Program-made: the position numbers and the translations under genes | DNA from: Altererythrobacter sp. C41 | GTDB taxonomy: Bacteria > Pseudomonadota > Alphaproteobacteria > Sphingomonadales > Sphingomonadaceae | Assembly (NCBI RefSeq): GCF_016803135.1 | Contig: NZ_JAEVFE010000005.1 | Location: 62,001 to 126,000, forward strand | Direction of reading: 5' to 3' | DNA: 64,000 nucleotides | Part shown: positions 1 through 64,000 of the stretch, piece after piece | Layout: every line of letters starts with the position of its first letter | Position numbering within the stretch: position 1 is the stretch's first letter | The notes under the pieces: generated by a model | The model's input: only the letters and a program-made list of their open reading frames with translations | Databases searched by the model: none | Told to the model about the DNA's origin: nothing

Positions 1-1
1 G

Positions 2-1267
2 CGCGCGGCGCTCGAGAAGTTCCTTCCCGCCAACCGCCGCGGCGGCATGGCCGAATTCCTCAACCGCCTGAGCTACCAGCCGCTCGATGCGACGACGCTG
101 GAAGGCTACAAGGAGCTGGCCGCCAAGGTAGGCGAGCCCGAGCGCGGGATCGCGATCTTCCTCTCCACCGCACCCAGCCTGTTCGAGCCGACGATCCGCG
201 GCCTGCAGCACGCCGGGCTGGACGGGCCGCGCGTGCGCATGTGCCTGGAAAAGCCGCTCGGTGTCGATCTCGAGACCAGCCGCGAGATCAACGACGCGGT
301 CGCCGCCGCCTTTCCGGAAGAGCGGATCTTCCGCATCGACCACTATCTCGGCAAGGAGACGGTGCAGAACCTGCTCGCCTTGCGCTTCGCGAACATTCTG
401 TTCGAACCGCTGTGGAACGCAGGCCACATCGACCACGTTCAGATCACCGTGGCGGAAACGGTCGGCCTCGAAGGACGCGTCGCCTTCTACGACGACGCCG
501 GCGCCCTGCGCGACATGGTGCAGAACCACATGCTCCAGCTCCTCGCGCTGGTCGCGATGGAGCCGCCGAGCAGCTTCGATTCGACCTCGGTGCGCGACGA
601 GAAGGTCAAGGTCCTGCGCGCGCTGCGCCGCGTCGGAGAAGGCGAGACGGTGACCGGCCAGTACCGCGTCGGCGCGATCCAGCGCGAGTCCGTCCCCGGC
701 TACGACGAGGAACTGGGCAAGGATTCGGACACCGAGACTTACGTCGCGATCAAGGCGCACGTCGACAACTGGCGCTGGAAGGGCGTGCCGTTCTACCTGC
801 GCACCGGCAAGCGCCTGCCCGAGCGAGTGACCGAGATCGTCGTGCAGTTCCGCTGCGTTCCGCACTCGATCTTCGAGGACAAGGGTGCGCGGATGCAGCC
901 CAACCGCCTCGTCATCGGCATCCAACCCGAAGAGAACGTGCACCTTTCGCTGATGGCCAAGGTGCCGGGGCTAGACCGCGAGGGCATCCGCCTGCGCTCG
1001 GTACCGCTCGACATTTCGATGCCCGACGCTTTCTCGGGCGCAGTGCGGCGGATCGCTTACGAGCGGCTGCTGCTCGATCTGATGGAGGGCGACCAGACGC
1101 TGTTCGTCCGCCGCGACGAGGTCGAAGCGCAATGGGAATGGATCGACGCGATCCGTGCCGGCTGGACCGAACAGGGCCTCACCCCCCGCCCCTACAGCGC
1201 CGGCACCTGGGGCCCGAGCGCGGCGATTGCCCTGGCGGAGCGCGACGGAGTTACCTGGCATGAGTGA
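2..1267 (+). CDS. zwf: Glucose-6-phosphate 1-dehydrogenase, 5' end cut by window edge
   Basis: Oxidises glucose 6-phosphate to 6-phosphogluconolactone with NAD(P)+, the entry step to the Entner-Doudoroff route in the cytoplasm. The frame is open to the first base, so the ATG at 47 is internal. The visible 421 residues lack roughly the first 65-70 of a usual ~490, including the GxSGDL nucleotide-binding motif. The substrate and active-site signature RIDHYLGKE is intact (nt 338-364), preceded by the conserved EKPLG, and the C-terminal domain is complete. The gene is followed on the same strand by edd and eda, which supports the assignment. The stop is TGA at 1265-1267. I am very sure of the family; cofactor preference cannot be read from what is visible. 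Confidence 0.96.
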   Translation, partial: RAALEKFLPANRRGGMAEFLNRLSYQPLDATTLEGYKELAAKVGEPERGIAIFLSTAPSLFEPTIRGLQHAGLDGPRVRMCLEKPLGVDLETSREINDAVAAAFPEERIFRIDHYLGKETVQNLLALRFANILFEPLWNAGHIDHVQITVAETVGLEGRVAFYDDAGALRDMVQNHMLQLLALVAMEPPSSFDSTSVRDEKVKVLRALRRVGEGETVTGQYRVGAIQRESVPGYDEELGKDSDTETYVAIKAHVDNWRWKGVPFYLRTGKRLPERVTEIVVQFRCVPHSIFEDKGARMQPNRLVIGIQPEENVHLSLMAKVPGLDREGIRLRSVPLDISMPDAFSGAVRRIAYERLLLDLMEGDQTLFVRRDEVEAQWEWIDAIRAGWTEQGLTPRPYSAGTWGPSAAIALAERDGVTWHE

Positions 1268-1298
1268 TTTTGCGATGTGTGGAGCAGGCGAAACCTTT

Positions 1299-1434
1299 CC
1301 CCTCGTCTTCAGAGGAGGGGAGCGAGACTTGCTCCTGCGTCAGCAGGGGCTAGTCGCAGCGGGGTGGTGCGCTACCGGGCGCGACGCTTACGCGCCGCCA
1401 CCACCCCCAACCCCCTCCTCTGAAGAGGAGGGGG
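1299..1434. repeat. Nested inverted-repeat element between zwf and edd
   Basis: About 136 bases fill almost the whole zwf-edd gap. Each end is a G/C-rich hairpin: 1299-1320 (CCCCTC/GAGGGG arms, one mismatch) and 1411-1434 (10-bp perfect stem, TGAA loop). Between them a second inverted pair, GGGGTGGTG at 1361-1369 and CACCACCCC at 1399-1407, makes the whole unit foldable as one large structure. It has no coding potential that I can support. The layout resembles the REP/MITE-like intergenic repeats found in sphingomonad genomes; copy number elsewhere is unknown. Confidence 0.7.
1411..1434 (+). promoter_or_regulatory. Hairpin that encloses the edd ribosome binding site
   Basis: A 10-bp stem (1411-1420 paired with 1425-1434) with loop TGAA ends one base before the edd ATG at 1436. 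The only Shine-Dalgarno-like sequence, GAGGAGG, lies in its 3' arm, so the folded form would hide it. It may limit edd translation or couple it to upstream translation; that role is inference. Confidence 0.5.
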
Positions 1435-1435
1435 C

Positions 1436-3247
<1,812 letters not shown>

Positions 3248-3248
3248 C

Positions 3249-3863
3249 ATGACCGATATCGACGCGCTGATGCGCACCGCCCCGGTGATCCCGGTGATCG
3301 TGATCGATGAGCTCGAACACGCCGTGCCGCTGGCCGAAGCGCTCGTCGCCGGCGGTCTGCCCGTGCTCGAGGTGACGCTGCGCACTCCGGCCGCGCTGTC
3401 CGCAATCGCGGCGATGAAGCAGGTGCCCGGCGCAATCGTCGGCGCAGGCACGGTCGCCAACCCGCGCGATCTGGAAGACGCGCTCGCCGCCGGGAGCGAG
3501 TTCATCGTCTCCCCCGGTCTCACAGAACCGCTGGCGCAGGCGGCGATCCGCCGCGGCGTGCCCTTCCTGCCCGGCATCGCCAATGCCGGCGACATCATGC
3601 GCGGGCTCGACCTCGGCCTCACGCATTTCAAGTTCTTCCCGGCCATGGCCGCGGGGGGCTTGCCGGCGCTCAAGTCCCTTGCTGCGCCGTTCGGTGCCTG
3701 CCGGTTCTGTCCCACGGGCGGGATCGGGCTCGATAATGCCGCCGAGTGGCTCGCCTTCGATCCGGTGCTCTGCGTCGGCGGAAGCTGGGTCGCTCCCCGC
3801 GGTGCGCCCGACCGCGAGCAGGTCGAACGAGTCGCCCGCGAGGCCGCGGCGCTCACGCGTTAA
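3249..3863 (+). CDS. eda: 2-dehydro-3-deoxy-phosphogluconate (KDPG) aldolase
   Basis: Splits KDPG into pyruvate and glyceraldehyde 3-phosphate, ending the Entner-Doudoroff pathway. 204 residues, normal for the family. Visible marks are VLEVTLRT with Glu41 and Arg45, VGAGTV, FIVSPGL, and the Schiff-base lysine Lys128 in FKFFPA, followed by the phosphate-binding PTGGIG. I chose the ATG at 3249, one base after the edd stop; upstream in-frame ATGs lie inside edd. The tight edd-eda junction suggests one transcript and matched amounts of the two enzymes. Confidence 0.97.
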
Positions 3864-3947
3864 CGTCCCTGCGCCCGGCGTCCCCTTGCGGGACGCGGCG
3901 TGCGGCAGGCTGGCCCTTGCGCGGCAGCCGGCGCATAGCCCGCGCCC

Positions 3948-4658
3948 ATGGACCCGATGCTCAAATGGATCGGCGGTGCGACCGCCGCACTCGTGCTCCT
4001 GCTCGGCGGAGCTACTCTGGTCAGCCACCTCCGGGACGCGCCGGAGGCCGAGAATGCGCCCGCGCTCGAGCAGGCCATTCCGGTCGATGAGGCTGCACTG
4101 ACCGAAACGCCCGAAGGCGCCACCGATAGCGAGGCCGAACCTGCCGCCACCGGCGGCGATACGCCCCCGACCCCCGCGCCCTCGACCAAGGAGCAAGCCT
4201 TCGTGGTCAAACGGATTCTACCGATCGAAGGTCCGATCAAGTACGGCGAGTGGCACTGGGACGACGAGGGCGTGCCCGACGGACCGCTGGTCGTGACCGT
4301 GGATCTCGACGCGCGCGTGGTCTCGATCTTCCGGAACGGTTACGAGATCGGCGCCGCCGCGGCCATGCTCGGCACCGAGGAGCACCCGACCCCGCTCGGC
4401 ACTTTCCCGATCATGAGCAAGGAACGCCACAACGTCTCGGAGAAGTACGGCAACGCGCCGATGCCCTGGACCCTGCGGCTGACGCACGACGGGGTTGCGA
4501 TCCATGGCGGCTCGGTGGTCGAGAACGGCTACGCCAGCCACGGCTGCATCGCCATTCCCGACGAGCTCGCCAGCCGCCTGTTTGCGGTCGCGAAGAAGGG
4601 GGACAAGGTCATCATCACCCGCGGCGAGACGATGCAGCTCGGCGATTCGATTATTTAA
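3948..4658 (+). CDS. Membrane-anchored L,D-transpeptidase (YkuD domain)
   Basis: Predicted to work on peptidoglycan in the periplasm, forming 3-3 crosslinks or attaching proteins. 236 residues: a single N-terminal membrane segment (about 7-27), an acidic Pro/Ala/Thr-rich linker (30-85), and a YkuD catalytic domain (about 110-230). The active-site motif is complete: HGG with His186 and SHGC with the nucleophile Cys200. Start is ATG 3948. The next gene, tilS, is convergent; the gap holds an inverted repeat. Which LD-transpeptidase reaction it performs cannot be told from sequence. Family assignment is firm. Confidence 0.92.
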   Translation: MDPMLKWIGGATAALVLLLGGATLVSHLRDAPEAENAPALEQAIPVDEAALTETPEGATDSEAEPAATGGDTPPTPAPSTKEQAFVVKRILPIEGPIKYGEWHWDDEGVPDGPLVVTVDLDARVVSIFRNGYEIGAAAAMLGTEEHPTPLGTFPIMSKERHNVSEKYGNAPMPWTLRLTHDGVAIHGGSVVENGYASHGCIAIPDELASRLFAVAKKGDKVIITRGETMQLGDSII

Positions 4659-4677
4659 TACGCACCATGATCGAGCC

Positions 4678-4813
4678 GTCGCTCCTGCGCAGGCAGGGGC
4701 CCATCCACGCTCTCCGCCTCAGTGGAACCGCGCGTTGATGTCGGGACGGCTCTCGCCCGAGCCCGAGCCTCTAAGGACTGAAGTTAGCGGCCCCTGCCTG
4801 CGCGGGGGTGACG
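4678..4813. repeat. Inverted repeat in the convergent ldt/tilS gap
   Basis: GCGCAGGCAGGGGCC at 4687-4701 occurs as an exact 15-base reverse complement at 4789-4803, about 87 bases apart. The outer edges carry TCGCTCCTG and a GGGGTGACG tail, as in the GTCACCCC-type palindromes elsewhere in the window. It lies between two genes that converge, so the transcript hairpin could act as a terminator for both. No coding signal is seen inside. Confidence 0.6.
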
Positions 4814-4828
4814 CGATCGAAGCGGACG

Positions 4829-5809
4829 TCAGGATCGGCGGGGCGGTTCCGGTTCCAGCAGCCAACCTTCCGCTGTGCCGCGCCCGGCGACGCCGCCGCA
4901 GTTCGCGGCCGATCCGCGTGTCAGGGCATCGTCAAGCTGCGCCAGAGCGGCGCCCCGCGCGGCGCCGCCAAGCAGGGCGACCGCTCTCGCCAGAATCCGC
5001 AGACGGATCGCACGTGGAGCTTGCGGTCGGTAGAGGTAACCGCCTGCTCGTTCCTCCACTTGCGCGTCCCACTCTCGGTCCGCCGCCCATTGCAGCGCGT
5101 CGTCGGCGTCGGCGAGGTGAGCCGCGCTCTGCGCCAGCGCGGCGATGTCGAGCCAGTCGGTGTCGGCAAGCGCGCGGCGCATGCGGACACGGTCGAAGCG
5201 CTCGTCAGCATTGGAGGGGTCCTGCGCGGCAACCACCCCGACGGCGTCGAGCACCGCCTGAAGCTCTGCCCGCCGCCAGCCAAGCAGCGGGCGCAGCAGC
5301 ACGAGGTCGCAGCCGGGCACGTGAGTTCGCGTGCGCACCCCGGCAAGCCCGGCTACGCCGCTTGCCCGGTTGAGCCGCATCAGCAGCGTCTCGGCCTGAT
5401 CGTCGGCGTGATGGGCGGTGGCGACGGCAGCAAGCCCCCGCCGGCGCGCCCAGCCTTCGAGCGCCGCGTAACGCGCCTTCCGTGCCTCGTCCTGAAGATT
5501 GCCGCCGGCGACCGCGACGCGAAGGGTGGCATGCGGCACGCCGAGCTCACCGCAGAGGCGTGCGACCATCGCCGCCTCGTCCGCGCTCTCCGGCCGAAGA
5601 CCGTGATCCACGGTCGCCGCCTCCAGTTCGCCGGGAACGGCCGCATGGGCGAGCAGCAGCATGGCGAGGCTGTCCGGCCCGCCCGAAACGGCAAGGCCCA
5701 GCCGTCCGGCCTCCGGCCCGATCCGCGCGAGGTCGGCCCGGAAGCGGGCTACGCGCGCGGGATCGACCGGCCTATCAATTGCAGGTGACCTTCTTCCGGT
5801 CGGCCTCAT
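4829..5809 (-). CDS. tilS: tRNA(Ile)-lysidine synthase
   Basis: Modifies the CAU anticodon of tRNA-Ile2 to lysidine using ATP and lysine so that it reads AUA codons; essential in most bacteria. 326 residues, the short form lacking long C-terminal domains, common in alphaproteobacteria. The PP-loop ATPase motif SGGPDS is at residues 42-47 and the downstream signature DPSNADERFDRVRMRR is present. Start ATG 5809 is the first possible one in frame and overlaps the 3' end of cpoB by 35 bases, so translation is probably coupled. In relatives tilS often sits between cpoB and ftsH; here no ftsH follows. Confidence 0.94.
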   Translation of the reverse strand: MRPTGRRSPAIDRPVDPARVARFRADLARIGPEAGRLGLAVSGGPDSLAMLLLAHAAVPGELEAATVDHGLRPESADEAAMVARLCGELGVPHATLRVAVAGGNLQDEARKARYAALEGWARRRGLAAVATAHHADDQAETLLMRLNRASGVAGLAGVRTRTHVPGCDLVLLRPLLGWRRAELQAVLDAVGVVAAQDPSNADERFDRVRMRRALADTDWLDIAALAQSAAHLADADDALQWAADREWDAQVEERAGGYLYRPQAPRAIRLRILARAVALLGGAARGAALAQLDDALTRGSAANCGGVAGRGTAEGWLLEPEPPRRS

Positions 5810-6725
5810 ACTGGTCGGACAGACGGCCGGCCGCGATCGCCGGATAGGTCTCCGCGAATTCGGCCAGCGCGATGCAGGCCCGGTTCGTGTCCTTGGAGGC
5901 GATCATCGCTTCGGCAAGATAGAGGAGGCTGTCCGGCGCGCGCGCACCCTGCTTGTCGGTCTGGTAATTCTTGAGGAACCAGGGCGCCGCCTCGGCCGGC
6001 TTGCCGTCGTCGAGGTAGGCCCGGCCGAGCAGGTTGCGCCCGTAGGTCGTGCGCCAGTGGCTCGGGTACTTCTCCACGAACAGCGCGAGTTGCTGCTGCG
6101 CTTCGGGGTAGAAGCCCGCTTCCCACAGGCGGAAGCCGTAGGAATATTCGTCGTCGGCCGGATCGTCAGTCTGCGGCTTGGCGATCGCCTGCACCGCGGC
6201 GAGCCGCTGGGGGCTCGGTCCGCTGGAGGCGGGCGTCGATGCCGGCGGCGGCGGTGGAGACGGCGGCGGCGCGGAGGCGGATGCGCCACCGGTCATCACC
6301 GAAAGGTTCTGCTGCGGCGCGCTCGAGCCGGAGGTCTGCCCGGCCGGCGCGGTGTTCGTCACCTCAAGCGCGGAGAGCCGCGTTTCGAGCTCGCTCAGCG
6401 AATTGGTGTTGCGTTCGGTCTGCGCCGTCAGCGACTGGATCTGCGCCTCGAGCGCGTCGAGCCGCGCGAGAATGTCGGTCACCGCGGTGGTCGACGGCGG
6501 CGCCTGCTGGGTGCTCGGCGCAGGCGCCGCGCCGGTGATCTCGGGCTGGAAGAAACGCCCGTTCGGTCCCGGGAACACGGTGCGCTGCAAGGCACGCACT
6601 TCGGCTTCGAGCTTGCGCAGGCGCGTTTCCGCATTCCCGTCCTGCGCGAGCGCCGGGGCAGACGCGGCCCCGACCGATACGATCGCCAGTGCGCCCAGAA
6701 TTGCACGGCTCGTTCGGCTGGTCAT
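5775..6725 (-). CDS. cpoB: Tol-Pal cell division coordinator CpoB (YbgF)
   Basis: Periplasmic partner of TolA and the peptidoglycan synthase PBP1B that helps couple outer-membrane constriction with wall synthesis. 316 residues: Sec signal peptide cut after ALA at about 27; an N-terminal heptad-rich coiled coil (about 33-50 and 75-115) expected to trimerise; a Pro/Ser/Ala-rich linker; and a C-terminal TPR block (about 190-310) with motifs such as YPSHWRTTYGRNLLGRAY. I chose the ATG at 6725, in front of the signal peptide. The tolQRAB-pal genes are not in this window, so the usual cluster has been split. Confidence 0.9.
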   Translation of the reverse strand: MTSRTSRAILGALAIVSVGAASAPALAQDGNAETRLRKLEAEVRALQRTVFPGPNGRFFQPEITGAAPAPSTQQAPPSTTAVTDILARLDALEAQIQSLTAQTERNTNSLSELETRLSALEVTNTAPAGQTSGSSAPQQNLSVMTGGASASAPPPSPPPPPASTPASSGPSPQRLAAVQAIAKPQTDDPADDEYSYGFRLWEAGFYPEAQQQLALFVEKYPSHWRTTYGRNLLGRAYLDDGKPAEAAPWFLKNYQTDKQGARAPDSLLYLAEAMIASKDTNRACIALAEFAETYPAIAAGRLSDQYEADRKKVTCN

Positions 6726-6869
6726 GATGAATTGGCTCCTGTCCCTGAAGGTCGCGGCCACCCAAGCGCCCGGTGCCCGAACAACGCCTGAATGGCATGA
6801 AATCTGTGCCCCAAGCACGCCCCGCTGTCGAGGTGGGCGGCGCGTGAATCGGGGGAAACCGTACTCGGC

Positions 6870-7673
6870 TTACCCGCCCTCCGCAGCCGGCTGCCCGCGG
6901 GCGAGCAGCGCTTCGGCACTGATCGGGACGTCACGAATGATCTCGTTTTCCTCGGACAGCTTGGGAACGCTCCGCCCGCCGACCGTGATCGCGAAGGCAT
7001 AGGGCCGGCCGGTCCATATCTGCGGACCTTGGGCATCCGCCGGCACCGTATAGCTTTCCCCTTCGGCCATCTGCTTCTGCATCAGTTCCTCGCCGTTGGC
7101 GTCGTAGAACTTGACCCAGGTATCGTCCTGCAGGGCGGTGAATACGACCGGTCCCGTCGCCGTCGCGGCCGGCGTGGGCGCGGAGGCAGCCTGGGCCGGC
7201 GCCGGCGTCTGCTGCGCCTCGGGCCGGATCAGCGGCCCGGGACCCGCGCCGGGGAAGAAGTAGTCCTTGAAATAGGCGAACCCGCCCCCGATCAGCAGCA
7301 GCGCGGCGAAGGCGCTGAACCAGGCGAGCCCGCGGCTGGGCACCCGCGCCGGATCGCCGGGCTCGAAACTGCTCGCGCGGGTCACCTCGTTCGCGCTCTG
7401 CACGCCCAGCTCCTCACGGACCTGGCGCGCGATCTCGCCTTCGTCCAGATCGACGGCCCGGGCATATGTGCGGGAGAAACCGATCGCATACGTGCGTGCC
7501 GGCAAGGCGCCGAAATCGCCGCGCTCGATCACTTCGAGATGCCTCCGCGGGATGCGCGTTTCGGCGGCGACCTGCTCGAGCGACAGCCCCGCCTTCTCGC
7601 GCGCGCGACGCAAGGTTTGCCCCGCCCCATCCAGCGGCAGTTCCCCTGGAGCTTCGTTCAATTCGTCCGACAT
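6870..7673 (-). CDS. RodZ-like helix-turn-helix membrane protein (DUF4115)
   Basis: Resembles RodZ, which links MreB to the elongation machinery. 267 residues: a cytoplasmic Xre/Cro-type helix-turn-helix domain (about 17-85, core GLSLEQVAAETRIPRRHLEV), one membrane segment (about 116-135), a Pro/Ala linker, and a C-terminal periplasmic DUF4115 beta domain (about 175-250, DDTWVKFYDANGEEL). This order matches RodZ. It lies downstream of ptsP on the same strand, with 136 bases between them. Function in this organism is inferred; a role as a membrane transcription regulator is possible but less likely. Confidence 0.82.
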   Translation of the reverse strand: MSDELNEAPGELPLDGAGQTLRRAREKAGLSLEQVAAETRIPRRHLEVIERGDFGALPARTYAIGFSRTYARAVDLDEGEIARQVREELGVQSANEVTRASSFEPGDPARVPSRGLAWFSAFAALLLIGGGFAYFKDYFFPGAGPGPLIRPEAQQTPAPAQAASAPTPAATATGPVVFTALQDDTWVKFYDANGEELMQKQMAEGESYTVPADAQGPQIWTGRPYAFAITVGGRSVPKLSEENEIIRDVPISAEALLARGQPAAEGG

Positions 7674-7809
7674 GCCGTCCCTAGCGTACCCGAAAAAGCG
7701 CGGCTTGCTCGCTCCTTAACCCGAACAGGGCGCCGCGCGCCACCCTGTCGAACCGCCTGTCCACGCAGACGTGCGGCTTGCGGGCCGACCGCGCGCCCGC
7801 GGTGCGGCC

Positions 7810-10080
7810 TCAGTCGGTCTCGATTCCGCGCTCGGACGCCCATCCGGCGATCGCGGCGCGCATGTTCTCGGGCGGCGACGACAGCCAGCCCTGCATCGCC
7901 TTTTCCAGCTCGCGCAAGTCGATCTGGCGCACGATCTCCTTGATCGGACCGACCGAGACGGGCGTGATCGACAGCCTGCGAAAGCCGAGCCCGAGCAGCG
8001 CCAGCGCCTCCAGCCGCCGCCCGCCCATCTCGCCGCAGATGCCGAGATCGACGCCGCTGCCGAGCGTCGTCTGCGCAACACGCCGCAGGAAGCGCAGGAT
8101 CGCCGGACTGAGCCAGTCGTAGCGTTCGGCGAGCTTGGGATTGGCGCGGTCGGCTGCGAACAGGAACTGGGTAAGATCGTTGGTTCCGATCGAGAGGAAG
8201 GACACCCGCGGCAGGAGCAGATCGAGCACTTCGGCCAGCGCCGGCACCTCCAGCATCGCCCCGTAGCGGATCGCCTCGGGCAGGATCTTCTTCTGCTTGC
8301 GCAAGTGGGCGAGCTGATCGTCGAACACCGCCTTGGCAGCGTCGAACTCCCAGGGCTCGCTGACCATCGGGAACATGACGTAGAGTGACCGGCCGGCCGC
8401 GGCCTCGATCAGGGCGCGAGCCTGCGCCTTCAGGAGCCCGCCGCGTTCGAGCGCGAGGCGCAGCGCGCGCCAGCCCATGGCCGGGTTCTCGTCGTTCTCG
8501 AACTCGCTTTCGCGCAGGTAGGGCAGCGCCTTGTCGCCGCCGATGTCGACCGTTCGGAAGATCACCGGCTTGTCGCCCGCCGCGTCGAGCACGTCGCGGT
8601 AGAGCCGGAACTGGCGCTCGCGCTGAGGCAATGTGGCGGACACGAGGAACTGGAATTCGGTGCGGAACAGCCCGATGCCGTCGGCGCCCACCAGCGGGAG
8701 GGTGGAGATGTCGTCGCGCAGCCCCGCGTTCATCATCACCTCGATGCGCGTGCCGCAGCGGGTAAACGGCTCGATATCGCGCAGTTCGGCGTAGACGGCC
8801 TGGCGCTGGCGCGATTTGGCGAAGCGGGCTTCGAACGCGTCGACGACCGGCTGCGCGGGGCGGGCCGTGGCCGTTCCGTTGTCGGCATCGAGCAGGATGA
8901 CGTCGCCTTCCTGCACGATCCCGCGCAGGCCCCGCACGCGGCCGAGCACCGGCACGCCCATCGCCCGCGCCACGATCACGACGTGCGCGGTGAGCGAGCC
9001 TTCCTCCAGGATCACGCCCTTGAGCCGCCGCCGGTCGTATTCGAGCAATTCGGCGGGTCCGAGGTTCTTGGCGATCAGGATCGCATCGCCGCGCAGGCCC
9101 TGCGTCGCCGCTGTACCAAGCTGGCCCGAGACGATCCGCAGCAGACGATTGGAGAGATCCTCCAGATCGTGCATCCGGTCCTGCAGCAGCGGATCGTCGA
9201 TCTCGCGCATGCGCATGCGGGTGCGCTGCTGCACCCGCTCGATCGCCGCCTCGGCGGTGAGGCCGGCATCGATCGCCTCGTTGATCCGCCGGCTCCAGCC
9301 TTCATCATAGGCGAACATCTTGTAGGTCTCGAGGACCTCTTCATGTTCGCCCCCGACGCCGAACTCCGCGCGGTCCGCGAGGTTGTCGATCTGGTCGCGC
9401 ATCTTGTCGAAGGCGCGGTAGACCCGCTGCCGCTCGACCTCGATGTCCTCGGCCATGACCTGGTCGATGGTGATCCGCGGCTGGTGGTAGACGGCGACGC
9501 CGCTCGCCAGCCCCTTGACCAGCGGCAAGCCGGAGATCGTCGCCGGGCCGGTGTCGGCGGGGGTGAGGCCGCGCGCCTCCTCCTCGTCGATCAGTTCGTT
9601 GTTCGAGATGAGTTCGGAGAGGACCATGGCGGTGGTCTGCAAGGCCTCGATCTCGATGTCCTCGTAACGGCGCGGATCGACGTGCTGGACGCACAGCACG
9701 CCCACCGCCCGCTCGCGGTAGACGATCGGCACCCCCGCGAAGGAATGGAACTTCTCCTCCCCCGTTTCGGGCCGGTACTGGAAGTCCGGATGGGCCTTGG
9801 CCTCGGCCAGGTTGAGCGTTTCGACATTGTCGGCGATCGTGCCGACCAGGCCTTCCCCGATCGCCATGCGGGTGACGTGAACCGCCTCAGCATTGAGGCC
9901 CCGGGTCGCGAACAGCTCCAGCATCCCCTCACGCAGGAGGTAGATCGAGCAGACTTCGCTGTTCAGGGATTCGGCAATGATGTCGACGACATGATCGAGC
10001 TTGCCCTGCGCGTGCAGGCGCGAGGCCATGACCTCGTGCAAGCGGGTAAGGATGCGGCGGGCGGCGGCGGCTGCGCTCAT
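7810..10080 (-). CDS. ptsP: PEP-protein phosphotransferase of the nitrogen PTS (enzyme I-Ntr)
   Basis: Takes phosphate from phosphoenolpyruvate and passes it to an NPr-type HPr, feeding a regulatory, non-transport PTS cascade. 756 residues: N-terminal GAF domain (about 15-160), the PEP-utilising and HPr-binding region, the phosphorylated histidine His366 in SLTAHVVIVARAMG, and the C-terminal PEP-binding barrel with ICGEMGGR. GAF plus enzyme I is diagnostic for PtsP and not for the sugar-type PtsI. No npr or ptsN gene is near. Start ATG 10080 has the family N-terminus directly behind it. Confidence 0.95.
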   Translation of the reverse strand: MSAAAAARRILTRLHEVMASRLHAQGKLDHVVDIIAESLNSEVCSIYLLREGMLELFATRGLNAEAVHVTRMAIGEGLVGTIADNVETLNLAEAKAHPDFQYRPETGEEKFHSFAGVPIVYRERAVGVLCVQHVDPRRYEDIEIEALQTTAMVLSELISNNELIDEEEARGLTPADTGPATISGLPLVKGLASGVAVYHQPRITIDQVMAEDIEVERQRVYRAFDKMRDQIDNLADRAEFGVGGEHEEVLETYKMFAYDEGWSRRINEAIDAGLTAEAAIERVQQRTRMRMREIDDPLLQDRMHDLEDLSNRLLRIVSGQLGTAATQGLRGDAILIAKNLGPAELLEYDRRRLKGVILEEGSLTAHVVIVARAMGVPVLGRVRGLRGIVQEGDVILLDADNGTATARPAQPVVDAFEARFAKSRQRQAVYAELRDIEPFTRCGTRIEVMMNAGLRDDISTLPLVGADGIGLFRTEFQFLVSATLPQRERQFRLYRDVLDAAGDKPVIFRTVDIGGDKALPYLRESEFENDENPAMGWRALRLALERGGLLKAQARALIEAAAGRSLYVMFPMVSEPWEFDAAKAVFDDQLAHLRKQKKILPEAIRYGAMLEVPALAEVLDLLLPRVSFLSIGTNDLTQFLFAADRANPKLAERYDWLSPAILRFLRRVAQTTLGSGVDLGICGEMGGRRLEALALLGLGFRRLSITPVSVGPIKEIVRQIDLRELEKAMQGWLSSPPENMRAAIAGWASERGIETD

Positions 10081-10157
10081 GCAAGCCGCCTATAACAAAA
10101 GCGCGCGATATTGGAACGATTCCCGCGCCGCTTCTCCCTTTTGCCGGTCTCCCCGGA

Positions 10158-10313
10158 TCAGATCTCGGCGAGTTCTTCCTTGATCCGGAGCTTCTGTCGC
10201 TTGATTGCCTGGATCGCCGCCGCGTCGGGAGAGGGCCGGTTCATCTCCTCGCGGAGCCTGTTTTCGAGACCGGCATGCTTGCTCTGTAGTGCGCTGGCGT
10301 GGGACGATACCAT
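10158..10313 (-). CDS. Small DUF465 (YdcH-like) protein
   Basis: A 51-residue protein with the DUF465 pattern: two helices rich in Lys, Arg, Glu and Leu ending in QKLRIKEELAEI. Function is unknown for the family. I prefer the ATG at 10313, because AAGGAG lies six to seven bases upstream of it; an ATG at 10337 would add eight residues but has poorer spacing. A second DUF465 gene starts 162 bases away on the other strand, so the pair is divergent and may share a promoter region. Confidence 0.8.
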   Translation of the reverse strand: MVSSHASALQSKHAGLENRLREEMNRPSPDAAAIQAIKRQKLRIKEELAEI

Positions 10314-10475
10314 CGGGCTCTCCTTGGTTGCAGCCATGGAGCGACTCGTCCTTCGCGGGCGAGCCGCGCAAGGGGCATAGAACCACAACCGGACCCGCTT
10401 GCGAAGGGGCGAGATTGCGCATTTCGATGGGACCGGGCAGAGGCACGTCGAATCGACCGGGAGGAGCAACCTGGG

Positions 10476-10673
10476 GTGAACGAGCAGGAACTGCGCAAGC
10501 GACTGGCAACGCTGAGGATCGAGCACCGCGACCTCGATGCGGCGATCGATGCCTTGCGCGCTTCGGGCTCGGTGGATCAGTTGCAGATCGCGCGTCTGAA
10601 GAAGCGCAAGCTGAAGCTGAAGGACCAGATCGCCGCCATCGAGGACGAGCTGCTGCCCGATATCATCGCCTGA
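10476..10673 (+). CDS. Small DUF465 (YdcH-like) protein, second copy
   Basis: 65 residues, a helical hairpin rich in charged residues with the family core IARLKKRKLKLKDQIAAIEDEL. I start it at GTG 10476, which has GGAGGAG about ten bases upstream and gives the normal family length; ATGs further up would add an unrelated tail. It is a paralogue of the divergent gene at 10158-10313 (shared pattern of KKxKLxxKDxIxxIE type). Function is not known; coiled-coil pairing between the two is a possibility. Confidence 0.8.
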   Translation: MNEQELRKRLATLRIEHRDLDAAIDALRASGSVDQLQIARLKKRKLKLKDQIAAIEDELLPDIIA

Positions 10674-10824
10674 TGTTCTCCAGGCCCTCCCCAGCCCCCG
10701 CAGCGAAACCCGGGAAGGATTATCGGCCTCGCTATCCCGCGACGGCACAATTGTTATCAAAGTGGGAAAAACCCGCGCGGCGCGACTAGCGGGGCGACTC
10801 CGTCTGCGATAGCGCTCTGCGGGC

Positions 10825-11286
10825 ATGGGCAGCCGCGCGGACATCAGCCAGACGATCATCGAATCGCTCTATTGCGAGGCTCTGGTCCTTGCCGATGACG
10901 TGCGCGCCACATTCGATCTCTCGCAGTACGACACCCCCACCAGCGAAAGCGACTTCGCCCGGATTGCGCTGTCGGTGGAGGGGCTGCGCACGACCACGCG
11001 AGTGATGCACGTCCTCGCCTGGCTGTTGAACCGGCGCGCGTTCTTCAATGGCGAGATGACCGAGTTCCAGCTCCGCCGCCACGGCAAGCTGCCGGAGGAC
11101 CGGCCGGCCGACCCGGACAACCTGTCGTGGCTCGACCCGCAGATCCGCGACCTGATCCGCGCGAGCGGGAGGCTCCACGCGCGGATCGCACGGCTCGACC
11201 GGGCATGGAACGACGGATTCGAGATGTATCCCCCGGCCATCCTGCGCCTGCACGAGCGGCTCGGGCGCCGGGTGGGCGAGATCTAG
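10825..11286 (+). CDS. rcdA: RcdA-like protein (DUF1465)
   Basis: 153 residues matching DUF1465, the family of Caulobacter RcdA, an adaptor that helps ClpXP degrade the cell-cycle regulator CtrA. The protein is almost all helix, with the core LSVEGLRTTTRVMHVLAWLLNRRAFFNGEMT. Start ATG 10825 is the first in frame. Its TAG stop interlocks with the stop of the convergent glpK gene in the tetramer CTAG (11283-11286). The adaptor role is known in Caulobacter; in sphingomonads it is inferred. Confidence 0.8.
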   Translation: MGSRADISQTIIESLYCEALVLADDVRATFDLSQYDTPTSESDFARIALSVEGLRTTTRVMHVLAWLLNRRAFFNGEMTEFQLRRHGKLPEDRPADPDNLSWLDPQIRDLIRASGRLHARIARLDRAWNDGFEMYPPAILRLHERLGRRVGEI

Positions 11287-12752
11287 ACCGCCGCCAGCGC
11301 CTTGCGCCAGCGCGCGAGACGCTCCGCGCGCGTGCCTGCCGCCATCGCGGGTTCGAAGCGACGGACCTTTCCGCGCATGGTCTGCGCCGCATGCTCCAGG
11401 CTCGCGTGAATGCCCGCCCCCACGGCCGCAAGCATCGCCGCGCCGAGCGCCGTCGTCTCGACGAAATCGGGCCGCTCGACGGTGACGCCCAGAATGTCGG
11501 CGAGATCCTGCGCCATCCAGTCGTTCGCGCTCATCCCCCCGTCGATGCGGAGCGTCTGCCAGGCGGTGCCGTCGGCGGCGAATGCCTCGGCCAGATCGTG
11601 CGTCTGATGTGCCATCGCCTCCAGCGCCGCGCGGGCGATCTGCGCCGGACCGCTCGCAAAGCTCAGTCCGGCGATTACCCCGCGCGCGTCAGCCCGCCAG
11701 TGCGGCGCGCCGAGGCCGGAGAGCGCAGGGACGATCGTCACACCGCCGCTATCGGGAATCGAACGGGCAAGCGCTTCCGTCTCGGATGCGGTGCTGATCA
11801 GCCCGAGCGTGTCGCGCAGCCACTGGATCAGGCTGCCGGCGACGAAGACCGATCCCTCGAGCGCGTAGCGCCGCACGCCGCCGCGCTGGGTCAGGATGGT
11901 CCCGAGCAGCCGGTGTTCGGAACGCGGAAGCGCATTCCCCTGGTTGGTCAGCACGAAGGCGCCGGTGCCGTAGGTCGCCTTGGTCTCGCCCGGGGAGAGG
12001 CAGCATTGCCCTACAGTGGCTGCCTGCTGGTCGCCGGCAAGCCCGCACACGGGAATGGCGCGCCCGAACAGTTCTGCGCTGGTTTCGGCGAGCGCCCCGT
12101 GCGTATCGACCACCAGCCCGAGCGCCGAGATCGGCACGCCGATGAGGTCACACAGGGCAGTGTCGAACTGCGCACCGTCGAGCGGGAGGAGGAGCGTGCG
12201 GCTGGCGTTGCTCGCGTCGCTGACGAACGTGCCGCGCGAGAGCTGGAACACCAGCCAGCTCTCCACCGTGCCCAACGCCAGCGCCTTGCGCTCGGCCGCG
12301 GCGCGCACGGCTGCATCGTTGTCGATCAGCCAGCGCATCTTGGTGCCGGAGAAGTAGGGATCGAGCAACAGGCCGGTGCGGCGCTGGATCTCGGCTTCGT
12401 GCCCCGCCTCGCGCAGGTCGGCACAGAAATCGGCCGTGCGCCGATCCTGCCATACGATCGCACGGGAGAGCGGTTCGCCGGTGTTGCGGTCCCACGCGAC
12501 CACCGTCTCGCGCTGGTTGGTGATGCCGATTGCCGCAACAGCGTCCGCGCCGCCCGCCTTGTCCACCACCTCGCGCGCGCAGGCGAGCGTGCGCTGCCAT
12601 ATCTCGCCCGCGTCGTGTTCGACCCAGCCGGGGCGCGGATAGTGCTGCGTCAGCGCCCGCTGCGCCATGTGATGGAGCGCGCCGTCCGCCCCGAACAGCA
12701 TTGCGCGGGTCGAAGTCGTGCCGGCATCGAGTACAAGGATCTGCTCTCCCAT
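11283..12752 (-). CDS. glpK: Glycerol kinase
   Basis: Phosphorylates glycerol to sn-glycerol 3-phosphate with ATP in the cytoplasm. 489 residues, standard length. FGGY-family marks are present: N-terminal ATP loop DAGTTSTRAMLFG, WQDRRTADFC, GLAGDQQAATVGQ, YGTGAFVLTNQG, and the C-terminal SGLGAPHWRADARGVIAG and DGGMSANDWMAQ. No glpF, glpD or glpR is adjacent, so it appears to stand alone. The gene converges on rcdA with a four-base overlap and no room for a terminator. Confidence 0.95.
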   Translation of the reverse strand: MGEQILVLDAGTTSTRAMLFGADGALHHMAQRALTQHYPRPGWVEHDAGEIWQRTLACAREVVDKAGGADAVAAIGITNQRETVVAWDRNTGEPLSRAIVWQDRRTADFCADLREAGHEAEIQRRTGLLLDPYFSGTKMRWLIDNDAAVRAAAERKALALGTVESWLVFQLSRGTFVSDASNASRTLLLPLDGAQFDTALCDLIGVPISALGLVVDTHGALAETSAELFGRAIPVCGLAGDQQAATVGQCCLSPGETKATYGTGAFVLTNQGNALPRSEHRLLGTILTQRGGVRRYALEGSVFVAGSLIQWLRDTLGLISTASETEALARSIPDSGGVTIVPALSGLGAPHWRADARGVIAGLSFASGPAQIARAALEAMAHQTHDLAEAFAADGTAWQTLRIDGGMSANDWMAQDLADILGVTVERPDFVETTALGAAMLAAVGAGIHASLEHAAQTMRGKVRRFEPAMAAGTRAERLARWRKALAAV

Positions 12753-12773
12753 GCCCCCACCTTAGCCAATATC

Positions 12774-12799
12774 GTCGTCCCGGCGAAAGCCGGATGACG
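12774..12799. repeat. GTCATCCC-type palindrome upstream of glpK
   Basis: A short palindrome with stem CCGGC/GCCGG around a GAAA tetraloop, flanked by GTCGTC and ATGAC. It is one of three near-identical copies with the GCGAAAGC core in the window (also 24166-24192 and 47819-47846). It lies between the divergent glpK and metallo-hydrolase genes. Likely a REP-like dispersed repeat. Confidence 0.6.
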
Positions 12800-12868
12800 G
12801 GCGGTGATGGTCGCGGTCGATGGGCGCGGAACTCGACACACCCCTTCCCCGCTCCCATATGGGAATGC

Positions 12869-13741
12869 ATGGCAGGTCCCCCGCCCAAACCCTGGCCGAC
12901 CGGACTGGTCGAGCGTCCCGAGCCGCTGGTGCGCCGTGTGCTCGCGCCCAATCCGTCGCCCTACACCTATACGGGCACGCAGACCTACATCGTCGGCGAA
13001 AGCGACGCGGTTGCGGTGATCGATCCCGGCCCGGACGATCCGGCGCATATCGACGCCATCCTCGACGCCGTCGGCGAGGCAAAGATTGCCGCGATCATGT
13101 GCACGCACACCCACCGCGATCATTCGCCCGCCGCGCGCCCCCTCGCCGCGCGCACCGGTGCCCCGATCGTCGGCTGCGCGCCGCTGGTGCTCGACGACAG
13201 CGAGCCCCGGGCCGATGCCAGCTTCGACCGCGACTACGCGCCCGACCGGGTGATGGAGGACGGTGAGGCGATGATCGGTCCGGGCTGGACCTTGCGCGCG
13301 ATCCACACGCCTGGCCACACGTCCAACCACTTGTGTTTCGCGCTCGAGGAAAGCGGCGCGCTGTTCACCGGTGATCATGTGATGGGCTGGTCCACCAGCG
13401 TCGTCGTCCCGCCCGACGGCGACATGGGTGCCTATATGAAGAGCCTCGAGAGGCTCTACGAGCGTGACGACCGGGTCTACTACCCTGCGCACGGCGCGCC
13501 GGTGGAGAAGCCCCGCCAACTCGTGCGCGGGATGATCGGCCACCGCCGCCAGCGCGAGAATCAGATCCTGCGCCTGCTCGGCGACGCGCCGCATACCGCG
13601 GCCGATTTCGTGCCGCGCATGTACAAGGGCCTCGACCCGCGGCTGACCGGTGCGGCCGAGATGAGCGTAACTGCGCATCTGCTCGATCTGGAACGCCGCG
13701 GCCTCGTCGGTCGTTCGGGGGACGTATGGCAAACCCTTTGA
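12869..13741 (+). CDS. Metallo-beta-lactamase-fold hydrolase (LACTB2-like)
   Basis: 290 residues. The zinc motif HTHRDH is complete (His80, His82, Asp84, His85), followed by HTPGHTSNH, GDHVMGW and the C-terminal YPAHGAP. A C-terminal winged-helix-like region with HRRQRENQIL matches LACTB2-type proteins, some of which are endoribonucleases while others are thioester hydrolases. I chose the ATG at 12869; longer starts would run through the repeat and into glpK. The stop overlaps the next gene by 16 bases. Substrate unknown. Confidence 0.88.
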   Translation: MAGPPPKPWPTGLVERPEPLVRRVLAPNPSPYTYTGTQTYIVGESDAVAVIDPGPDDPAHIDAILDAVGEAKIAAIMCTHTHRDHSPAARPLAARTGAPIVGCAPLVLDDSEPRADASFDRDYAPDRVMEDGEAMIGPGWTLRAIHTPGHTSNHLCFALEESGALFTGDHVMGWSTSVVVPPDGDMGAYMKSLERLYERDDRVYYPAHGAPVEKPRQLVRGMIGHRRQRENQILRLLGDAPHTAADFVPRMYKGLDPRLTGAAEMSVTAHLLDLERRGLVGRSGDVWQTL

Positions 13742-14409
13742 GAACCAAGCGCCGTGACGGCGAGGCCCTCGGCCCCGAGGTCCGCCGGGAGCGCCCCTTG
13801 GCGCTTGTCCAGGCTGTGCCGTGGATGATCGTGATCGTCCTCCTTGCGCTCGCCGCCTGGCTCGGCTGGCGCGCGTTCGTCTATCAGGAAGAAGGGGATC
13901 CGGTCGGCAGCGCGATGCTTGCGTTCGAAAAGCAGAATTCCCTGACGGTATTCTCATCACGCTTCGAAGTCGTCGCCGAAAGCGAGGATACGCGCGGCGT
14001 TCTCGGCGTGCCGGTCCTGCGCTCGCGGCAGGCCATGATCCTTCCCGCGACGGTCGAATACCGCGTCGATCTCTCGCAGGTCGGGCGCGAGCGGATCGAC
14101 TGGAACGCAGAGACACAGCAGCTCACCGTGCGCCTGCCGCAGCTCCAGACCACGCGCCCCAACCTGGACGAGGCACAGGCGCGCGTGTTTCAGGACGGGG
14201 TGTTCATCACTCGCGACGCTTCCCGCGACCTCAGCCAGAACAACTCGCGACAGGCGGAGCGCAAGGCCAGTGCTTTCGCGAAGAACCCCGAAGTGCTGGC
14301 GCTTGCCCGCACCGCAGCGAAGGAGGCCGTGCGCCAGAACCTTGCGATCCCGCTGCAGATCGCCGGTTACGACCGCGCGACCGTACAGGTCATTTTCGAC
14401 GGGGAGTAG
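13726..14409 (+). CDS. DUF4230 membrane-anchored protein
   Basis: 227 residues with one N-terminal membrane segment (about 27-47) and a soluble DUF4230 domain after it, expected to face the periplasm. The pattern ILPATVEYRVDLSQVGRERIDW followed by AFAKNPEVLALARTAAKEAVR is typical of the family. Function is unknown. It overlaps the upstream hydrolase gene by 16 bases, so the two are probably translated together. Confidence 0.8.
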   Translation: MANPLRTKRRDGEALGPEVRRERPLALVQAVPWMIVIVLLALAAWLGWRAFVYQEEGDPVGSAMLAFEKQNSLTVFSSRFEVVAESEDTRGVLGVPVLRSRQAMILPATVEYRVDLSQVGRERIDWNAETQQLTVRLPQLQTTRPNLDEAQARVFQDGVFITRDASRDLSQNNSRQAERKASAFAKNPEVLALARTAAKEAVRQNLAIPLQIAGYDRATVQVIFDGE

Positions 14410-14481
14410 CACCACCAAGTATCGCTTCCGCCAAGGGTCGAATCGCAATATAACGGGCGGGCAATTGGGGGGAGGTCGATC

Positions 14482-15237
14482 ATGGCGACCGTTTCCGATT
14501 CCGTTTCAGACACGATTGCCCATTCGGCGCCGCGATCTCGCGATTTCATTGGTGACCAGCGCTTTTTCACCCGCCTCGCCATCGGGCTTGCGCTGTTCAT
14601 CGTCATTGCGTTCGCCCAGTTCGCGCTCCGAGGGATAGTCGATTATCGCACCGCGCCCTTCTGGGTTCACCTGCATGGCGGATTCATGCTGGCGTGGCTG
14701 GCACTGTTCACCACGCAGAACTGGCTGATCGAACGGCGCGCCATCGTGCAGCATCGCGTGCTCGGCCGGATAGGCGTGGTCCTGGCGATGCTGGTCGCTC
14801 TCACCGCAAGCTTCACGGGTTACTGGGCGGTTGCGATGGAACGTCAGCCCCCCTTCTTTCCGCCCGCATACTTCATCGCACTGACCCAGGTCACCGCGGT
14901 GTTCTACATGGCGCTCGTGTTCTGGGCCGTCAGCCTTCGGCGCAACACGCAGTGGCACCGGCGGCTGATGTTCGCCTCGCTGATCCTGATCCTGGAGCCG
15001 GCCCTGGGACGTGTGCTGCCTCTGCCGCTAATGATGCCGTGGGGCGAATGGGCCGTGCTGGTGGTTCAGCTCGCGGTATTTCTCATCATCCTGCGGCACG
15101 ACCGCAAGACGCTCGGCCGCATGCACCCGGCCACATGGGCCGGCATCGCGGCGGTGACCCTGCAGCACGTGGTGATCGAGGGCCTCGCGATCGCCCCGCC
15201 CTTCATCCGCTTTGCGGAAGCGATCGCCGCACGTTGA
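14482..15237 (+). CDS. Conserved multi-pass membrane protein, function unknown
   Basis: 251 residues with about six or seven hydrophobic segments (near 33-50, 60-78, 88-110, 125-145, 155-170, 180-198, 210-235) and a charged N-terminus. Histidines lie in or near membrane segments (WVHLHGGFMLAWLALF, QHRVLGRIG, QWHRRLMFASL), a pattern also seen in DUF2306-like and cytochrome-like membrane proteins, but I do not recognise the family with confidence. GGGGAGG just upstream of ATG 14482 supports the start. It is convergent with the BCCT transporter gene. Confidence 0.7.
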   Translation: MATVSDSVSDTIAHSAPRSRDFIGDQRFFTRLAIGLALFIVIAFAQFALRGIVDYRTAPFWVHLHGGFMLAWLALFTTQNWLIERRAIVQHRVLGRIGVVLAMLVALTASFTGYWAVAMERQPPFFPPAYFIALTQVTAVFYMALVFWAVSLRRNTQWHRRLMFASLILILEPALGRVLPLPLMMPWGEWAVLVVQLAVFLIILRHDRKTLGRMHPATWAGIAAVTLQHVVIEGLAIAPPFIRFAEAIAAR

Positions 15238-15243
15238 GCGGCC

Positions 15244-17232
15244 TCACGCCAGCCGCCGCGCCTGCCGGAAATGGGCGTAGCGGTTGAGCAGGTCGTGGAT
15301 GACCTGGCCGCTCGTATAGCCGGTGACGTCGTGCGCATGTTCGCCTTCGGAGCTGTGCGCCATCGCGCGGTAATGGCGCCGCTCGCGCTCCTGCGACTTG
15401 CGCGTCTCGGCCCAGACAAAGCTGGGAGACATGAAAGCTCGGCTGCGAACGGTGTAGCGGAACACGCCGCGCTCGCCGTGGGGAACGGTGAGCTCGATCT
15501 TGTCCTCCTCCTGAGTCACCTCGGGGGCAAGTCCGTTCTCGCGGAGCTCCTCGGCTACCTGTTCCAGCGCCCGTAGCGCCGTTCCTTCGACGAAGCTGCC
15601 GATCTCTTCCCGGCCGAAGAACCTGGTGATCGAGGCGAGGCGCTGCTGCCAGTCCAGCTCCGGGTCGGGCGGCGCGTCTGTCGGCTGGGACAGGTCCGCG
15701 GCGGTGCCCACCGCTTCCATCTGCAAGGCGCGCAGCAGGCCGTAGCAGATGAAGATCATCACCACGGCGAACGGCAGGGCACTGGCGATGGCGGCGGTCT
15801 GCAGCGCCTCCAGCCCGCCGGCGAGCAGCAGGACGGCCGCGATACCGCCCGCACAGGTAGCCCAGAAGATGCGCTGCCAGACGGGCGGGTTCTCGGCCGC
15901 CCCCGACGTGATCATGTCGATCACCAGTGCGCCCGAGTCGGCCGAGGTCACGAAGAACGTGATCACGAGAAGGGTAGCGAGCAGCGATGTTATCGCGGCG
16001 AAGGGCAGTTCCGAAAGCATCTCGAACAAGGCGACCGGCAGATTGTCGGCCACGACCCCGGCGATCGGCGCCGTCCCGCTCATGTCCATCCCGATGGCGG
16101 TATTCCCGAAGACCGTCATCCACAGACAGGTGAACAGCACCGGGACAAGCAGTACGCCGCCGACGAACTGGCGAATGGTGCGCCCGCGCGAGATCCGGGC
16201 GATGAACATGCCCACGAAGGGCGACCAGGCGATCCACCATCCCCAGTAGAACAGGGTCCAGTCCCCGAGCCACGGATTGGGCTCGTAAGCGTACATGCGG
16301 AAGGTCCGCTGGACGAAGGCGCTGAGATAGGCGCCGACGTTCTGCACGAATGCTTCGAGCAGGAACACGGTCGAGCCAGCAAAGAGCACGAACAGCAACA
16401 GCAGCACGGCGAGGACGATGTTGAGTTCCGAGAGGCGCTTCACGCCCCTGTCGAGCCCGAGGACCACCGATAGCGTGGCAAGGCCAGTGATCCCCACGAT
16501 CAGCAGCAGTTGCACGCCCGTGCCCACCGGCAGGCCGAACAGGTAGCTGAAGCCCGCGTTGACTTGCAGGACGCCGAGCCCGAGCGAGGTCGCCACGCCG
16601 AACATCGTGCCGAGCACCGCGAAGGTGTCGATCGCGTGGCCGATCGGTCCGTTGATCCGTCGCCCGATCAGCGGAAACAGCGCGGAACGGATCGTCAGCG
16701 GCAGACCGCGCCGGAAGGAGAAGTAGGCGAGCGCCAGCCCGACCACGACGTAGATGCCCCAGGCGTGAAATCCCCAGTGAAAGAAGGTCAGCACCATTGC
16801 CTGCCGTGCGGCATCGACGGTTCCGCCCTCGCCCACAGGCGGAGCTGCGTAGTGCTGGATCGGCTCGGCGACGCCGAAGAAGACGAGCCCGATGCCCATT
16901 CCCGCGCTGAACAGCATCGCGAACCACGACAGGTGGCTGTATTCGGGCTCGCTCTCGTCCGGCCCTAGCTTGATGTCGCCGTAACGGCTGATCATGAGGA
17001 AGACGACGAAGATCAGAAACCCCGCCACCGAGGCGATGTAGAACCAGCCGAAATCGGCGACGATGACGGCCTGCACCCGGCCGAACAAAATGCCGGCGCG
17101 CTCCGCAAACACCGCACCGAACAGCGCGAAGGCGACGATCAATGCCGCGGAAACGAAGAAGACCGGCGGATTGACCTTGATCCGCGCACTCTGCTCTGCG
17201 CCTGCCGCTTCCTTCAGGACTGGATCGTTCAC
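15244..17232 (-). CDS. BCCT-family transporter (choline/betaine type)
   Basis: Ion-coupled uptake of a quaternary ammonium compound, for osmoprotection or as nutrient. 662 residues, close to BetT (677), with 12 predicted membrane segments. The family motif FSAGMGIGLVFFGVAEP and the Trp-rich GWWIAWSPFVGMFIARISRGRT are present. A long cytoplasmic C-terminal domain (about 530-662) resembles the regulatory tail of BetT. I start at GTG 17232 with GGGGAG upstream; extension further up has no transporter similarity and runs antisense to nadA. No bet genes are near. Substrate not proven. Confidence 0.88.
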   Translation of the reverse strand: MNDPVLKEAAGAEQSARIKVNPPVFFVSAALIVAFALFGAVFAERAGILFGRVQAVIVADFGWFYIASVAGFLIFVVFLMISRYGDIKLGPDESEPEYSHLSWFAMLFSAGMGIGLVFFGVAEPIQHYAAPPVGEGGTVDAARQAMVLTFFHWGFHAWGIYVVVGLALAYFSFRRGLPLTIRSALFPLIGRRINGPIGHAIDTFAVLGTMFGVATSLGLGVLQVNAGFSYLFGLPVGTGVQLLLIVGITGLATLSVVLGLDRGVKRLSELNIVLAVLLLLFVLFAGSTVFLLEAFVQNVGAYLSAFVQRTFRMYAYEPNPWLGDWTLFYWGWWIAWSPFVGMFIARISRGRTIRQFVGGVLLVPVLFTCLWMTVFGNTAIGMDMSGTAPIAGVVADNLPVALFEMLSELPFAAITSLLATLLVITFFVTSADSGALVIDMITSGAAENPPVWQRIFWATCAGGIAAVLLLAGGLEALQTAAIASALPFAVVMIFICYGLLRALQMEAVGTAADLSQPTDAPPDPELDWQQRLASITRFFGREEIGSFVEGTALRALEQVAEELRENGLAPEVTQEEDKIELTVPHGERGVFRYTVRSRAFMSPSFVWAETRKSQERERRHYRAMAHSSEGEHAHDVTGYTSGQVIHDLLNRYAHFRQARRLA

Positions 17233-17394
17233 GCCGCGCTCCCCAACTGCTCCTCCGGCAAACAACGCGCGCCGGCGCTGCCGGTTGCGTCTTGCCCCGA
17301 TCGCTGAGAATAGCGCGAGATCGCAGGGGCATAGGAATAACTCCGCGACACAGGCGCGGCCGCTTCCTATATGCCAGCGCGACAGGAGATTGGC

Positions 17395-18381
17395 ATGTCC
17401 ATTGAAAACAAGATCCCCGCCGGAACCGATCTGCTCGCCGAGATCGATCGCCTGCGCAAGGAGCGCAATGCGGTCATTCTGGCGCATTATTATCAGAAGC
17501 CGGACATCCAGGACCTCGCCGATTTCGTCGGCGATTCGCTCGAGCTCTCGCGCAAGGCGGCGGAAACCGATGCCGACGTGATCGCGTTCTGCGGTGTGAA
17601 GTTCATGGCCGACACGGCCAAGATCCTCAGTCCGGAGAAGATCGTCGTCCTGCCGGACCTGGACGCCGGATGCAGTCTCGAGGATTCCTGCCCGCCGGAG
17701 AAGTTCAAGGCTTTCCGGGAGGCGCACCCCGATCACATCGCGCTGACCTACATCAACTGCTCGACCGAGGTGAAGGCGCTGTCGGACGTCATCGTCACGA
17801 GTTCCTCTGCCGAGACGATCATCAGCCAGATCCCCAAGGACCAGCCGATCATCTTCGGCCCCGACCGGCACCTGGGCGGCTATCTCAGCCGCAAGTTCAA
17901 CCGCGAGATGCTGCTCTGGCCCGGCGTGTGCATCGTGCACGAGGCCTTCAGCGAGACCGAGCTGATGAAGCTGAAGGAACAGTATCCGGGCGCCCCGGTC
18001 GCCGCGCACCCGGAATGCCCGCCGACGATCATCGATCATGCGGATTACGTCGGGTCTACCAGCGGCATCCTCCAGTTCGCCCGCACCTTCGAAGGCGACA
18101 CGCTGATCGTCGCGACCGAGCCGCACATCATCCACCAGATGGAAAAGGCGCTGCCGGAGAAGAATTTTATCGGTGCGCCCGGCGCGGACGGCAACTGTTC
18201 GTGCAACATCTGCCCCTACATGGCGCTCAACACGATGGAAAAGCTCTACGCTTGCCTGCGGGACCTCGAACCGCGCATCGAGATCGAGGAAGGCCTGCGC
18301 CTCAAAGCCAAGCAGAGCCTCGACCGTATGCTGGAGATGGCGAGCGGCACGATCGGCAAGGGGGACCTGGGGCGGGTCTAG
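17395..18381 (+). CDS. nadA: Quinolinate synthase
   Basis: Condenses iminoaspartate with dihydroxyacetone phosphate to quinolinate, in de novo NAD synthesis. 328 residues. The oxygen-sensitive [4Fe-4S] cluster ligands can be seen: Cys122 (YINCSTEVKA), Cys208 (AHPEC) and a C-terminal cysteine in CSCNICPYM (268-273). AHYYQKPDIQDLADFVGDS near the N-terminus is also typical. The ATG at 17395 has AGGAG eight to nine bases upstream; an ATG eight codons earlier is less likely. nadB and nadC are not adjacent. Confidence 0.96.
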   Translation: MSIENKIPAGTDLLAEIDRLRKERNAVILAHYYQKPDIQDLADFVGDSLELSRKAAETDADVIAFCGVKFMADTAKILSPEKIVVLPDLDAGCSLEDSCPPEKFKAFREAHPDHIALTYINCSTEVKALSDVIVTSSSAETIISQIPKDQPIIFGPDRHLGGYLSRKFNREMLLWPGVCIVHEAFSETELMKLKEQYPGAPVAAHPECPPTIIDHADYVGSTSGILQFARTFEGDTLIVATEPHIIHQMEKALPEKNFIGAPGADGNCSCNICPYMALNTMEKLYACLRDLEPRIEIEEGLRLKAKQSLDRMLEMASGTIGKGDLGRV

Positions 18382-18405
18382 CTCCCGCTCGTTCCTGCCC
18401 TCTTC

Positions 18406-18432
18406 CGTCGTCCTGCCTGAGCAGGGACGACG
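18406..18432. terminator. Hairpin after nadA
   Basis: CGTCGTCC-TGC/GCA-GGGACGACG arms around CTGA, 25 bases after the nadA stop and before the next gene on the same strand. No T-run follows, so it is a candidate only. It also resembles the dispersed palindromes of this window. Confidence 0.45.
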
Positions 18433-18527
18433 AAGATTGACGTGTCCGGCTACGTTTAGATCGCATCGCACCCCTTTGATCGGGCGGCAAAACCGGTATG
18501 GTCCCGCGCATCCACAAAGAGGTGCCA

Positions 18528-20651
18528 ATGCTGCTGAACCGCACGACCGCTTTCGCTCTCGCCTTCCTCTCGCTGCCCGCCGCGCTCGCCGCACAGGATG
18601 CGGTGTCGGACGACGATCCCTATGTCTGGCTGGAGGAAATCCAGGGCGAACGCGCGCTCCAGCAGGTGGAGAAGTGGAACGCGGAAACCGAAGCGAAGCT
18701 GACCGGCGAGCCCGAATATGCGATCGCCCAAGCCTGGGCACGGCAGATACTCGACGACGAGCGGCAGATCGCAATGCCGACCGCGATCCAGGGCGACCAG
18801 GTCACCAACCTCTGGCGCGACAAGGACAATCCCCGCGGACTCTGGCGCATCGCCTCGCTCGACAGCTATCTTTCCGGTACGCCCGAATGGCGTGTGCTGA
18901 TCGACGTCGACGCCCTCGGCAAGCAGGAAGGTGAAAGCTGGGTCTGGCACGGCGCGAACTGTCTGGCCCCCGAATATACCCGCTGCCTCGTCTCGCTCAG
19001 CCCCGGCGGCACCGATGCGGACGTGGTGCGTGAATTCGATGTGACGACCGGCGCCTTCGTGGAGGGCGGCTTTACCCTCCCCGCGGCGAAGTCCAACGTC
19101 GCCTGGTTCGATGCGGATACGCTGATGGTCGGCACCGAGTACGGCGCCGGCAGCATGACCGATTCCGGCTATCCGCGGCAGATCCGCCTGTGGAAGCGCG
19201 GGGCGGACCTCGCCGAAGCGCCGCAACTGATCGAAGCCGAGCAGCAGGCGGTCAGCGCGGGCGCCTTCTCGATTCTCGACGGCACGACGCGCTGGCGCTT
19301 CGTCAATGTCTCGCCGAGCTTCTGGACCAACCGTGTCAGCCTGGTGCGCGAAGATGGCGCGACGGTTGCCCTGCCATTGCCCGAGGATGCCGATTTCCAG
19401 GATGTGCTGGGCGGGCGCATGATCGCCAAGCTCAATTCACCGCTGGAGGCCGGCGGCGCCACCTTCGCGGCCGGCTCGCTGGTGTCATGGCCGCTGGCGG
19501 AGATCGCCGCCGGCAGCGACGCCGCGCCATCGCTCGTCTTCGCACCGAGTGCATCGCAAGCGCTGGAAGAAGTCGCTGCGTCGCAAGGCAACCTGTGGAT
19601 CAAGCTGCTCGACGACGTCTCCGGCAAGCTCGTCGCGCTGACGCCGGGCGCAAGCGGCTGGACGGCCGAGGAGATGGCCCTGCCCGACAGTTCCACCCTC
19701 TCGCTCGCCGCAGTGAGCGGCAGCAGCGATCTGGCGCTGGTGACGGTCGAAGGCATGCTGACGCCGCCGACGCTCTATGCCGCCACACCGGGCGCTGAGC
19801 CGCGCGTCGTCGATTCGATGCCCGCACAGTTCGATGCCTCGAAATTCGCGGTCGAGCAGCGCTTCGCCACCTCGAAGGACGGCACCAAGGTTCCCTACTA
19901 CATCGTCCGCCCAAAGGGCGCCGAGGGGCCGCTGCCGACGCTGATGCACGCTTACGGCGGCTTCCGTGCGGCGCAGACCCCGAAGTACCTCACGGCAGAG
20001 CCCTATCGGAGCGGTCCGCTGGCGCTGTTCTGGCTTGAGGAAGGGCATGCCTACGTGCTTGCAAACATCCGCGGCGGCGGAGAATACGGGCCGCGCTGGC
20101 ACGAGGACGCTCTGCGCGAGAAGCGCCAGAACAGCTTCGACGATCTGCACGCGGTGGCCGAGGACCTGATCGCGAACAACCTCGCGGTGGCGGACGGGAT
20201 CGGCATCTCGGGCCGCTCCAACGGGGGTGTGCTCGTCGGTGCCGCGGCGAACCAGCGCCCAGACCTCTACGCGGCCGTGATCTCCGGATCGCCGCTCGAC
20301 GATATGAAGCGCTATCACAAGCTGCTCGCCGGCGCCTCGTGGATGGCCGAGTACGGTAATCCCGAAGTGCCGGAGGATTGGGCGTTCATGAAGGAATGGT
20401 CGCCTTATCAAAATCTGCGCGCGGTCGAGGGTTATCCGGCGACCTTCTACTACAGCTCGACGCTCGACGACCGGGTCCATCCGGGCCACGCGCGCAAGAT
20501 GGCGGCGAAGCACGAGGCGCTGGGGCAGACGCTCTACTTCCACGAATACCGCGAAGGCGGCCATTCGGTGGGCGCGGACCACGCCGAGGACGCGAAGCGC
20601 GCGGCCCTGCTGCTGACCTTCCTCAACCGCGAACTGGCGAAGATCGACTGA
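18528..20651 (+). CDS. Secreted S9A prolyl oligopeptidase
   Basis: Cleaves small peptides after proline; the Sec signal peptide (about 1-22, ending LAAQ) suggests a periplasmic location. 707 residues: N-terminal DPYVWLEEIQGERAL, a seven-bladed propeller region, and a C-terminal alpha/beta hydrolase domain with GISGRSNGG (nucleophile Ser564), LDDRVHPGHARK and EGGHSVG holding the acid and histidine. I chose ATG 18528, preceded by AGAGG; an ATG ten codons upstream would mask the signal peptide. It stands alone on its strand, with nadA upstream. Confidence 0.93.
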   Translation: MLLNRTTAFALAFLSLPAALAAQDAVSDDDPYVWLEEIQGERALQQVEKWNAETEAKLTGEPEYAIAQAWARQILDDERQIAMPTAIQGDQVTNLWRDKDNPRGLWRIASLDSYLSGTPEWRVLIDVDALGKQEGESWVWHGANCLAPEYTRCLVSLSPGGTDADVVREFDVTTGAFVEGGFTLPAAKSNVAWFDADTLMVGTEYGAGSMTDSGYPRQIRLWKRGADLAEAPQLIEAEQQAVSAGAFSILDGTTRWRFVNVSPSFWTNRVSLVREDGATVALPLPEDADFQDVLGGRMIAKLNSPLEAGGATFAAGSLVSWPLAEIAAGSDAAPSLVFAPSASQALEEVAASQGNLWIKLLDDVSGKLVALTPGASGWTAEEMALPDSSTLSLAAVSGSSDLALVTVEGMLTPPTLYAATPGAEPRVVDSMPAQFDASKFAVEQRFATSKDGTKVPYYIVRPKGAEGPLPTLMHAYGGFRAAQTPKYLTAEPYRSGPLALFWLEEGHAYVLANIRGGGEYGPRWHEDALREKRQNSFDDLHAVAEDLIANNLAVADGIGISGRSNGGVLVGAAANQRPDLYAAVISGSPLDDMKRYHKLLAGASWMAEYGNPEVPEDWAFMKEWSPYQNLRAVEGYPATFYYSSTLDDRVHPGHARKMAAKHEALGQTLYFHEYREGGHSVGADHAEDAKRAALLLTFLNRELAKID

Positions 20652-20691
20652 GCGCGCGGCAACGTACCGCTCCTCAAGGGGTTTAACGCGC

Positions 20692-22023
20692 ATGACGGCG
20701 GACCTCAGGTGGCTACTCGCGCGGCTCGGGGCGAACTATTGGTTCTATCCGGCACTGTTCTCGATCGCGGCGGCGGCGCTCGCGTTCACCCTGGTCCATC
20801 TCGATCGGATCGGCGCGGCCGAATTCCTCAGCCGGGTGGAGGCGATCGTACCGGCGCGACCCGACGGCGCGGCCAATATGCTGACCGTGATGGCCGGGTC
20901 GATGATCGGGGTCGCCTCGACCGTGTTCTCGATCACCATCGCGGCGGTCGCCTATGCCAGCGGCACCTATGGCCCGCGGCTGCTGACGAACTTCCTGGAG
21001 GATCGCGGCAACCAGTTGAGCCTCGCCACGTTCATCGGAACGTTCGTTTACGCCCTTACCGTGCTGAGGACGGTGCGTGCCGAGGACGAGGTGGCCGCTA
21101 CCGCCGAAGCAGCCGTTGCCACGACGCTTCCTGGGTTCGTGCCGCAGCTATCGCTCCTGGTTGCCTATTTGCTGATGGCATTGTCGGTGGCGGTGCTTGT
21201 CTATTTTCTCAATCACGTCCCATCCAGCATCCGCATCAACAGCGTGCTGCACGGTATCGGCAAGCGCCTGCTGGCCGACATCGAGGATAATTATCCCCGC
21301 GATCACAACCCCGGCGAAGAGGGGGAGGCGCCCGTCGGCACGCCTGTGCCGAGCGAGCACACCGGCTATGTCCAGATGATCGACTACGACGAGCTCGCGG
21401 CGCTCGCGGCGAGGGCGAACTGCACGATCGCGCTGGAGGTGCGGACCGGCGATTTCGTTCATCCAGGAATGGCGCTGGTGCGGGTATGCGAGGGCGAATC
21501 ATGTGAGACCGTCGGCGAAGCGGCCGCAAACGCCTTCTCGTTCGGCGCCACGCGCACGGCAGAGCAGGATCCGCAGTTCCTGATCGACGAGCTGGTCGAG
21601 ATCGCGCTGCGCGCACTATCGCCGGCGATCAACGATCCTTTCACCGCGATCAACGCGCTCCACTGGCTCGGCGCTGCTACGGCGGAGTTGGGACGACGCG
21701 ATCTGCGGCGGCGATGGGAGGACCATCCCGAACACGCGCGTGTGCATCCACTGCCGGAAACGTTCGGTCATTTCCTGCATCGCGGATTTGGAACCATCCG
21801 CAGCGCCGTCGCCACCAGCCCCACCGCGGCGCTTGTCACCTTCGACGTCCTGCGCAGCGCCGCGGCGCCTATCACCGACCAAGCGCGGATCGCCATGCTG
21901 CGCGACGAAGGCAGGCGGCTCTACGAACAGGCGCAGCTCGCGATCGGAGGTCCCGATATGCGTGATGTCGCAGAAGGTTACAGCCGCTTTCTGCACGGGT
22001 TTCCCGAAGACGCGGCGCGTTAG
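20692..22023 (+). CDS. DUF2254 membrane protein
   Basis: 443 residues with four predicted membrane segments in the first half (about 18-36, 62-84, 105-125, 148-172) followed by a soluble C-terminal domain. MLTVMAGSMIGVASTVFSIT and SPAINDPFTAINALHWL are typical DUF2254 sequences. Function is not known. Its TAG stop interlocks with the TAA stop of the convergent EamA gene (22020-22023). ATG 20692 lies 40 bases after the peptidase stop. Confidence 0.85.
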   Translation: MTADLRWLLARLGANYWFYPALFSIAAAALAFTLVHLDRIGAAEFLSRVEAIVPARPDGAANMLTVMAGSMIGVASTVFSITIAAVAYASGTYGPRLLTNFLEDRGNQLSLATFIGTFVYALTVLRTVRAEDEVAATAEAAVATTLPGFVPQLSLLVAYLLMALSVAVLVYFLNHVPSSIRINSVLHGIGKRLLADIEDNYPRDHNPGEEGEAPVGTPVPSEHTGYVQMIDYDELAALAARANCTIALEVRTGDFVHPGMALVRVCEGESCETVGEAAANAFSFGATRTAEQDPQFLIDELVEIALRALSPAINDPFTAINALHWLGAATAELGRRDLRRRWEDHPEHARVHPLPETFGHFLHRGFGTIRSAVATSPTAALVTFDVLRSAAAPITDQARIAMLRDEGRRLYEQAQLAIGGPDMRDVAEGYSRFLHGFPEDAAR

Positions 22024-22943
22024 CGCTCGGGCGGCACGGCGCGCGCAGCGCGCGGCTCCGCCACTTTGGCGAATACGAGCGCGCAGGCGACAAGCACCAT
22101 GCCCGCCATATCGGGCACGCCGAGCGTTTCGCCGAATGCGAGCCAGCCGGTCGCAGCGGCGATCGCCGGTTGGGTCAGGAGCGCGACTCCGATCACCAGC
22201 GGCGGAAAGTGTTTGAGCGAGAACACGAGCAAGCCTTGCCCGATAACCTGGCTCGAAATTGCCAGTCCGACAACAGGCGTCCATCCGGCCTCTCCCGGCC
22301 AGACCGGCTCGCCCAGCACCAACGCAACCGCAAGCAGCACGGGCGCGGCGGCGAGACCGGCCAGGAGCAAGACGGTCCACTGCCCCAGCCCGGTCCGCGC
22401 GCGCTGCGCCGGCAGGAGATAGAAGACGTAGAACACGCCGGCGAGCAGACAGAACAGATCGCCCACGAGCGTTACCGCCGAGATCTCGAGGCTCTGCCCC
22501 ATGAGGATCGCGGCGCCGCCGAGCGCGGCTGCGAGCGCGAGAATCTCGCGTGTGCCGGGTATCCGGCGCAGCGCCAGCAGTCCCCAGATCATCAGGATCA
22601 CGCTGCCCGCGTTGCCGAACAGAGTCGCGTTGGCGAGCCGGGTGCGCTCGATGCCGACGTGCCAGCTCGCCAGATCGAAGGCGAAGAACAGTCCGGCTGC
22701 GGCGACCAGGAGCAAGAGCCGCCGGTCGATCGGGCCCGGCGAGCGAGCACGCCAGGCAAGCAGGGCGATGACCGGCAGAGCGATTACCATGCGCCAGAAA
22801 CCGGCGGCTACCGGGCCGGTGTCGGCCATGCGCACGAACCACGGGCCGAACGCGAGCGCGACGTTGCCTCCGACGAGCGCAGCGAAGTGCCAGGCGCTCG
22901 CCTGATAGTTTTTCTCCGCAATCGGTTCGGTTGTGATCGCCAT
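22020..22943 (-). CDS. EamA/DMT-family transporter
   Basis: 307 residues, ten predicted membrane segments as two EamA repeats (about 20-140 and 155-295), as in drug/metabolite exporters of the RhaT/YdcZ type. FGNAGSVILMIWGLLALRR and LLTQPAIAAATGWLAFGE mark the ends of the two repeats. Substrate unknown. The start ATG 22943 is divergent to the old-yellow-enzyme gene at 22998 with only 54 bases between, so the two promoters must be close or overlapping. Confidence 0.87.
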   Translation of the reverse strand: MAITTEPIAEKNYQASAWHFAALVGGNVALAFGPWFVRMADTGPVAAGFWRMVIALPVIALLAWRARSPGPIDRRLLLLVAAAGLFFAFDLASWHVGIERTRLANATLFGNAGSVILMIWGLLALRRIPGTREILALAAALGGAAILMGQSLEISAVTLVGDLFCLLAGVFYVFYLLPAQRARTGLGQWTVLLLAGLAAAPVLLAVALVLGEPVWPGEAGWTPVVGLAISSQVIGQGLLVFSLKHFPPLVIGVALLTQPAIAAATGWLAFGETLGVPDMAGMVLVACALVFAKVAEPRAARAVPPER

Positions 22944-22997
22944 GACCGGGCCCTAGCTCCAATGGCAGAAAGCGACAGCAAAAAGGATGTATCCCGA

Positions 22998-24104
22998 ATG
23001 CACGAGAACCTGTTCGAACCGCTGACCATGGGTGCTCTCCAGGCGAAGAATCGCATCTTCATGGCACCGCTGACGCGCGGCCGCGCAACCCTCCCCGGCG
23101 TGGTGCCGAACGAGATGATGGCGACCTATTACCGCCAGCGCGCCGGCGCCGGGCTCATCATCAGCGAGGCGACGGGGATCAGCGTCGAAGGATCGGGCTG
23201 GCCGGGCGCGCCCGGCATCTGGAGCGAGGAGCAGGTCGAAGGCTGGAAGCCGGTCACCGATGCAGTGCACCGCGAAGGCGGGCTGATCGTGCTCCAGCTC
23301 TGGCACATGGGCCGGCTGGTCCACCCCGACTTTCTCGACGGCGCGCCGCCCGTCTCCGCCAGCGCGACGACGGGACCCGGACACGCCCACACCTACGAAG
23401 GGCGCAAGGATTACGAGCCGGCCCGCGCGCTGAGCGTGGCGGACATCGCGCGCGTGGTCGAGGATTATCGCAAGGCGGCCGAGAATGCGAAGAAGGCCGG
23501 CTTCGGCGGCGTCCAGCTCCACGGCGCGAACGGCTATCTGATCGACCAGTTTCTGCGGGATTCCACCAATCTTCGCGAGGACGAATATGGCGGCTCGCCG
23601 GAAAACCGTGCACGCCTGCTGCGCGAGGTGCTGACCGCGCTGATCGACGTCTGGGGCGCCGATCGCGTGGGACTGCGCCTTTCACCCAACGGCGAATCGC
23701 AGGGCTGCGACGACAGCGATCCTGCGGCGACCTTCGGCGCTGCCGCCAAGGTGGCGGAGGATCTCGGCATTGCCTTCCTCGAACTGCGCGAACCCGGGCC
23801 CGACGGGACCTTCGGCAGTACCGAGGTGCCCAAGCAGAGCCCGCTGATCCGCAGCATCTATTCGGGACCGCTGATCCTCAATTCCGATTATGATCCAGCG
23901 CAGGCGGCAGCGGATGTCGACGCGGGCCGCGCCGACGCGATCAGCTTCGGCCGTCCTTTCATCTCGAACCCCGATCTGCCCGACCGTATCCGCGCCGGCG
24001 CCGACCTCGCCCCGAACAAGGGCGTGCCGCAAAGCTGGTACGGGCGCGGTCCGGAGGGGTACGTCGACTACCCGACGCTGATGGAGCAGAGCGCAGCGGC
24101 CTGA
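22998..24104 (+). CDS. Old-yellow-enzyme alkene reductase (NemA-like)
   Basis: FMN- and NAD(P)H-dependent reduction of activated C=C bonds such as enones, maleimides or nitro compounds. 368 residues, matching NemA/OYE length. The (beta/alpha)8 marks are seen: PLTRGRA, the LQLWHMGR strand, and the substrate pair His175/Asn178 in HGANGYLIDQF, followed by DEYGGSPENRARL. I chose ATG 22998 with AAGGA upstream; ATG 22962 would add twelve residues and is possible. Physiological substrate not evident. Confidence 0.92.
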   Translation: MHENLFEPLTMGALQAKNRIFMAPLTRGRATLPGVVPNEMMATYYRQRAGAGLIISEATGISVEGSGWPGAPGIWSEEQVEGWKPVTDAVHREGGLIVLQLWHMGRLVHPDFLDGAPPVSASATTGPGHAHTYEGRKDYEPARALSVADIARVVEDYRKAAENAKKAGFGGVQLHGANGYLIDQFLRDSTNLREDEYGGSPENRARLLREVLTALIDVWGADRVGLRLSPNGESQGCDDSDPAATFGAAAKVAEDLGIAFLELREPGPDGTFGSTEVPKQSPLIRSIYSGPLILNSDYDPAQAAADVDAGRADAISFGRPFISNPDLPDRIRAGADLAPNKGVPQSWYGRGPEGYVDYPTLMEQSAAA

Positions 24105-24165
24105 GCTTCGCCCGGCAGTGGCGGGCGGGGCCGCCGGTTCTCGCCAGCCGCCCTTCCGAAACACC

Positions 24166-24192
24166 GTTATCCCAGCGAAAGCTGGGATGGCG
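24166..24192. repeat. GTCATCCC-type palindrome
   Basis: GTTATCCCAGC-GAAA-GCTGGGATGGC, a 9-10-bp stem with GAAA loop, in the 93-base gap between the convergent reductase and lipoprotein genes. It could serve both as transcript terminators. Same family as the copies at 12774 and 47819; the loop-closing bases differ by compensated changes. Confidence 0.65.
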
Positions 24193-24197
24193 AAGCC

Positions 24198-24557
24198 CTA
24201 ATCCGGCTCGCCCTCATCTGCCGGAGCTTCGGGCTCCGGCGCGGGGTTTAGCTGGATTTGCGGAGGGCCGCCGGCGTCCGCATCGGCGGCCGCCTCATCG
24301 CCGTCGCCAGCTTCCTGCGCATCGGACGCTTCGTCGGCCTCCTCCGCCCCGTCTTCACCAGTTGCGTCGCCGGTCGGCTCGGTGCGCAGTGGCGGGGACT
24401 GCGACTGAACCGTGTCGAGCGGCAGCATCTCGTCGCTGATCGTACCGCCGAGCACTTCGCCCTCGGCCGTGCCGCCATCCGCCCCGCTGTCGGCGCCGCC
24501 GTCGCAGGCGGCAAGGAGCACCGCCAGACCGGCCACCGCAATCGTCTTGTGCATCAT
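24198..24557 (-). CDS. Small acidic lipoprotein
   Basis: 119 residues: signal peptide with lipobox LLAAC (Cys about 17), then a tail dominated by Asp, Glu, Ala, Gly and Pro with no recognisable fold and strongly negative charge. The ATGATG start overlaps the TGA stop of lipB in the same strand, which suggests translational coupling. I do not recognise a family. It may be a surface or periplasmic acidic linker protein, but no function should be assigned. Confidence 0.65.
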
Positions 24558-25225
24558 GCCTTCACTCCGCAAGCACGCGCGAGGCCATCGAGAAAGCCCC
24601 CGCCGCGCGCCTCCAATGCCTCATCCCATTCCTCCGGCGCAACCGTGACGCCGAGCCGCTGGAGGCTGGTGACCCCGTATTCGGCGATACCGCAGGGCAC
24701 GATCCCCGCGAAATGCGAGAGATCGGGCGCCAGGTTGACCGCGAAGCCGTGCATGGTGACCCACCGGCGCACCCGCACGCCGATCGCGCCGATCTTGGCT
24801 TCGCTGCCGTCGATGTCGTGCGTCCAGATGCCTATCCGCCCTTCGGCGCGCCAGGATTCGACCCCGAAGTCCGCCAGTGTGTCGATCACCCAGCCTTCGA
24901 TCGCATGGACGAAACAGCGCACGTCCTTCCCGCGACGGTTCAGGTCGAGCAGGACGTAGCCGATCCGCTGGCCCGGACCATGATAGGTGTAACGACCGCC
25001 CCGCCCCGCCTCGACAACCTCGAAGCGCGGGTCGAGCATCTCGGCGGCCGCGGCGCTCGTGCCGGCGGTATAGACCGGCGGATGTTCGAGCAGCCAGACG
25101 AGCTCCCCCGCCTCACCCTCGGCAATAGCGCGGTTGCGCGCCTCCATTTCGGACAGTGCTTCCCGATAAGGCACGGGCGCAGCCTCGCGCCGCCATTCGA
25201 TTTCTGACTGGGTATTGCCGGACAT
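24554..25225 (-). CDS. lipB: Octanoyltransferase (lipoate biosynthesis)
   Basis: Moves the octanoyl group from acyl carrier protein to lipoyl domains of 2-oxoacid dehydrogenases and the glycine cleavage system. 223 residues. The family motifs are intact: [24 protein letters not shown], catalytic Lys144 in KIGAIG, HGFAVNL and catalytic Cys178 in VPCGI. I use ATG 25225; earlier ATGs extend antisense into the next gene. lipA is not adjacent. A small lipoprotein gene overlaps its 3' end. Confidence 0.95.
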
Positions 25226-25292
25226 TGCCGATTGCGTGGCGCGCCCCGCGCAGCTTATCAAGGGCAAAGGCACCGCAACGAGGGGACATGCC

Positions 25293-26108
25293 ATGAAATT
25301 CGACATGGGACGCGCGTGGAACGAAGCGACCGCGATGGTCGGTGCGAACAAGGAATTGCTCGCCGTGATCGCGGGCATCTTCATATTTCTGCCCAACCTC
25401 GCACTCGCGCTGCTGGTGCCGGAGATGATGACCGGCCCGGCCGAGGTCAATCCGGAGGACCCGATGGCCGCCTTCCAGGCGTTCTACGCCGACAACGGCA
25501 TCTGGTTTTTGCTGCTGGGGATCATCCAGTCGGTGGGAACGCTGTCGCTCCTAGCATTGCTGCACGACCGCCGGCCGACCGTGGGCGAGGCGATCAGGAC
25601 CGGGCTCATCACGCTGATCCCCTATATCGCGGCGCAGATCCTTCTCGTTCTCGGCCTGTCGATCGTGCTGGGCGTGCCCGTCGGCGTCGCGGCGGGACTG
25701 GGCGGGCCCGCTGCGGGCGTGCTCGTGGGCCTGCTCGCCTTCGTCATATTTGCGTACGTGATGGTGAAGTTCTCGCTCGTCTCGCCGGAAATGGTGATCG
25801 GCGCCAATCTCAATCCGATCACGGCGCTGCGCAATTCGTGGCGCCTCACCAAGGGCAACAGCCTGCGACTGTTCGGCTTCTACCTGCTCCTGGCGATCGG
25901 CGTGATCGTGGTCGGGATCGTCATCAGCATGATCTCGGGCCTGTTCGTCGCCATGCTCGGCCAGAACACGGCGGGCCTGCTCGTCGGCGGGGCGCTCAGC
26001 GGGATCATCGCCGCGATCTGGAGCGTGCTGATCGTGTGCGTGCTCGCCGCGGTCTACAAGCAGCTCGCGGGCCCCTCGGCCGAGGCGGTCAGCGAAGCCT
26101 TCGAATAA
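25293..26108 (+). CDS. Multi-pass membrane protein, function unknown
   Basis: 271 residues with about six hydrophobic segments (near 22-45, 68-88, 110-132, 136-165, 195-220, 225-255), long Gly/Val/Ile-rich stretches, and the motif [26 protein letters not shown] between segments. That motif is shared with glycerophosphodiester-phosphodiesterase-type membrane domains and related uncharacterised proteins, but no catalytic domain is present. GAGGGG precedes ATG 25293. It diverges from lipB and converges on the methyltransferase gene. Confidence 0.7.
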
Positions 26109-26121
26109 GGAAGATCGGAAG

Positions 26122-26143
26122 CGAGGCGGCTCAGGCCGCCTCG
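26122..26143. terminator. Bidirectional hairpin between convergent genes
   Basis: CGAGGCGGC-TCAG-GCCGCCTCG, a perfect 9-bp stem with a four-base loop; outer bases GGAAG/CTTCC can extend it. It starts 13 bases after the membrane-protein stop and covers the methyltransferase stop codon (26131-26133). No T-run follows either arm. Good candidate terminator for both genes. Confidence 0.6.
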
Positions 26144-26757
26144 TCCTTCCAGCCCCAGAAGAGCTGGCACGGCAGGACGTTCCACAGCTCGAAGCCCTGC
26201 TCGATACGCGCGAAGTGCTTGGCCATGAAGTCGCGTGCCTTGGCGCTGAACTGATAGACGAGGAACGCCCCGCCCGGACGCAGCACGTCGTGCGTCGCCT
26301 CGGCAATGGCGGGTCCCACCCCGTCGGGCAGGGTCGAGAACGGCAGGCCGGAGAGCACGTAGTCCGCCTCCTCGTACCCGATCGCGCGGACGATCTCCTT
26401 CACATCGGCAGCCGACCCGTGGACGGCGACGAAGCGGCCGTCGGTGATCGTCCGTTTCAGATAGTCGATGTAGAGCGGATTGGTGTCGATCACGAGCAGC
26501 TTGCCGTCGCGCGGCAGCCGCTCGAGCACCGGGCGGCAGAAAGTGCCGACGCCGGGCCCATACTCCACGAACAGCTTGCATTCGGCCCAGTTCACCGGGC
26601 CGAGCATCTTGCGGATCGTGAAGCGGGAGGACGGGATGATCGAGCCGACCATGCGCGGATGTTCCACGAAACCGCGGAAGAAAACGCCCCATTGCCCGAA
26701 CAGCCGGGCGGTGCGATCGCGGAGGCGGGTACGCGGTTCGACCGCCAATTCGTTCAT
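26131..26757 (-). CDS. SAM-dependent methyltransferase, phospholipid N-methyltransferase (PmtA) type
   Basis: 208 residues, a class I methyltransferase fold with the SAM-binding VEYGPGVGTF, acidic residue in LLVIDTNPLYIDYL, and YVLSGLPFSTLP. The N-terminal FFRGFVEHPRMVGSIIPSSR and overall length agree with Rhodobacter/Sinorhizobium PmtA-like enzymes that methylate phosphatidylethanolamine to phosphatidylcholine, or with rRNA-adenine-dimethylase-like relatives. I chose ATG 26757; a GTG at 26814 is possible. Substrate is inferred. Confidence 0.75.
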   Translation of the reverse strand: MNELAVEPRTRLRDRTARLFGQWGVFFRGFVEHPRMVGSIIPSSRFTIRKMLGPVNWAECKLFVEYGPGVGTFCRPVLERLPRDGKLLVIDTNPLYIDYLKRTITDGRFVAVHGSAADVKEIVRAIGYEEADYVLSGLPFSTLPDGVGPAIAEATHDVLRPGGAFLVYQFSAKARDFMAKHFARIEQGFELWNVLPCQLFWGWKDEAA

Positions 26758-26849
26758 TTGGGCCAAGAAATGTTGCCTCGTTCGCGGTTGCGCCGTTCGC
26801 GTTCGCAAATCCACGGGCGTATTGCAAGCGCTCCGCGGCGAGCCTAGCG

Positions 26850-28232
26850 ATGAGCGCGATGGCCGACAGGGACCCCCACCTTCCCCCGATCGAAGCGCCT
26901 GCGGCGCAAAGGATCTCGCGCGGGCGCATGGTGCTGCTGTTCCTCGTCATGCTGGTGACGGCGGCGGGGAATACCGCGATGCAGTCCGTCATGCCCTCGG
27001 TCGGCACGGCGCTGGGTGTGGCGGACGTGTGGATCAGCATAGCCTATACCTGGTCGGCGCTGCTGTGGGTGATCTGCGCGCCGATCTGGGCACGCCGCTC
27101 CGACCGGCGAGGACGCAAGGCGATGATGGCGATCGGCCTTGTCGGCTTCATCGCGTCGTTCGCGCTGTGCGGCCTCGTCCTGATGTTCGGACTGGCCGGC
27201 GCAATCTCCGCTGCGGCGACGCTGATTTTCTTCGCCGCCGCGCGCAGTCTCTACGGCGGGTTCGGCTCGGCCGCACCGCCCGCCGTCCAGGCCTATGTCG
27301 CAAGCCGCACGCCGCGCGCCGAGCGGACCAAGGCGATGGCCCTGATCGCCTCCAGCTTCGGGCTGGGTACGGTGATCGGTCCGGCGCTGGCGCCGCTGCT
27401 GATCTTCCCTGCAACGGGACTGGTCGGCCCGTTCTTCGCCTTCGCGCTGGTCGGCGCGGCGGTGCTGATCGCACTGCGCCTGCGCCTGCCGAATGACGCG
27501 CCGACATTCGCCGCGCGCGGCGACGTCGTGGCTGTTCCCTTCAGTGCGAATTCGAATCCCAACGTCGTCCGGGGGGAGGACGAGGAGGAGCGGGAGGATG
27601 CTCTGCCCGCGCCCGAGGCGATCCCCGATCTGTCCTGGCGCGACAGGCGGCTGCGGCCCTGGCTGGTGGCGGGATTGCTGGGCGGCCATGCTCAGGCGGC
27701 GACGCTGGGCATCATCGGGTTTTTCATTCTCGACCGGCTGGGGCTGCGGACCGATCCCTCGGCGGGCACGGGGCCGATCGGCCTGGTGCTGATGTGCGGC
27801 GCGATCGCCACGCTGCTCGCGCAGTGGGGCCTGATTCCCATGCTCAAACTGGGTCCGCGTTCCTCCACGCTCTGGGGCATGGCGCTGGCGATCATCGGCG
27901 TGATCGGCTTTTCGGTGGCGCAGGACCTGCATTCGATCGCGCTCGGCTTTGCGGTCGCATCGCTCGGGTTCGGCCTTTATCGCCCGGGCTTCACCGCGGG
28001 CTCCTCGCTCGCGGTGACGCGGGGCGAGCAGGGGCAAATCGGCGGCATCGTCGCCTCGGTCAACGGCGCGGCCTATATCGTCGCACCCGCGGCGGGCGTG
28101 TGGCTCTACGGCCATCACGCGTGGATCGGCTTCGCCGCGATCTGCCTGCTGTGCGCGGCCGTGTTCGCGTTCGGCTGGCGCTCGCTCCAGTCAGACGACC
28201 TGCTGGAAGGTCGCACCGCGGACGACGACTAG
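26850..28232 (+). CDS. MFS transporter
   Basis: 460 residues with 12 predicted membrane segments and the MFS motif A variant RRSDRRGRKAMM between segments 2 and 3; motif C-like GLGTVIGPALAPLL in segment 5 points to the drug/H+ antiporter group. A long charged loop (about 215-255, rich in Asp and Glu) separates the two six-helix halves. Substrate unknown. Its TAG stop interlocks with that of the convergent arsC gene (28229-28232). Confidence 0.88.
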   Translation: MSAMADRDPHLPPIEAPAAQRISRGRMVLLFLVMLVTAAGNTAMQSVMPSVGTALGVADVWISIAYTWSALLWVICAPIWARRSDRRGRKAMMAIGLVGFIASFALCGLVLMFGLAGAISAAATLIFFAAARSLYGGFGSAAPPAVQAYVASRTPRAERTKAMALIASSFGLGTVIGPALAPLLIFPATGLVGPFFAFALVGAAVLIALRLRLPNDAPTFAARGDVVAVPFSANSNPNVVRGEDEEEREDALPAPEAIPDLSWRDRRLRPWLVAGLLGGHAQAATLGIIGFFILDRLGLRTDPSAGTGPIGLVLMCGAIATLLAQWGLIPMLKLGPRSSTLWGMALAIIGVIGFSVAQDLHSIALGFAVASLGFGLYRPGFTAGSSLAVTRGEQGQIGGIVASVNGAAYIVAPAAGVWLYGHHAWIGFAAICLLCAAVFAFGWRSLQSDDLLEGRTADDD

Positions 28233-28573
28233 AGAATTTCCTCGATCCGTTCGGTCGGACGGCACAGCCGCACGCCCTTCTCCGTCTCGACCAGCGGACG
28301 TTCGATCAGCTTGGGATCGGCGGCCATGGCGTCGAGCACGGTGTCGTCGTCGGCTTCGGTCAATCCGCGCTCCTTCGCATCGGTGCCCTGGGTCCGGATG
28401 CCCTCGCGCGGTGCGATTCCCGCATCGCTGTAGAGCTGGGTCAGCTTGTCGCGGCTCGGTGGGTTCTTGAGATACTCGACGACCTCGAGCTCGATGTCGT
28501 CACGCCCGCGCAGCGTCTCGAGCGCCGCACGCGACTTGCTGCAGTTCGGGTTGTGCCAGATGGTTGCTTTCAT
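28229..28573 (-). CDS. arsC: ArsC-family arsenate reductase (glutaredoxin type) or Spx-like
   Basis: 114 residues with the redox-active Cys11 in HNPNCSKSRAALETL, EYLKNPPSRDKL, and the C-terminal LIERPLVETEKGVRLCRP, which holds the arginine that binds arsenate in ArsC. Expected to reduce arsenate to arsenite with glutathione and glutaredoxin. No ars operon (arsB, arsR, arsH) is next to it, so the physiological role may be broader. Start ATG 28573 gives standard length. Confidence 0.88.
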   Translation of the reverse strand: MKATIWHNPNCSKSRAALETLRGRDDIELEVVEYLKNPPSRDKLTQLYSDAGIAPREGIRTQGTDAKERGLTEADDDTVLDAMAADPKLIERPLVETEKGVRLCRPTERIEEIL

Positions 28574-28639
28574 CGCCGGTCTCCTTTGCAGGAACGGTTA
28601 GCGCCGGCGCGGCAATTTCGCGAGTCCCTGAACCGCGCG

Positions 28640-29194
28640 CTATTCCCGCGCCTCGCTCTGCGGCGCAGCCATTGCCGGCACTTCCGCAGCCGCATCGTCG
28701 GCGCTGATCCCCGGCGCGGGGGCGGCGCTGATGCGTTCGACCCGCCGCGCGACCCGGCCGGCGCGCTGGATGGCGCGGACGAGCCGCGGATAGACGCCGC
28801 AGCGGCACAGGTTCGGGATCGCCTGCCTTATCGCCTCTTCGGATGGATCGGGATTGGCCTCGATCAGCGCGGCCGCCGCCATGGCTATGCCGGGTGTGCA
28901 GAAGCCGCACTGGATCGCCTGCTCCGCCACGAGCGCCTGCTGCACCGGATGCGAGCGGTCGCGGCTGAGCCCCTCGATCGTGGTGACGTAACGCCCCTCG
29001 GCCTCGGCCAGCGTGATCAGGCACGATCGGAGCGCCTCGCCATCGACGATCACGGTGCAGGCATGGCAATCGCCCACGCCGCAGCCATACTTGGTGCCGG
29101 TGAGATTCGCCGCGTCACGCAGCGCCCAGAGCAGCGGCGTCTCCGGGTCCATGTCGAAGCGGACCGGGCGGTCGTTGACGGTGAGCGCGGGCAT
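28640..29194 (-). CDS. [2Fe-2S] subunit of a xanthine-dehydrogenase-family oxidoreductase
   Basis: 184 residues. The N-terminal plant-type ferredoxin site CGVGDCHACTV...C and the C-terminal CGFCTPG...CRCG site hold two [2Fe-2S] clusters, as in the small subunit of isoquinoline 1-oxidoreductase and similar aldehyde oxidases. The family is usually ~150 residues; here an Ala/Pro-rich tail of about 30 is added. No molybdopterin subunit gene is nearby, so the partner must be encoded elsewhere. The class II aldolase gene lies 22 bases upstream on the same strand. Confidence 0.88.
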   Translation of the reverse strand: MPALTVNDRPVRFDMDPETPLLWALRDAANLTGTKYGCGVGDCHACTVIVDGEALRSCLITLAEAEGRYVTTIEGLSRDRSHPVQQALVAEQAIQCGFCTPGIAMAAAALIEANPDPSEEAIRQAIPNLCRCGVYPRLVRAIQRAGRVARRVERISAAPAPGISADDAAAEVPAMAAPQSEARE

Positions 29195-29216
29195 TCGGTT
29201 CGGCGGAGCTTGGTTC

Positions 29217-29975
29217 TCAGTCGCGCCAGCTCGAATCGATCCGATCGACCTTGCGCTTCCACGCCTCGAAGTCGGCGTAGCCCGGCCCGCCCGGTGCCTG
29301 CGCCTGGCTGAGATCGCGCTGGTGGACGTTGATGACCTCCTGCGAGACGTGGATCGGCCGGCCCTGGCTGAGCGTCGCAACCTGGATCTCGCAGGCGCGC
29401 TGAAGCGCCCAGGCCTGAACGAACATCTCGTGGATCGTGCGGCCAAGCACCACCGGGCCGTGGTTGCGCAGCATCAGGATGCGCTTGTCGCCGAGGTTCG
29501 CGAGCAGCCGCTCGCCTTCCTCCTCGCGCACGGTCACGCCTTCGAAATCGTGATAACCGATCTGGCCCTGGAAGTTGCAGGCGTAGAAGCTGATCGGCAG
29601 CAGTCCGCCTTCGGTGCTGGAGACCGCCATCGCCTCGGTGGTGTGCGTGTGGCAGATCGCGTGCGCCCAATCGAGGTGGCGGTGGAAATAGGCGTGCTGG
29701 GTGAAGCCCGCCTTGTTCACCGGGTAATTGCCCGAGAGCACATTGCCGTCGATGTCGATCTTCACGAGGTTGGAGGCGCTGACTTCCGAATAGAGCAGAC
29801 CGAACGGGTTGATGAGGAACGCGTTGTCCTCTCCCGGCACCCTCACCGAGATGTGGTTGTAGATCGATTCCGACCAGCCGAAATGATCGAAAATGCGGTA
29901 GCATGCGGCGAGATCGAGCCGGGCCTGCCATTCGGCCTCGCTGCATTCCATGCGGGGTTTGAGCTGAGTCGCCAC
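29217..29975 (-). CDS. Class II aldolase/adducin-family protein
   Basis: 252 residues. Zinc-binding histidines of the family are seen in HTHTTEAMAVSS and in RNHGPVVLGRTIHEMF; the fold runs from NHISVRVPG to the C-terminal helix. Family members are sugar-phosphate aldolases, decarboxylases or non-enzymatic adducin-like proteins; the substrate here cannot be inferred. I start at GTG 29975, nine bases after AAGGAG. Same strand as and 22 bases before the [2Fe-2S] subunit gene. Confidence 0.86.
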   Translation of the reverse strand: MATQLKPRMECSEAEWQARLDLAACYRIFDHFGWSESIYNHISVRVPGEDNAFLINPFGLLYSEVSASNLVKIDIDGNVLSGNYPVNKAGFTQHAYFHRHLDWAHAICHTHTTEAMAVSSTEGGLLPISFYACNFQGQIGYHDFEGVTVREEEGERLLANLGDKRILMLRNHGPVVLGRTIHEMFVQAWALQRACEIQVATLSQGRPIHVSQEVINVHQRDLSQAQAPGGPGYADFEAWKRKVDRIDSSWRD

Positions 29976-30088
29976 GAGCACTCTCTCCTTCGATTGCTTT
30001 GTGCCACTTATCGCACGGAGCATCCCCCCTGCACAAGCGCCGGCCCGGCGACCTTGCAATCGTGCGGGGCGGCGCTATCGGCAAGCGC

Positions 30089-31435
30089 ATGAGCGAGGGC
30101 GCCAAGCTGACGCGCGGATCGATCCGCGGCCACCTCGTGACCCAAACCCTGCCCATGATCATCGGCGTTGCGGCGATCATGTCGGTCGGGCTCATCGACG
30201 CCTATTTCATCGGCCAGCTTGGCAGCGCGGAGCTGGCGGCGGTCGCATTCGTGTTTCCGGTCACCATTGCGCTCTCCAGTCTCGGGGTCGGCGTCATGGT
30301 CGGTGTCAATTCCGTGATCGCGCGGGCGCTGGGTGCTGGCGATACCGCGCAGGCCGCGCGGCGGGCGAACTTCGGTGCGGTGTTCGCGGTCGTGCTCGGC
30401 GCGATCCTGGGGCTGACGCTCTATCTGCTGCTCGATCCGCTGTTCCGCCTCATGCAGGCATCGGACGCACTGCTGCCGCTGATCCGGGCTTACATGGCCC
30501 CATTCGCGCTGGGCATGCCTGTGCTGCTGTTGCAGATGGCGCTCAACGGCGTGCTGCGCGGCCAGGGGGAGGCGCGCAAGACCACGGTCGTCGCATTCAC
30601 TTTCGCCATCGCGAATTGGGTCCTCGATCCGCTGCTGATCTCCGGTGCCTTCGGATTTGCCGGTTTCGGCATGGCGGGCGCGGCCTACGCCTCGATCGCC
30701 GGATATGCGCTCGCCATCGGCGTCGCCCTGTGGCTGATCGCCGGCACCGAGCTGCCGATAAAACCGAGCCTGATCCGTCAGTCCCGTTTCGGCGAATCCG
30801 CCCGTGCGATCCTGCGCGTCGCCGGGCCAGCCGCTTTCTCGAACGCGGTCAACCCGATCGGACTGTCGATCCTCACCGCACTGCTCGCCGCGCAGGGGGA
30901 AGCCGCGGTGGCGGGTTTCGGCGCGGCCGGGCGTCTGCAGAGCTTCGCGGTGGTGCCGCTGCTCGGCCTCTCCGGGTCGATTGGGGCGATCGTCGGACAG
31001 AACTGGGGCGCTGGGCGGCCCGACCGGGCACGGCTCGCGATGCTGGAGGCAGGCGTGTTCTGCCTCGTCTACGGCATTGCGCTCGCCTTCGTGCTGTTCG
31101 CCGCGGGCGAATGGTTCGCGCGGTTCTTCACCGACGATCCGGCGGTGATCGCCGAGTTCGACAGCTATCTGCGCATCGCCGCCTGGGGTTATGCCGGGTT
31201 CGGGCTGGTAATCGTCGCCAATGGCGCACTCAATGCGGTCGACAAAGCAAGCTGGGCCCTGACGCAGAGCTGCGCACGGGTGTTCCTGGTCATGCTGCCC
31301 ATCGGCTGGTTGCTGCGTCCACGCTGGGGCGCGGAAGCGGTCTATGCCGCCGAGCTTGCCGCGAACGTCGTTGGCGGGGCGGTCGCGGCCTTGATCGTCT
31401 GGCGCGCATTGCGGCACTTTCCCGGGCGGCAGTGA
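30089..31435 (+). CDS. MATE-family efflux transporter
   Basis: 448 residues with 12 predicted membrane segments in two MatE repeats. Marks are VGLIDAYFIGQLGSAELAAVAF at the start of repeat 1, ALNGVLRGQGEARK between helices, and GFGAAGRLQSFAVVPLLGLSGSIGAIVGQNWGAGR in repeat 2. Probably cation-coupled export of organic compounds; substrate unknown. ATG 30089 gives the correct family N-terminus. The next gene, cheA, is 60 bases away. Confidence 0.9.
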   Translation: MSEGAKLTRGSIRGHLVTQTLPMIIGVAAIMSVGLIDAYFIGQLGSAELAAVAFVFPVTIALSSLGVGVMVGVNSVIARALGAGDTAQAARRANFGAVFAVVLGAILGLTLYLLLDPLFRLMQASDALLPLIRAYMAPFALGMPVLLLQMALNGVLRGQGEARKTTVVAFTFAIANWVLDPLLISGAFGFAGFGMAGAAYASIAGYALAIGVALWLIAGTELPIKPSLIRQSRFGESARAILRVAGPAAFSNAVNPIGLSILTALLAAQGEAAVAGFGAAGRLQSFAVVPLLGLSGSIGAIVGQNWGAGRPDRARLAMLEAGVFCLVYGIALAFVLFAAGEWFARFFTDDPAVIAEFDSYLRIAAWGYAGFGLVIVANGALNAVDKASWALTQSCARVFLVMLPIGWLLRPRWGAEAVYAAELAANVVGGAVAALIVWRALRHFPGRQ

Positions 31436-31495
31436 CCGTTCGTTAACCATCCTTGGCCATACCTCCCCGCTCTATCCGGGGGGCTGGGATTTTCG

Positions 31496-33841
31496 ATGGA
31501 CGACCTGCTGGCTGATTTCGTGGCCGAAACCCGCGAGATGCTCCAAGCGATCGAGGGCGAGATCGTGGCGTGGGAAGCCGATCCCGCGGACCGCGAGCGG
31601 CTCGACGCCATCTTCCGCTTCGTCCACACCGTGAAGGGCAACTGCGGCTTCTTCGACTTCCCCCGCCTCGAAAAACTCAGCCATGCGGCCGAAAGCGCAC
31701 TGTCCGATGTGCGCGCCGGGCGCCGGCGCGCCAGCAGTGCCCTGGTCACCGCGGTGCTCGCGGTGATCGACCGCATTACCGACATGATCGATGCGATCGA
31801 CGCAGGCGAGGACCTGCCAGCAGGCGGCGACGACATGCTAATCGCTGCGCTCGAACCAGGCCGCGACGAGCCCGACAGCGAGACGATCCAGGCGGGCGAG
31901 AAGGCCGGACCGCGCGCGGCGCGGGCAGGCAGCACGCGCTCCATCCGTTTGCCTGTCGAGCTTCTTGACCGGGTGATGAGCGGCGTTTCCGACATGGTTC
32001 TCGCCCGCAACGAACTCGCCCGGCGGTTGCGTGACCACGGCGCCGATCCCGTACTGCAGGGTCCGTTCGAGCGGCTTTCCACCATTCTCGACGAGGTTCG
32101 CGAAGGGGCGACCCGGATGCGGATGCAGCGCCTGGAGCACCTGTTCGGCGCCCTGCCGCGCATGGTCCGCGATCTTTCCGCCGAGCTCGGCAAGCAGGTA
32201 ATGATCGATCTCGAAGGCGGCGATGTCGAACTCGACCGCGAGATGATCGAATCGGTCCGCGACCCGCTGACCCATATCCTGCGCAATGCAATCGACCACG
32301 GGATCGAACCGCCGGCCGAACGGCTCGCCGTGGGCAAGCGCGAGATCGGCATCATCACCGTTTCCGCGCGCCGCACGGGCAACCGCATCATCGTCGCCGT
32401 GAGCGACGACGGGCGCGGCATCGCGCTCGGCAAGCTGGGCGACAAGGCGGTGGCGGCAGGCGTGGCGAGCGCTGCCGAAGTCGCCGCGATGACCGATGAG
32501 CAGAAGCTCGACCTGATCTTCGCGCCCGGCTTCTCGACCGCCGCCGAGGTCAGCCAGGTGTCCGGCCGCGGCGTCGGCATGGATGTCGTGCGCGCCAATG
32601 TCGAGCGGTTCGGCGGTTCGGTTTCGGTTTCCAGCAAGGAAGGCCGGGGCACGATCGTGTTCCTCCACTTGCCGCTGACGCTCAGCATCGTGGAGGGGCT
32701 GACGGTCAAAGTTGGCGCCCACACGCTGGGCCTGCCGCGTTCCTACATCGTCGAGATCGCACGCAGCGTCTCGCGCTCGGTCGAGGTCGACCGGCTCGGC
32801 GACGGCATCTTCCTCACCTTCCGCGGCGAACGCGTGCCCTGTCTCGATCTCGCGGAAGTGCTCGGGCTTGAACAGGAGGTCGATCTCGAGCGCGCCACCT
32901 TCGTCTTCCTGCGGCTCGTCAGCGGTGACCTGTTCGCGCTCGCGGTCGATCGGGTGCTCGACAACGAGGACTTCGTTCTGAAGCCCCTGCCCCCGGCGCT
33001 GGAAGCGATCGGTCTTTACGGCGGCACGGCGCTGCTCGACGACGGCCAGCCGATCCTCAAGATCGACGTTCCCGGTCTTGCCGAAGCATACGGGCTGGCA
33101 AGCCATGCACGCATCCGCACCGCGGTGCAGGAACATGGCACCGAACAGGCCGCGGCGCCCGCCGAGCACGCGGTGGTCTTCACCTCCTTCGCCGGACGCA
33201 GACTCGCGATCCGCATGGCGGCCATCCGGCATATTCATACTCTGCCGGTCTCCGCAATCGAGCTCACCGACGGCGGCGTGCTGGCCACCGTCGACGGCAC
33301 GATCCTGCCACTGCTGGGGACAGAGGGCGGAACACTCGTCAACGACACGATTACTGCGCTGCGTCTCGGGGATGGTGAGTTCGAACTGCTCTACGCCGTC
33401 GCCGGTATCATCGACTCGGTCGAGCTGCCGGGCCCCGTCGTGCCGCTGGAAGGCGACGAAACGCTGGAAGGCACGGCACTGATCGACGGCGCTATCGTCG
33501 GCGTGATCGACGCGCACGGGCTCTTCGCCCGTCATGGGCGCGCCGCGCTGCGGGCACAGCGCCCGACCTGCCGCCTGCCCGGCTCCGACCCGTGGGTGGC
33601 GAGCTTTCTCGAACCGCTGATCCGTTCGGCCGGCTACGATGTTCTAGGCGACGGCGATGGGCGGGCCGCTGACATCACCGTAACGCTCGATGCAGCGGAG
33701 GACACCGGCCCCGCCGCGGCCGTCGTCCGCCTCCGCTCGCGTCCGGAGGGGGGCGAGCGCGATCCGGACAGCATCTACCGCTACGACCGCGACGGGCTTC
33801 TCTCGGCCCTTGCCCGGGCATGCCCGGGAGCAAGACGATGA
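31496..33841 (+). CDS. cheA: Chemotaxis histidine kinase CheA with extra C-terminal domains
   Basis: Autophosphorylates and passes phosphate to CheY and CheB. 781 residues: HPt domain (1-105) with the phosphorylated His44 in FRFVHTVKGNCGFF; no clear P2 domain; dimerisation helices from about 146; HATPase (about 240-390) with DPLTHILRNAIDHGIEP and SGRGVGMDVV; CheW-like domain (about 395-535). Beyond it come a second CheW-like segment (about 550-690, VVFTSFAGRRLAIRM) and a degenerate receiver-like tail (about 695-781) lacking an obvious phosphoacceptor aspartate. The end overlaps cheW (ATGA). First gene of the operon. Confidence 0.93.
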   Translation: MDDLLADFVAETREMLQAIEGEIVAWEADPADRERLDAIFRFVHTVKGNCGFFDFPRLEKLSHAAESALSDVRAGRRRASSALVTAVLAVIDRITDMIDAIDAGEDLPAGGDDMLIAALEPGRDEPDSETIQAGEKAGPRAARAGSTRSIRLPVELLDRVMSGVSDMVLARNELARRLRDHGADPVLQGPFERLSTILDEVREGATRMRMQRLEHLFGALPRMVRDLSAELGKQVMIDLEGGDVELDREMIESVRDPLTHILRNAIDHGIEPPAERLAVGKREIGIITVSARRTGNRIIVAVSDDGRGIALGKLGDKAVAAGVASAAEVAAMTDEQKLDLIFAPGFSTAAEVSQVSGRGVGMDVVRANVERFGGSVSVSSKEGRGTIVFLHLPLTLSIVEGLTVKVGAHTLGLPRSYIVEIARSVSRSVEVDRLGDGIFLTFRGERVPCLDLAEVLGLEQEVDLERATFVFLRLVSGDLFALAVDRVLDNEDFVLKPLPPALEAIGLYGGTALLDDGQPILKIDVPGLAEAYGLASHARIRTAVQEHGTEQAAAPAEHAVVFTSFAGRRLAIRMAAIRHIHTLPVSAIELTDGGVLATVDGTILPLLGTEGGTLVNDTITALRLGDGEFELLYAVAGIIDSVELPGPVVPLEGDETLEGTALIDGAIVGVIDAHGLFARHGRAALRAQRPTCRLPGSDPWVASFLEPLIRSAGYDVLGDGDGRAADITVTLDAAEDTGPAAAVVRLRSRPEGGERDPDSIYRYDRDGLLSALARACPGARR

Positions 33842-34272
33842 GCAGCCTGCTTCTCCTGACGCGCATCGGCGGGCGGCCGGCCGCGTTCCGGGCCGAGGAC
33901 ATCAGCTCGATCATCGAGTTGACCGGGATTACCCCGGTGCCGCGCGCACCGGATTTCGTCGCAGGCCTTGCTGCCCTGCGTAGCCGCGCCTTGACCGTGA
34001 TCGACAGCCGCAAGGCGCTCGCTCTTTCCGGCACCCCCAGGGAAGCCGATGTGCGTGCGCCGGTCGTCGAGGTTGGGGGGCACGCCTACGCCCTGCTCGT
34101 CGACCGGGTGGACGACGTTGTCGCCGCCGTCGGTGAACCTACGCCGCCGCCTGCCACTTTGGGACCGGCCTGGACGCCGGTCGCACGCGGGATGATTGAA
34201 ACCACAGCCGGCCCTGCCGTTCTGGTCGATGTGGCCGCCCTGGTCGCCGGCCCGCAGCGGGCCGCCGCTTAA
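33838..34272 (+). CDS. cheW: Chemotaxis coupling protein CheW
   Basis: Links receptors to CheA. 144 residues with the two-subdomain SH3-like fold: FRAEDISSIIELTGITPVPRAPDFVAGLAALRSRALTVIDSRKAL is the usual core, and VDRVDDVV follows. ATG 33838 overlaps the cheA stop as ATGA, with GGGAG a few bases upstream; ATG 33820 would lie within cheA. Slightly shorter than E. coli CheW (167). Confidence 0.9.
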   Translation: MSSLLLLTRIGGRPAAFRAEDISSIIELTGITPVPRAPDFVAGLAALRSRALTVIDSRKALALSGTPREADVRAPVVEVGGHAYALLVDRVDDVVAAVGEPTPPPATLGPAWTPVARGMIETTAGPAVLVDVAALVAGPQRAAA

Positions 34273-34326
34273 ATGATTGGTTACCCGGAGCGAATAATCC
34301 GGGATCATAGAAAAGGATCGCGCACA

Positions 34327-34692
34327 ATGAAGACCTGTCTGATCGTCGATGATTCGCGGGTGATCCGAAAGGTTTCACGCCACATTCTGGAATCGCTCGG
34401 CCTTTCGGTCGACGAGGCGGAGAACGGCGAGAAAGGCATCGCGCAGTGCGAGAAGGCCATGCCCGATCTCGTCCTGCTCGACTGGAACATGCCGGTGATG
34501 ACCGGCATCGAATTCATCACCCACCTGCGCCGCATGCCCGGTGGGGACGTGCCCAAGGTCGTGTTCTGCACGACCGAGAACGACATCGCACACATCCGCG
34601 AGGCGATCGGGGCGGGTGCCGACGAATACGTGATGAAGCCGTTCGACCACGAAACCCTGCAGATAAAGCTCCAGCTCGTCGGAATGGCCTGA
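34327..34692 (+). CDS. cheY: Chemotaxis response regulator CheY
   Basis: Single receiver domain, 121 residues. Acidic pair in IVDDS (Asp8, Asp9), phosphorylated Asp52 in LLDWNMP, Thr in CTTEN and Lys104 in KPF all present, so it should be phosphorylated by CheA. ATG 34327 starts right at the receiver; an earlier ATG at 34273 has no receiver sequence. A 54-base gap separates it from cheW. Output is probably the flagellar switch, but no flagellar genes are in the window. Confidence 0.93.
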   Translation: MKTCLIVDDSRVIRKVSRHILESLGLSVDEAENGEKGIAQCEKAMPDLVLLDWNMPVMTGIEFITHLRRMPGGDVPKVVFCTTENDIAHIREAIGAGADEYVMKPFDHETLQIKLQLVGMA

Positions 34693-34702
34693 GGTCCGGC
34701 CC

Positions 34703-35806
34703 GTGGGCGCGGAGAGCAGCATCGCGGCTGGCAGGGCCGGCCGATCGTCGACCGAACGGGCGCCGATCCGGGTGATGATCGTCGACGATTCGCTGACGGT
34801 CCGCGCCGTGCTTTCCAGGATCATCGCGCCCGAAGGCGATATGACCATCGTGGGCAAGACCGGCAGCGCAGAGAACGCGCTCGCCGCCCTCGCGATCGCC
34901 CCGGCAGACGTCGTGCTGCTCGACCTCGAAATGCCGGGCATGGGGGGCCTTCACGCTCTGCCCAAGATCCTCGCCGCGCATGCAGGCACGCAAGTGCTGG
35001 TCGTTTCCTCGCTCACCGAAGTCGGGGCGGAGCACACACTGGCCGCGCTTTCGATGGGCGCCGCCGACACCATGCTGAAGCCGCGGAGCGGCGAGTTCGA
35101 TCAGCACTATCGTACTGCGCTGCTGCAACGCATCCGGGCCTTGGGGCGGCGCAACTGGACAGGCGCGGCCGCCGTACCGCCCATTGCGCCACCGCTGCGC
35201 GCGCGCAACAAGCGGGGCGGCCCGCTGGAAGTGATCGGCATCGGCGCTTCGACCGGGGGTATCCACGCGCTCTGCATGCTGCTGCGCAACCTGCCGCGCT
35301 ATGTCGAAGCGCCGATCCTGGTCACGCAGCACTTGCCGGAAACCTTCATGCAGGTCTTCGCCGGGCAGCTCGAGCTCGCGAGCGGGCGCGAAGCGGTGGT
35401 GGTCGACGGCGCGACACCGGTCGAGAGCGGCCGTATCCATATTGCGCCCGGCGACGGGCACCTTCTGCTTCGCCGGGACGGCGGGGTGCTGCTTGCCGGC
35501 ACGGCCGCTTTCAAGGCGCCCAGCGGCTGCATGCCTTCCGTCGATACCATGTTCGAGAGCATGGCCGACGTTGCGGAGGGGGCGGCGCTCGGCGTCGTGC
35601 TCTCGGGCATGGGCCGCGACGGCCTGATCGGCGCCGAGCGACTGGTCCGCGCCGGCGGCAATATCATCGCGCAGGACGAGGCCAGTTCTTCCGTCTGGGG
35701 CATGCCGCGCGCGGTCGTTCAGGCGGGCCTTGCTTCGGCCGTGCTGCCGCCGGAAAAGATCGCCTTGCGCATCGCGCTTCACGCCGGAGAAGCCGCATGG
35801 AGGTGA
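34703..35806 (+). CDS. cheB: Protein-glutamate methylesterase/deamidase CheB
   Basis: Removes methyl groups from receptors for adaptation. 367 residues: receiver (about 22-140) with Asp29 and phosphoacceptor Asp74 in LLDLEMPGM; linker; catalytic domain (about 175-365) with the triad Ser183 (GASTGG), His210 (TQHLPETF) and Asp306 (GMGRDG). The GTG at 34703, ten bases after the cheY stop, is the best start. The gene overlaps cheR by ten bases. Confidence 0.94.
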   Translation: MGAESSIAAGRAGRSSTERAPIRVMIVDDSLTVRAVLSRIIAPEGDMTIVGKTGSAENALAALAIAPADVVLLDLEMPGMGGLHALPKILAAHAGTQVLVVSSLTEVGAEHTLAALSMGAADTMLKPRSGEFDQHYRTALLQRIRALGRRNWTGAAAVPPIAPPLRARNKRGGPLEVIGIGASTGGIHALCMLLRNLPRYVEAPILVTQHLPETFMQVFAGQLELASGREAVVVDGATPVESGRIHIAPGDGHLLLRRDGGVLLAGTAAFKAPSGCMPSVDTMFESMADVAEGAALGVVLSGMGRDGLIGAERLVRAGGNIIAQDEASSSVWGMPRAVVQAGLASAVLPPEKIALRIALHAGEAAWR

Positions 35807-36657
35807 CGCAGATCTCGCACCGGATCATTGCCGACCTGCTTCTGGAACGGACCGGTCAGCAACTCACCGAAGGCCGCCAGTGGCGTATCGGCAGCGCGCT
35901 TGCCGGAGTGTTCCGCGAATACGGGATCGACAACCTCGACCAGCTCGTCTGCATGCTGGGCACCGGCGATTCCGGGGAACTCTCGCGCAAGGTCGTCGAG
36001 GCCCTGCTCAACAACGAGACCTACTTCTTCCGCGACCGGCAACTCTTTCAGCAGCTATCCGAAACCGTCCTGCCCGATCTGGCCGAGAAGCGCGCGGGCA
36101 CCCGGCGCCTGTCGATCTGGTCCGCCGGCTGTTCGACCGGGCAGGAGGCGCTGTCGCTGTCGATGATGTTCGCCGACCGCCCGCACATGTGGCGCGGCTG
36201 GAAGATCGAGATCCTGGGTACCGACATTTCGACCCACGCGATCGCGGCCGCGCGGCGCGCGTGTTACAGCCAGTTCGAGATCCAGCGCGGCCTGGGCGTC
36301 GCGCAAATGCTGCGCCATTTCAACGAGACGCCGCGGGGATGGGAGCCGGACCCGGCGCTGCTGACGCCGATCTGCTACCGCGTCGGCAACGTGCTCGACG
36401 TACAGTCCCGGCCGGAGCGGTTCGACCTCGTGCTGTGCCGCAACGTACTGCTCTATTTCGACGGGGAGACCCGGCAAAGGGCACTCGGCCGCGTGGCCGA
36501 CAGCCTGCGCGACGACGGGTGGCTGATGCTCGGTGCGGGCGAGACCATGGCCGGCAAGGCGGGGCGTTTCGCCCCCGCAACGGACGTCCAGGGGCTCTAC
36601 CGATGCGTCGAACCGCGCGCGCCGGCTCTGAGCACCCGCATGGCGGCTGCAAGGTAA
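35797..36657 (+). CDS. cheR: Chemotaxis protein methyltransferase CheR
   Basis: Methylates receptor glutamates with SAM. 286 residues: N-terminal helical domain (1-75, NNETYFFRD), then SAM-binding core with WSAGCSTGQEALSLSM, GTDIS and the catalytic region VLCRNVLLYFD. No TPR extension is present. It overlaps cheB by ten bases, so the pair that sets receptor methylation is co-translated. Followed after 73 bases by the GGDEF/EAL gene. Confidence 0.94.
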   Translation: MEVTQISHRIIADLLLERTGQQLTEGRQWRIGSALAGVFREYGIDNLDQLVCMLGTGDSGELSRKVVEALLNNETYFFRDRQLFQQLSETVLPDLAEKRAGTRRLSIWSAGCSTGQEALSLSMMFADRPHMWRGWKIEILGTDISTHAIAAARRACYSQFEIQRGLGVAQMLRHFNETPRGWEPDPALLTPICYRVGNVLDVQSRPERFDLVLCRNVLLYFDGETRQRALGRVADSLRDDGWLMLGAGETMAGKAGRFAPATDVQGLYRCVEPRAPALSTRMAAAR

Positions 36658-36665
36658 ATCGGTGT

Positions 36666-36680
36666 TTAACAGTTCTTTAG
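36666..36680. promoter_or_regulatory. Possible CtrA-type box before the GGDEF/EAL gene
   Basis: TTAA-N7-TTAG matches the alphaproteobacterial CtrA consensus TTAA-N7-TTAA with one mismatch. It lies 51 bases before the GTG at 36731, within the one clear gap of the che operon. Short sequence, so chance is possible. Confidence 0.3.
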
Positions 36681-36730
36681 TGCCGCGCCGCTAACTTGCG
36701 GAGCAAGAACAGGGGTTTGGGGTCCGGCGG

Positions 36731-38263
36731 GTGACACTAGAGGGGGAAAATCACGGTTTGGCGCCGCGCCTGCTGGTGGTCGCGCCCGTCGCCGTTCTTA
36801 CGGCGATCTTCGCGGCGATCTGCCTTGCCCTGCTGATGAGCGACGATTTCGCGCTCGCCAAGGCTTCGCCACTGATCCTCGTGGGCATCGTCGCTTACGC
36901 GATCGCGGTGCTCCTGCTGCTCCGTTTCGGTTTTGCGCATGTCGCGCGGCTCGAACGGCTCGGCATGACCGACAGCCTGAGCCAGCTTCCCAATCGCCGC
37001 GCGCTGCACCGGAACATCACCGCCGCGGCGATGACCGGACACGAAATGGCCGTCGCGCTGATCGACCTCGACGGCTTCAAGACCGTCAATGATCTTTACG
37101 GGCACGGGGTCGGCGACCGGCTGATCAAGGAAGTCGCGCTGACCTTGCGCCGGCTGTGCGGCAACGACGCCGCCGCCTACCGCCTGGGCGGAGACGAGTT
37201 CGCCGTGAGCATGGTGGGCCCGCTCGCGGGAACGCTGCTCGAAGGAATCTGCCGCGGGCTGCTCGAGACGCTGTCGCAGCCGGTGGCACTCGACGACCGG
37301 CGTATTCCGATCGGGGCGAGCGTCGGGCTGGCCCGCTGCGCTGCCGGCGGAACTCTGGAATCCTCCGAGCTGCTGCGCCGCGCCGACGTGGCGATGTATG
37401 TGTCCAAGCGCGACGGGAAGATGCGCTGCACCTGGTTCAAGGACGAGTTCGACCGCAGCCTGGAGGCGATGCGCGATCTCGACAACGAACTGCGCGCGGC
37501 GCTCCTCAACGAGGAGTTCCGCGTCCACTACCAGCCGCTGGTGGACGCACGGACCCACCGCGTCGTGGCTGTGGAATCGCTGCTGCGCTGGCAACGACCC
37601 GACGGCCGGGACGTAGGGCCCAACGTGTTCATTCCGGTGGCCGAGGAATCGGGGCTGATCAATGCGATCGGCCTTTGGGTCCTGCGCCGCGCCTGCACCG
37701 ATGCCCTGCCCTGGGGCATCCAGCTCTCGGTCAACATCTCCGCCGCGCAGCTCCGCAATCCCGAATTCCCTTTCCAGCTCGGACAGGTTCTGGAGGAGAC
37801 CGGCTTCCCGCCCGAGCGGCTCGAACTGGAGATCACCGAAACCTGCCTCGTGCTCGATCCCCTCGTTGCCGAGCGTAGCCTCGATCTCGTGCGCGGCCTC
37901 GGCGTCGACGTCGTGCTCGACGACTTCGGAACCGGCTACGCGTCCATCGGCTTTCTCCGGCAGTTCCGGTTCGAGAAGCTCAAGCTCGATCGCTCGCTGG
38001 TTGTCGACTCGGCGATCGACGAGAGCCTGCGTGCGATGATGCTCTCCAGCATCTCGATGGCACGCGCGCTCAAGATGCGCGTGACGGCCGAAGGGGTCGA
38101 AACCGAAGCCCAGGCCGCCATGGTGCGAAGCGCCGGCTGCGATCACATTCAGGGCTGGCTCTTCTTTGCGCCGATGCCGCCCGACGACATCCCACAGCAC
38201 CTCGCCCCCGCTGCCCGAAAGGCCGGCCCGGCCAAGGTCGAACCGGGAAGGAAAGTAGCATGA
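36731..38263 (+). CDS. GGDEF-EAL c-di-GMP protein of the chemotaxis operon
   Basis: 510 residues: two N-terminal membrane segments (about 16-36, 47-68); diguanylate cyclase domain (about 75-235) with an intact GGDEF at 153-157; phosphodiesterase domain (about 250-490) with ESLLRW at 282 (EAL varied to ESL), the metal-binding glutamate kept, and [10 protein letters not shown]. No RxxD inhibition site is seen just before GGDEF. Both activities may work, or one may dominate. It starts at GTG 36731 and overlaps the receptor gene as ATGA, linking c-di-GMP to the receptor. Confidence 0.9.
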
Positions 38264-39627
38264 ACGCCCCGACGACGATCATCGTGCCCGACGAGATGCG
38301 CGACGAAATCGACCAGGTCGAGCTGAGCCAATCGGCCCCGACCGCGGCCGCTGCCGGCAAAGGCTTCGTGCATGTGCGTTTCTTCAACAACCAGTCGCTC
38401 GTGCGCAAAGTTGCGATTCTAGGCGGGCTGCCGCTTGCCGCGCTGGCACTGGTGACCGTGCTCGCCTGGATCGGGCTTTCTTCGGCAGACACGCAAGCCG
38501 CGGCCGCGCTGCGCTGGCCAATCGTCGCCATCGCGGCCGTAGCCGCCCTGCTCGGCCTCGGTGCGATCAAGGCGATGCTAGCCGACACTTCGGACCAGCT
38601 TGGCACGCTGGCGCGTGACATGACTGCACTTGCCGCCGGCCATCGCGACTTCACGATCAGCGGGCTCGATCGGCGGGACGAGATCGGTGAGATCGCCCGC
38701 GCGTTCGAGGTCTTCGTCAAATCGGGCGTGAAGCTCGACGAGCTGTTCGCCAACCGCCGCGCGGAACGCGAGCGGCGCGAGAAGGAAGTCCGCACCTTCG
38801 GGCGTACGTTCGAATCGAGCGTGGGCGAGGTGGTCTCGGGCGTCGGCGCGGCTTCCGCGCAACTGAAGGCGACCGCCAGTTCGATGGCCGCCGCCGCCGA
38901 ACAGGGCGCGGCACAGACCCAGCGCGTGGCGCGGGCGATGATGGAGGCCTCCTCCGGCGTCACTGCCGCGGCCGCTGCGTCGGACGAGTTCGCCATGTCG
39001 ATCGGCGAGATCAGCCGTCAGGCCGCGCAGTCGGCCGAACTGGCACGCCGGGCGACCGGCTCCACCCGGCAGGCCAACGACACGATCTCCGCGCTTTCCG
39101 CCACGGCGGACCAGATTGGGCAGATTGTCGAGTTGATCTCCACCATTGCCCAGCGCACCAATCTGCTCGCGCTCAATGCCTCGATCGAGGCAGCACGCGG
39201 CGGGGAAGCCGGTCGCGGCTTCGCGGTCGTGGCATCGGAAGTGAAGGAGCTCGCCTCCCAGACCGGCCGCGCGACCGAGCAGGTGGCGCAGCAGATCCGG
39301 GCCATCCAGGAATCGACGGGTGCCAGTGTCGGCGCGCTGCGCACGGTCGCCGATCAGGTGCAGCAGCTCGAATCAACCGCGGTCTCGATCGCCTCCGCCG
39401 TGGATCAGCAGTCGGTCGCGGGGCAGGAACTGGCGCGCAACATCGATCTTGCCGCACGCGGTGCGAGCGAGGTGCAGGCGAGCGTCGACCAGATCCGTGA
39501 AACCGCGCTCTCGACCGGCGCGGCCGCTTCGCAAGTGCTCAACTCGGCAACCGAGCTGGAGACGCAGGCGTCGACGCTGCGCAGCCAGGTTGCGCGGGTC
39601 ATGCAGGTAATCCTGAAGCGCACCTGA
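38260..39627 (+). CDS. Methyl-accepting chemotaxis protein without a periplasmic sensor domain
   Basis: 455 residues: cytoplasmic N-terminus (about 1-47), two membrane helices (about 48-72 and 83-107) joined by a loop of only about ten residues, a HAMP-like region (about 108-170), then a long coiled coil with the CheA/CheW-binding tip [40 protein letters not shown]. There is no room for an extracytoplasmic ligand domain and no CheR-docking pentapeptide at the C-terminus. The start overlaps the GGDEF/EAL stop (ATGA). Last gene of the operon. Confidence 0.92.
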
Positions 39628-39647
39628 GCCGACGCGTTCCCTCTCTC

Positions 39648-39669
39648 GCGCACAAGGCCCTTGGTGCGC
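39648..39669 (+). terminator. Hairpin after the chemotaxis operon
   Basis: GCGCACAAGG-CCC-TTGGTGCGC, a 9-10-bp stem with one bulge, 21 bases after the receptor stop and before the sugar ABC genes. No T-run, so moderate support. It separates the two functional blocks. Confidence 0.5.
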
Positions 39670-39685
39670 AGCCCATGGCGGCGCT

Positions 39686-40822
39686 ATGGCCGCAGCGGTG
39701 GAGGGAGAGAGTCAATTGCCGGGCGCAACGCTATCCCGGATCGGCAAGAGCTTTGGCGCAGTCACGCTGTTCGACGGCCTGGACCTGTCGGTCGGTGACG
39801 GCGAGTTCGTCGTGCTCGTCGGCCCTTCCGGCTGCGGCAAGTCGACGCTGCTCCGGCTGATCGCAGGGCTCGACGGGCCGGACAGCGGCGAGATCCGCAT
39901 CGGCGCGCGGCGCGTCGATCGCTTGCCGCCGGGCGAGCGCAGCGTCGCCATGGTGTTCCAGTCCTATGCGCTCTATCCGCAGATGACGGTCGCGCAGAAC
40001 ATCGCCTTTCCGCTGCGCATGGCGGGGCGGCCGAAGCGCGAGCTGGACGAAAGCGTCCAGCGGACCTGCGAGCTTCTGGGGCTTGCCGAGCTGATGGATC
40101 GGCGGCCAGCCGAGCTGTCGGGCGGGCAGCGGCAGCGCGTCGCCATCGGCCGCGCGATCGTGCGTCAGCCCGACCTGTTCCTGTTCGACGAGCCCCTGTC
40201 GAACCTCGACGCCAATCTGCGCGCGCAGATGCGGCGCGAGTTCGCGGAGCTGCACGCGCGGCTGGGCGCCACGACGATCTACGTCACCCACGACCAGGCC
40301 GAGGCGATGGCGCTGGCCGACCGGATCGTGCTGATGCGCGACGGGCGGATCGAACAGCAGGGCACGCCCGAGGACCTCTATTGCCGCCCGGCAACGCTCT
40401 TCGCCGCAGAATTCTTCGGCCAGCCGCCGATCAACCGCTTGCCCGGTCGCATTGTCCGCGCCGATGCGCGAGGGACCGAAATCACGGTCGGTGACGGTGA
40501 GCGGATCGTGCTCGGGCCGCTTACCGGCGCAGGCCCTGTGCAGGACGATGTGGTGGTGGCGATCAGGCCCGAGGCACTGACGGCACGGCCGAATGGCGGC
40601 ACGATCGCGCTCGCCCCGCGCGCGGTCGCGTTCGTCGAATGGTTCGGCGGGGAGCGCCACGCGCGCCTTGGGGACGGCGATACTGCGCTGGTCTGGCGCA
40701 CCACCGGCGATCACCCGATTGCCGCAGGGGAGAGCATTGCGCTGCATGTCGCGCCCGAGAAGGTGCACGTCTTCGACGGCGAGGGACGAGCGGTTCCGCA
40801 TGCCGCATTGCCGAATTTGTGA
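39686..40822 (+). CDS. Sugar ABC transporter ATPase (UgpC/MsmK/MalK type)
   Basis: Drives uptake of a sugar or oligosaccharide with the permeases encoded at 43145 and 44044. 378 residues: Walker A GPSGCGKST (46-54), Q-loop FQSYALYPQMTV, signature LSGGQRQR (144-151), Walker B LFLFDEP (164-170), H-loop VTHDQ, then a C-terminal OB-fold domain (about 240-365) typical of MalK/UgpC. ATG 39686 is given; TTG 39716, ten bases after GGAGGG, is an attractive alternative that trims ten residues. A LacI operator lies at its stop, so it may have its own promoter. Confidence 0.92.
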   Translation: MAAAVEGESQLPGATLSRIGKSFGAVTLFDGLDLSVGDGEFVVLVGPSGCGKSTLLRLIAGLDGPDSGEIRIGARRVDRLPPGERSVAMVFQSYALYPQMTVAQNIAFPLRMAGRPKRELDESVQRTCELLGLAELMDRRPAELSGGQRQRVAIGRAIVRQPDLFLFDEPLSNLDANLRAQMRREFAELHARLGATTIYVTHDQAEAMALADRIVLMRDGRIEQQGTPEDLYCRPATLFAAEFFGQPPINRLPGRIVRADARGTEITVGDGERIVLGPLTGAGPVQDDVVVAIRPEALTARPNGGTIALAPRAVAFVEWFGGERHARLGDGDTALVWRTTGDHPIAAGESIALHVAPEKVHVFDGEGRAVPHAALPNL

Positions 40823-40833
40823 AAACGGTTACA
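40820..40833. promoter_or_regulatory. LacI-family operator candidate before lacI (site A)
   Basis: TGAAAACGGTTACA, an imperfect palindrome of the TGnAACCGGTTnCA class used by many LacI regulators. It overlaps the stop of the ABC ATPase gene and lies 21 bases before the lacI ATG. Its reverse complement differs from the site at 52633-52646 at one of 14 positions. Confidence 0.6.
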
Positions 40834-40854
40834 TTGACGCGGGAGAGGGAAGGC

Positions 40855-41895
40855 ATGGTCACGATTCGGGATGTTGCGCGGGAAGCCGGCGTTTCGATCG
40901 CCACCGTGTCCCGCGCGCTCAACGGGCACAGCAACGTCACCAAAGCGACCCGGGAGGCGATCGAGGCCGCGGCCAAGGCGCTCAACTTCGTGCCCCACAG
41001 CGGCGCGCGCAGCCTGACCAATCGCCAGACCGATACCATCGGCGTAATCCTGCCCGACCTGTTCGGCGAGTTCTTCTCCGAAGTCATCCGCGGGATCGAC
41101 AAGATCGCCCACGGTGCGGGCAAGCACCTGCTGCTCGGCAACATGCACGGCAGCTCGCACGAGACGACCAACGCGATCCGCTCGATGCGGGGGCGGGTCG
41201 ACGGGTTGCTGCTGATGCCGCCCGACTCCACCGCCGAGCTGCTGTCGGACCACCTCGACGTCAACATGCCGACCGTCCTGCTCAACGCGCAGGCGGACGG
41301 CAGCGACGTGCCCTTCGTCGCGGTCGACAACTATCACGGCGCACGGACGATCACCGAGCATCTGATCGCGCGCGGGCGCAGGCGGATCGTCCATATCTCG
41401 GGGCCCAAGCACAACCGCGATGCGCGCGAGCGCCTGCGAGGCTTCACGGACGCGATGCGGGATGGTCTGGGTGAGAGGGCCCCGGTAATCCTGCCCGGCG
41501 ATTTCACGGAGAGCGCGGGCCTGGAAGCAGCCCGCCTGCTGCTCGCCGGACAAGTGCCCGCCGATGCGGTGTTCGCGTCCAACGACGTGATGGCGGTCGG
41601 CCTCATGTCGGTGCTCGAGGAGGCCGGCGTCGCGGTCGGCGTGGACACACTCGTCGCCGGCTTCGACGACATCCCGCTCGCGCGCCATGTGAGCCCGAAG
41701 CTGACCACGATGCAGTCGAACATGGCGCAGCTCGGCTCGACAGCGGCGATGCTGCTGCTGCGGATGCTGCGCGGGGAAGAGCTCGGCCGGGAGCATGGCG
41801 TCGTCCTTTCACCCCAGTTGGCCGCGCGCGGATCGACCGGAGCAGAATCGCACGACGGCGCGACCATTGCGGGCGCGCCCGCCGACGTGGCCTGA
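40855..41895 (+). CDS. LacI-family transcription regulator
   Basis: 346 residues: helix-turn-helix and hinge at the N-terminus (2-60, TIRDVAREAGVSIATVSRALNG), then a periplasmic-binding-protein-like sugar domain (about 62-335). It probably represses transport and glycosidase genes until a sugar binds. ATG 40855 has GGGAAGG upstream; earlier ATGs lie inside the ATPase gene. The stop overlaps the next start (TGATG). Operator candidates before this gene and at 52633 and 56830 suggest that it controls itself and the island. Confidence 0.92.
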   Translation: MVTIRDVAREAGVSIATVSRALNGHSNVTKATREAIEAAAKALNFVPHSGARSLTNRQTDTIGVILPDLFGEFFSEVIRGIDKIAHGAGKHLLLGNMHGSSHETTNAIRSMRGRVDGLLLMPPDSTAELLSDHLDVNMPTVLLNAQADGSDVPFVAVDNYHGARTITEHLIARGRRRIVHISGPKHNRDARERLRGFTDAMRDGLGERAPVILPGDFTESAGLEAARLLLAGQVPADAVFASNDVMAVGLMSVLEEAGVAVGVDTLVAGFDDIPLARHVSPKLTTMQSNMAQLGSTAAMLLLRMLRGEELGREHGVVLSPQLAARGSTGAESHDGATIAGAPADVA

Positions 41896-43148
41896 TGACG
41901 AGCGCCCTCTCGCGGCGCGCGGTTCTCGCGGCGGGGCTTGCAGGATCCGCCGCGTTCGCGCTGGGGGGCTGCCGCAGCGAGGGCGGACTGACCTTCTGGG
42001 CCATCGGCAACGAGGCGGCCGCCCTCCCCGCCTTCCTTCCCGACCTCGGCCTCGGCGGGGTCGAGGTGCAACCCCTGCCGTGGTCCGGAGCACATCAGAA
42101 GCTGCTGACCGGGTACGTCGGCCAGTCGCTGCCCGACCTGGCGCAAGTCGGCAATAGCTGGTTGGCCGAGCTCGCGGCACTGGGCGCAATCGATCCGGTG
42201 CCAGCCGACCTCGACCTCGCCGAAGACCAGTTCGGCGCGGTGCTCGCAAGCAACCGCATCGGCGGCCGGCTGATGGCGGCGCCATGGTATGTCGATACGC
42301 GCGTCCAGTTCTACCGCACGGATCTGTTCGCCCGGGCGGGCTACGGCTCGCCGCCGCTGGATTGGGACGAATGGAAGGCGGCGCTTCACCGCATTCGCGC
42401 CCAACGCGGGAGCGAGACCTACGGCGTACTCCTGCCGCTCGAAGAGTTCGAACACCTGCAGACGCTGGCGCTGTCCGCCGGCGCGACGTTCCTGCGGGAA
42501 AATCGCACGCGCGGCGCTTTCTCCGCGCCCGAGTTCGTCGAGGGCCTCGCCTTCTACAAGTCGTTGTTCGACGAGGGGCTGGCGCCGATCGTCACCGGCG
42601 CGCAGATCGCCAACCGCTGGGTAGAGTTCGCCCGCGGTTGGTTCGCGGTCTATCCGGCGGGCCCGTGGATGATCGAGGAGATGCGCAGGCGCCTGCCGGC
42701 CGCAATGCAGGACCTGTGGAGCACTGCGCCGCATCCGGGCCCCGGCGGCGCCGGTGCCGCCGCACCGGGGGGATCGAGCCTCGTCGTATTCAGCCGCGGT
42801 GAGCGCAAGCCGGAAGCCTGGGATGCCGTGCGCCGCCTGCTCGAGCCCGGAGCGCAGCTTGCGCTGCACCGGACGACCGGCGACCTGCCGGCACGGCGCT
42901 CGGTCTGGCGCGAGGCCGAGCTTGCGGGCGACCGCGTGATTTCGCCGTTCGCGCGCCAGCTCGAGCTCGCCCGTCCGCTGCCCAAGGTTCCCGAGTGGGA
43001 GCGCGTCGTTACCGCCATGCAGGTCGTCGCCGATCGTATGGTGCGCGGCGAATACACCGTACGCGGCGCGGCTGCCGAAATGGACCGGAGGGTCGACGAG
43101 ATCCTCACCAAGCGTCGCTGGATGATGGGAAAGGGGCGTCTTCCATGA
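41895..43148 (+). CDS. Sugar ABC transporter substrate-binding lipoprotein
   Basis: 417 residues, family 1 extracellular solute-binding protein (MalE/UgpB cluster). The lipobox ALGGC (Cys about 26) anchors it in the membrane. [24 protein letters not shown] and the later [22 protein letters not shown] are typical of the fold; the ligand site is rich in Trp and Tyr, as expected for sugar. Start ATG 41895 overlaps the lacI stop by one base; the end overlaps the next gene (ATGA). Ligand is unknown; a beta-gluco-oligosaccharide is my inference from the context. Confidence 0.9.
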
Positions 43149-44047
43149 GCGGCGCCGGAATCAGGGCGGAGCGGCGAGCCGGGTGGCTGTTCAGCGCCCC
43201 GGCGCTGCTCGCAATCGCGCTGTTCTTCATCCTGCCGACGATCGCTTCGCTCGCATTGAGCCTGACCGATTTCGACATCTATGCGCTTGCCGACATTCGC
43301 AACCTGCGCTTCGTCGGCTTCGACAACTACGCCGCCTTGCTTGCCGATCCGCTGTTCTGGGCTGCGCTCCACAACACGCTTTGGTTCGTCTTGCTCGGTG
43401 TTCCCCTGGTGGTGGTCGTTTCGCTCGGCGCGGCGATCCTGGTCAACGAGCGCATGGTCGCCTGGCGGCCGGTGTGGCGGGTGGCGTTTTTCGCACCCTA
43501 CGTCGCGACGCTCGTGGCGGCAGCGATGGTGTGGAAATATCTGCTCCACACGCGCTACGGCCTCGTGAACTACGCGCTTGGCGCCCTGGGACTGCCGAGG
43601 GTCGACTGGCTCGGCGATCCGCGCTGGGCGATCCCGGCGATCACGCTGTTCGTCGTCTGGAAGAGCTTCGGCTATGCCATGCTGATCTTCCTCGCCGCAC
43701 TCCAGACCGTGCCGCGCGAACTGGACGAGGCGGCGCGGATCGACGGCGCAGGATGGTGGGCCCGGCTGCGCCATGTCACGCTGCCCGCCATCGCCCCCGC
43801 GACCGGCCTCGTCGCGATCCTCACGATAATCGCCATGTTCCAGCTCTTCGCCGAGCCTTACGTGATGACCGAGGGCGGCCCCGCGCAATCGACGATCACC
43901 GTGCTCTATCTGATGTTCGAGGAAGGCTTCCAGTGGTGGAACCTCGGGACCGGCGCGGCGGTCGCGGTCGTGCTGTTCGCATGTATCCTCGCCGCGGCGG
44001 TTCTGCCGGCGCTCGCGATGCGGCTGCTCGGGGTGCGCAAGGCATGA
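43145..44047 (+). CDS. Sugar ABC transporter permease, MalF type
   Basis: 300 residues with six predicted membrane segments. The EAA loop that docks the ATPase is [21 protein letters not shown] (about 195-215). [23 protein letters not shown] is typical of the N-terminal half. Start ATG 43145 overlaps the preceding stop (ATGA), and its own stop overlaps the second permease in the same way. Confidence 0.93.
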
Positions 44048-44856
44048 TCGCGCGGCGCGCCCTGACCGCGCTCGCCGCCCTCTTCGCGGCGATCACGCTC
44101 GCGCCGCTGTTGTGGATGGTCTCGGTCAGTCTGATGCAGCCGGGGGAAGCCGGTCAGTTCCCGCCGCCGCTGATCCCCGTCGATCCGACACTCGCCAATT
44201 ATCGGGAGCTGTTCGCCGCGCAGGGCATGGGCGGCTTCCTGCTCAACAGCCTGCTCGTCTCCACTCTAGCGACATTGCTCGCACTGCTGTTCACCCTCCC
44301 TGCCGGCTACGCCTTCGCCAAATTGCGATTTCCGGGACAGGCGGCCACCGTGCAAACCCTGCTCGCGCTGCTCTTGATCCCGGGTCAGATCGGCATGCTG
44401 CCGCTGTTCCTCGAACTCAAGGCGCTCGGGCTGGTCAACTCATACGCCGGCGTCCTCGTCCCCTGGCTGGCGGGGATCGTCGGGATCTTCCTGGTGCGAC
44501 AATATGCGCTCTCGATCCCCGACGAACTGCTGGAGGCGGCGCGGATAGACGGCGCGAGCGAGTGGGAGGTGTTCCGCCACGTCGTGTTGCCGATCCTCCG
44601 CCCGGCGATCGCGACGCTGGCGCTGTTCGTGTTCCTCGGGAGCTGGAACGACTTCATGTGGCCGCTGATCGTGCTGTCCGATCAGGACCTCTACACCCTG
44701 CCCGTCGCCCTCGCCTCGCTGGGGCGCGAGCGCGCGCAGGATATCGAATTGATGATGGCCGGCTCGGTGGTGACCACCGTGCCGGTGCTGCTGCTGTTCC
44801 TGGCGCTCCAGCGCCAGTTCATCGGCGAATTGCTTGCCGGGAGTGTCAAAGGATGA
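44044..44856 (+). CDS. Sugar ABC transporter permease, MalG type
   Basis: 270 residues with six predicted membrane segments, EAA loop [21 protein letters not shown] (about 158-180) and the family [15 protein letters not shown]. Forms the channel with the MalF-type partner encoded just upstream. Joined by ATGA overlaps on both sides. Confidence 0.93.
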
Positions 44857-45599
44857 ATTGGGTTCGCTTGTTGCCGCTGGTCCTCTTGCTGGGGGCCTGC
44901 ACCGGTCATGCCGTGGCGGCGACACCGCCGCCTCCGATAGAAGCCGGGCAGCACCCGCAGCCGGCGGTCGAGGACAGCGGCTACGTCTATCAGCTTCACC
45001 TGCCGCCCGGCGTCGCGACGGCGGACGAGGACGCGCGCTGGCCGCTAATGATCTTCCTCCACGGTTCGGGCGAGCGCGGCAGCGACGTCGCCAAGGTCAA
45101 AGTCCACGGCCCGCCCAAGGTCGCCGACCGGCAGAAGGACTTCCCCTTCATTCTGATCTCCCCGCTGCTGCCGGCGGAAGAGGACTGGGACATCGCCAAG
45201 CTCGACGCGATCGCCGATCATGTGAGGGAAACGCTGCCGGTCGATCCGGCGCGTGTCTATCTCACCGGCCTCAGCCGCGGCGGCCATGCGACCTGGCGCT
45301 GGGCGGCCGCGGAGCCCGACCGCTTCGCCGCCATCGCCCCCGTCGCCGGGCGCGGCGATCCGGCGACCGCCTGCGCGCTGGTCGACACGCCCGTATGGGC
45401 CCTCCACGGCGACCGTGACGATGTCGTGACGCCGGAGGGCAGCTTTGCCATGTCGCGCGCGATCCGCGCCTGCGGCGGGCACCAGAGCCGCCTGACGATC
45501 TACCCCGATCTCGGCCACAACGCATGGGATCCTGCCTACGACGACCCCGCGCTTTACTTGTGGCTGCTGTCCCATCGCCTCGACGAGCAGGGCCAATGA
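44853..45599 (+). CDS. Esterase-like alpha/beta hydrolase lipoprotein
   Basis: 248 residues. Lipobox LLGAC (Cys about 16) predicts envelope location. The oxyanion region FLHGSGERG (69-76), nucleophile Ser141 in GLSRGG, an acid near GDRDD (187-190) and His222 in [11 protein letters not shown] form a normal triad. Related proteins are esterases acting on sugar acyl groups or polymer esters. In this operon between permeases and a GH1 enzyme it may remove acyl substituents from the glycan before uptake; that is inference. ATGA overlaps on both sides. Confidence 0.82.
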
Positions 45600-46948
45600 G
45601 CGGCTTTCCCGATGATTTCCTCTGGGGCGCGGCAACCGCCGCCTATCAGGTCGAGGGCTCCCCTCTGGCTGATGGCGCGGGCACCAGCATCTGGCACCGC
45701 TTCACTCATGACCCGCGCCTGATGATCGCGACCGGCGACACCGGCGACGTGGCCTGCGACCACTACAATCGCATGGAAAGCGACGTGGAGCTGATGAAGC
45801 AACTCGGGTTGCAGGCCTATCGCTTCAGCGTTTCGTGGAGCCGCGTTCTGCCCGAAGGCACCGGCCGGGTGAACGAGGCCGGGCTCGACTTCTACCGCCG
45901 TCTCGTCGACCGCCTGCTCGAAGCTGGGATCGAGCCCTTGGCGACCCTCTACCACTGGGACCTGCCGGCCGCGCTCGACGACCGGGGCGGCTGGCTCAAC
46001 CGCGAGAGCGCGGAATGGTTCGCAGAATATGCCGGCGTCATGTTCCGGGCGCTCGACGGCAAAGTGAAGAAGTGGGCCACGCTCAACGAGCCGTGGGTGG
46101 TGGCCGATGGAGGCTACCTCAACGGCGTGCTCGCGCCCGGCCACCGCAGCATCTTCGAATGCGCCATTGTCAGCCGCAACCTGATGCGCGCGCACGGCCG
46201 CGCGGTGCAGACCTACCGCGAATGCGGGGCGCACGAGGTCGGGCTGGTCATCAATATCGAGCCCAAATACCCGGCCAGCGACAGCCCCGAGGACCTCGCC
46301 GCCACGGCGCGTGCCGATGCTTATATGAACCGCCAGTATTTCGACCCCGCGCTGCTCGGCACCTGCCCGCCGGAGCTGCCGGTGATCTACGGCGAGGCGT
46401 GGGAGGACTGGTCGGCCGAGGACCTGGCGCTGTGCTGCCAGCCGGTCGATTTCGTCGGCATCAACTACTACACCCGCAGCGTCGTGCGCGCGTCGGAAAC
46501 GGCCTGGCCGCTGTTCGCCGAACACGTCGTGCAGGAAGGCGCGCCGCATACCGAGACCGACTGGGAAGTCTTCCCCGAAGCGATGACCCGCACACTGCTC
46601 TGGTTCCGCGAACGCTACGGCGACCTGCCGGTCTACATCATGGAGAACGGCGCCGCCTTCTCCGATCCCGCGACCAGCGCCGCCGAGGGCATTCCCGACG
46701 ACGACCGCTGCCAGTATCTCGCCGAGCACATCGCCGCGGTGCGCGACGCGATCGCGGCAGGGGTGGACATTCGCGGCTACATGGTCTGGTCGCTGTTCGA
46801 CAATCTCGAGTGGGCGCTCGGCTATGCCAAGCGCTTCGGGATCGTCCATGTCGACTACGAAACGCTCGCGCGCACGCCCAAGCACAGCGCGCGGCTCTAC
46901 CGTCAGATCATCGCCAGCAACGGCGCCGAACTGGAGCACGCCGCATGA
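45596..46948 (+). CDS. GH1 beta-glucosidase (cytoplasmic)
   Basis: 450 residues, family GH1 with acid/base Glu165 in TLNEP and nucleophile Glu350 in YIMENGA. It also has FLWGAATAAYQVEG at the N-terminus and GYMVWSLFDNLEWALGY near the C-terminus, which form the glucose pocket. No signal peptide, so it should cut short beta-glucosides after ABC uptake, releasing glucose. ATG 45596 overlaps the hydrolase stop (ATGA) and the end overlaps the phosphodiesterase-like gene (ATGA). Confidence 0.95.
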   Translation: MSGFPDDFLWGAATAAYQVEGSPLADGAGTSIWHRFTHDPRLMIATGDTGDVACDHYNRMESDVELMKQLGLQAYRFSVSWSRVLPEGTGRVNEAGLDFYRRLVDRLLEAGIEPLATLYHWDLPAALDDRGGWLNRESAEWFAEYAGVMFRALDGKVKKWATLNEPWVVADGGYLNGVLAPGHRSIFECAIVSRNLMRAHGRAVQTYRECGAHEVGLVINIEPKYPASDSPEDLAATARADAYMNRQYFDPALLGTCPPELPVIYGEAWEDWSAEDLALCCQPVDFVGINYYTRSVVRASETAWPLFAEHVVQEGAPHTETDWEVFPEAMTRTLLWFRERYGDLPVYIMENGAAFSDPATSAAEGIPDDDRCQYLAEHIAAVRDAIAAGVDIRGYMVWSLFDNLEWALGYAKRFGIVHVDYETLARTPKHSARLYRQIIASNGAELEHAA

Positions 46949-47808
46949 AATACCTCCTCTCCCTCCTCGCGACCGTTCTGCTCGCCGCCTGCGCGCATGT
47001 GCCGGCGCAATCCGCCGATAGCGCGCCGATCCGGGCAATGACGTTCAACATCAGGCTCGACGTCGCTTCGGATGGCGAGAACGCCTGGCCGCACCGCAAG
47101 GAGATGGTCGAAGCCGTCATCAAGCACGAGAATCCCGACCTGCTCGGCATGCAGGAGGTCCTGCTGCACCAGAAGCAGTATCTCGAAGCCGAACTGACGG
47201 ATTACACATTCGTGGGCGTCGGGCGCGACGACGGAGCAGAGGCCGGCGAGTTCTCCCCGCTGGGCTGGCGCAACGATCGCTTCGCGGTGGTGGACTCGGG
47301 CACGTTCTGGCTCTCGCCAACGCCAGAGGTGGCCGGCAGCAAGGGCTGGGACGCCGCCCTCCCCCGCATCGCCACCTGGGCCGTCCTGCGCGACAGGAGC
47401 AGCGGCGAGACGATCCGTGTCCTCAATACCCATTTCGATCACGTCGGCACGGCTGCCCGCGCCAATGCCGCGCTGATGATCGCCGAATGGGTCGCCGACG
47501 GCGGGGCGCCCGCGATCGTCATGGGGGACTTCAACGTCAAGCCGGATAGCGAACCTTATCAGGTCCTTGCGGACACCGCGCAGAGCGGCCTTTCCGACAC
47601 TCGCACGATCAGCGCCCTCCCGCCCTACGGACCGCCCGGCACCTTCACCGGCTTCGACATCATGGCCGCAGCCGAAGCGCCGATCGATCACATCTTCGCA
47701 ACCGGCGACTTTTCAGTGAACCGTTATGCGGTCGTGACGCAGCACTGGGAGGGCCGCCTGCCCTCCGACCACTACCCGGTGGTCGCCGATATCAAACTGC
47801 GGCGGTGA
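46945..47808 (+). CDS. Endonuclease/exonuclease/phosphatase-fold lipoprotein
   Basis: 287 residues. Lipobox LLAAC (Cys about 16), then the metal-dependent phosphodiester hydrolase fold: MTFNIR (Asn35), GMQEVL (Glu71), NTHFDH (163), MGDFN (194-197) and SDHYPV (274-279), all expected active-site residues present. EEP members cut phosphodiesters in nucleic acids, inositides or lipids. Being a membrane-anchored last gene of a sugar operon, it could remove phosphodiester side groups from a glycan; that is inference. Start overlaps the GH1 stop (ATGA). Confidence 0.85.
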   Translation: MKYLLSLLATVLLAACAHVPAQSADSAPIRAMTFNIRLDVASDGENAWPHRKEMVEAVIKHENPDLLGMQEVLLHQKQYLEAELTDYTFVGVGRDDGAEAGEFSPLGWRNDRFAVVDSGTFWLSPTPEVAGSKGWDAALPRIATWAVLRDRSSGETIRVLNTHFDHVGTAARANAALMIAEWVADGGAPAIVMGDFNVKPDSEPYQVLADTAQSGLSDTRTISALPPYGPPGTFTGFDIMAAAEAPIDHIFATGDFSVNRYAVVTQHWEGRLPSDHYPVVADIKLRR

Positions 47809-47818
47809 GGTAGAGCGC

Positions 47819-47846
47819 CGTCATCCCGGCGAAAGCTGGGGTGACG
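47819..47846. repeat. GTCATCCC-type palindrome
   Basis: CGTCATCCCGGC-GAAA-GCTGGGGTGACG (stem with one wobble pair) in the 80-base gap between the convergent phosphodiesterase-like gene and the GH144-like gene. Same family as 12774 and 24166. It could also end transcripts. Confidence 0.65.
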
Positions 47847-47888
47847 GATTGGCGGGACGGCTGGCGCGTTGGGCAGCCGCCGAACGGC

Positions 47889-49397
47889 CTACTTGCCCTC
47901 GTCCAACCAGCCGCCGGTGAAACCGAGGCGCTCGAGCCCCCGGCGGATGTGCGGGTTCTTGCGCATCGTGCGCCACACCAGGCCGCTGCGGTGGTTTTCC
48001 ATCATGGCCAGGATCGGACCCTGATCGATGCCGATATGGTCCCGCGCGATCCAGCCGAACTTCGGATCGACCGTGCCGCTGCGGCTGCCCGCGTCGACGA
48101 AGGTGTAGCTCGGATTGAACGCGTCCTTGAAGCCGTACTTGGTGTAGAGCTTGCTGCCGTATGCCTCGCGCATGTTCATCAGCGCATCGATTGTCACCTC
48201 CGGCGCGAACGGCACCGAGCCGCCGGCCGCGGTGGGCACGATCGTGCCGTCGTCGATCACCCGCTCCGCGCTGACGCCGCGCGCGGCATAGCCGAGGAAC
48301 TCTCGCGCCTTGCCGTTGACGGCCCGCCCGTTCGCAGCGCCGGTCGGCCCGTCGGATGCCGTCCAGCCCCAGATATCGGCCGAATAGCCGATCCAGTCGT
48401 TCGGATTGTCGGCGCCATAGGCGCGCTGGCTCAAGGCCGCGCGGCGGCTGTTCTCGAAGTAGTCGATCCCCTTCCCGCGCATGAATTCGTCGCGGATGCC
48501 GCGGAAGTCGACCCAGACGTGACTGTACTGGTGGCCGAACATCGGCTCGAACTGCAGATGCTCGTAGCCGTAGTAAGTGCCCCAGTCCTTCTCCAGGTTC
48601 GCCGCCCAGCCGGTGTCCCAGGCCTCCTTGCCGATCGGATGCGTCGGTGATCCGGCGGCGAGGATATAGACCAGCATGCCTTCGTTGTAGCCGACCCAGT
48701 CGTGGGTCCCGAAGTCGCCGTCCTCGCCGCGCTCGGGATACCAGCCCATCACGATCGCCTTGCCGCTGCCGCCGTTGGCAGAGGGAATCTCGCTGTTCTC
48801 GCGCTGCACGAAGGTCCAGTCGACGCGGCGATAGATTTCCTCCGCGAGGTCGCGGATCTCGGCCTCAACCGCCGTGTCGCGGTCGAAATAGCTCTGCGCG
48901 AACAGCACGCCGCCGAGCAGCAGCGAGGTATCGACCGTCGACAGCTCGGTCTTGCCGCGGCGCGTACCGTCCTCGTTGGTGAGGAAGTGGTAGAAGAAGC
49001 CCTTGTATCCGGCCTTGCCCGAAACTTCGGGCCCCTGCGGCGCGTTCCAGTAGAATTCCAGGCAGTCGCGGGTGCGCTGCGCCGCTTCCTCGCGCGTGAC
49101 ATAGCCGCGCTCGGCGCCGATGCCATAGGCCGTCAGCGCGAAGCCGGTCGCTGCGATCGAGGAGAACGGGTTGCTCGGCCAGCGATCGGGCGCGAGGCAA
49201 CGCTCGGTGTCGGTGGTCTCCCAGAAATACTGGAACGTGCGCTGCGAGAGCTGCTCGGCGAACTCCGCCTGCGTGAGCTGAGGCAGCGCCGCAGCGGAAT
49301 TCCCGCCCGCCGCCGCAGGAGGAGGCGGGGTGGCGGTAGAAGTGCACGCTGCCAACGCCAGAAGCGGCAGCGCAAGCGACCCGAAACGGAAGGACAT
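47889..49397 (-). CDS. GH144-like glycoside hydrolase lipoprotein (glycoamylase fold, PF10091)
   Basis: 502 residues. Lipobox ALAAC (Cys about 18), then an (alpha/alpha)6-type domain; TFQYFWETTDTERCLAPDRWPSNP, YFDRDTAVEAEI, GWYPERGEDGDFGTHDWVGYNEGMLVYILAAGSPTHP and FGHQYSHVWVDFRGI are typical of PF10091. Databases often call the family glucoamylase, but its characterised members of GH144 are endo-beta-1,2-glucanases. I use ATG 49397 with GGGAG upstream; ATG 49400 is adjacent. Same strand as the TonB receptor, 79 bases downstream of it. Confidence 0.83.
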   Translation of the reverse strand: MSFRFGSLALPLLALAACTSTATPPPPAAAGGNSAAALPQLTQAEFAEQLSQRTFQYFWETTDTERCLAPDRWPSNPFSSIAATGFALTAYGIGAERGYVTREEAAQRTRDCLEFYWNAPQGPEVSGKAGYKGFFYHFLTNEDGTRRGKTELSTVDTSLLLGGVLFAQSYFDRDTAVEAEIRDLAEEIYRRVDWTFVQRENSEIPSANGGSGKAIVMGWYPERGEDGDFGTHDWVGYNEGMLVYILAAGSPTHPIGKEAWDTGWAANLEKDWGTYYGYEHLQFEPMFGHQYSHVWVDFRGIRDEFMRGKGIDYFENSRRAALSQRAYGADNPNDWIGYSADIWGWTASDGPTGAANGRAVNGKAREFLGYAARGVSAERVIDDGTIVPTAAGGSVPFAPEVTIDALMNMREAYGSKLYTKYGFKDAFNPSYTFVDAGSRSGTVDPKFGWIARDHIGIDQGPILAMMENHRSGLVWRTMRKNPHIRRGLERLGFTGGWLDEGK

Positions 49398-49476
49398 CAT
49401 AACTCCCAAGAGTAGGATGGACGCCCGGTCAAGGGAGGAGGAGGGGAATGACCGAGCGCCCGAACAGTGTCGACGA

Positions 49477-52400
49477 TCAGAACGAGAAGCCGGCAGAGAA
49501 CTTGATCGTGCGGGGCGGCCCGTCTGTGCCGAAACTGCCAAGATTCCGCTCACCCGTCTCGGCATTGAAGCTGTTATAATTTCGATCGTTGAACAAGTTG
49601 ATCACGTCGGCTCGAACCCAGATTCTGGTATCGTCGGTGACAAACGGCAGATTGAGATACTTAGTGAGCGCGAGATCCATCTGACGATAGCCCCAACGAT
49701 CACCGTTTCCTTCGGTCTCCACGGCGATCACGTCACGCGACAATGGATCTCCCTCAACCGACACGAAGCTCGTCTGCCACTTCGGTGAGGAGATCTGGAA
49801 CTTGCCCGCCAGCACCATGTCCATCGGAAGATCAACGGTCCCGGCCATGACCAAGCGGTGCGTACGTACGCCCGCCGAATGCACGAAGGGGTAGTCTTCG
49901 ATCGACGGGAAATCGAGCGCGAAGACCTCGCCGAACGACCGGTTCTCCTCGGCGTCCGTATAAGTGTAGGTCGCGTCAAGGCTCCAGCGGGACGTCTCGG
50001 TGTAGCGCTTGGTCAGCTTCAGATAACCGGTGTTTGCGCGCGTCTCGAGGCCATTATCGCCAATGATGAGGTTACCGAAGGGGGAGGGCGCGAAGCCCCA
50101 TGGCGATGAAGGATTGCCACTGGGCGGGAAGAAGCTGCCATCCGGACGACGGTTGCCAAGCAGATATACGAAGCCGTCATGGCTATTGACGCGTGTGTAG
50201 CCCACTTCGAGGTCGAGCAGGTTGAACCGTCCACGCAAGCCAAGACTGAACTGGTCGGAGTACGGAACCTTCAGATCATTCTTGATGAAGCGCAGTTCGC
50301 GCCCCGTGCCAACTGGTACACTATCGATGAGCTGCTGACGCCCCTCCTCGGTCAAATAGATCGGATCCCACGCGATACAGGTAACGCCTGGCGTGCACGG
50401 CGAATCCGCATCGGCACCGATGAACTGGAAAGTCCTGCCGGCGAAGAGGCCCTGTGCCAGCTCCTGCTGAATGAAGTCGAACTGCGTACGGTCATACGAA
50501 CGGCCATAGCCGCCGAAGAGCACGAAGCGACTTTCGTCATCGAGCTCATAAGAAAACCCGAGCCGCGGCTGGAATGCGCCGGTGAATGCCTTCCGTTCAT
50601 TACCGGTCGAGATGTAGTCGTTGATGTCGTAGTTCGCGTTGTTCAGGTTCGGATAGTTCTCCGGAGACACGGCGGCGACCTGTTCAGGGTCGTGAACGTA
50701 ATCCAGGAACGCCGGCGTACGCTCATAATCCCAACGCACGCCGAGGTTGAGCGTCAGACGATCGGTGACTTCCCAATCATCCTGAGCGTAGATGCCGAAC
50801 TGGAAGTTCTTCGAGCTGATCCGCGGATCGGCATCCCCTACGGGCGCGCTGAACTGCAGGCGATAGGGGATCTGGTCGTTAAACGTCAGGCCACTGTCGG
50901 TCGGATCGTACGTGACCAGATAGCTGAATACGGGGTTCAGATTGTTACGCTGGTCCGAATTGAGACGAACCCATTTGGCCTTCACGCCGAACTTCAGCGT
51001 ATGGTTCGAGAAGCCTGTGTAGGTGAAGTCGTTGGAGACCTGCCAGCCCTTCTGCCCCTTGTTCTGGAAGTTGCTGCCGCCTCCGAAGCGCAGGATGTCC
51101 CCGCGACGAGTGGTGCCCGGCTCTTCTCCAGGCACTCGCGCAGTGAAGAGAGTCGTATTTCCGATCGTGAAGGGACGCGGGTTCCAGAACACGTCCTCGT
51201 AGGCGACCTTGAAGTCATTTACGAAGTTGTCACCGGTGTGCTCCCAGCGAGCCAGCCCGCGCCACTCCCGCACGTTCGTGATGCTCCGCGTATCGTAGGC
51301 GGCAATACCTCCATTGTACTGCTCGCCGTACTCGTCGCGGAACTTCACCGATACATCGAATATGTCTCGGCTGGTCGGAGAGAAGGTCAATTTTCCGAAG
51401 TAGAGATCTTCGTTGAACTCTTGATTCCGTGCACCGAAGTATCCCTGATATTCTTCGGGAAAGAAGCTGACGGGCAGATCAAGACCGGGAACGGCGTCGC
51501 GAGGCTCGACGCGCCGCTTGCCCTCGTAAGTTGCGAAGAAGTGCAGTACGTCCTTGATGATCGGACCGCCCAATGCACCGCCGAACTGCAAGTCCCGACT
51601 CTCTACCTTGCCGGGGTTATCACCGAAGATCTCGATCGGCCGCGCGTCACGCAGATCCTGGTTCGTAAAATCGACGAACCCCTGACCTTCGAATTCGTTG
51701 GTGCCCGACTTGGTCACGGCCGTGATTGCGACCGAACTGACCTGATCGAACTCGGCCTTGTAGTTGGAGCTGATCACGCGATACTCACCGATGGCGAGCT
51801 GCGGGAACGGATTGCCCTGGGTCGAATCCTGGCCGGTGACACCGTTCTTGAGGACATAGTCCTTCTGTCCGACGCCATCGATGAAGACGTTGACGGTACT
51901 GCTGTTTTGCGCGCCACCCTGCAGCCGGCTGTCGCCATTGGCTCCGGTGATGAACTGCACACCCGGCGCAAGATCGGCAAAGGCCAGGAAGTTGCGGTTG
52001 TTCTGCGGAAGCTGCTCGATCAGTCGCTGGGTGATGTTAACACCGACTTCGCCGCCCTCCATCGTGCGGATGCGATTCGCCGTGACAATGATCTCGCCCC
52101 CCTCGCCTGCGTCGGGAAGCTCTTCACCCGTGGCGGTGGGTGCGGCCTGGGGCGCGGACAGGTCGAAATCCAAAACTGCGTTTTGCGCGACGCGCAGCGT
52201 GAACTGATCGGTGCTTCGCACTCCGTCAGCGGTAGTGATTTCCAGACGATAGTTGCCGGGCCGCAGCGAGGCAAAAGTGTAGCCGCCCCCCGCATCGACC
52301 ACGGCGGTGCGACGAATGCCGGTGTCGACCTCGATAGCTGCGACCTGGCTAACCCCCTCAGCACCGGTGATCGTGCCACGCAAAGACGCGTTCACCTGCT

Positions 52401-52527
52401 GCGCATGCGCCGGTGCGACCATGGCGAGCGACAGCGCGCCGCCGGCAACGCCGAGAGCGAGCGCCGCGGCCAGCTTGCGGGCGAAGCGGGGGTTGGCGCG
52501 AACGGTGTGGGATTGGGTATGCGACAT
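49477..52527 (-). CDS. TonB-dependent receptor with carboxypeptidase-regulatory-like N-terminal domain
   Basis: Energy-coupled outer-membrane importer, probably for the island's glycan. 1016 residues: signal peptide (about 1-42, ending APAHA); a carboxypeptidase-regulatory-like domain (about 45-130, VSQVAAIEVDTGIRRTAVVDAGGGYTFASLRPGNY); a plug with QLPQNNRNFLAFADLAPGVQF; and a beta barrel ending in aromatic GFSF. This is the Oar-like layout; no SusD partner is present. ATG 52527 has GGGGAG upstream. Base composition is visibly less GC-rich than neighbours (30 of 60 bases in 51421-51480). Confidence 0.92.
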   Translation of the reverse strand: MSHTQSHTVRANPRFARKLAAALALGVAGGALSLAMVAPAHAQQVNASLRGTITGAEGVSQVAAIEVDTGIRRTAVVDAGGGYTFASLRPGNYRLEITTADGVRSTDQFTLRVAQNAVLDFDLSAPQAAPTATGEELPDAGEGGEIIVTANRIRTMEGGEVGVNITQRLIEQLPQNNRNFLAFADLAPGVQFITGANGDSRLQGGAQNSSTVNVFIDGVGQKDYVLKNGVTGQDSTQGNPFPQLAIGEYRVISSNYKAEFDQVSSVAITAVTKSGTNEFEGQGFVDFTNQDLRDARPIEIFGDNPGKVESRDLQFGGALGGPIIKDVLHFFATYEGKRRVEPRDAVPGLDLPVSFFPEEYQGYFGARNQEFNEDLYFGKLTFSPTSRDIFDVSVKFRDEYGEQYNGGIAAYDTRSITNVREWRGLARWEHTGDNFVNDFKVAYEDVFWNPRPFTIGNTTLFTARVPGEEPGTTRRGDILRFGGGSNFQNKGQKGWQVSNDFTYTGFSNHTLKFGVKAKWVRLNSDQRNNLNPVFSYLVTYDPTDSGLTFNDQIPYRLQFSAPVGDADPRISSKNFQFGIYAQDDWEVTDRLTLNLGVRWDYERTPAFLDYVHDPEQVAAVSPENYPNLNNANYDINDYISTGNERKAFTGAFQPRLGFSYELDDESRFVLFGGYGRSYDRTQFDFIQQELAQGLFAGRTFQFIGADADSPCTPGVTCIAWDPIYLTEEGRQQLIDSVPVGTGRELRFIKNDLKVPYSDQFSLGLRGRFNLLDLEVGYTRVNSHDGFVYLLGNRRPDGSFFPPSGNPSSPWGFAPSPFGNLIIGDNGLETRANTGYLKLTKRYTETSRWSLDATYTYTDAEENRSFGEVFALDFPSIEDYPFVHSAGVRTHRLVMAGTVDLPMDMVLAGKFQISSPKWQTSFVSVEGDPLSRDVIAVETEGNGDRWGYRQMDLALTKYLNLPFVTDDTRIWVRADVINLFNDRNYNSFNAETGERNLGSFGTDGPPRTIKFSAGFSF

Positions 52528-52631
52528 GAATTTCTCCCCGTGGTCGGCCGCATTCTCAGCGCGATCCGAAAGGCTTTCACACACGGCCGAACCCCTCGGC
52601 GGGGCGCTGCCGAATCAAAACATGAAGGGTC

Positions 52632-52661
52632 TTGTAACCGGTTTCATATCGCCTGTATAGC
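52632..52661 (+). promoter_or_regulatory. Candidate GH3 promoter overlapping the operator
   Basis: TTGTAA at 52632-52637 and TATAGC at 52656-52661, 18 bases apart, resemble -35 and -10 boxes pointing toward the GH3 gene. The -35 lies within operator site B, so a bound repressor would block it. Proposed from sequence alone. Confidence 0.35.
52633..52646. promoter_or_regulatory. LacI-family operator candidate between TonB receptor and GH3 (site B)
   Basis: TGTAACCGGTTTCA, a near-perfect palindrome with AACCGGTT core. It lies in the 211-base divergent gap, 105 bases before the receptor start and 92 before the GH3 start. Differs from the reverse complement of site A by one base. Confidence 0.65.
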
Positions 52662-52738
52662 CTCCCCCACACACCGATTCCGGTATTCGTTCAGACCCTT
52701 CCGCGGTTAAAAAGGCGGACGGGTGCGGGGAGATAGAG

Positions 52739-55063
52739 ATGATCAAGACAGCCCGATTCCTGCTCGCCGGCGCCGCTGCGATGGCGCTCGCCGGGTGCGC
52801 AACGGCGCAGGCTCAGCCGGCCGCCCCGACCGCGTCCACAACCGCCGTGCCGATCACACAGGCCGAGCCCGAATGGGCGCGCCCCGATCCCGCGATGGAT
52901 GCGTTCCTCGACGAACTCATCGCGAAGATGACGCTGCAGGAGAAAGTCGGACAGCTCACCTTGCTGACGAGCGACTGGGAGTCGACCGGCCCCACGATGC
53001 GCGAAGGCTACAAGCAGGACATCGCGGCCGGCCGCGTCGGCTCGATCTTCAACGCCTACACCGCCAAGTACACGCGCGAGCTGCAGCAGATGGCGGTCGA
53101 GGGGACGCGGCTGGGGATCCCCCTGCTGTTCGGCTATGACGTAATCCACGGACATCGCACGATTTTCCCGATCTCGCTGGGCGAAGCCGCAAGCTGGGAC
53201 CTCGAGGCGATCGAGAAATCCGCCCGCGTTTCCGCGCAGGAAGCCTCCGCCGAGGGCCTCCACTGGACGTTCTCGCCAATGGTCGACATTGCGCGCGACG
53301 CGCGCTGGGGCCGCATTTCCGAAGGTGCGGGCGAGGACGTGTTCCTCGGCAGCGCGATCGCGCGGGCGCGCGTGCGCGGCTATCAGGGCGAGGATCTCGG
53401 CGCGGTCGACACCATTCTCGCGACCGCCAAGCACTTCGCCGCCTACGGCGCGGCACAGGCGGGCCGCGACTACCACACGGTCGACATCTCCGAACGCACC
53501 CTGCGCGACGTCTATCTGCCGCCGTTCAAGGCCGCGCTCGATGAAGGCGTCGCGACCTTCATGACCTCGTTCAACGAGTACGACGGCGTCCCGGCAAGCG
53601 GCAGCAAGTACCTTCTCACCGACGTCCTGCGCCACAAGTGGGGCTTCGACGGCTTCGTCGTAACCGATTACACGTCGATCAACGAGATGGTCCCGCACGG
53701 CTATTCCAAGGACCTTGCCCAGGCCGGCGAACAGGCGATCAACGCCGGCGTCGACATGGACATGCAGGGCGCGGTCTACATGGAGAACCTCGCCAAATCG
53801 GTCGAGGAAGGCCGTGTCGACATGGCGCGTATCGACCAGGCCGTTCGCAGCATCCTGGAAATGAAGTACCGCCTCGGCCTGTTCGAGGATCCCTACCGCT
53901 ATTCCGATGAGGCGCGGCAGAAAGCCACGCTCTACAAACCCGAGTTCCTGGAGGCCGCGCGCGACGTGGCGCGCAAGTCCATGGTCCTGCTGAAGAACGA
54001 GGGCGGCGTCCTGCCCCTCGCCGCGCAAGCGAAGTCGATCGCGCTGATCGGCCCCCTCGGCGACAGCAAGACCGACATGATCGGCAGTTGGTCGGCGGCA
54101 GGCGACCGCCAGACCCGTCCGGTCACCATCCTCGAAGGGCTGCAGGCGCGCGCAGGCGACGGCGTGACCGTCGAGTACGCCAAGGGCGCGAGCTATGCCT
54201 TCGAGGACGAAGGCAAGACCGATGGTTTCGCCGAAGCCCTCGCACTGGCCGAGAAGTCCGATGTCATAATCGCCGCCATGGGCGAGCGATGGGACATGAC
54301 CGGCGAGGCCGCCAGCCGCACCTCGCTCGACCTGCCCGGCAACCAGCGGGCCCTGCTCGAGAAGCTGGTCGCGACCGGCAAGCCGGTGGTGCTGGTCGTG
54401 CTGAGCGGGCGGCCAAACACGATCACCTGGGCGGACGAAAACGTGCCGGCGATCCTGCACGCCTGGTATCCGGGCACGCAGGGCGGCCATGCGGTCGCTG
54501 ACGTACTGTTCGGCGACTATAACCCTTCGGGCAAGCTGCCGGTGACTTTCCCCCGCACGGTCGGCCAGTCGCCGATCCACTACGACATGAAGAACACCGG
54601 CCGCCCGATCGAACTCGGCGCACCGGACGCGAAGTACGTCTCGCGCTATCTCAACACGCCCAACGACCCTCTCTATCGCTTCGGTTACGGCCTCAGCTAC
54701 ACGACGTTCGGCTACTCGCCGGTCACGCTCTCGGCCGCCTCGATGGGGCCGGACGGGTCGATCACCGCTAGCGCAACGATCACCAACACGGGCAGCCGCG
54801 CCGGTGAGGAAGTCGTGCAGCTCTATGTCCGCGACCTCGTAGGTTCAGTGACGCGGCCGGTGCAGGAGCTCGAGGGCTTCGAGAAGATCATGCTCCAGCC
54901 GGGCGAGGCGCGCACGGTCAGCTTCACGCTGCGGCCCGAGGATCTCGCCTTCACCCGTGCCGACATGAGCCACGGGTGGGAGCCGGGCGAGTTCCAGCTC
55001 TGGATCGCGCCTTCCTCCGGAGCGAAGGCGAGCACGCCGGTCACCTTCACGATCACGGAGTAG
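52739..55063 (+). CDS. GH3 beta-glucosidase lipoprotein (BglX-like)
   Basis: 774 residues. Lipobox ALAGC (Cys20). Three-part GH3 layout: N-terminal barrel (about 50-370) with the nucleophile Asp310 in GFVVTDYTSI and substrate-binding KHFAAYG; alpha/beta sandwich (about 395-600); C-terminal fibronectin-III-like domain (about 660-770). Probably removes glucose from non-reducing ends of beta-gluco-oligosaccharides in the periplasm or on the membrane. ATG 52739 is preceded by GGGGAG. Divergent from the TonB receptor; followed after five bases by the sulfatase. Confidence 0.94.
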   Translation: MIKTARFLLAGAAAMALAGCATAQAQPAAPTASTTAVPITQAEPEWARPDPAMDAFLDELIAKMTLQEKVGQLTLLTSDWESTGPTMREGYKQDIAAGRVGSIFNAYTAKYTRELQQMAVEGTRLGIPLLFGYDVIHGHRTIFPISLGEAASWDLEAIEKSARVSAQEASAEGLHWTFSPMVDIARDARWGRISEGAGEDVFLGSAIARARVRGYQGEDLGAVDTILATAKHFAAYGAAQAGRDYHTVDISERTLRDVYLPPFKAALDEGVATFMTSFNEYDGVPASGSKYLLTDVLRHKWGFDGFVVTDYTSINEMVPHGYSKDLAQAGEQAINAGVDMDMQGAVYMENLAKSVEEGRVDMARIDQAVRSILEMKYRLGLFEDPYRYSDEARQKATLYKPEFLEAARDVARKSMVLLKNEGGVLPLAAQAKSIALIGPLGDSKTDMIGSWSAAGDRQTRPVTILEGLQARAGDGVTVEYAKGASYAFEDEGKTDGFAEALALAEKSDVIIAAMGERWDMTGEAASRTSLDLPGNQRALLEKLVATGKPVVLVVLSGRPNTITWADENVPAILHAWYPGTQGGHAVADVLFGDYNPSGKLPVTFPRTVGQSPIHYDMKNTGRPIELGAPDAKYVSRYLNTPNDPLYRFGYGLSYTTFGYSPVTLSAASMGPDGSITASATITNTGSRAGEEVVQLYVRDLVGSVTRPVQELEGFEKIMLQPGEARTVSFTLRPEDLAFTRADMSHGWEPGEFQLWIAPSSGAKASTPVTFTITE

Positions 55064-55068
55064 GAACG

Positions 55069-56748
55069 ATGGGTCGATCCCGGATCGCTCTCGCCGCCGC
55101 GCTCTGCACGCTGGCGCTGCCCGCCTGCACCACACTGCCCGAGGATGCCCCGCGCCATGCGGCGGCACCTTCGGCGACGCCGCAGGACGAACGGCAGAGG
55201 CCGAACATCGTGTTCATCATGTCGGACGATCACGCCTATCAGGCGGTATCCGCCTATGGCGGCGAGATCGGCCGGTTGGCGCCGACCCCGAACATCGACC
55301 GAATTGCGCAGAACGGCGCGATCTTCCTCAACAGCTACGTCACGAACTCGCTGTGCGGCCCGAGCCGCGCAACCATGCTGACCGGCCGGTTCAGCCACAT
55401 GCACGGCTTCACCAAGAACGGTCAGAAGTTCGACAACTCGATGTGGAACTGGCCGCGGGCGCTGGGCCAGCAGGGGTATCAGACCGCGCTGTTCGGCAAG
55501 TGGCACCTCAACTATTCGCCCGAAGGCGCAGGCTTCGGCACCTGGAAGGTGCTCGACGATCAGGGCAAGTACTACAACCCCGACATCATCACGCCCGACG
55601 GGCGCAGCGTGGTCGAGGGTTATGCGACCGACCTCGTCACCGATTACAGCCTCGAGTGGCTGGAGGAGGAGCGCGATCCCGACAAGCCGTTCGCGATCCT
55701 GATCCACCACAAGGCGCCGCACCGCAACTTCATGCCCGCTATCCGGCACCTGCAGAAGTACCTGGGCACCGAATTCCCGGTGCCGACCAATTACTTCGAC
55801 CATTACGACGGCCGCCCCGCCGCCGCGGCGCAGGAAATGAACATCTACCGGGACATGTACGAGGGCCACGACCTTCACATGACCGAGGCGGCGGGATCGA
55901 GCGAACTGCGCTTCGACCGCTGGCCCGACGATTTCGCTCGCATGACGCCTGAGCAGCGCGCCGCGTGGGATGCGCGGCTGCAGGCGAACAACGATGCCAT
56001 GAACGAAGCTGATCTCCACGGCCGCGACCTCGCGCTGTGGAAGTACCAGCGCTACATGAATCAGTATCTCGCAACCGTCAGCGCCGTGGACGAGAGCGTC
56101 GGACGCGTGCTCGACTGGCTGGAACGGACAGGGCTCGATGAGAACACGATCGTCGTCTACACATCCGATCAGGGGTTCTATCTCGGCGAGCACGGCTGGT
56201 TCGACAAGCGCTTCATGTACGAGGAGTCGCTGCGCACGCCGCTGGTGATGCAGTACCCGGGCCACATTGCGCCGGGGACACGGGTGCAAGCGCCGGTGCA
56301 GAATGTCGATTACGCCCCGACCTTCCTCGACTTCGCCGGGTTGCCGATGCGCGACACGATCCAGGGACGCTCGCTGCGCGAAGTGGTCGACGACGGCGAG
56401 GCGCCCGCGGACTGGCGCGAGGACGTCTACTACCACTACTACGAATATCCGGGCTTCCACTCGGTCCGCGCGCACTATGGCGTGCGCACCGACCGCTACA
56501 AGCTGATGCGCTTCTACGGCGATATCAACGCGTGGGAGTTCTACGACCTGGAAACCGACCCGGGGGAGATGCACAACCGGATCGACGATCCGTCGATGCA
56601 GGGCGTGATCGCCGGGCTCAAGCGCAAGCTGGTGGACCTGCGCACGCAGTACGAGGACACCGACGGTCCTGCGGTCGACGACCCGTTGTCTACGGTCGCG
56701 AAGGGCCGACATGATGCAGAGGCGGCAGCGGGGCTGCATCACCACTGA
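55069..56748 (+). CDS. Sulfatase lipoprotein (S1 family)
   Basis: 559 residues. Lipobox LPAC (Cys20), metal-binding DDH (53-55), and the formylglycine motif CGPSR with Cys96, to be oxidised by a maturase not in this window. Other marks are ALFGKWHL, HKAPHRN and YTSDQGFYLGEHGWFDKRFMYEE. It belongs to the type that hydrolyses sulfate esters of sugars; related superfamily enzymes cut phosphodiesters. GGAG precedes ATG 55069, and the gene is only five bases after GH3, so the two are an operon. Substrate unknown. Confidence 0.92.
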   Translation: MGRSRIALAAALCTLALPACTTLPEDAPRHAAAPSATPQDERQRPNIVFIMSDDHAYQAVSAYGGEIGRLAPTPNIDRIAQNGAIFLNSYVTNSLCGPSRATMLTGRFSHMHGFTKNGQKFDNSMWNWPRALGQQGYQTALFGKWHLNYSPEGAGFGTWKVLDDQGKYYNPDIITPDGRSVVEGYATDLVTDYSLEWLEEERDPDKPFAILIHHKAPHRNFMPAIRHLQKYLGTEFPVPTNYFDHYDGRPAAAAQEMNIYRDMYEGHDLHMTEAAGSSELRFDRWPDDFARMTPEQRAAWDARLQANNDAMNEADLHGRDLALWKYQRYMNQYLATVSAVDESVGRVLDWLERTGLDENTIVVYTSDQGFYLGEHGWFDKRFMYEESLRTPLVMQYPGHIAPGTRVQAPVQNVDYAPTFLDFAGLPMRDTIQGRSLREVVDDGEAPADWREDVYYHYYEYPGFHSVRAHYGVRTDRYKLMRFYGDINAWEFYDLETDPGEMHNRIDDPSMQGVIAGLKRKLVDLRTQYEDTDGPAVDDPLSTVAKGRHDAEAAAGLHHH

Positions 56749-56829
56749 CCGCCGGCAACACGCGCCTACGTATGCAAATTGACGGGGTGCGGTTTCCGGG
56801 GATGAGTTGCGATGGAAGAGAATCGGCTG

Positions 56830-56843
56830 TGCAACTGATTACA
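56830..56843. promoter_or_regulatory. Weak LacI-type operator before the sugar symporter (site C)
   Basis: TGCAACTGATTACA shares 11 of 14 positions with the consensus TGTAACCGGTTACA. It lies 51 bases before ATG 56895 in the 146-base gap after the sulfatase. Less palindromic than sites A and B. Confidence 0.35.
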
Positions 56844-56894
56844 TGACCGCATAGGCGGTTCGGGCACGGCGATCGATTGGGAGGAATGCAAGGT

Positions 56895-58184
56895 ATGGCA
56901 ATCGCACCGGAAGTCTCGTCGAGCGCCGATCCGAATCCGTTGGAAGGCGACGGGCAGAACGTGAATGCGCCCGGTCTGCAATACTTCGTGTTCGGCCTGT
57001 TCTTCATCTTCGGCGGCATCACATCGCTCAACGACGTGATCATCCCGAAGCTGAAGGAGCTGTTTACGCTCAGCTATTTCGAAGCCTCGCTGGTGCAGGT
57101 CTGGTTCTTCATCGCCTACGCCGTCGTGGGCATTCCGGGCGCCAAGCTGATCAAGAAGATCGGCTACATGCGCGGCGCGGTCGCCGGACTGGTCACGATG
57201 ATCGCGGGCTGCCTGCTGTTCATTCCGGCGAGTCAGTCGGCGGTGTTCGCCTTCTTCCTCGTCGCCTACTTCGTACTCGCGACAGGCGTGGTGCTGGTGC
57301 AGATCGTCGCCAACCCGCTGATCAGCCTGCTCGGTCCGGCGAAGACGGCGCACAGTCGCCTGACTTTCGCGCAGGGTTTCAACTCGGTGGGCACCACGAT
57401 CTTCCCCTACTTCGGGTCGATCCTGATCCTCGGCAGCCTTGCGACCGTGACCGCGGCCGAGCTCTCGGGCGCGGAGCTCATCGCCTATCGGCAGGCCGAA
57501 TCACAGGCGATCGTCGACGGCTATCTCGGCCTCGCTGCGGCCATCGCGGTCGTCGCTTTCGTCGTCTGGCTGTTCCGTAACCGTCTCAAGGGGGAGCGGC
57601 ACGAGCAGACCAGCCTCGCCGAGGGTCTGGCGCTGCTGAAGCGCCCGCGCTTCGGCTACGGCGCGGCGTGCATCTTCCTTTACGTCGGCGCGGAAGTCGC
57701 GATCGGCAGTTTCATCGTCAACTACCTGATGCAGGCCGACGTGCTTGCCCTGCCGGAGCAGGAAGCGGGCAAGCTGATTTCGGTTTACTGGCTGGGGGCA
57801 CTGATCGGCCGCTTCATCGGATCGGGGCTGCTGCGCGTGATCAACCCGGGCCTGCTGCTCGCCACCTTCGCTAGCGGCGCGATCGCGCTGATCGCGATTT
57901 CGATGAGCACGACGGGCACCGTTTCGGGCTATTCGCTGCTCGCCGTCGGACTGATGAACTCGATCATGTTCCCGACGATCTTCACCCTCGCCTGCGAGAA
58001 GCTCGGCGCGCGCGCCGCGGACGGCTCCGGGATCATCAACGTCGCCATCGCCGGCGGCGCAGTCATCCCGGCGGTCTATGGCGCGCTGGCCGACGCGACG
58101 AGCCTGGCCGCGGCCCTCATTCTGCCCGCCATCTGCTATGCGATTATCGCCGGCTTCGGAATCTTCGCCCGCCGTCCGGCGTAA
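56895..58184 (+). CDS. FucP-type MFS sugar:H+ symporter
   Basis: 429 residues with 12 predicted membrane segments, of the glucose/galactose/fucose symporter group. FGLFFIFGGITSLNDVIIPKLKELF and LTFAQGFNSVGTTIFPYFGSILIL are typical; NSIMFPTIFTLACEKLG lies in the second half. Probably takes up the glucose released by the periplasmic GH3. I use ATG 56895, nine bases after GGGAGG; ATG 56886 lies too close to it. Possible operator upstream. Confidence 0.88.
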   Translation: MAIAPEVSSSADPNPLEGDGQNVNAPGLQYFVFGLFFIFGGITSLNDVIIPKLKELFTLSYFEASLVQVWFFIAYAVVGIPGAKLIKKIGYMRGAVAGLVTMIAGCLLFIPASQSAVFAFFLVAYFVLATGVVLVQIVANPLISLLGPAKTAHSRLTFAQGFNSVGTTIFPYFGSILILGSLATVTAAELSGAELIAYRQAESQAIVDGYLGLAAAIAVVAFVVWLFRNRLKGERHEQTSLAEGLALLKRPRFGYGAACIFLYVGAEVAIGSFIVNYLMQADVLALPEQEAGKLISVYWLGALIGRFIGSGLLRVINPGLLLATFASGAIALIAISMSTTGTVSGYSLLAVGLMNSIMFPTIFTLACEKLGARAADGSGIINVAIAGGAVIPAVYGALADATSLAAALILPAICYAIIAGFGIFARRPA

Positions 58185-58191
58185 CGCGCGC

Positions 58192-58225
58192 GGCGCAGCC
58201 CCGGCGTGCCGCCGGCGGCTGCGCC
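58192..58225. terminator. Strong hairpin between the symporter and tetR
   Basis: GGCGCAGCC-CCGGC around GTGCC, paired with GCCGG-CGGCTGCGCC, a ~14-bp nearly perfect stem with one unpaired base. It lies 7 bases after the symporter stop and 2 bases before the tetR stop codon on the other strand. Likely bidirectional terminator; no T-run. Confidence 0.6.
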
Positions 58226-58227
58226 CG

Positions 58228-58839
58228 TCACGCGAGGCCTGCACCCCGCAGGAAGAATTCGATGCGCGCGGCAATCCGCTCGGCAGACGGGCGGGCGACC
58301 ACGCCGTGGCTGATTGCGTCGGTCTGCATGTCGCTGACCATCAGTCCCAGGAACACTTCCGCCAGCATGTCGGGCGAGCCGCGCAGCCGCACGCCCTGCG
58401 CCTCCCACTGCGCAAAGGTGCGCTCCAGCGCGCGGCGCGTGTGCATGGCCGTACTTTCGAAGAAGCGGCGCGCAAAGTCGGCATCGTCGATGCTGCGCGC
58501 GATGACGATGCGGACGAGCGCGACGTCGTCCGGGTCGAGGAAACGCTCGTAAAGCACCGCCGCCAAGCGGCGCAGCGTATCGGCAGGGCTCGCCCCGCAT
58601 TGCGCGATCTCGCGGATCAGGTTCTCGCCCGAGGCCGCCTTCTCGAACACGACGGCGTCGAGCAGCCCTTCCTTGTTGCCGAACAGCTTGTAGATCGTGG
58701 CGAGGGAACCGCCCGCCCGCTCGACAATTTGACCGAGTGTCGTACGCTCGAAACCTTGTTCGATGAACAGGGCGCGCGCTGCGTCCGTGATCGCACGCCG
58801 GCGGCGATCGAGCCGGTCGCATTCGAATTCGTCGGTCAT
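58228..58839 (-). CDS. TetR-family repressor of the RND efflux operon
   Basis: 203 residues. N-terminal TetR helix-turn-helix (about 12-60, DAARALFIEQGFERTTLGQIVERAGGSLATIYKLFGNKEGLL), then the helical ligand domain similar to AcrR C-terminal regions. ATG 58839 is used; ATGs further up would run into the promoter. Divergent from the efflux genes with 92 bases between, which hold a palindrome that it probably binds. Confidence 0.88.
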   Translation of the reverse strand: MTDEFECDRLDRRRRAITDAARALFIEQGFERTTLGQIVERAGGSLATIYKLFGNKEGLLDAVVFEKAASGENLIREIAQCGASPADTLRRLAAVLYERFLDPDDVALVRIVIARSIDDADFARRFFESTAMHTRRALERTFAQWEAQGVRLRGSPDMLAEVFLGLMVSDMQTDAISHGVVARPSAERIAARIEFFLRGAGLA

Positions 58840-58876
58840 AATGCGGGGCTCTACGATAATGGCTTGCCTGACAATC

Positions 58877-58894
58877 GTGTAATGGATATTACAC
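58877..58894. promoter_or_regulatory. TetR operator candidate
   Basis: GTGTAAT-GGAT-ATTACAC: perfect 7-base arms around a four-base centre, midway between divergent tetR and the efflux adaptor gene (38 bases before the adaptor start). Size and place fit a TetR-dimer operator. Confidence 0.65.
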
Positions 58895-58931
58895 CTTCGC
58901 ACCTGCACAATTTCTGCCCGAAAGTCCATCG

Positions 58932-60116
58932 ATGAAGCGCATCCTCACCGGTATGTTCGCCAGCCTCCTGCTTGCTGCCTGTTCCGGTAGCGAGCAACCG
59001 CCGGCGCCACAGGCGGTTCCCGTGAAGGCCATCACGGTCGCGAACCAGGCGATCCCCAATGTCATCGAACTGCCGGGCCGGGTCGAGCCGGTGCGGGTGG
59101 CCGAAGTGCGCGCCCGGGTGACCGGGATCGTGCAGGAGCGGCTATACGAGGAAGGCACCAACGTCTCCGCCGGTCAGCCGCTGTTCCGCATCGACCCGCG
59201 CGAGCTGCGCGCCGCCTATGCCCAGACGCAGGCGAGCCTCGAGCGCGCACGCGCCACTGCCGCCAATGCCAAGGCCGTGGTCGAACGTTACCGTCCGCTG
59301 GTGGCCGAGGACGCGATCAGCCGTCAGGAATACGACGCCGCGCTTGCCGCCTCGCGCGAGGCCGACGCCAACGTCGCGCAGATCCGCGCGCAGCTCGAGG
59401 CCGCTTCGCTCCAGCTCGGCTACACCACCGTACGCGCGCCGATCGCCGGTCGCGCCGGCCGCGCGCAGGTGACCGAAGGTGCGCTGGTCAGTCAGCCCGA
59501 AGGCACGCTGATGACGCGGATCGAGCAGATTTCGCCGGTCTACGTCAGCTTCGCCCAATCGGCGAGCGAGGTCCTCGCGCTGCGCCGCGCGGTCGCGGCG
59601 GGCGAGATCGAGCTCGATGAAAACGATCGCGTCGAGGTTCGTCTGACGTTCAGCGACGGCACCGAATATCCGGTCCCCGGCCATATCGATTTCCGCGGCT
59701 TCTCGGTCGACCAGCAGACGGGTACGGTCGAGCTGCGTGCGGAATTCGCGAACCCGTCGGGCCTGCTGCTCCCGGGTGAGTTCGTCCGCGCGCAGATCTT
59801 CGCGGGCCAGGTCAGCCAGGGCATCGCCGTACCGCAGCGCGCGGTGACGCTCGGCGAAGATGGCGGATCGGTCTTCGTTATCGACGAGGAGGGCCAGGCT
59901 GCGCTGCGGCCGGTTAAACTCGGTGCGATGGTCGACGGGCGCTGGATCGTCGAAAGCGGCCTCAAGGCCGGCGACGTGGTGATCATCAGCAACCTGCAGA
60001 AGATACGTCCGGGCGCGCCGGTGACTCGCGTCGAGACGCCGACCGGCCGCAAGGCCCCTGCCGCCGAGGCATCCCCTGCCGGCAACAAGGCGGCGACCGC
60101 CGGCGAGGCGCGCTAA
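58932..60116 (+). CDS. RND efflux periplasmic adaptor lipoprotein (AcrA/MexA type)
   Basis: 394 residues. Lipobox LLAAC (Cys17), lipoyl/barrel-sandwich halves (about 50-85 and 170-200), helical hairpin (about 95-165), beta-barrel and membrane-proximal domains after 205. ELPGRVEPVRVAEVRARVTGIVQERLYEEGTNVSAGQPLFRIDP is typical. It bridges the inner-membrane pump to the outer-membrane channel. The pump gene follows after three bases. Confidence 0.94.
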   Translation: MKRILTGMFASLLLAACSGSEQPPAPQAVPVKAITVANQAIPNVIELPGRVEPVRVAEVRARVTGIVQERLYEEGTNVSAGQPLFRIDPRELRAAYAQTQASLERARATAANAKAVVERYRPLVAEDAISRQEYDAALAASREADANVAQIRAQLEAASLQLGYTTVRAPIAGRAGRAQVTEGALVSQPEGTLMTRIEQISPVYVSFAQSASEVLALRRAVAAGEIELDENDRVEVRLTFSDGTEYPVPGHIDFRGFSVDQQTGTVELRAEFANPSGLLLPGEFVRAQIFAGQVSQGIAVPQRAVTLGEDGGSVFVIDEEGQAALRPVKLGAMVDGRWIVESGLKAGDVVIISNLQKIRPGAPVTRVETPTGRKAPAAEASPAGNKAATAGEAR

Positions 60117-60119
60117 GCC

Positions 60120-63100
60120 ATGGCACAATTCTTCATCAACCGGCCCATTTTCGCGTGGGTCGTGGCGCTCGGCATCCTGCTCGCCGGAGTGATGGCGCTG
60201 CGCGCACTGCCGATCGAGCAGTATCCGGAGGTTGCGCCGCCCTCGCTGACCATCAACGTGACTTATCCCGGCGCCGACGCTGCGACGCTGGAGAACAACG
60301 TCACGCAGGTGATCGAGCAGCAGCTCAACGGCGTCGAGGGCTTCCTGTACATGTCCTCGTCGAGCCAGTCGAACGGCACGGCAAGCATCACGCTGACCTT
60401 CGAGGCCGGCACCGATATCGATATCGCCCAGACCGAGGTTCAGAACCGGCTGAGCACTGTCGAGGCCCGTCTGCCCGAGGAAGTTCGCCGACAAGGGATT
60501 ACGGTACGCCAGGCCAACGCCGGCTTCCTGATGATCGTCGCGCTCACTTCGGAGAGCGGCACACTGTCGAGCACGGACCTCGGCAACATCGCCACCAACC
60601 AGGTGGTCGACGAACTGCGCCGCGTACCGGGCGTGGGCGACGTCATGCTGTTCGGCTCGCCCTACGCGATGCGCATCTGGCTCGATCCCGATGCGCTCGC
60701 ATCCTATAACCTTTCGCCGAGCGCCGTGCTCGCCGCGATCCAGGAGCAGAACGCGCAGACGGCGGGCGGCGCGATCGGCGTTCAGCCGTTCACGGACGGG
60801 CAGCAGATCACCGCCAACATCTCGACCGAGGGCCGCTTCACCACGGTCGAGGAGTTCGAGGATATCATCCTGCGCGCCAGTACCGGCGCCGCCGTGGTCA
60901 GGCTCGGCGAAGTCGCCCGGGTGGAGCTTGGCGCGCAGACATACGCCTTCTCGACCGAGCTCAACGACCAGCCGATGACCGGCATGGCGATCCAGCTCGC
61001 CACGGGCGCCAATGCGCTTGAAGCCGCCGAAGGGGTCAAGGAGCGGTTGGCACAGATCGCGCCCACGCTGCCGGGCGACGTGACATGGTCTATCCCCTAC
61101 GACACCACGCCCTTCGTCGAGGCCTCCATCGAGGAAGTGGTCAAGACCCTGGTCGAGGCGATGATCCTCGTCTTCCTGGTCATGTTCCTGTTCCTGCAGA
61201 ACTGGCGCGCGACGCTGATCCCGACACTGGTGGTTCCGATTGCGCTGGCCGGTGCGTGCCTTGGATTGTGGCTGCTGGGCTTCTCGATCAACGTGCTCTC
61301 GCTGTTCGGCATGGTGCTGGCCATCGGCATCCTGGTCGACGACGCGATCGTCGTCATCGAGAACGTCGAGCGCATCATGCGCGAAGAAGGTCTGCCGCCG
61401 CTGCAGGCCACCCGCAAGGCCATGGGTCAGATCACCGGCGCGATCATCGGTATCACCCTGGTGCTGATCGCGGTGTTCGTACCGATGGCGTTCTTCCCCG
61501 GTTCGACCGGCGGAATCTACCGCCAGTTCTCGGTCACGCTGGCCATTTCGATCTTCTTCTCGGCGGTCCTCGCGCTTTCGCTGACGCCGGCGCTGTGCGC
61601 CACGTTCCTCAAGCCGATGCATGGCCACGACGAGGAACCCGACGCCGAAGCACAGGCCGAGCTGGAAGCCGCTCAGGCGCAGCCCGGCTGGCGCGGATGG
61701 GTTGCCCGTGCACGCGCATGGTTCAGCCGCTTCTTCACCCGCTTCAACCGCTGGTTCGCGGAGATGACGCGCAAGTATGGCCGCGCCAACGACAAGATCC
61801 TGTCGCGGCCGATGCGCGGCTTCGCGGTTTTCCTCGCGCTGACCGCCGTCACCGCACTGCTGTTCTTCCGGCTTCCCACTGCCTTCCTTCCGACCGAGGA
61901 CCAGGGCTTCCTGATCACCGCCGTGCAGGCGCCCCCGGGTGCGACGCAGGAACGTGCCGACGAGGCGCTGAACCCGATCACCCAGTACTGGCTGGATCAG
62001 GACGAGGTCCAAAGCCTGGTCGTCGTGCGCGGCTTCAGCTTCTTCGGCCAGGGCCAGAACAACGCGATCATGTTCGCCTCGTTCAAGCCGTGGGAAGAGC
62101 GCACTGCCGACGAAAGCAGCGCCGAATCGATGCTCCAGCAGGCGATGGGCCAGTTCATGCAGATCGACGGGGCCACGGCTTTCGTCATCCAGCCGCCAGC
62201 GATCCAGTCGCTCGGCACGGCGAGCGGGTTCACGCTCAAGCTGCAGGACCGTGGCGGCCTCGGCCGTGAAGCTCTGGTCGCCGCGCGCGACCAGCTGCTC
62301 GGCATGGCCTCGCAAAGCCCGCTGATCGCCAACCTCATGCCCGAGGACCAGGGCCCGAGCCCGCAGCTCGCGGTCGACATCGACCGGGTGCAGGCCCGCG
62401 CGCTCGGCCTCTCGCTGCAGGACGTGAACGCGGCACTCTCGATCACCTTCGGCTCCGCCTACGCGAACGACTTCAACCGCGACGGGCGCGTGCTGCAGGT
62501 GCTGGTTCAGGCCGACGCACCGTACCGCATGCAGCCGGAGGACGTGCTGTCGCTGCGCATCCCCAATCAGCAGGGCGAGCTCGTGCCTTTCAGCGCCTTC
62601 GCCGACGTCGAATGGTCGGCCGCACCCGCCAGCCTCTCGCGCTACAATGGCTATCCGGCCATGACCCTGTCGGGCATGGCGGCGCCGGGCGAATCCTCGG
62701 GCGCCGCGCTCGAGGAGATGGAGCGGCTCGCCAGCCAGCTTCCGCAGGGCATCGGTTACGAATGGACCGGCATCTCGTTCGAAGAGAAGCAGGCGGGAGG
62801 CCAGATCGGCCTGCTGCTCGGCCTCTCGGTCGTGGTCGTCTTCCTGGTGCTCGCCGCGCTCTACGAGAGCTGGGCGGTGCCGCTGGCCGTGCTGCTGATC
62901 GTGCCGACCGGCGTGCTCGGCGCCGTCCTGTTCACGATGCTGCGCGGGTTTTCGGCCGACGTCTATTTCAACGTCGGGCTGATCACCATCATCGGCCTTG
63001 CCGCGAAGAACGCGATCCTGATCGTCGAGTTCGCGATCGAGGAGGAAGAGCTCGGCAAGCGGCGCATCGATGCTGTGAAGGCGGCCGCGCGCCTGCGCCT

Positions 63101-63362
63101 GCGTCCGATCATCATGACCTCGCTCGCCTTCACCATGGGCATGGTGCCGCTGGTGCTCGCGAGCGGCGCGGGCGCGGCAAGCCGCGCTGCGGTGGGTACG
63201 GGCGTGATGGGCGGCATGATCGCCGCGACCGTGTTCGGCATCTTCCTGATCCCGATGCTCTACCTGCTCGTCAGGCGGAACATCAGCCGCAAGCAGCCGG
63301 TGGCCGCCGGTCATCTCGAGGAATCGCCGGTCCCGCCGACCGGGCAGGAGCCCGCACGATGA
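60120..63362 (+). CDS. RND multidrug efflux pump (AcrB/MexB, HAE1 type)
   Basis: 1080 residues, 12 membrane segments and two large periplasmic loops, one after segment 1 and one after segment 7. The proton-relay pair Asp407/Asp408 lies in IGILVDDAIVVIENVER, at the same numbering as in AcrB. FFINRPIFAWVVALGI and QYPEVAPPSLTINVTYPGA are the classic N-terminal marks. An insertion of roughly 40 residues rich in Glu/Ala and Arg follows segment 6 (about 500-545). The end overlaps the outer-membrane gene (ATGA). Confidence 0.96.
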   Translation: MAQFFINRPIFAWVVALGILLAGVMALRALPIEQYPEVAPPSLTINVTYPGADAATLENNVTQVIEQQLNGVEGFLYMSSSSQSNGTASITLTFEAGTDIDIAQTEVQNRLSTVEARLPEEVRRQGITVRQANAGFLMIVALTSESGTLSSTDLGNIATNQVVDELRRVPGVGDVMLFGSPYAMRIWLDPDALASYNLSPSAVLAAIQEQNAQTAGGAIGVQPFTDGQQITANISTEGRFTTVEEFEDIILRASTGAAVVRLGEVARVELGAQTYAFSTELNDQPMTGMAIQLATGANALEAAEGVKERLAQIAPTLPGDVTWSIPYDTTPFVEASIEEVVKTLVEAMILVFLVMFLFLQNWRATLIPTLVVPIALAGACLGLWLLGFSINVLSLFGMVLAIGILVDDAIVVIENVERIMREEGLPPLQATRKAMGQITGAIIGITLVLIAVFVPMAFFPGSTGGIYRQFSVTLAISIFFSAVLALSLTPALCATFLKPMHGHDEEPDAEAQAELEAAQAQPGWRGWVARARAWFSRFFTRFNRWFAEMTRKYGRANDKILSRPMRGFAVFLALTAVTALLFFRLPTAFLPTEDQGFLITAVQAPPGATQERADEALNPITQYWLDQDEVQSLVVVRGFSFFGQGQNNAIMFASFKPWEERTADESSAESMLQQAMGQFMQIDGATAFVIQPPAIQSLGTASGFTLKLQDRGGLGREALVAARDQLLGMASQSPLIANLMPEDQGPSPQLAVDIDRVQARALGLSLQDVNAALSITFGSAYANDFNRDGRVLQVLVQADAPYRMQPEDVLSLRIPNQQGELVPFSAFADVEWSAAPASLSRYNGYPAMTLSGMAAPGESSGAALEEMERLASQLPQGIGYEWTGISFEEKQAGGQIGLLLGLSVVVVFLVLAALYESWAVPLAVLLIVPTGVLGAVLFTMLRGFSADVYFNVGLITIIGLAAKNAILIVEFAIEEEELGKRRIDAVKAAARLRLRPIIMTSLAFTMGMVPLVLASGAGAASRAAVGTGVMGGMIAATVFGIFLIPMLYLLVRRNISRKQPVAAGHLEESPVPPTGQEPAR

Positions 63363-64000
63363 AACGTCTGATCGCCCTCGCCGCGCTCTCGACCGCGCTT
63401 GCGGGCTGCGCCAACTTCGCGCCCGAGCACACCCGACCCGAGCTCGCGGTCGCCCCCGCCTACGACGGCGAGCTGCGGCCCGACGGAACGGTCGTCGCCT
63501 CGCAGCTTTCGTACCGCGACTGGTTCCTCGATCCGCGGCTCGAGGGGCTGATCGCAAGTGCACTGGAGAACAACCGCGACCTCGTCGCCGCGACCGCACG
63601 GATCGAGCAGGCACGCGCCCGCTACCGCATCCAGGACAGCCGCAGGCTGCCCACGGTGGTCGCCGATGCCAGCGGTACGCGCACGCGCCAGTCGCTCGCC
63701 GGCAATCCCGCGCTCGGCGGGGGCGGCGGCGAAGGGGGCAGCGATGCGCCCGGGTCGGTGACGTACAACCGCTTCCAGGTCGGCGTCGGCATCAGCGCCT
63801 TCGAACTCGATTTCTGGGGCCGTATCGCGAACCTGAGTGAAGCGGCGCGAGCCGAGTACCTCTCGACCATCGCCGCTCAACGCGCGTTCTATCTCTCGCT
63901 GATCGCCGATACCGCCAACACCTACTTCGAGATCGTCGAGACCGAAGAACAAGTCGCGCTGGCGGAGGCGACGGCGCAATCCCGCCGCGAAGGCCTGCGG
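63359..64000 (+). CDS. Outer-membrane efflux lipoprotein (OprM/NodT type), 3' end cut by window
   Basis: The first 214 residues of a TolC-like channel. Lipobox LAGC (Cys17), then YRDWFLDPRLEGLIASALENNRDLVAATARIEQARARYRIQ, the first helical hairpin of the outer-membrane efflux family, and FELDFWGRIANLSEAARAEYLS. ATG 63359 overlaps the pump stop as ATGA, so all three efflux genes are one operon. The open frame continues to the last base; about half of the usual ~470 residues are visible. A Gly-rich insert (about 121-128, GGGGGEGG) lies between the two beta strands. Confidence 0.93.
   Translation, partial: MKRLIALAALSTALAGCANFAPEHTRPELAVAPAYDGELRPDGTVVASQLSYRDWFLDPRLEGLIASALENNRDLVAATARIEQARARYRIQDSRRLPTVVADASGTRTRQSLAGNPALGGGGGEGGSDAPGSVTYNRFQVGVGISAFELDFWGRIANLSEAARAEYLSTIAAQRAFYLSLIADTANTYFEIVETEEQVALAEATAQSRREGLR

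Follow-up and report, generated by a model that had tools for sequence, protein, structure and literature searches.

A predicted LacI-controlled beta-1,2-glucan locus with candidate side-group-removing enzymes in Altererythrobacter sp. C41

Genes at the locus

We analyzed a window of 64,000 nucleotides from Altererythrobacter sp. C41 (contig NZ_JAEVFE010000005.1, positions 62,001 to 126,000), and all coordinates below are those of the window. Using open reading frames and profile searches, we found 13 intact, close-packed genes across 39686-58184. A separate GC3-based gene call returned the identical 13 genes and gave the start used for the GH144 gene, and its lacI start was also adopted. The GH144 and TonB receptor genes lie on the reverse strand and the others on the forward strand.

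The first gene encodes an ABC transporter ATPase of the UgpC/MalK type (39686..40822; PF00005, PF08402; UgpC model 400.1 bits, below the cut-off of 432). It is followed by genes for a LacI-family regulator, likely a repressor (40855..41895; PF00356 and PF13377, scanned on the longer frame 40639-41895), a solute-binding protein (SBP) with an RR signal and a lipobox-like Cys (41895..43148; PF01547), and two ABC permeases (43145..44047 and 44044..44856; both PF00528, scanned on the longer frames 42995-44047 and 43183-44856). The run continues with an alpha/beta-hydrolase esterase found by profile search (44853..45599), a GH1 beta-glucosidase (45596..46948; PF00232, 504.4 bits; TIGR03356, 574.7 bits against a cut-off of 478.5), and an EEP-fold (DNase I-like) protein (46945..47808; PF03372). 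Overlaps of 4 bases join the esterase and EEP genes to the permease and GH1 genes in one operon. On the reverse strand are a predicted GH144 endo-beta-1,2-glucanase (47889..49400; PF10091, 289.8 bits against a cut-off of 27) and a TonB-dependent receptor of the OMP_b-brl_4 type with an N-terminal CarboxypepD_reg domain (49477..52527; PF25183, PF00593, PF13620). The forward strand resumes with a BglX-type GH3 beta-glucosidase (52739..55063; NCBIfam BglX, 843 bits against a cut-off of 666), an S1_11-like sulfatase of the Cys type (55069..56748; PF00884, PF16347), and an MFS sugar transporter of the GluP type (56895..58184; PF07690, with TIGR01272 above its cut-off).

The TonB receptor, GH144-like enzyme, GH3, GH1, and sugar ABC transporter reported in an earlier note, made from the sequence alone, are all present at matching positions with intact reading frames, and the GH1 enzyme, which it had called cytoplasmic, has no signal peptide that we could see. 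The transporter it had named a FucP-type symporter fails the FucP model (221.6 vs 280.4) and passes the NCBIfam glucose/galactose GluP model (248.5 vs 202.55). It had also counted three envelope lipoproteins; lipobox-like starts were indeed seen by eye on the esterase (LGAC), EEP protein (LAAC), and sulfatase (LPAC), but GH144 (LAAC) and GH3 (AGC) carry them too, giving five putative envelope hydrolases. The LacI gene was absent from that list and is newly recognized inside the locus, together with its likely operator.

The GH144 enzyme, transport, and beta-glucosidases

The PF10091 protein is assigned to GH144 from its closest solved relative and its clan-defining residues. At E values up to 0.01, eight solved chains were recovered, led by Xanthomonas XcSGL (XCC2207; 8xul, 511 bits over 451 residues), the closest characterized glucanase. 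It was followed by 4gl3, 4qt9, and 3eu8 (putative glucoamylases), 5gzh and 5gzk (CpSGL), 5z06, and finally 8xuk (PgSGL3, GH194; 22.5 bits). No GH162 or GH189 chain appeared at this threshold; GH189 domains are described as related to the SGL clan in the available text of PMC12102758. The placement of this protein, which the earlier note had singled out for checking, thus falls closest to GH144 members in a comparison with solved chains. In an alignment read by hand, E295, F343, and Y426 match XcSGL E239, F286, and Y367, given as clan-defining in the same source (PMC12102758). D212 occupies the position of the general-base candidate (CpSGL E142), which is Asp in XcSGL and Glu in other chains. 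The position of XcSGL E239 is Q in 8xul, which we took to be the crystallized mutant.

The SBP scored best against 3uor (324.6 bits) and second-best against the Listeria sophoro-oligosaccharide binder Lin1841 (5ysb, 164.1 bits). Solved relatives of the GH3 protein include 5xxl (757.9 bits), presumably BT_3567, and Lin1840 (4zoa, 521.3 bits). Lin1841 and Lin1840 belong to the Listeria innocua cluster lin1839-1841, which differs in being Gram-positive, in using a GH94 phosphorylase, and in having no side-group enzyme mentioned in the available part of PMC12369401. With XcSGL as the nearest characterized enzyme, three clan residues kept, and an SBP resembling Lin1841, a beta-1,2-glucan backbone as the predicted substrate, as the earlier note had proposed, is well supported. 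Import of glycerol phosphate, suggested by the Ugp-like scores, was also considered and rejected: the UgpC, UgpA, and UgpE models all fell below their cut-offs, and the best solved relatives of the SBP are listed as sugar binders.

Shared operator-like sites and conservation

Across the 3.2 Mb genome, the palindrome TGNAANCGNTTNCA occurs exactly twice, each time at this locus. One, the predicted LacI-type operator TGAAAACGGTTACA (40820..40833), lies 21 bases 5' of the lacI start; the other, TGTAACCGGTTTCA (52633..52646), is between the TonB receptor and GH3 genes. A predicted degenerate operator with 1 mismatch, TGCAACTGATTACA (56830..56843), lies 51 bases 5' of the MFS gene, and a site of this type is mismatch-free in the congener loci L012, L014, L021, and L022. 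The ATPase gene precedes the lacI operator, which leaves the regulation of this gene less certain.

The operator pattern was first read off the two window sites, and alignment rows were picked for it, so that their information content is partly built in. The less biased figure is the presence of the stricter form TGNAANCGGTTNCA in the TonB receptor/GH3 region of 47/48 related loci, a searched region that averages 685 bases, widened by 160 on each side; 0.25 sites are expected in the whole 1.03 Mb. We also drew GH144-type loci at class and phylum level, taking 40 of 41 non-own places (the weakest, G478, was left out), which fall in 39 loci. Among these, TGNAANCGNTTNCA was found in 16/17 loci with a LacI homologue above 300 bits and in 0/22 without one. 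In relatives, the operator also accompanies a GH97 alpha-glucosidase gene, at 8/9 copies whose upstream sequence is complete, and this is consistent with glucans that an alpha-1,6 bond closes. A regulator gene and a shared palindromic site before the target units, as expected of a LacI-regulated sugar regulon, are thus both found here. Because TGNAANCGNTTNCA occurs genome-wide solely at this locus and TGNAANCGGTTNCA is kept in 47 of the 48 loci, we infer that the genes form one regulon bound by LacI.

Of 60 loci found, 12 were excluded before counting, either as short (L024, L035, L042, L068, L070, L080) or as belonging to other groups (L073-L076, L078, L079). The remaining 48, including two (L026 and L054) whose record titles have no order-level name, are mutually related, and the counts are not independent. 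GH3 is present in all 48, LacI and the TonB receptor in 45 each, the esterase and EEP protein in 41 each (together in 37), and the sulfatase in 32; SBP, permeases, and GH1 are in 31 each. The sulfatase is absent at 16 loci, in one of which (L054) the sequence ends there. The neighborhood comparison, which the earlier note had recommended, found gene order widely kept among related loci and the esterase, EEP protein, and sulfatase to be mainly a sphingomonad add-on. Beyond the sphingomonads this add-on is rare: among the named records there, a clear esterase was seen solely in L070 and a weak one in L073.

The GH144 gene is in 7/7 genomes of the host's genus. The locus is patchy, with 1/28 other genera of the family carrying it; Sphingopyxis accounts for 21 of the 60 record titles, and several Erythrobacteraceae have the locus too. 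Near-full-length orthologues of the esterase occur in 8/59 relatives, and those of the EEP protein, at 71% identity or more, in 6/59, every one GH144-bearing. No EEP orthologue was found in the congener G005, whose locus (L023) is without the sulfatase, or in GH144-bearing G030, G056, and G057 outside the genus; G030 and G057 are also without the esterase.

The earlier note knew of no such gene set described in sphingomonads. Its caution about novelty is fair, since a core of LacI, TonB receptor, GH144, and ABC importer recurs in other Proteobacteria. In Lysobacter, Rhodoferax, and Burkholderiales (L073-L076, L078, L079), TonB receptor, GH144, SBP, and two permeases stand in a row, with a clear LacI nearby in 4/6 (L073, L076, L078, L079). 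These loci differ in that the ABC genes directly follow GH144 and that no GH3, sulfatase, or EEP relative lies in the examined stretch.

Candidate side-group enzymes and a model of glucan scavenging

Ser141, Asp190, and His222 of the esterase, which we assign as a putative catalytic triad, are invariant in 21 sequences; no specific relative was found among its matches. The EEP protein keeps N35, E71, H163, D195, N197, D275, and H276 invariant in 19 sequences, residues that we take to be the EEP catalytic signature. Its solved relatives include 3g6s (192.6 bits; no named function), 3mpr, and the more distant 4c1r (165.9 bits), a 'mannosyl-6-phosphatase' by its PDB name alone, which shares the fold family and the catalytic-type residues. 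The sulfatase contains the formylglycine and metal-site motifs CGPSR, SDDH, GKWH, SDQG, and WFDKR, aligned with solved relatives, of which the best are 9s03 (putative sulfatase, 618 bits), 7p24 (523 bits), and 5g2v (N-acetylglucosamine-6-sulfatase, 516 bits); the last two we take to be BT3177 and BT4656, respectively. Possible counterparts of the S1_11 recognition triad, His for O3 and Asp/Arg for O4, are a D-K-R stretch and a His-rich motif late in the protein, both of which can be aligned with 5g2v. Five matched stretches of PF03781 indicate FGE-type genes in the genome. The protein thus looks like an S1_11-type 6-O-sulfatase, a type that matches neither the phosphoglycerol nor the acyl substituent named in the earlier note, and we know of no sulfated beta-1,2-glucan. 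The S1_11 enzymes compared differ in acting on 6-sulfated GlcNAc, according to the available text of PMC10154612, and BT4656 is of the Ser type (PMC7897442, in part), whereas the sulfatase here is of the Cys type.

None of the relatives of the esterase, EEP protein, or sulfatase is shown to act on a glucan, and the groups that these enzymes would remove may be phosphoglycerol, an acyl group such as succinyl, or sulfate. Removal of side groups by these enzymes is plausible, and their membership of the system, which the earlier note had proposed, is supported by the gene overlaps within a single operon, by their retention among related loci, and by the shared operators. We consider it probable that the locus is a LacI-controlled regulon for scavenging the beta-1,2-glucans of other bacteria, with a mainly sphingomonad side-group-removing add-on. 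Its targets would be osmoregulated periplasmic and cyclic glucans. The TonB receptor would carry the glucan, or large pieces of it, across the outer membrane, and the esterase, EEP, and sulfatase lipoproteins may clear acyl, phosphate-type, and sulfate-type groups blocking the chain. GH144 would then cut the chain to sophoro-oligosaccharides, and GH3 would free glucose outside the inner membrane for uptake by the GluP-type MFS transporter. Sophorose and short oligomers would enter the cytoplasm through the ABC importer, with GH1 completing their digestion there. LacI would hold expression down at two operators, probably with the site in front of the MFS gene as a third, until a breakdown sugar appears as the presumed inducer.

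Somewhat doubtful, in our judgment, is that plain beta-1,2-glucan or sophoro-oligosaccharides are used and that the esterase, EEP protein, and sulfatase are merely co-located and act on other substrates. Other Proteobacteria have the core but not these enzymes. The genome also holds a second EEP-esterase gene pair at another place, so such a pair can serve another job, and it has six further PF00884 genes. Against this stand the 4-base overlaps tying the two genes to the transport and GH1 genes, the retention of both in 11/17 loci that have no SBP and GH1, and the presence of at least one of the three enzymes in 46/48 loci. A Streptomyces griseus cluster (SGR_2422-2427) likewise groups an esterase gene with an ABC importer, GH1 beta-1,2-glucosidase, and SGL-clan glucanase, but its glucanase is GH193, its esterase is described as being without a signal peptide, and the paper nowhere uses the word sulfatase (PMC12369401).

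We regard it as unlikely that the regulon is devoted to cyclic beta-1,2-glucans from other Proteobacteria that are fully decorated and closed by an alpha-1,6 bond. In such a pathway, the three lipoproteins would take acyl ester, phosphate-type, and sulfate-type groups off C6 before GH144 opens the ring. In Erythrobacteraceae relatives, the GH97 alpha-glucosidase that shares the operator would remove the glucose attached through the one alpha-1,6 bond. Such a pathway, if true, would imply either a 6-O-sulfated beta-1,2-glucan in nature or an S1_11-type enzyme turned phosphoglycerol diesterase.

That the host's own periplasmic glucan is concerned seems improbable. The alphaproteobacterium Caulobacter likewise has an esterase, the OPG-acting EstG, and a GH3 enzyme, BglX, which act in its periplasmic glucan metabolism, though no uptake system is named for them in the available text (PMC11389396). 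The TonB receptor and ABC importer beside LacI-type operators point instead to uptake from outside. OpgG/MdoG was not found either (no PF04349 match in the genome; the E. coli control matched), but this is a weak point, as Caulobacter itself has OpgH as its sole opg homologue (PMC11389396, in part). Last and very improbable is a beta-1,3- or beta-1,4-glucan backbone (laminarin, cellulose oligomers): GH1 and GH3 are broad families and the GH3 relatives include general beta-glucosidases, but we set this reading aside because GH144 is the one endo-glucanase family that the profile scan picked up in these 13 genes. For XcSGL, moreover, activity was not detected on CM-cellulose, barley glucan, glucomannan, xyloglucan, lichenan, laminarin, or CM-curdlan (PMC12102758, Table 1, in part).

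A great many Proteobacteria produce periplasmic and cyclic beta-1,2-glucans, which bear phosphoglycerol, phosphoethanolamine, and succinyl groups (PMC11842490, in part). Among the literature matches listed, Caulobacter EstG was the one enzyme found to strip side groups during breakdown of these glucans. The locus offers three candidate side-group strippers in a well-bounded regulon, which makes the question testable with a few purified proteins. If our preferred reading of a scavenging regulon is true, bacterial osmolyte glucans would be a food source for other bacteria.

Locus layout and a shared putative operator

The genes that the earlier note had named between 39686 and 58184 are real: in this 3.2 Mb genome, of which the window covers bases 62001-126000 of one contig, the stretch holds thirteen genes, and an independent GC3-based gene call gave exactly the same set. 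On the plus strand, genes for an ABC ATPase, LacI, a solute-binding protein (SBP), two permeases, an esterase, a GH1 enzyme and an EEP protein follow in that order, and each of them from the first permease to EEP shares 4 bases with the gene before it. The GH144 and TonB receptor genes are on the minus strand; the GH3, sulfatase and MFS genes are again on the plus strand, the sulfatase gene starting 5 bases past GH3. Chemotaxis genes flank the locus on the left and an HlyD/AcrB efflux pair on the right. Where the EEP and GH144 ends converge there is an imperfect inverted repeat (GTCATCCCGGCGAAAGCTGGGGTGAC, 47819-47846), perhaps a repeated element or terminator. G+C is 0.61 around the TonB receptor (48001-52000), compared with 0.65-0.70 in the remaining 4-kb steps.

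A palindrome taken as the likely LacI site is common to two intergenic stretches, one ahead of lacI (TGAAAACGGTTACA, 40820-40833) and one between the TonB receptor and GH3 genes (TGTAACCGGTTTCA, 52633-52646); its general pattern, TGNAANCGNTTNCA, occurs without mismatch only at these two positions in the whole genome. A degenerate copy with one mismatch lies 51 bases upstream of the MFS gene, and the equivalent site is mismatch-free in four congener loci (L012, L014, L021, L022). From other records we found 60 related loci and removed 12 (six short, six from other groups). In 47 of the remaining 48, a stricter form, TGNAANCGGTTNCA, is present in the TonB receptor/GH3 region (the exception is L058). 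A further 33 sites lie elsewhere within these loci, many at lacI or MFS gene starts and nine at GH97 genes; the chance expectation was 0.25 sites over all 1.03 Mb (order-1 Markov control, 20 runs). As a natural control sample, we fetched 39 loci from class and phylum draws, several of whose source genomes share a genus. A general-pattern site was found in 16 of the 17 control loci with a LacI homologue above 300 bits (missing in L136) and in none of the other 22, which lack such a homologue. For Caulobacterales, LacI regulators of the BglR type have been predicted to control beta-glucoside operons (PMC4052901). Judged by sequence, the locus genes are one regulon under a shared, putative LacI operator.

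The glucan backbone

The GH144-type protein of the window (P0001) matched PF10091 at 289.8 bits and eight solved chains at E ≤ 0.01, ranging from XcSGL of Xanthomonas (8xul; 511 bits, 451 residues) to PgSGL3 of GH194 (8xuk; 22.5 bits). The clan marker residues, E239, F286 and Y367 in XcSGL (PMC12102758), correspond to E295, F343 and Y426 in P0001, and D212 occupies the general-base candidate position, both in an alignment read by hand. XcSGL hydrolysed beta-1,2-glucan and not the other glucans visible in Table 1 of that report (PMC12102758). The best solved relatives of the SBP are 3uor (324.6 bits), which is Xac-MalE of Xanthomonas citri, its specificity stated there to be unknown (PMC7676653), and Lin1841 (5ysb; 164.1 bits), which binds Sop3-5 (PMC12369401). 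The GH3 protein passed the BglX model cut-off. Because the GH144 enzyme is closest to XcSGL and keeps the clan residues, the SBP is related to Lin1841 and the GH3 is of BglX type, the substrate backbone is very probably beta-1,2-glucan, and the earlier proposal to this effect is well supported.

Sixteen related loci also have a GH97 gene. Nine of these genes start well inside the locus, and in eight of them the operator lies at the start or close to it (L028, L030, L034, L057, L059, L060, L061 and L064; L066 does not); in L029 the gene starts at the locus edge with the operator present, and six more loci are cut at that point. Since an MFS gene diverges from GH97 in several operator-bearing loci, the operator may serve both. 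The L030 GH97 protein matched 5hq4 at 694.4 bits, SusB at 450.6 and alpha-galactosidases at about 200, with a retaining alpha-galactosidase model, below cut-off, as its sole NCBIfam match; the scores place it with the alpha-glucosidases. Xanthomonas campestris, Ralstonia solanacearum and Rhodobacter sphaeroides are named as makers of alpha-1,6-closed beta-1,2-glucans (PMC11228985), and such rings fit the presence of an alpha-glucosidase in the regulon. Against this reading, the one GH97 gene of the window's own genome lies outside the locus and has no such operator. Nor does this reading explain the GH2 gene that ten loci have between EEP and GH144 (e.g., L025:11522-13714), whose products, mostly about 730 amino acids, are nearest to beta-glucuronidase/galactosidase chains and models.

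The candidate side-group enzymes

The esterase is an alpha/beta-hydrolase whose putative Ser-Asp-His triad, of the typical kind, does not vary across 21 sequences; its nearest solved relatives, 4q82 (93.7 bits) and 3doh (79.4 bits), have no specific function. For the EEP protein these are 3g6s (192.6 bits), 3mpr (166.2) and 4c1r, named a mannosyl-6-phosphatase (165.9). For the sulfatase they are 9s03 (putative; 618.5 bits), 7p24 (522.9; presumably BT3177) and the N-acetylglucosamine-6-sulfatase 5g2v (516.4; presumably BT4656), and the genome encodes FGE-type genes. BT4656 has been assigned to S1_11 (PMC7897442), whose enzymes recognise a gluco-configured sugar at its O3 and O4, the C2-reading region being absent in about half of the subfamily (PMC10154612). 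On this basis, each of the three could act at C6 of glucose. EstG of Caulobacter is an esterase acting on cyclic glucan (PMC11389396); beyond EstG, we found no side-group stripping from beta-1,2-glucans during breakdown among the open-licence literature matches listed. Removal of decorations by the locus is plausible.

Elsewhere in the genome, a second EEP-esterase gene pair, also adjacent, is found at G000:C2:231093-232461 (L165:9564-11307). It shares 30% and 42% identity with the window's pair, the esterase match spanning about 160 residues, and is likewise adjacent in three compared genomes (G001, G003, G004); the two proteins may act together. Five PF00884 sulfatase-type genes and one FGE-type gene lie inside 12 kb at G000:C2:256626-268339.

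Distribution across loci and genomes

Families were counted in the 48 loci using family HMMs with score limits that we set; where a locus is cut, the figures for the ATPase and the sulfatase are minima. GH3 was found in all 48, LacI and the TonB receptor in 45 each, the esterase and EEP in 41 each, the sulfatase in at least 32, the SBP, permeases and GH1 in 31 each, the ATPase in at least 24 and the window's MFS in 7. All three side-group enzymes were present in 26 loci, at least one in 46 and none in 2. The EEP protein and esterase occur together in 37 loci; SBP and GH1 are missing from 17 loci, 11 of which still have this EEP-esterase combination. The set of LacI, TonB receptor, GH144, SBP and permeases also occurs in other proteobacterial loci, there without the side-group enzymes apart from an esterase in L018, L070, L131 and, weakly, L073. 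Downstream of the permeases in GH144 loci from Lysobacter, Rhodoferax and Burkholderiales records (L076:14235-17600, also L073, L078 and L079) is a protein roughly 1,100 residues long, the L076 version having F5/8 type C and six-hairpin domains.

Counting the own genome, 10 of 59 near relatives have a GH144 gene (7/7 in the genus, 1/28 in the family's other genera, 2/24 in the remainder of the order), as do 5 of 385 genomes in the class draw and 37 of 398 in the phylum draw. Esterase matches at E ≤ 0.001 occurred in 25 of the 59, only 8 of them near full length (≥49% identity): all seven of the genus and G056. EEP orthologues (≥71% identity) were found in 6 of the 59, every one within the genus, where the search found no EEP gene in G005. 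Every genome carrying a near-full-length esterase or EEP orthologue also bears GH144; in GH144-bearing G030 and G057 neither orthologue was found. The locus adds a new form to an already known kind of system.
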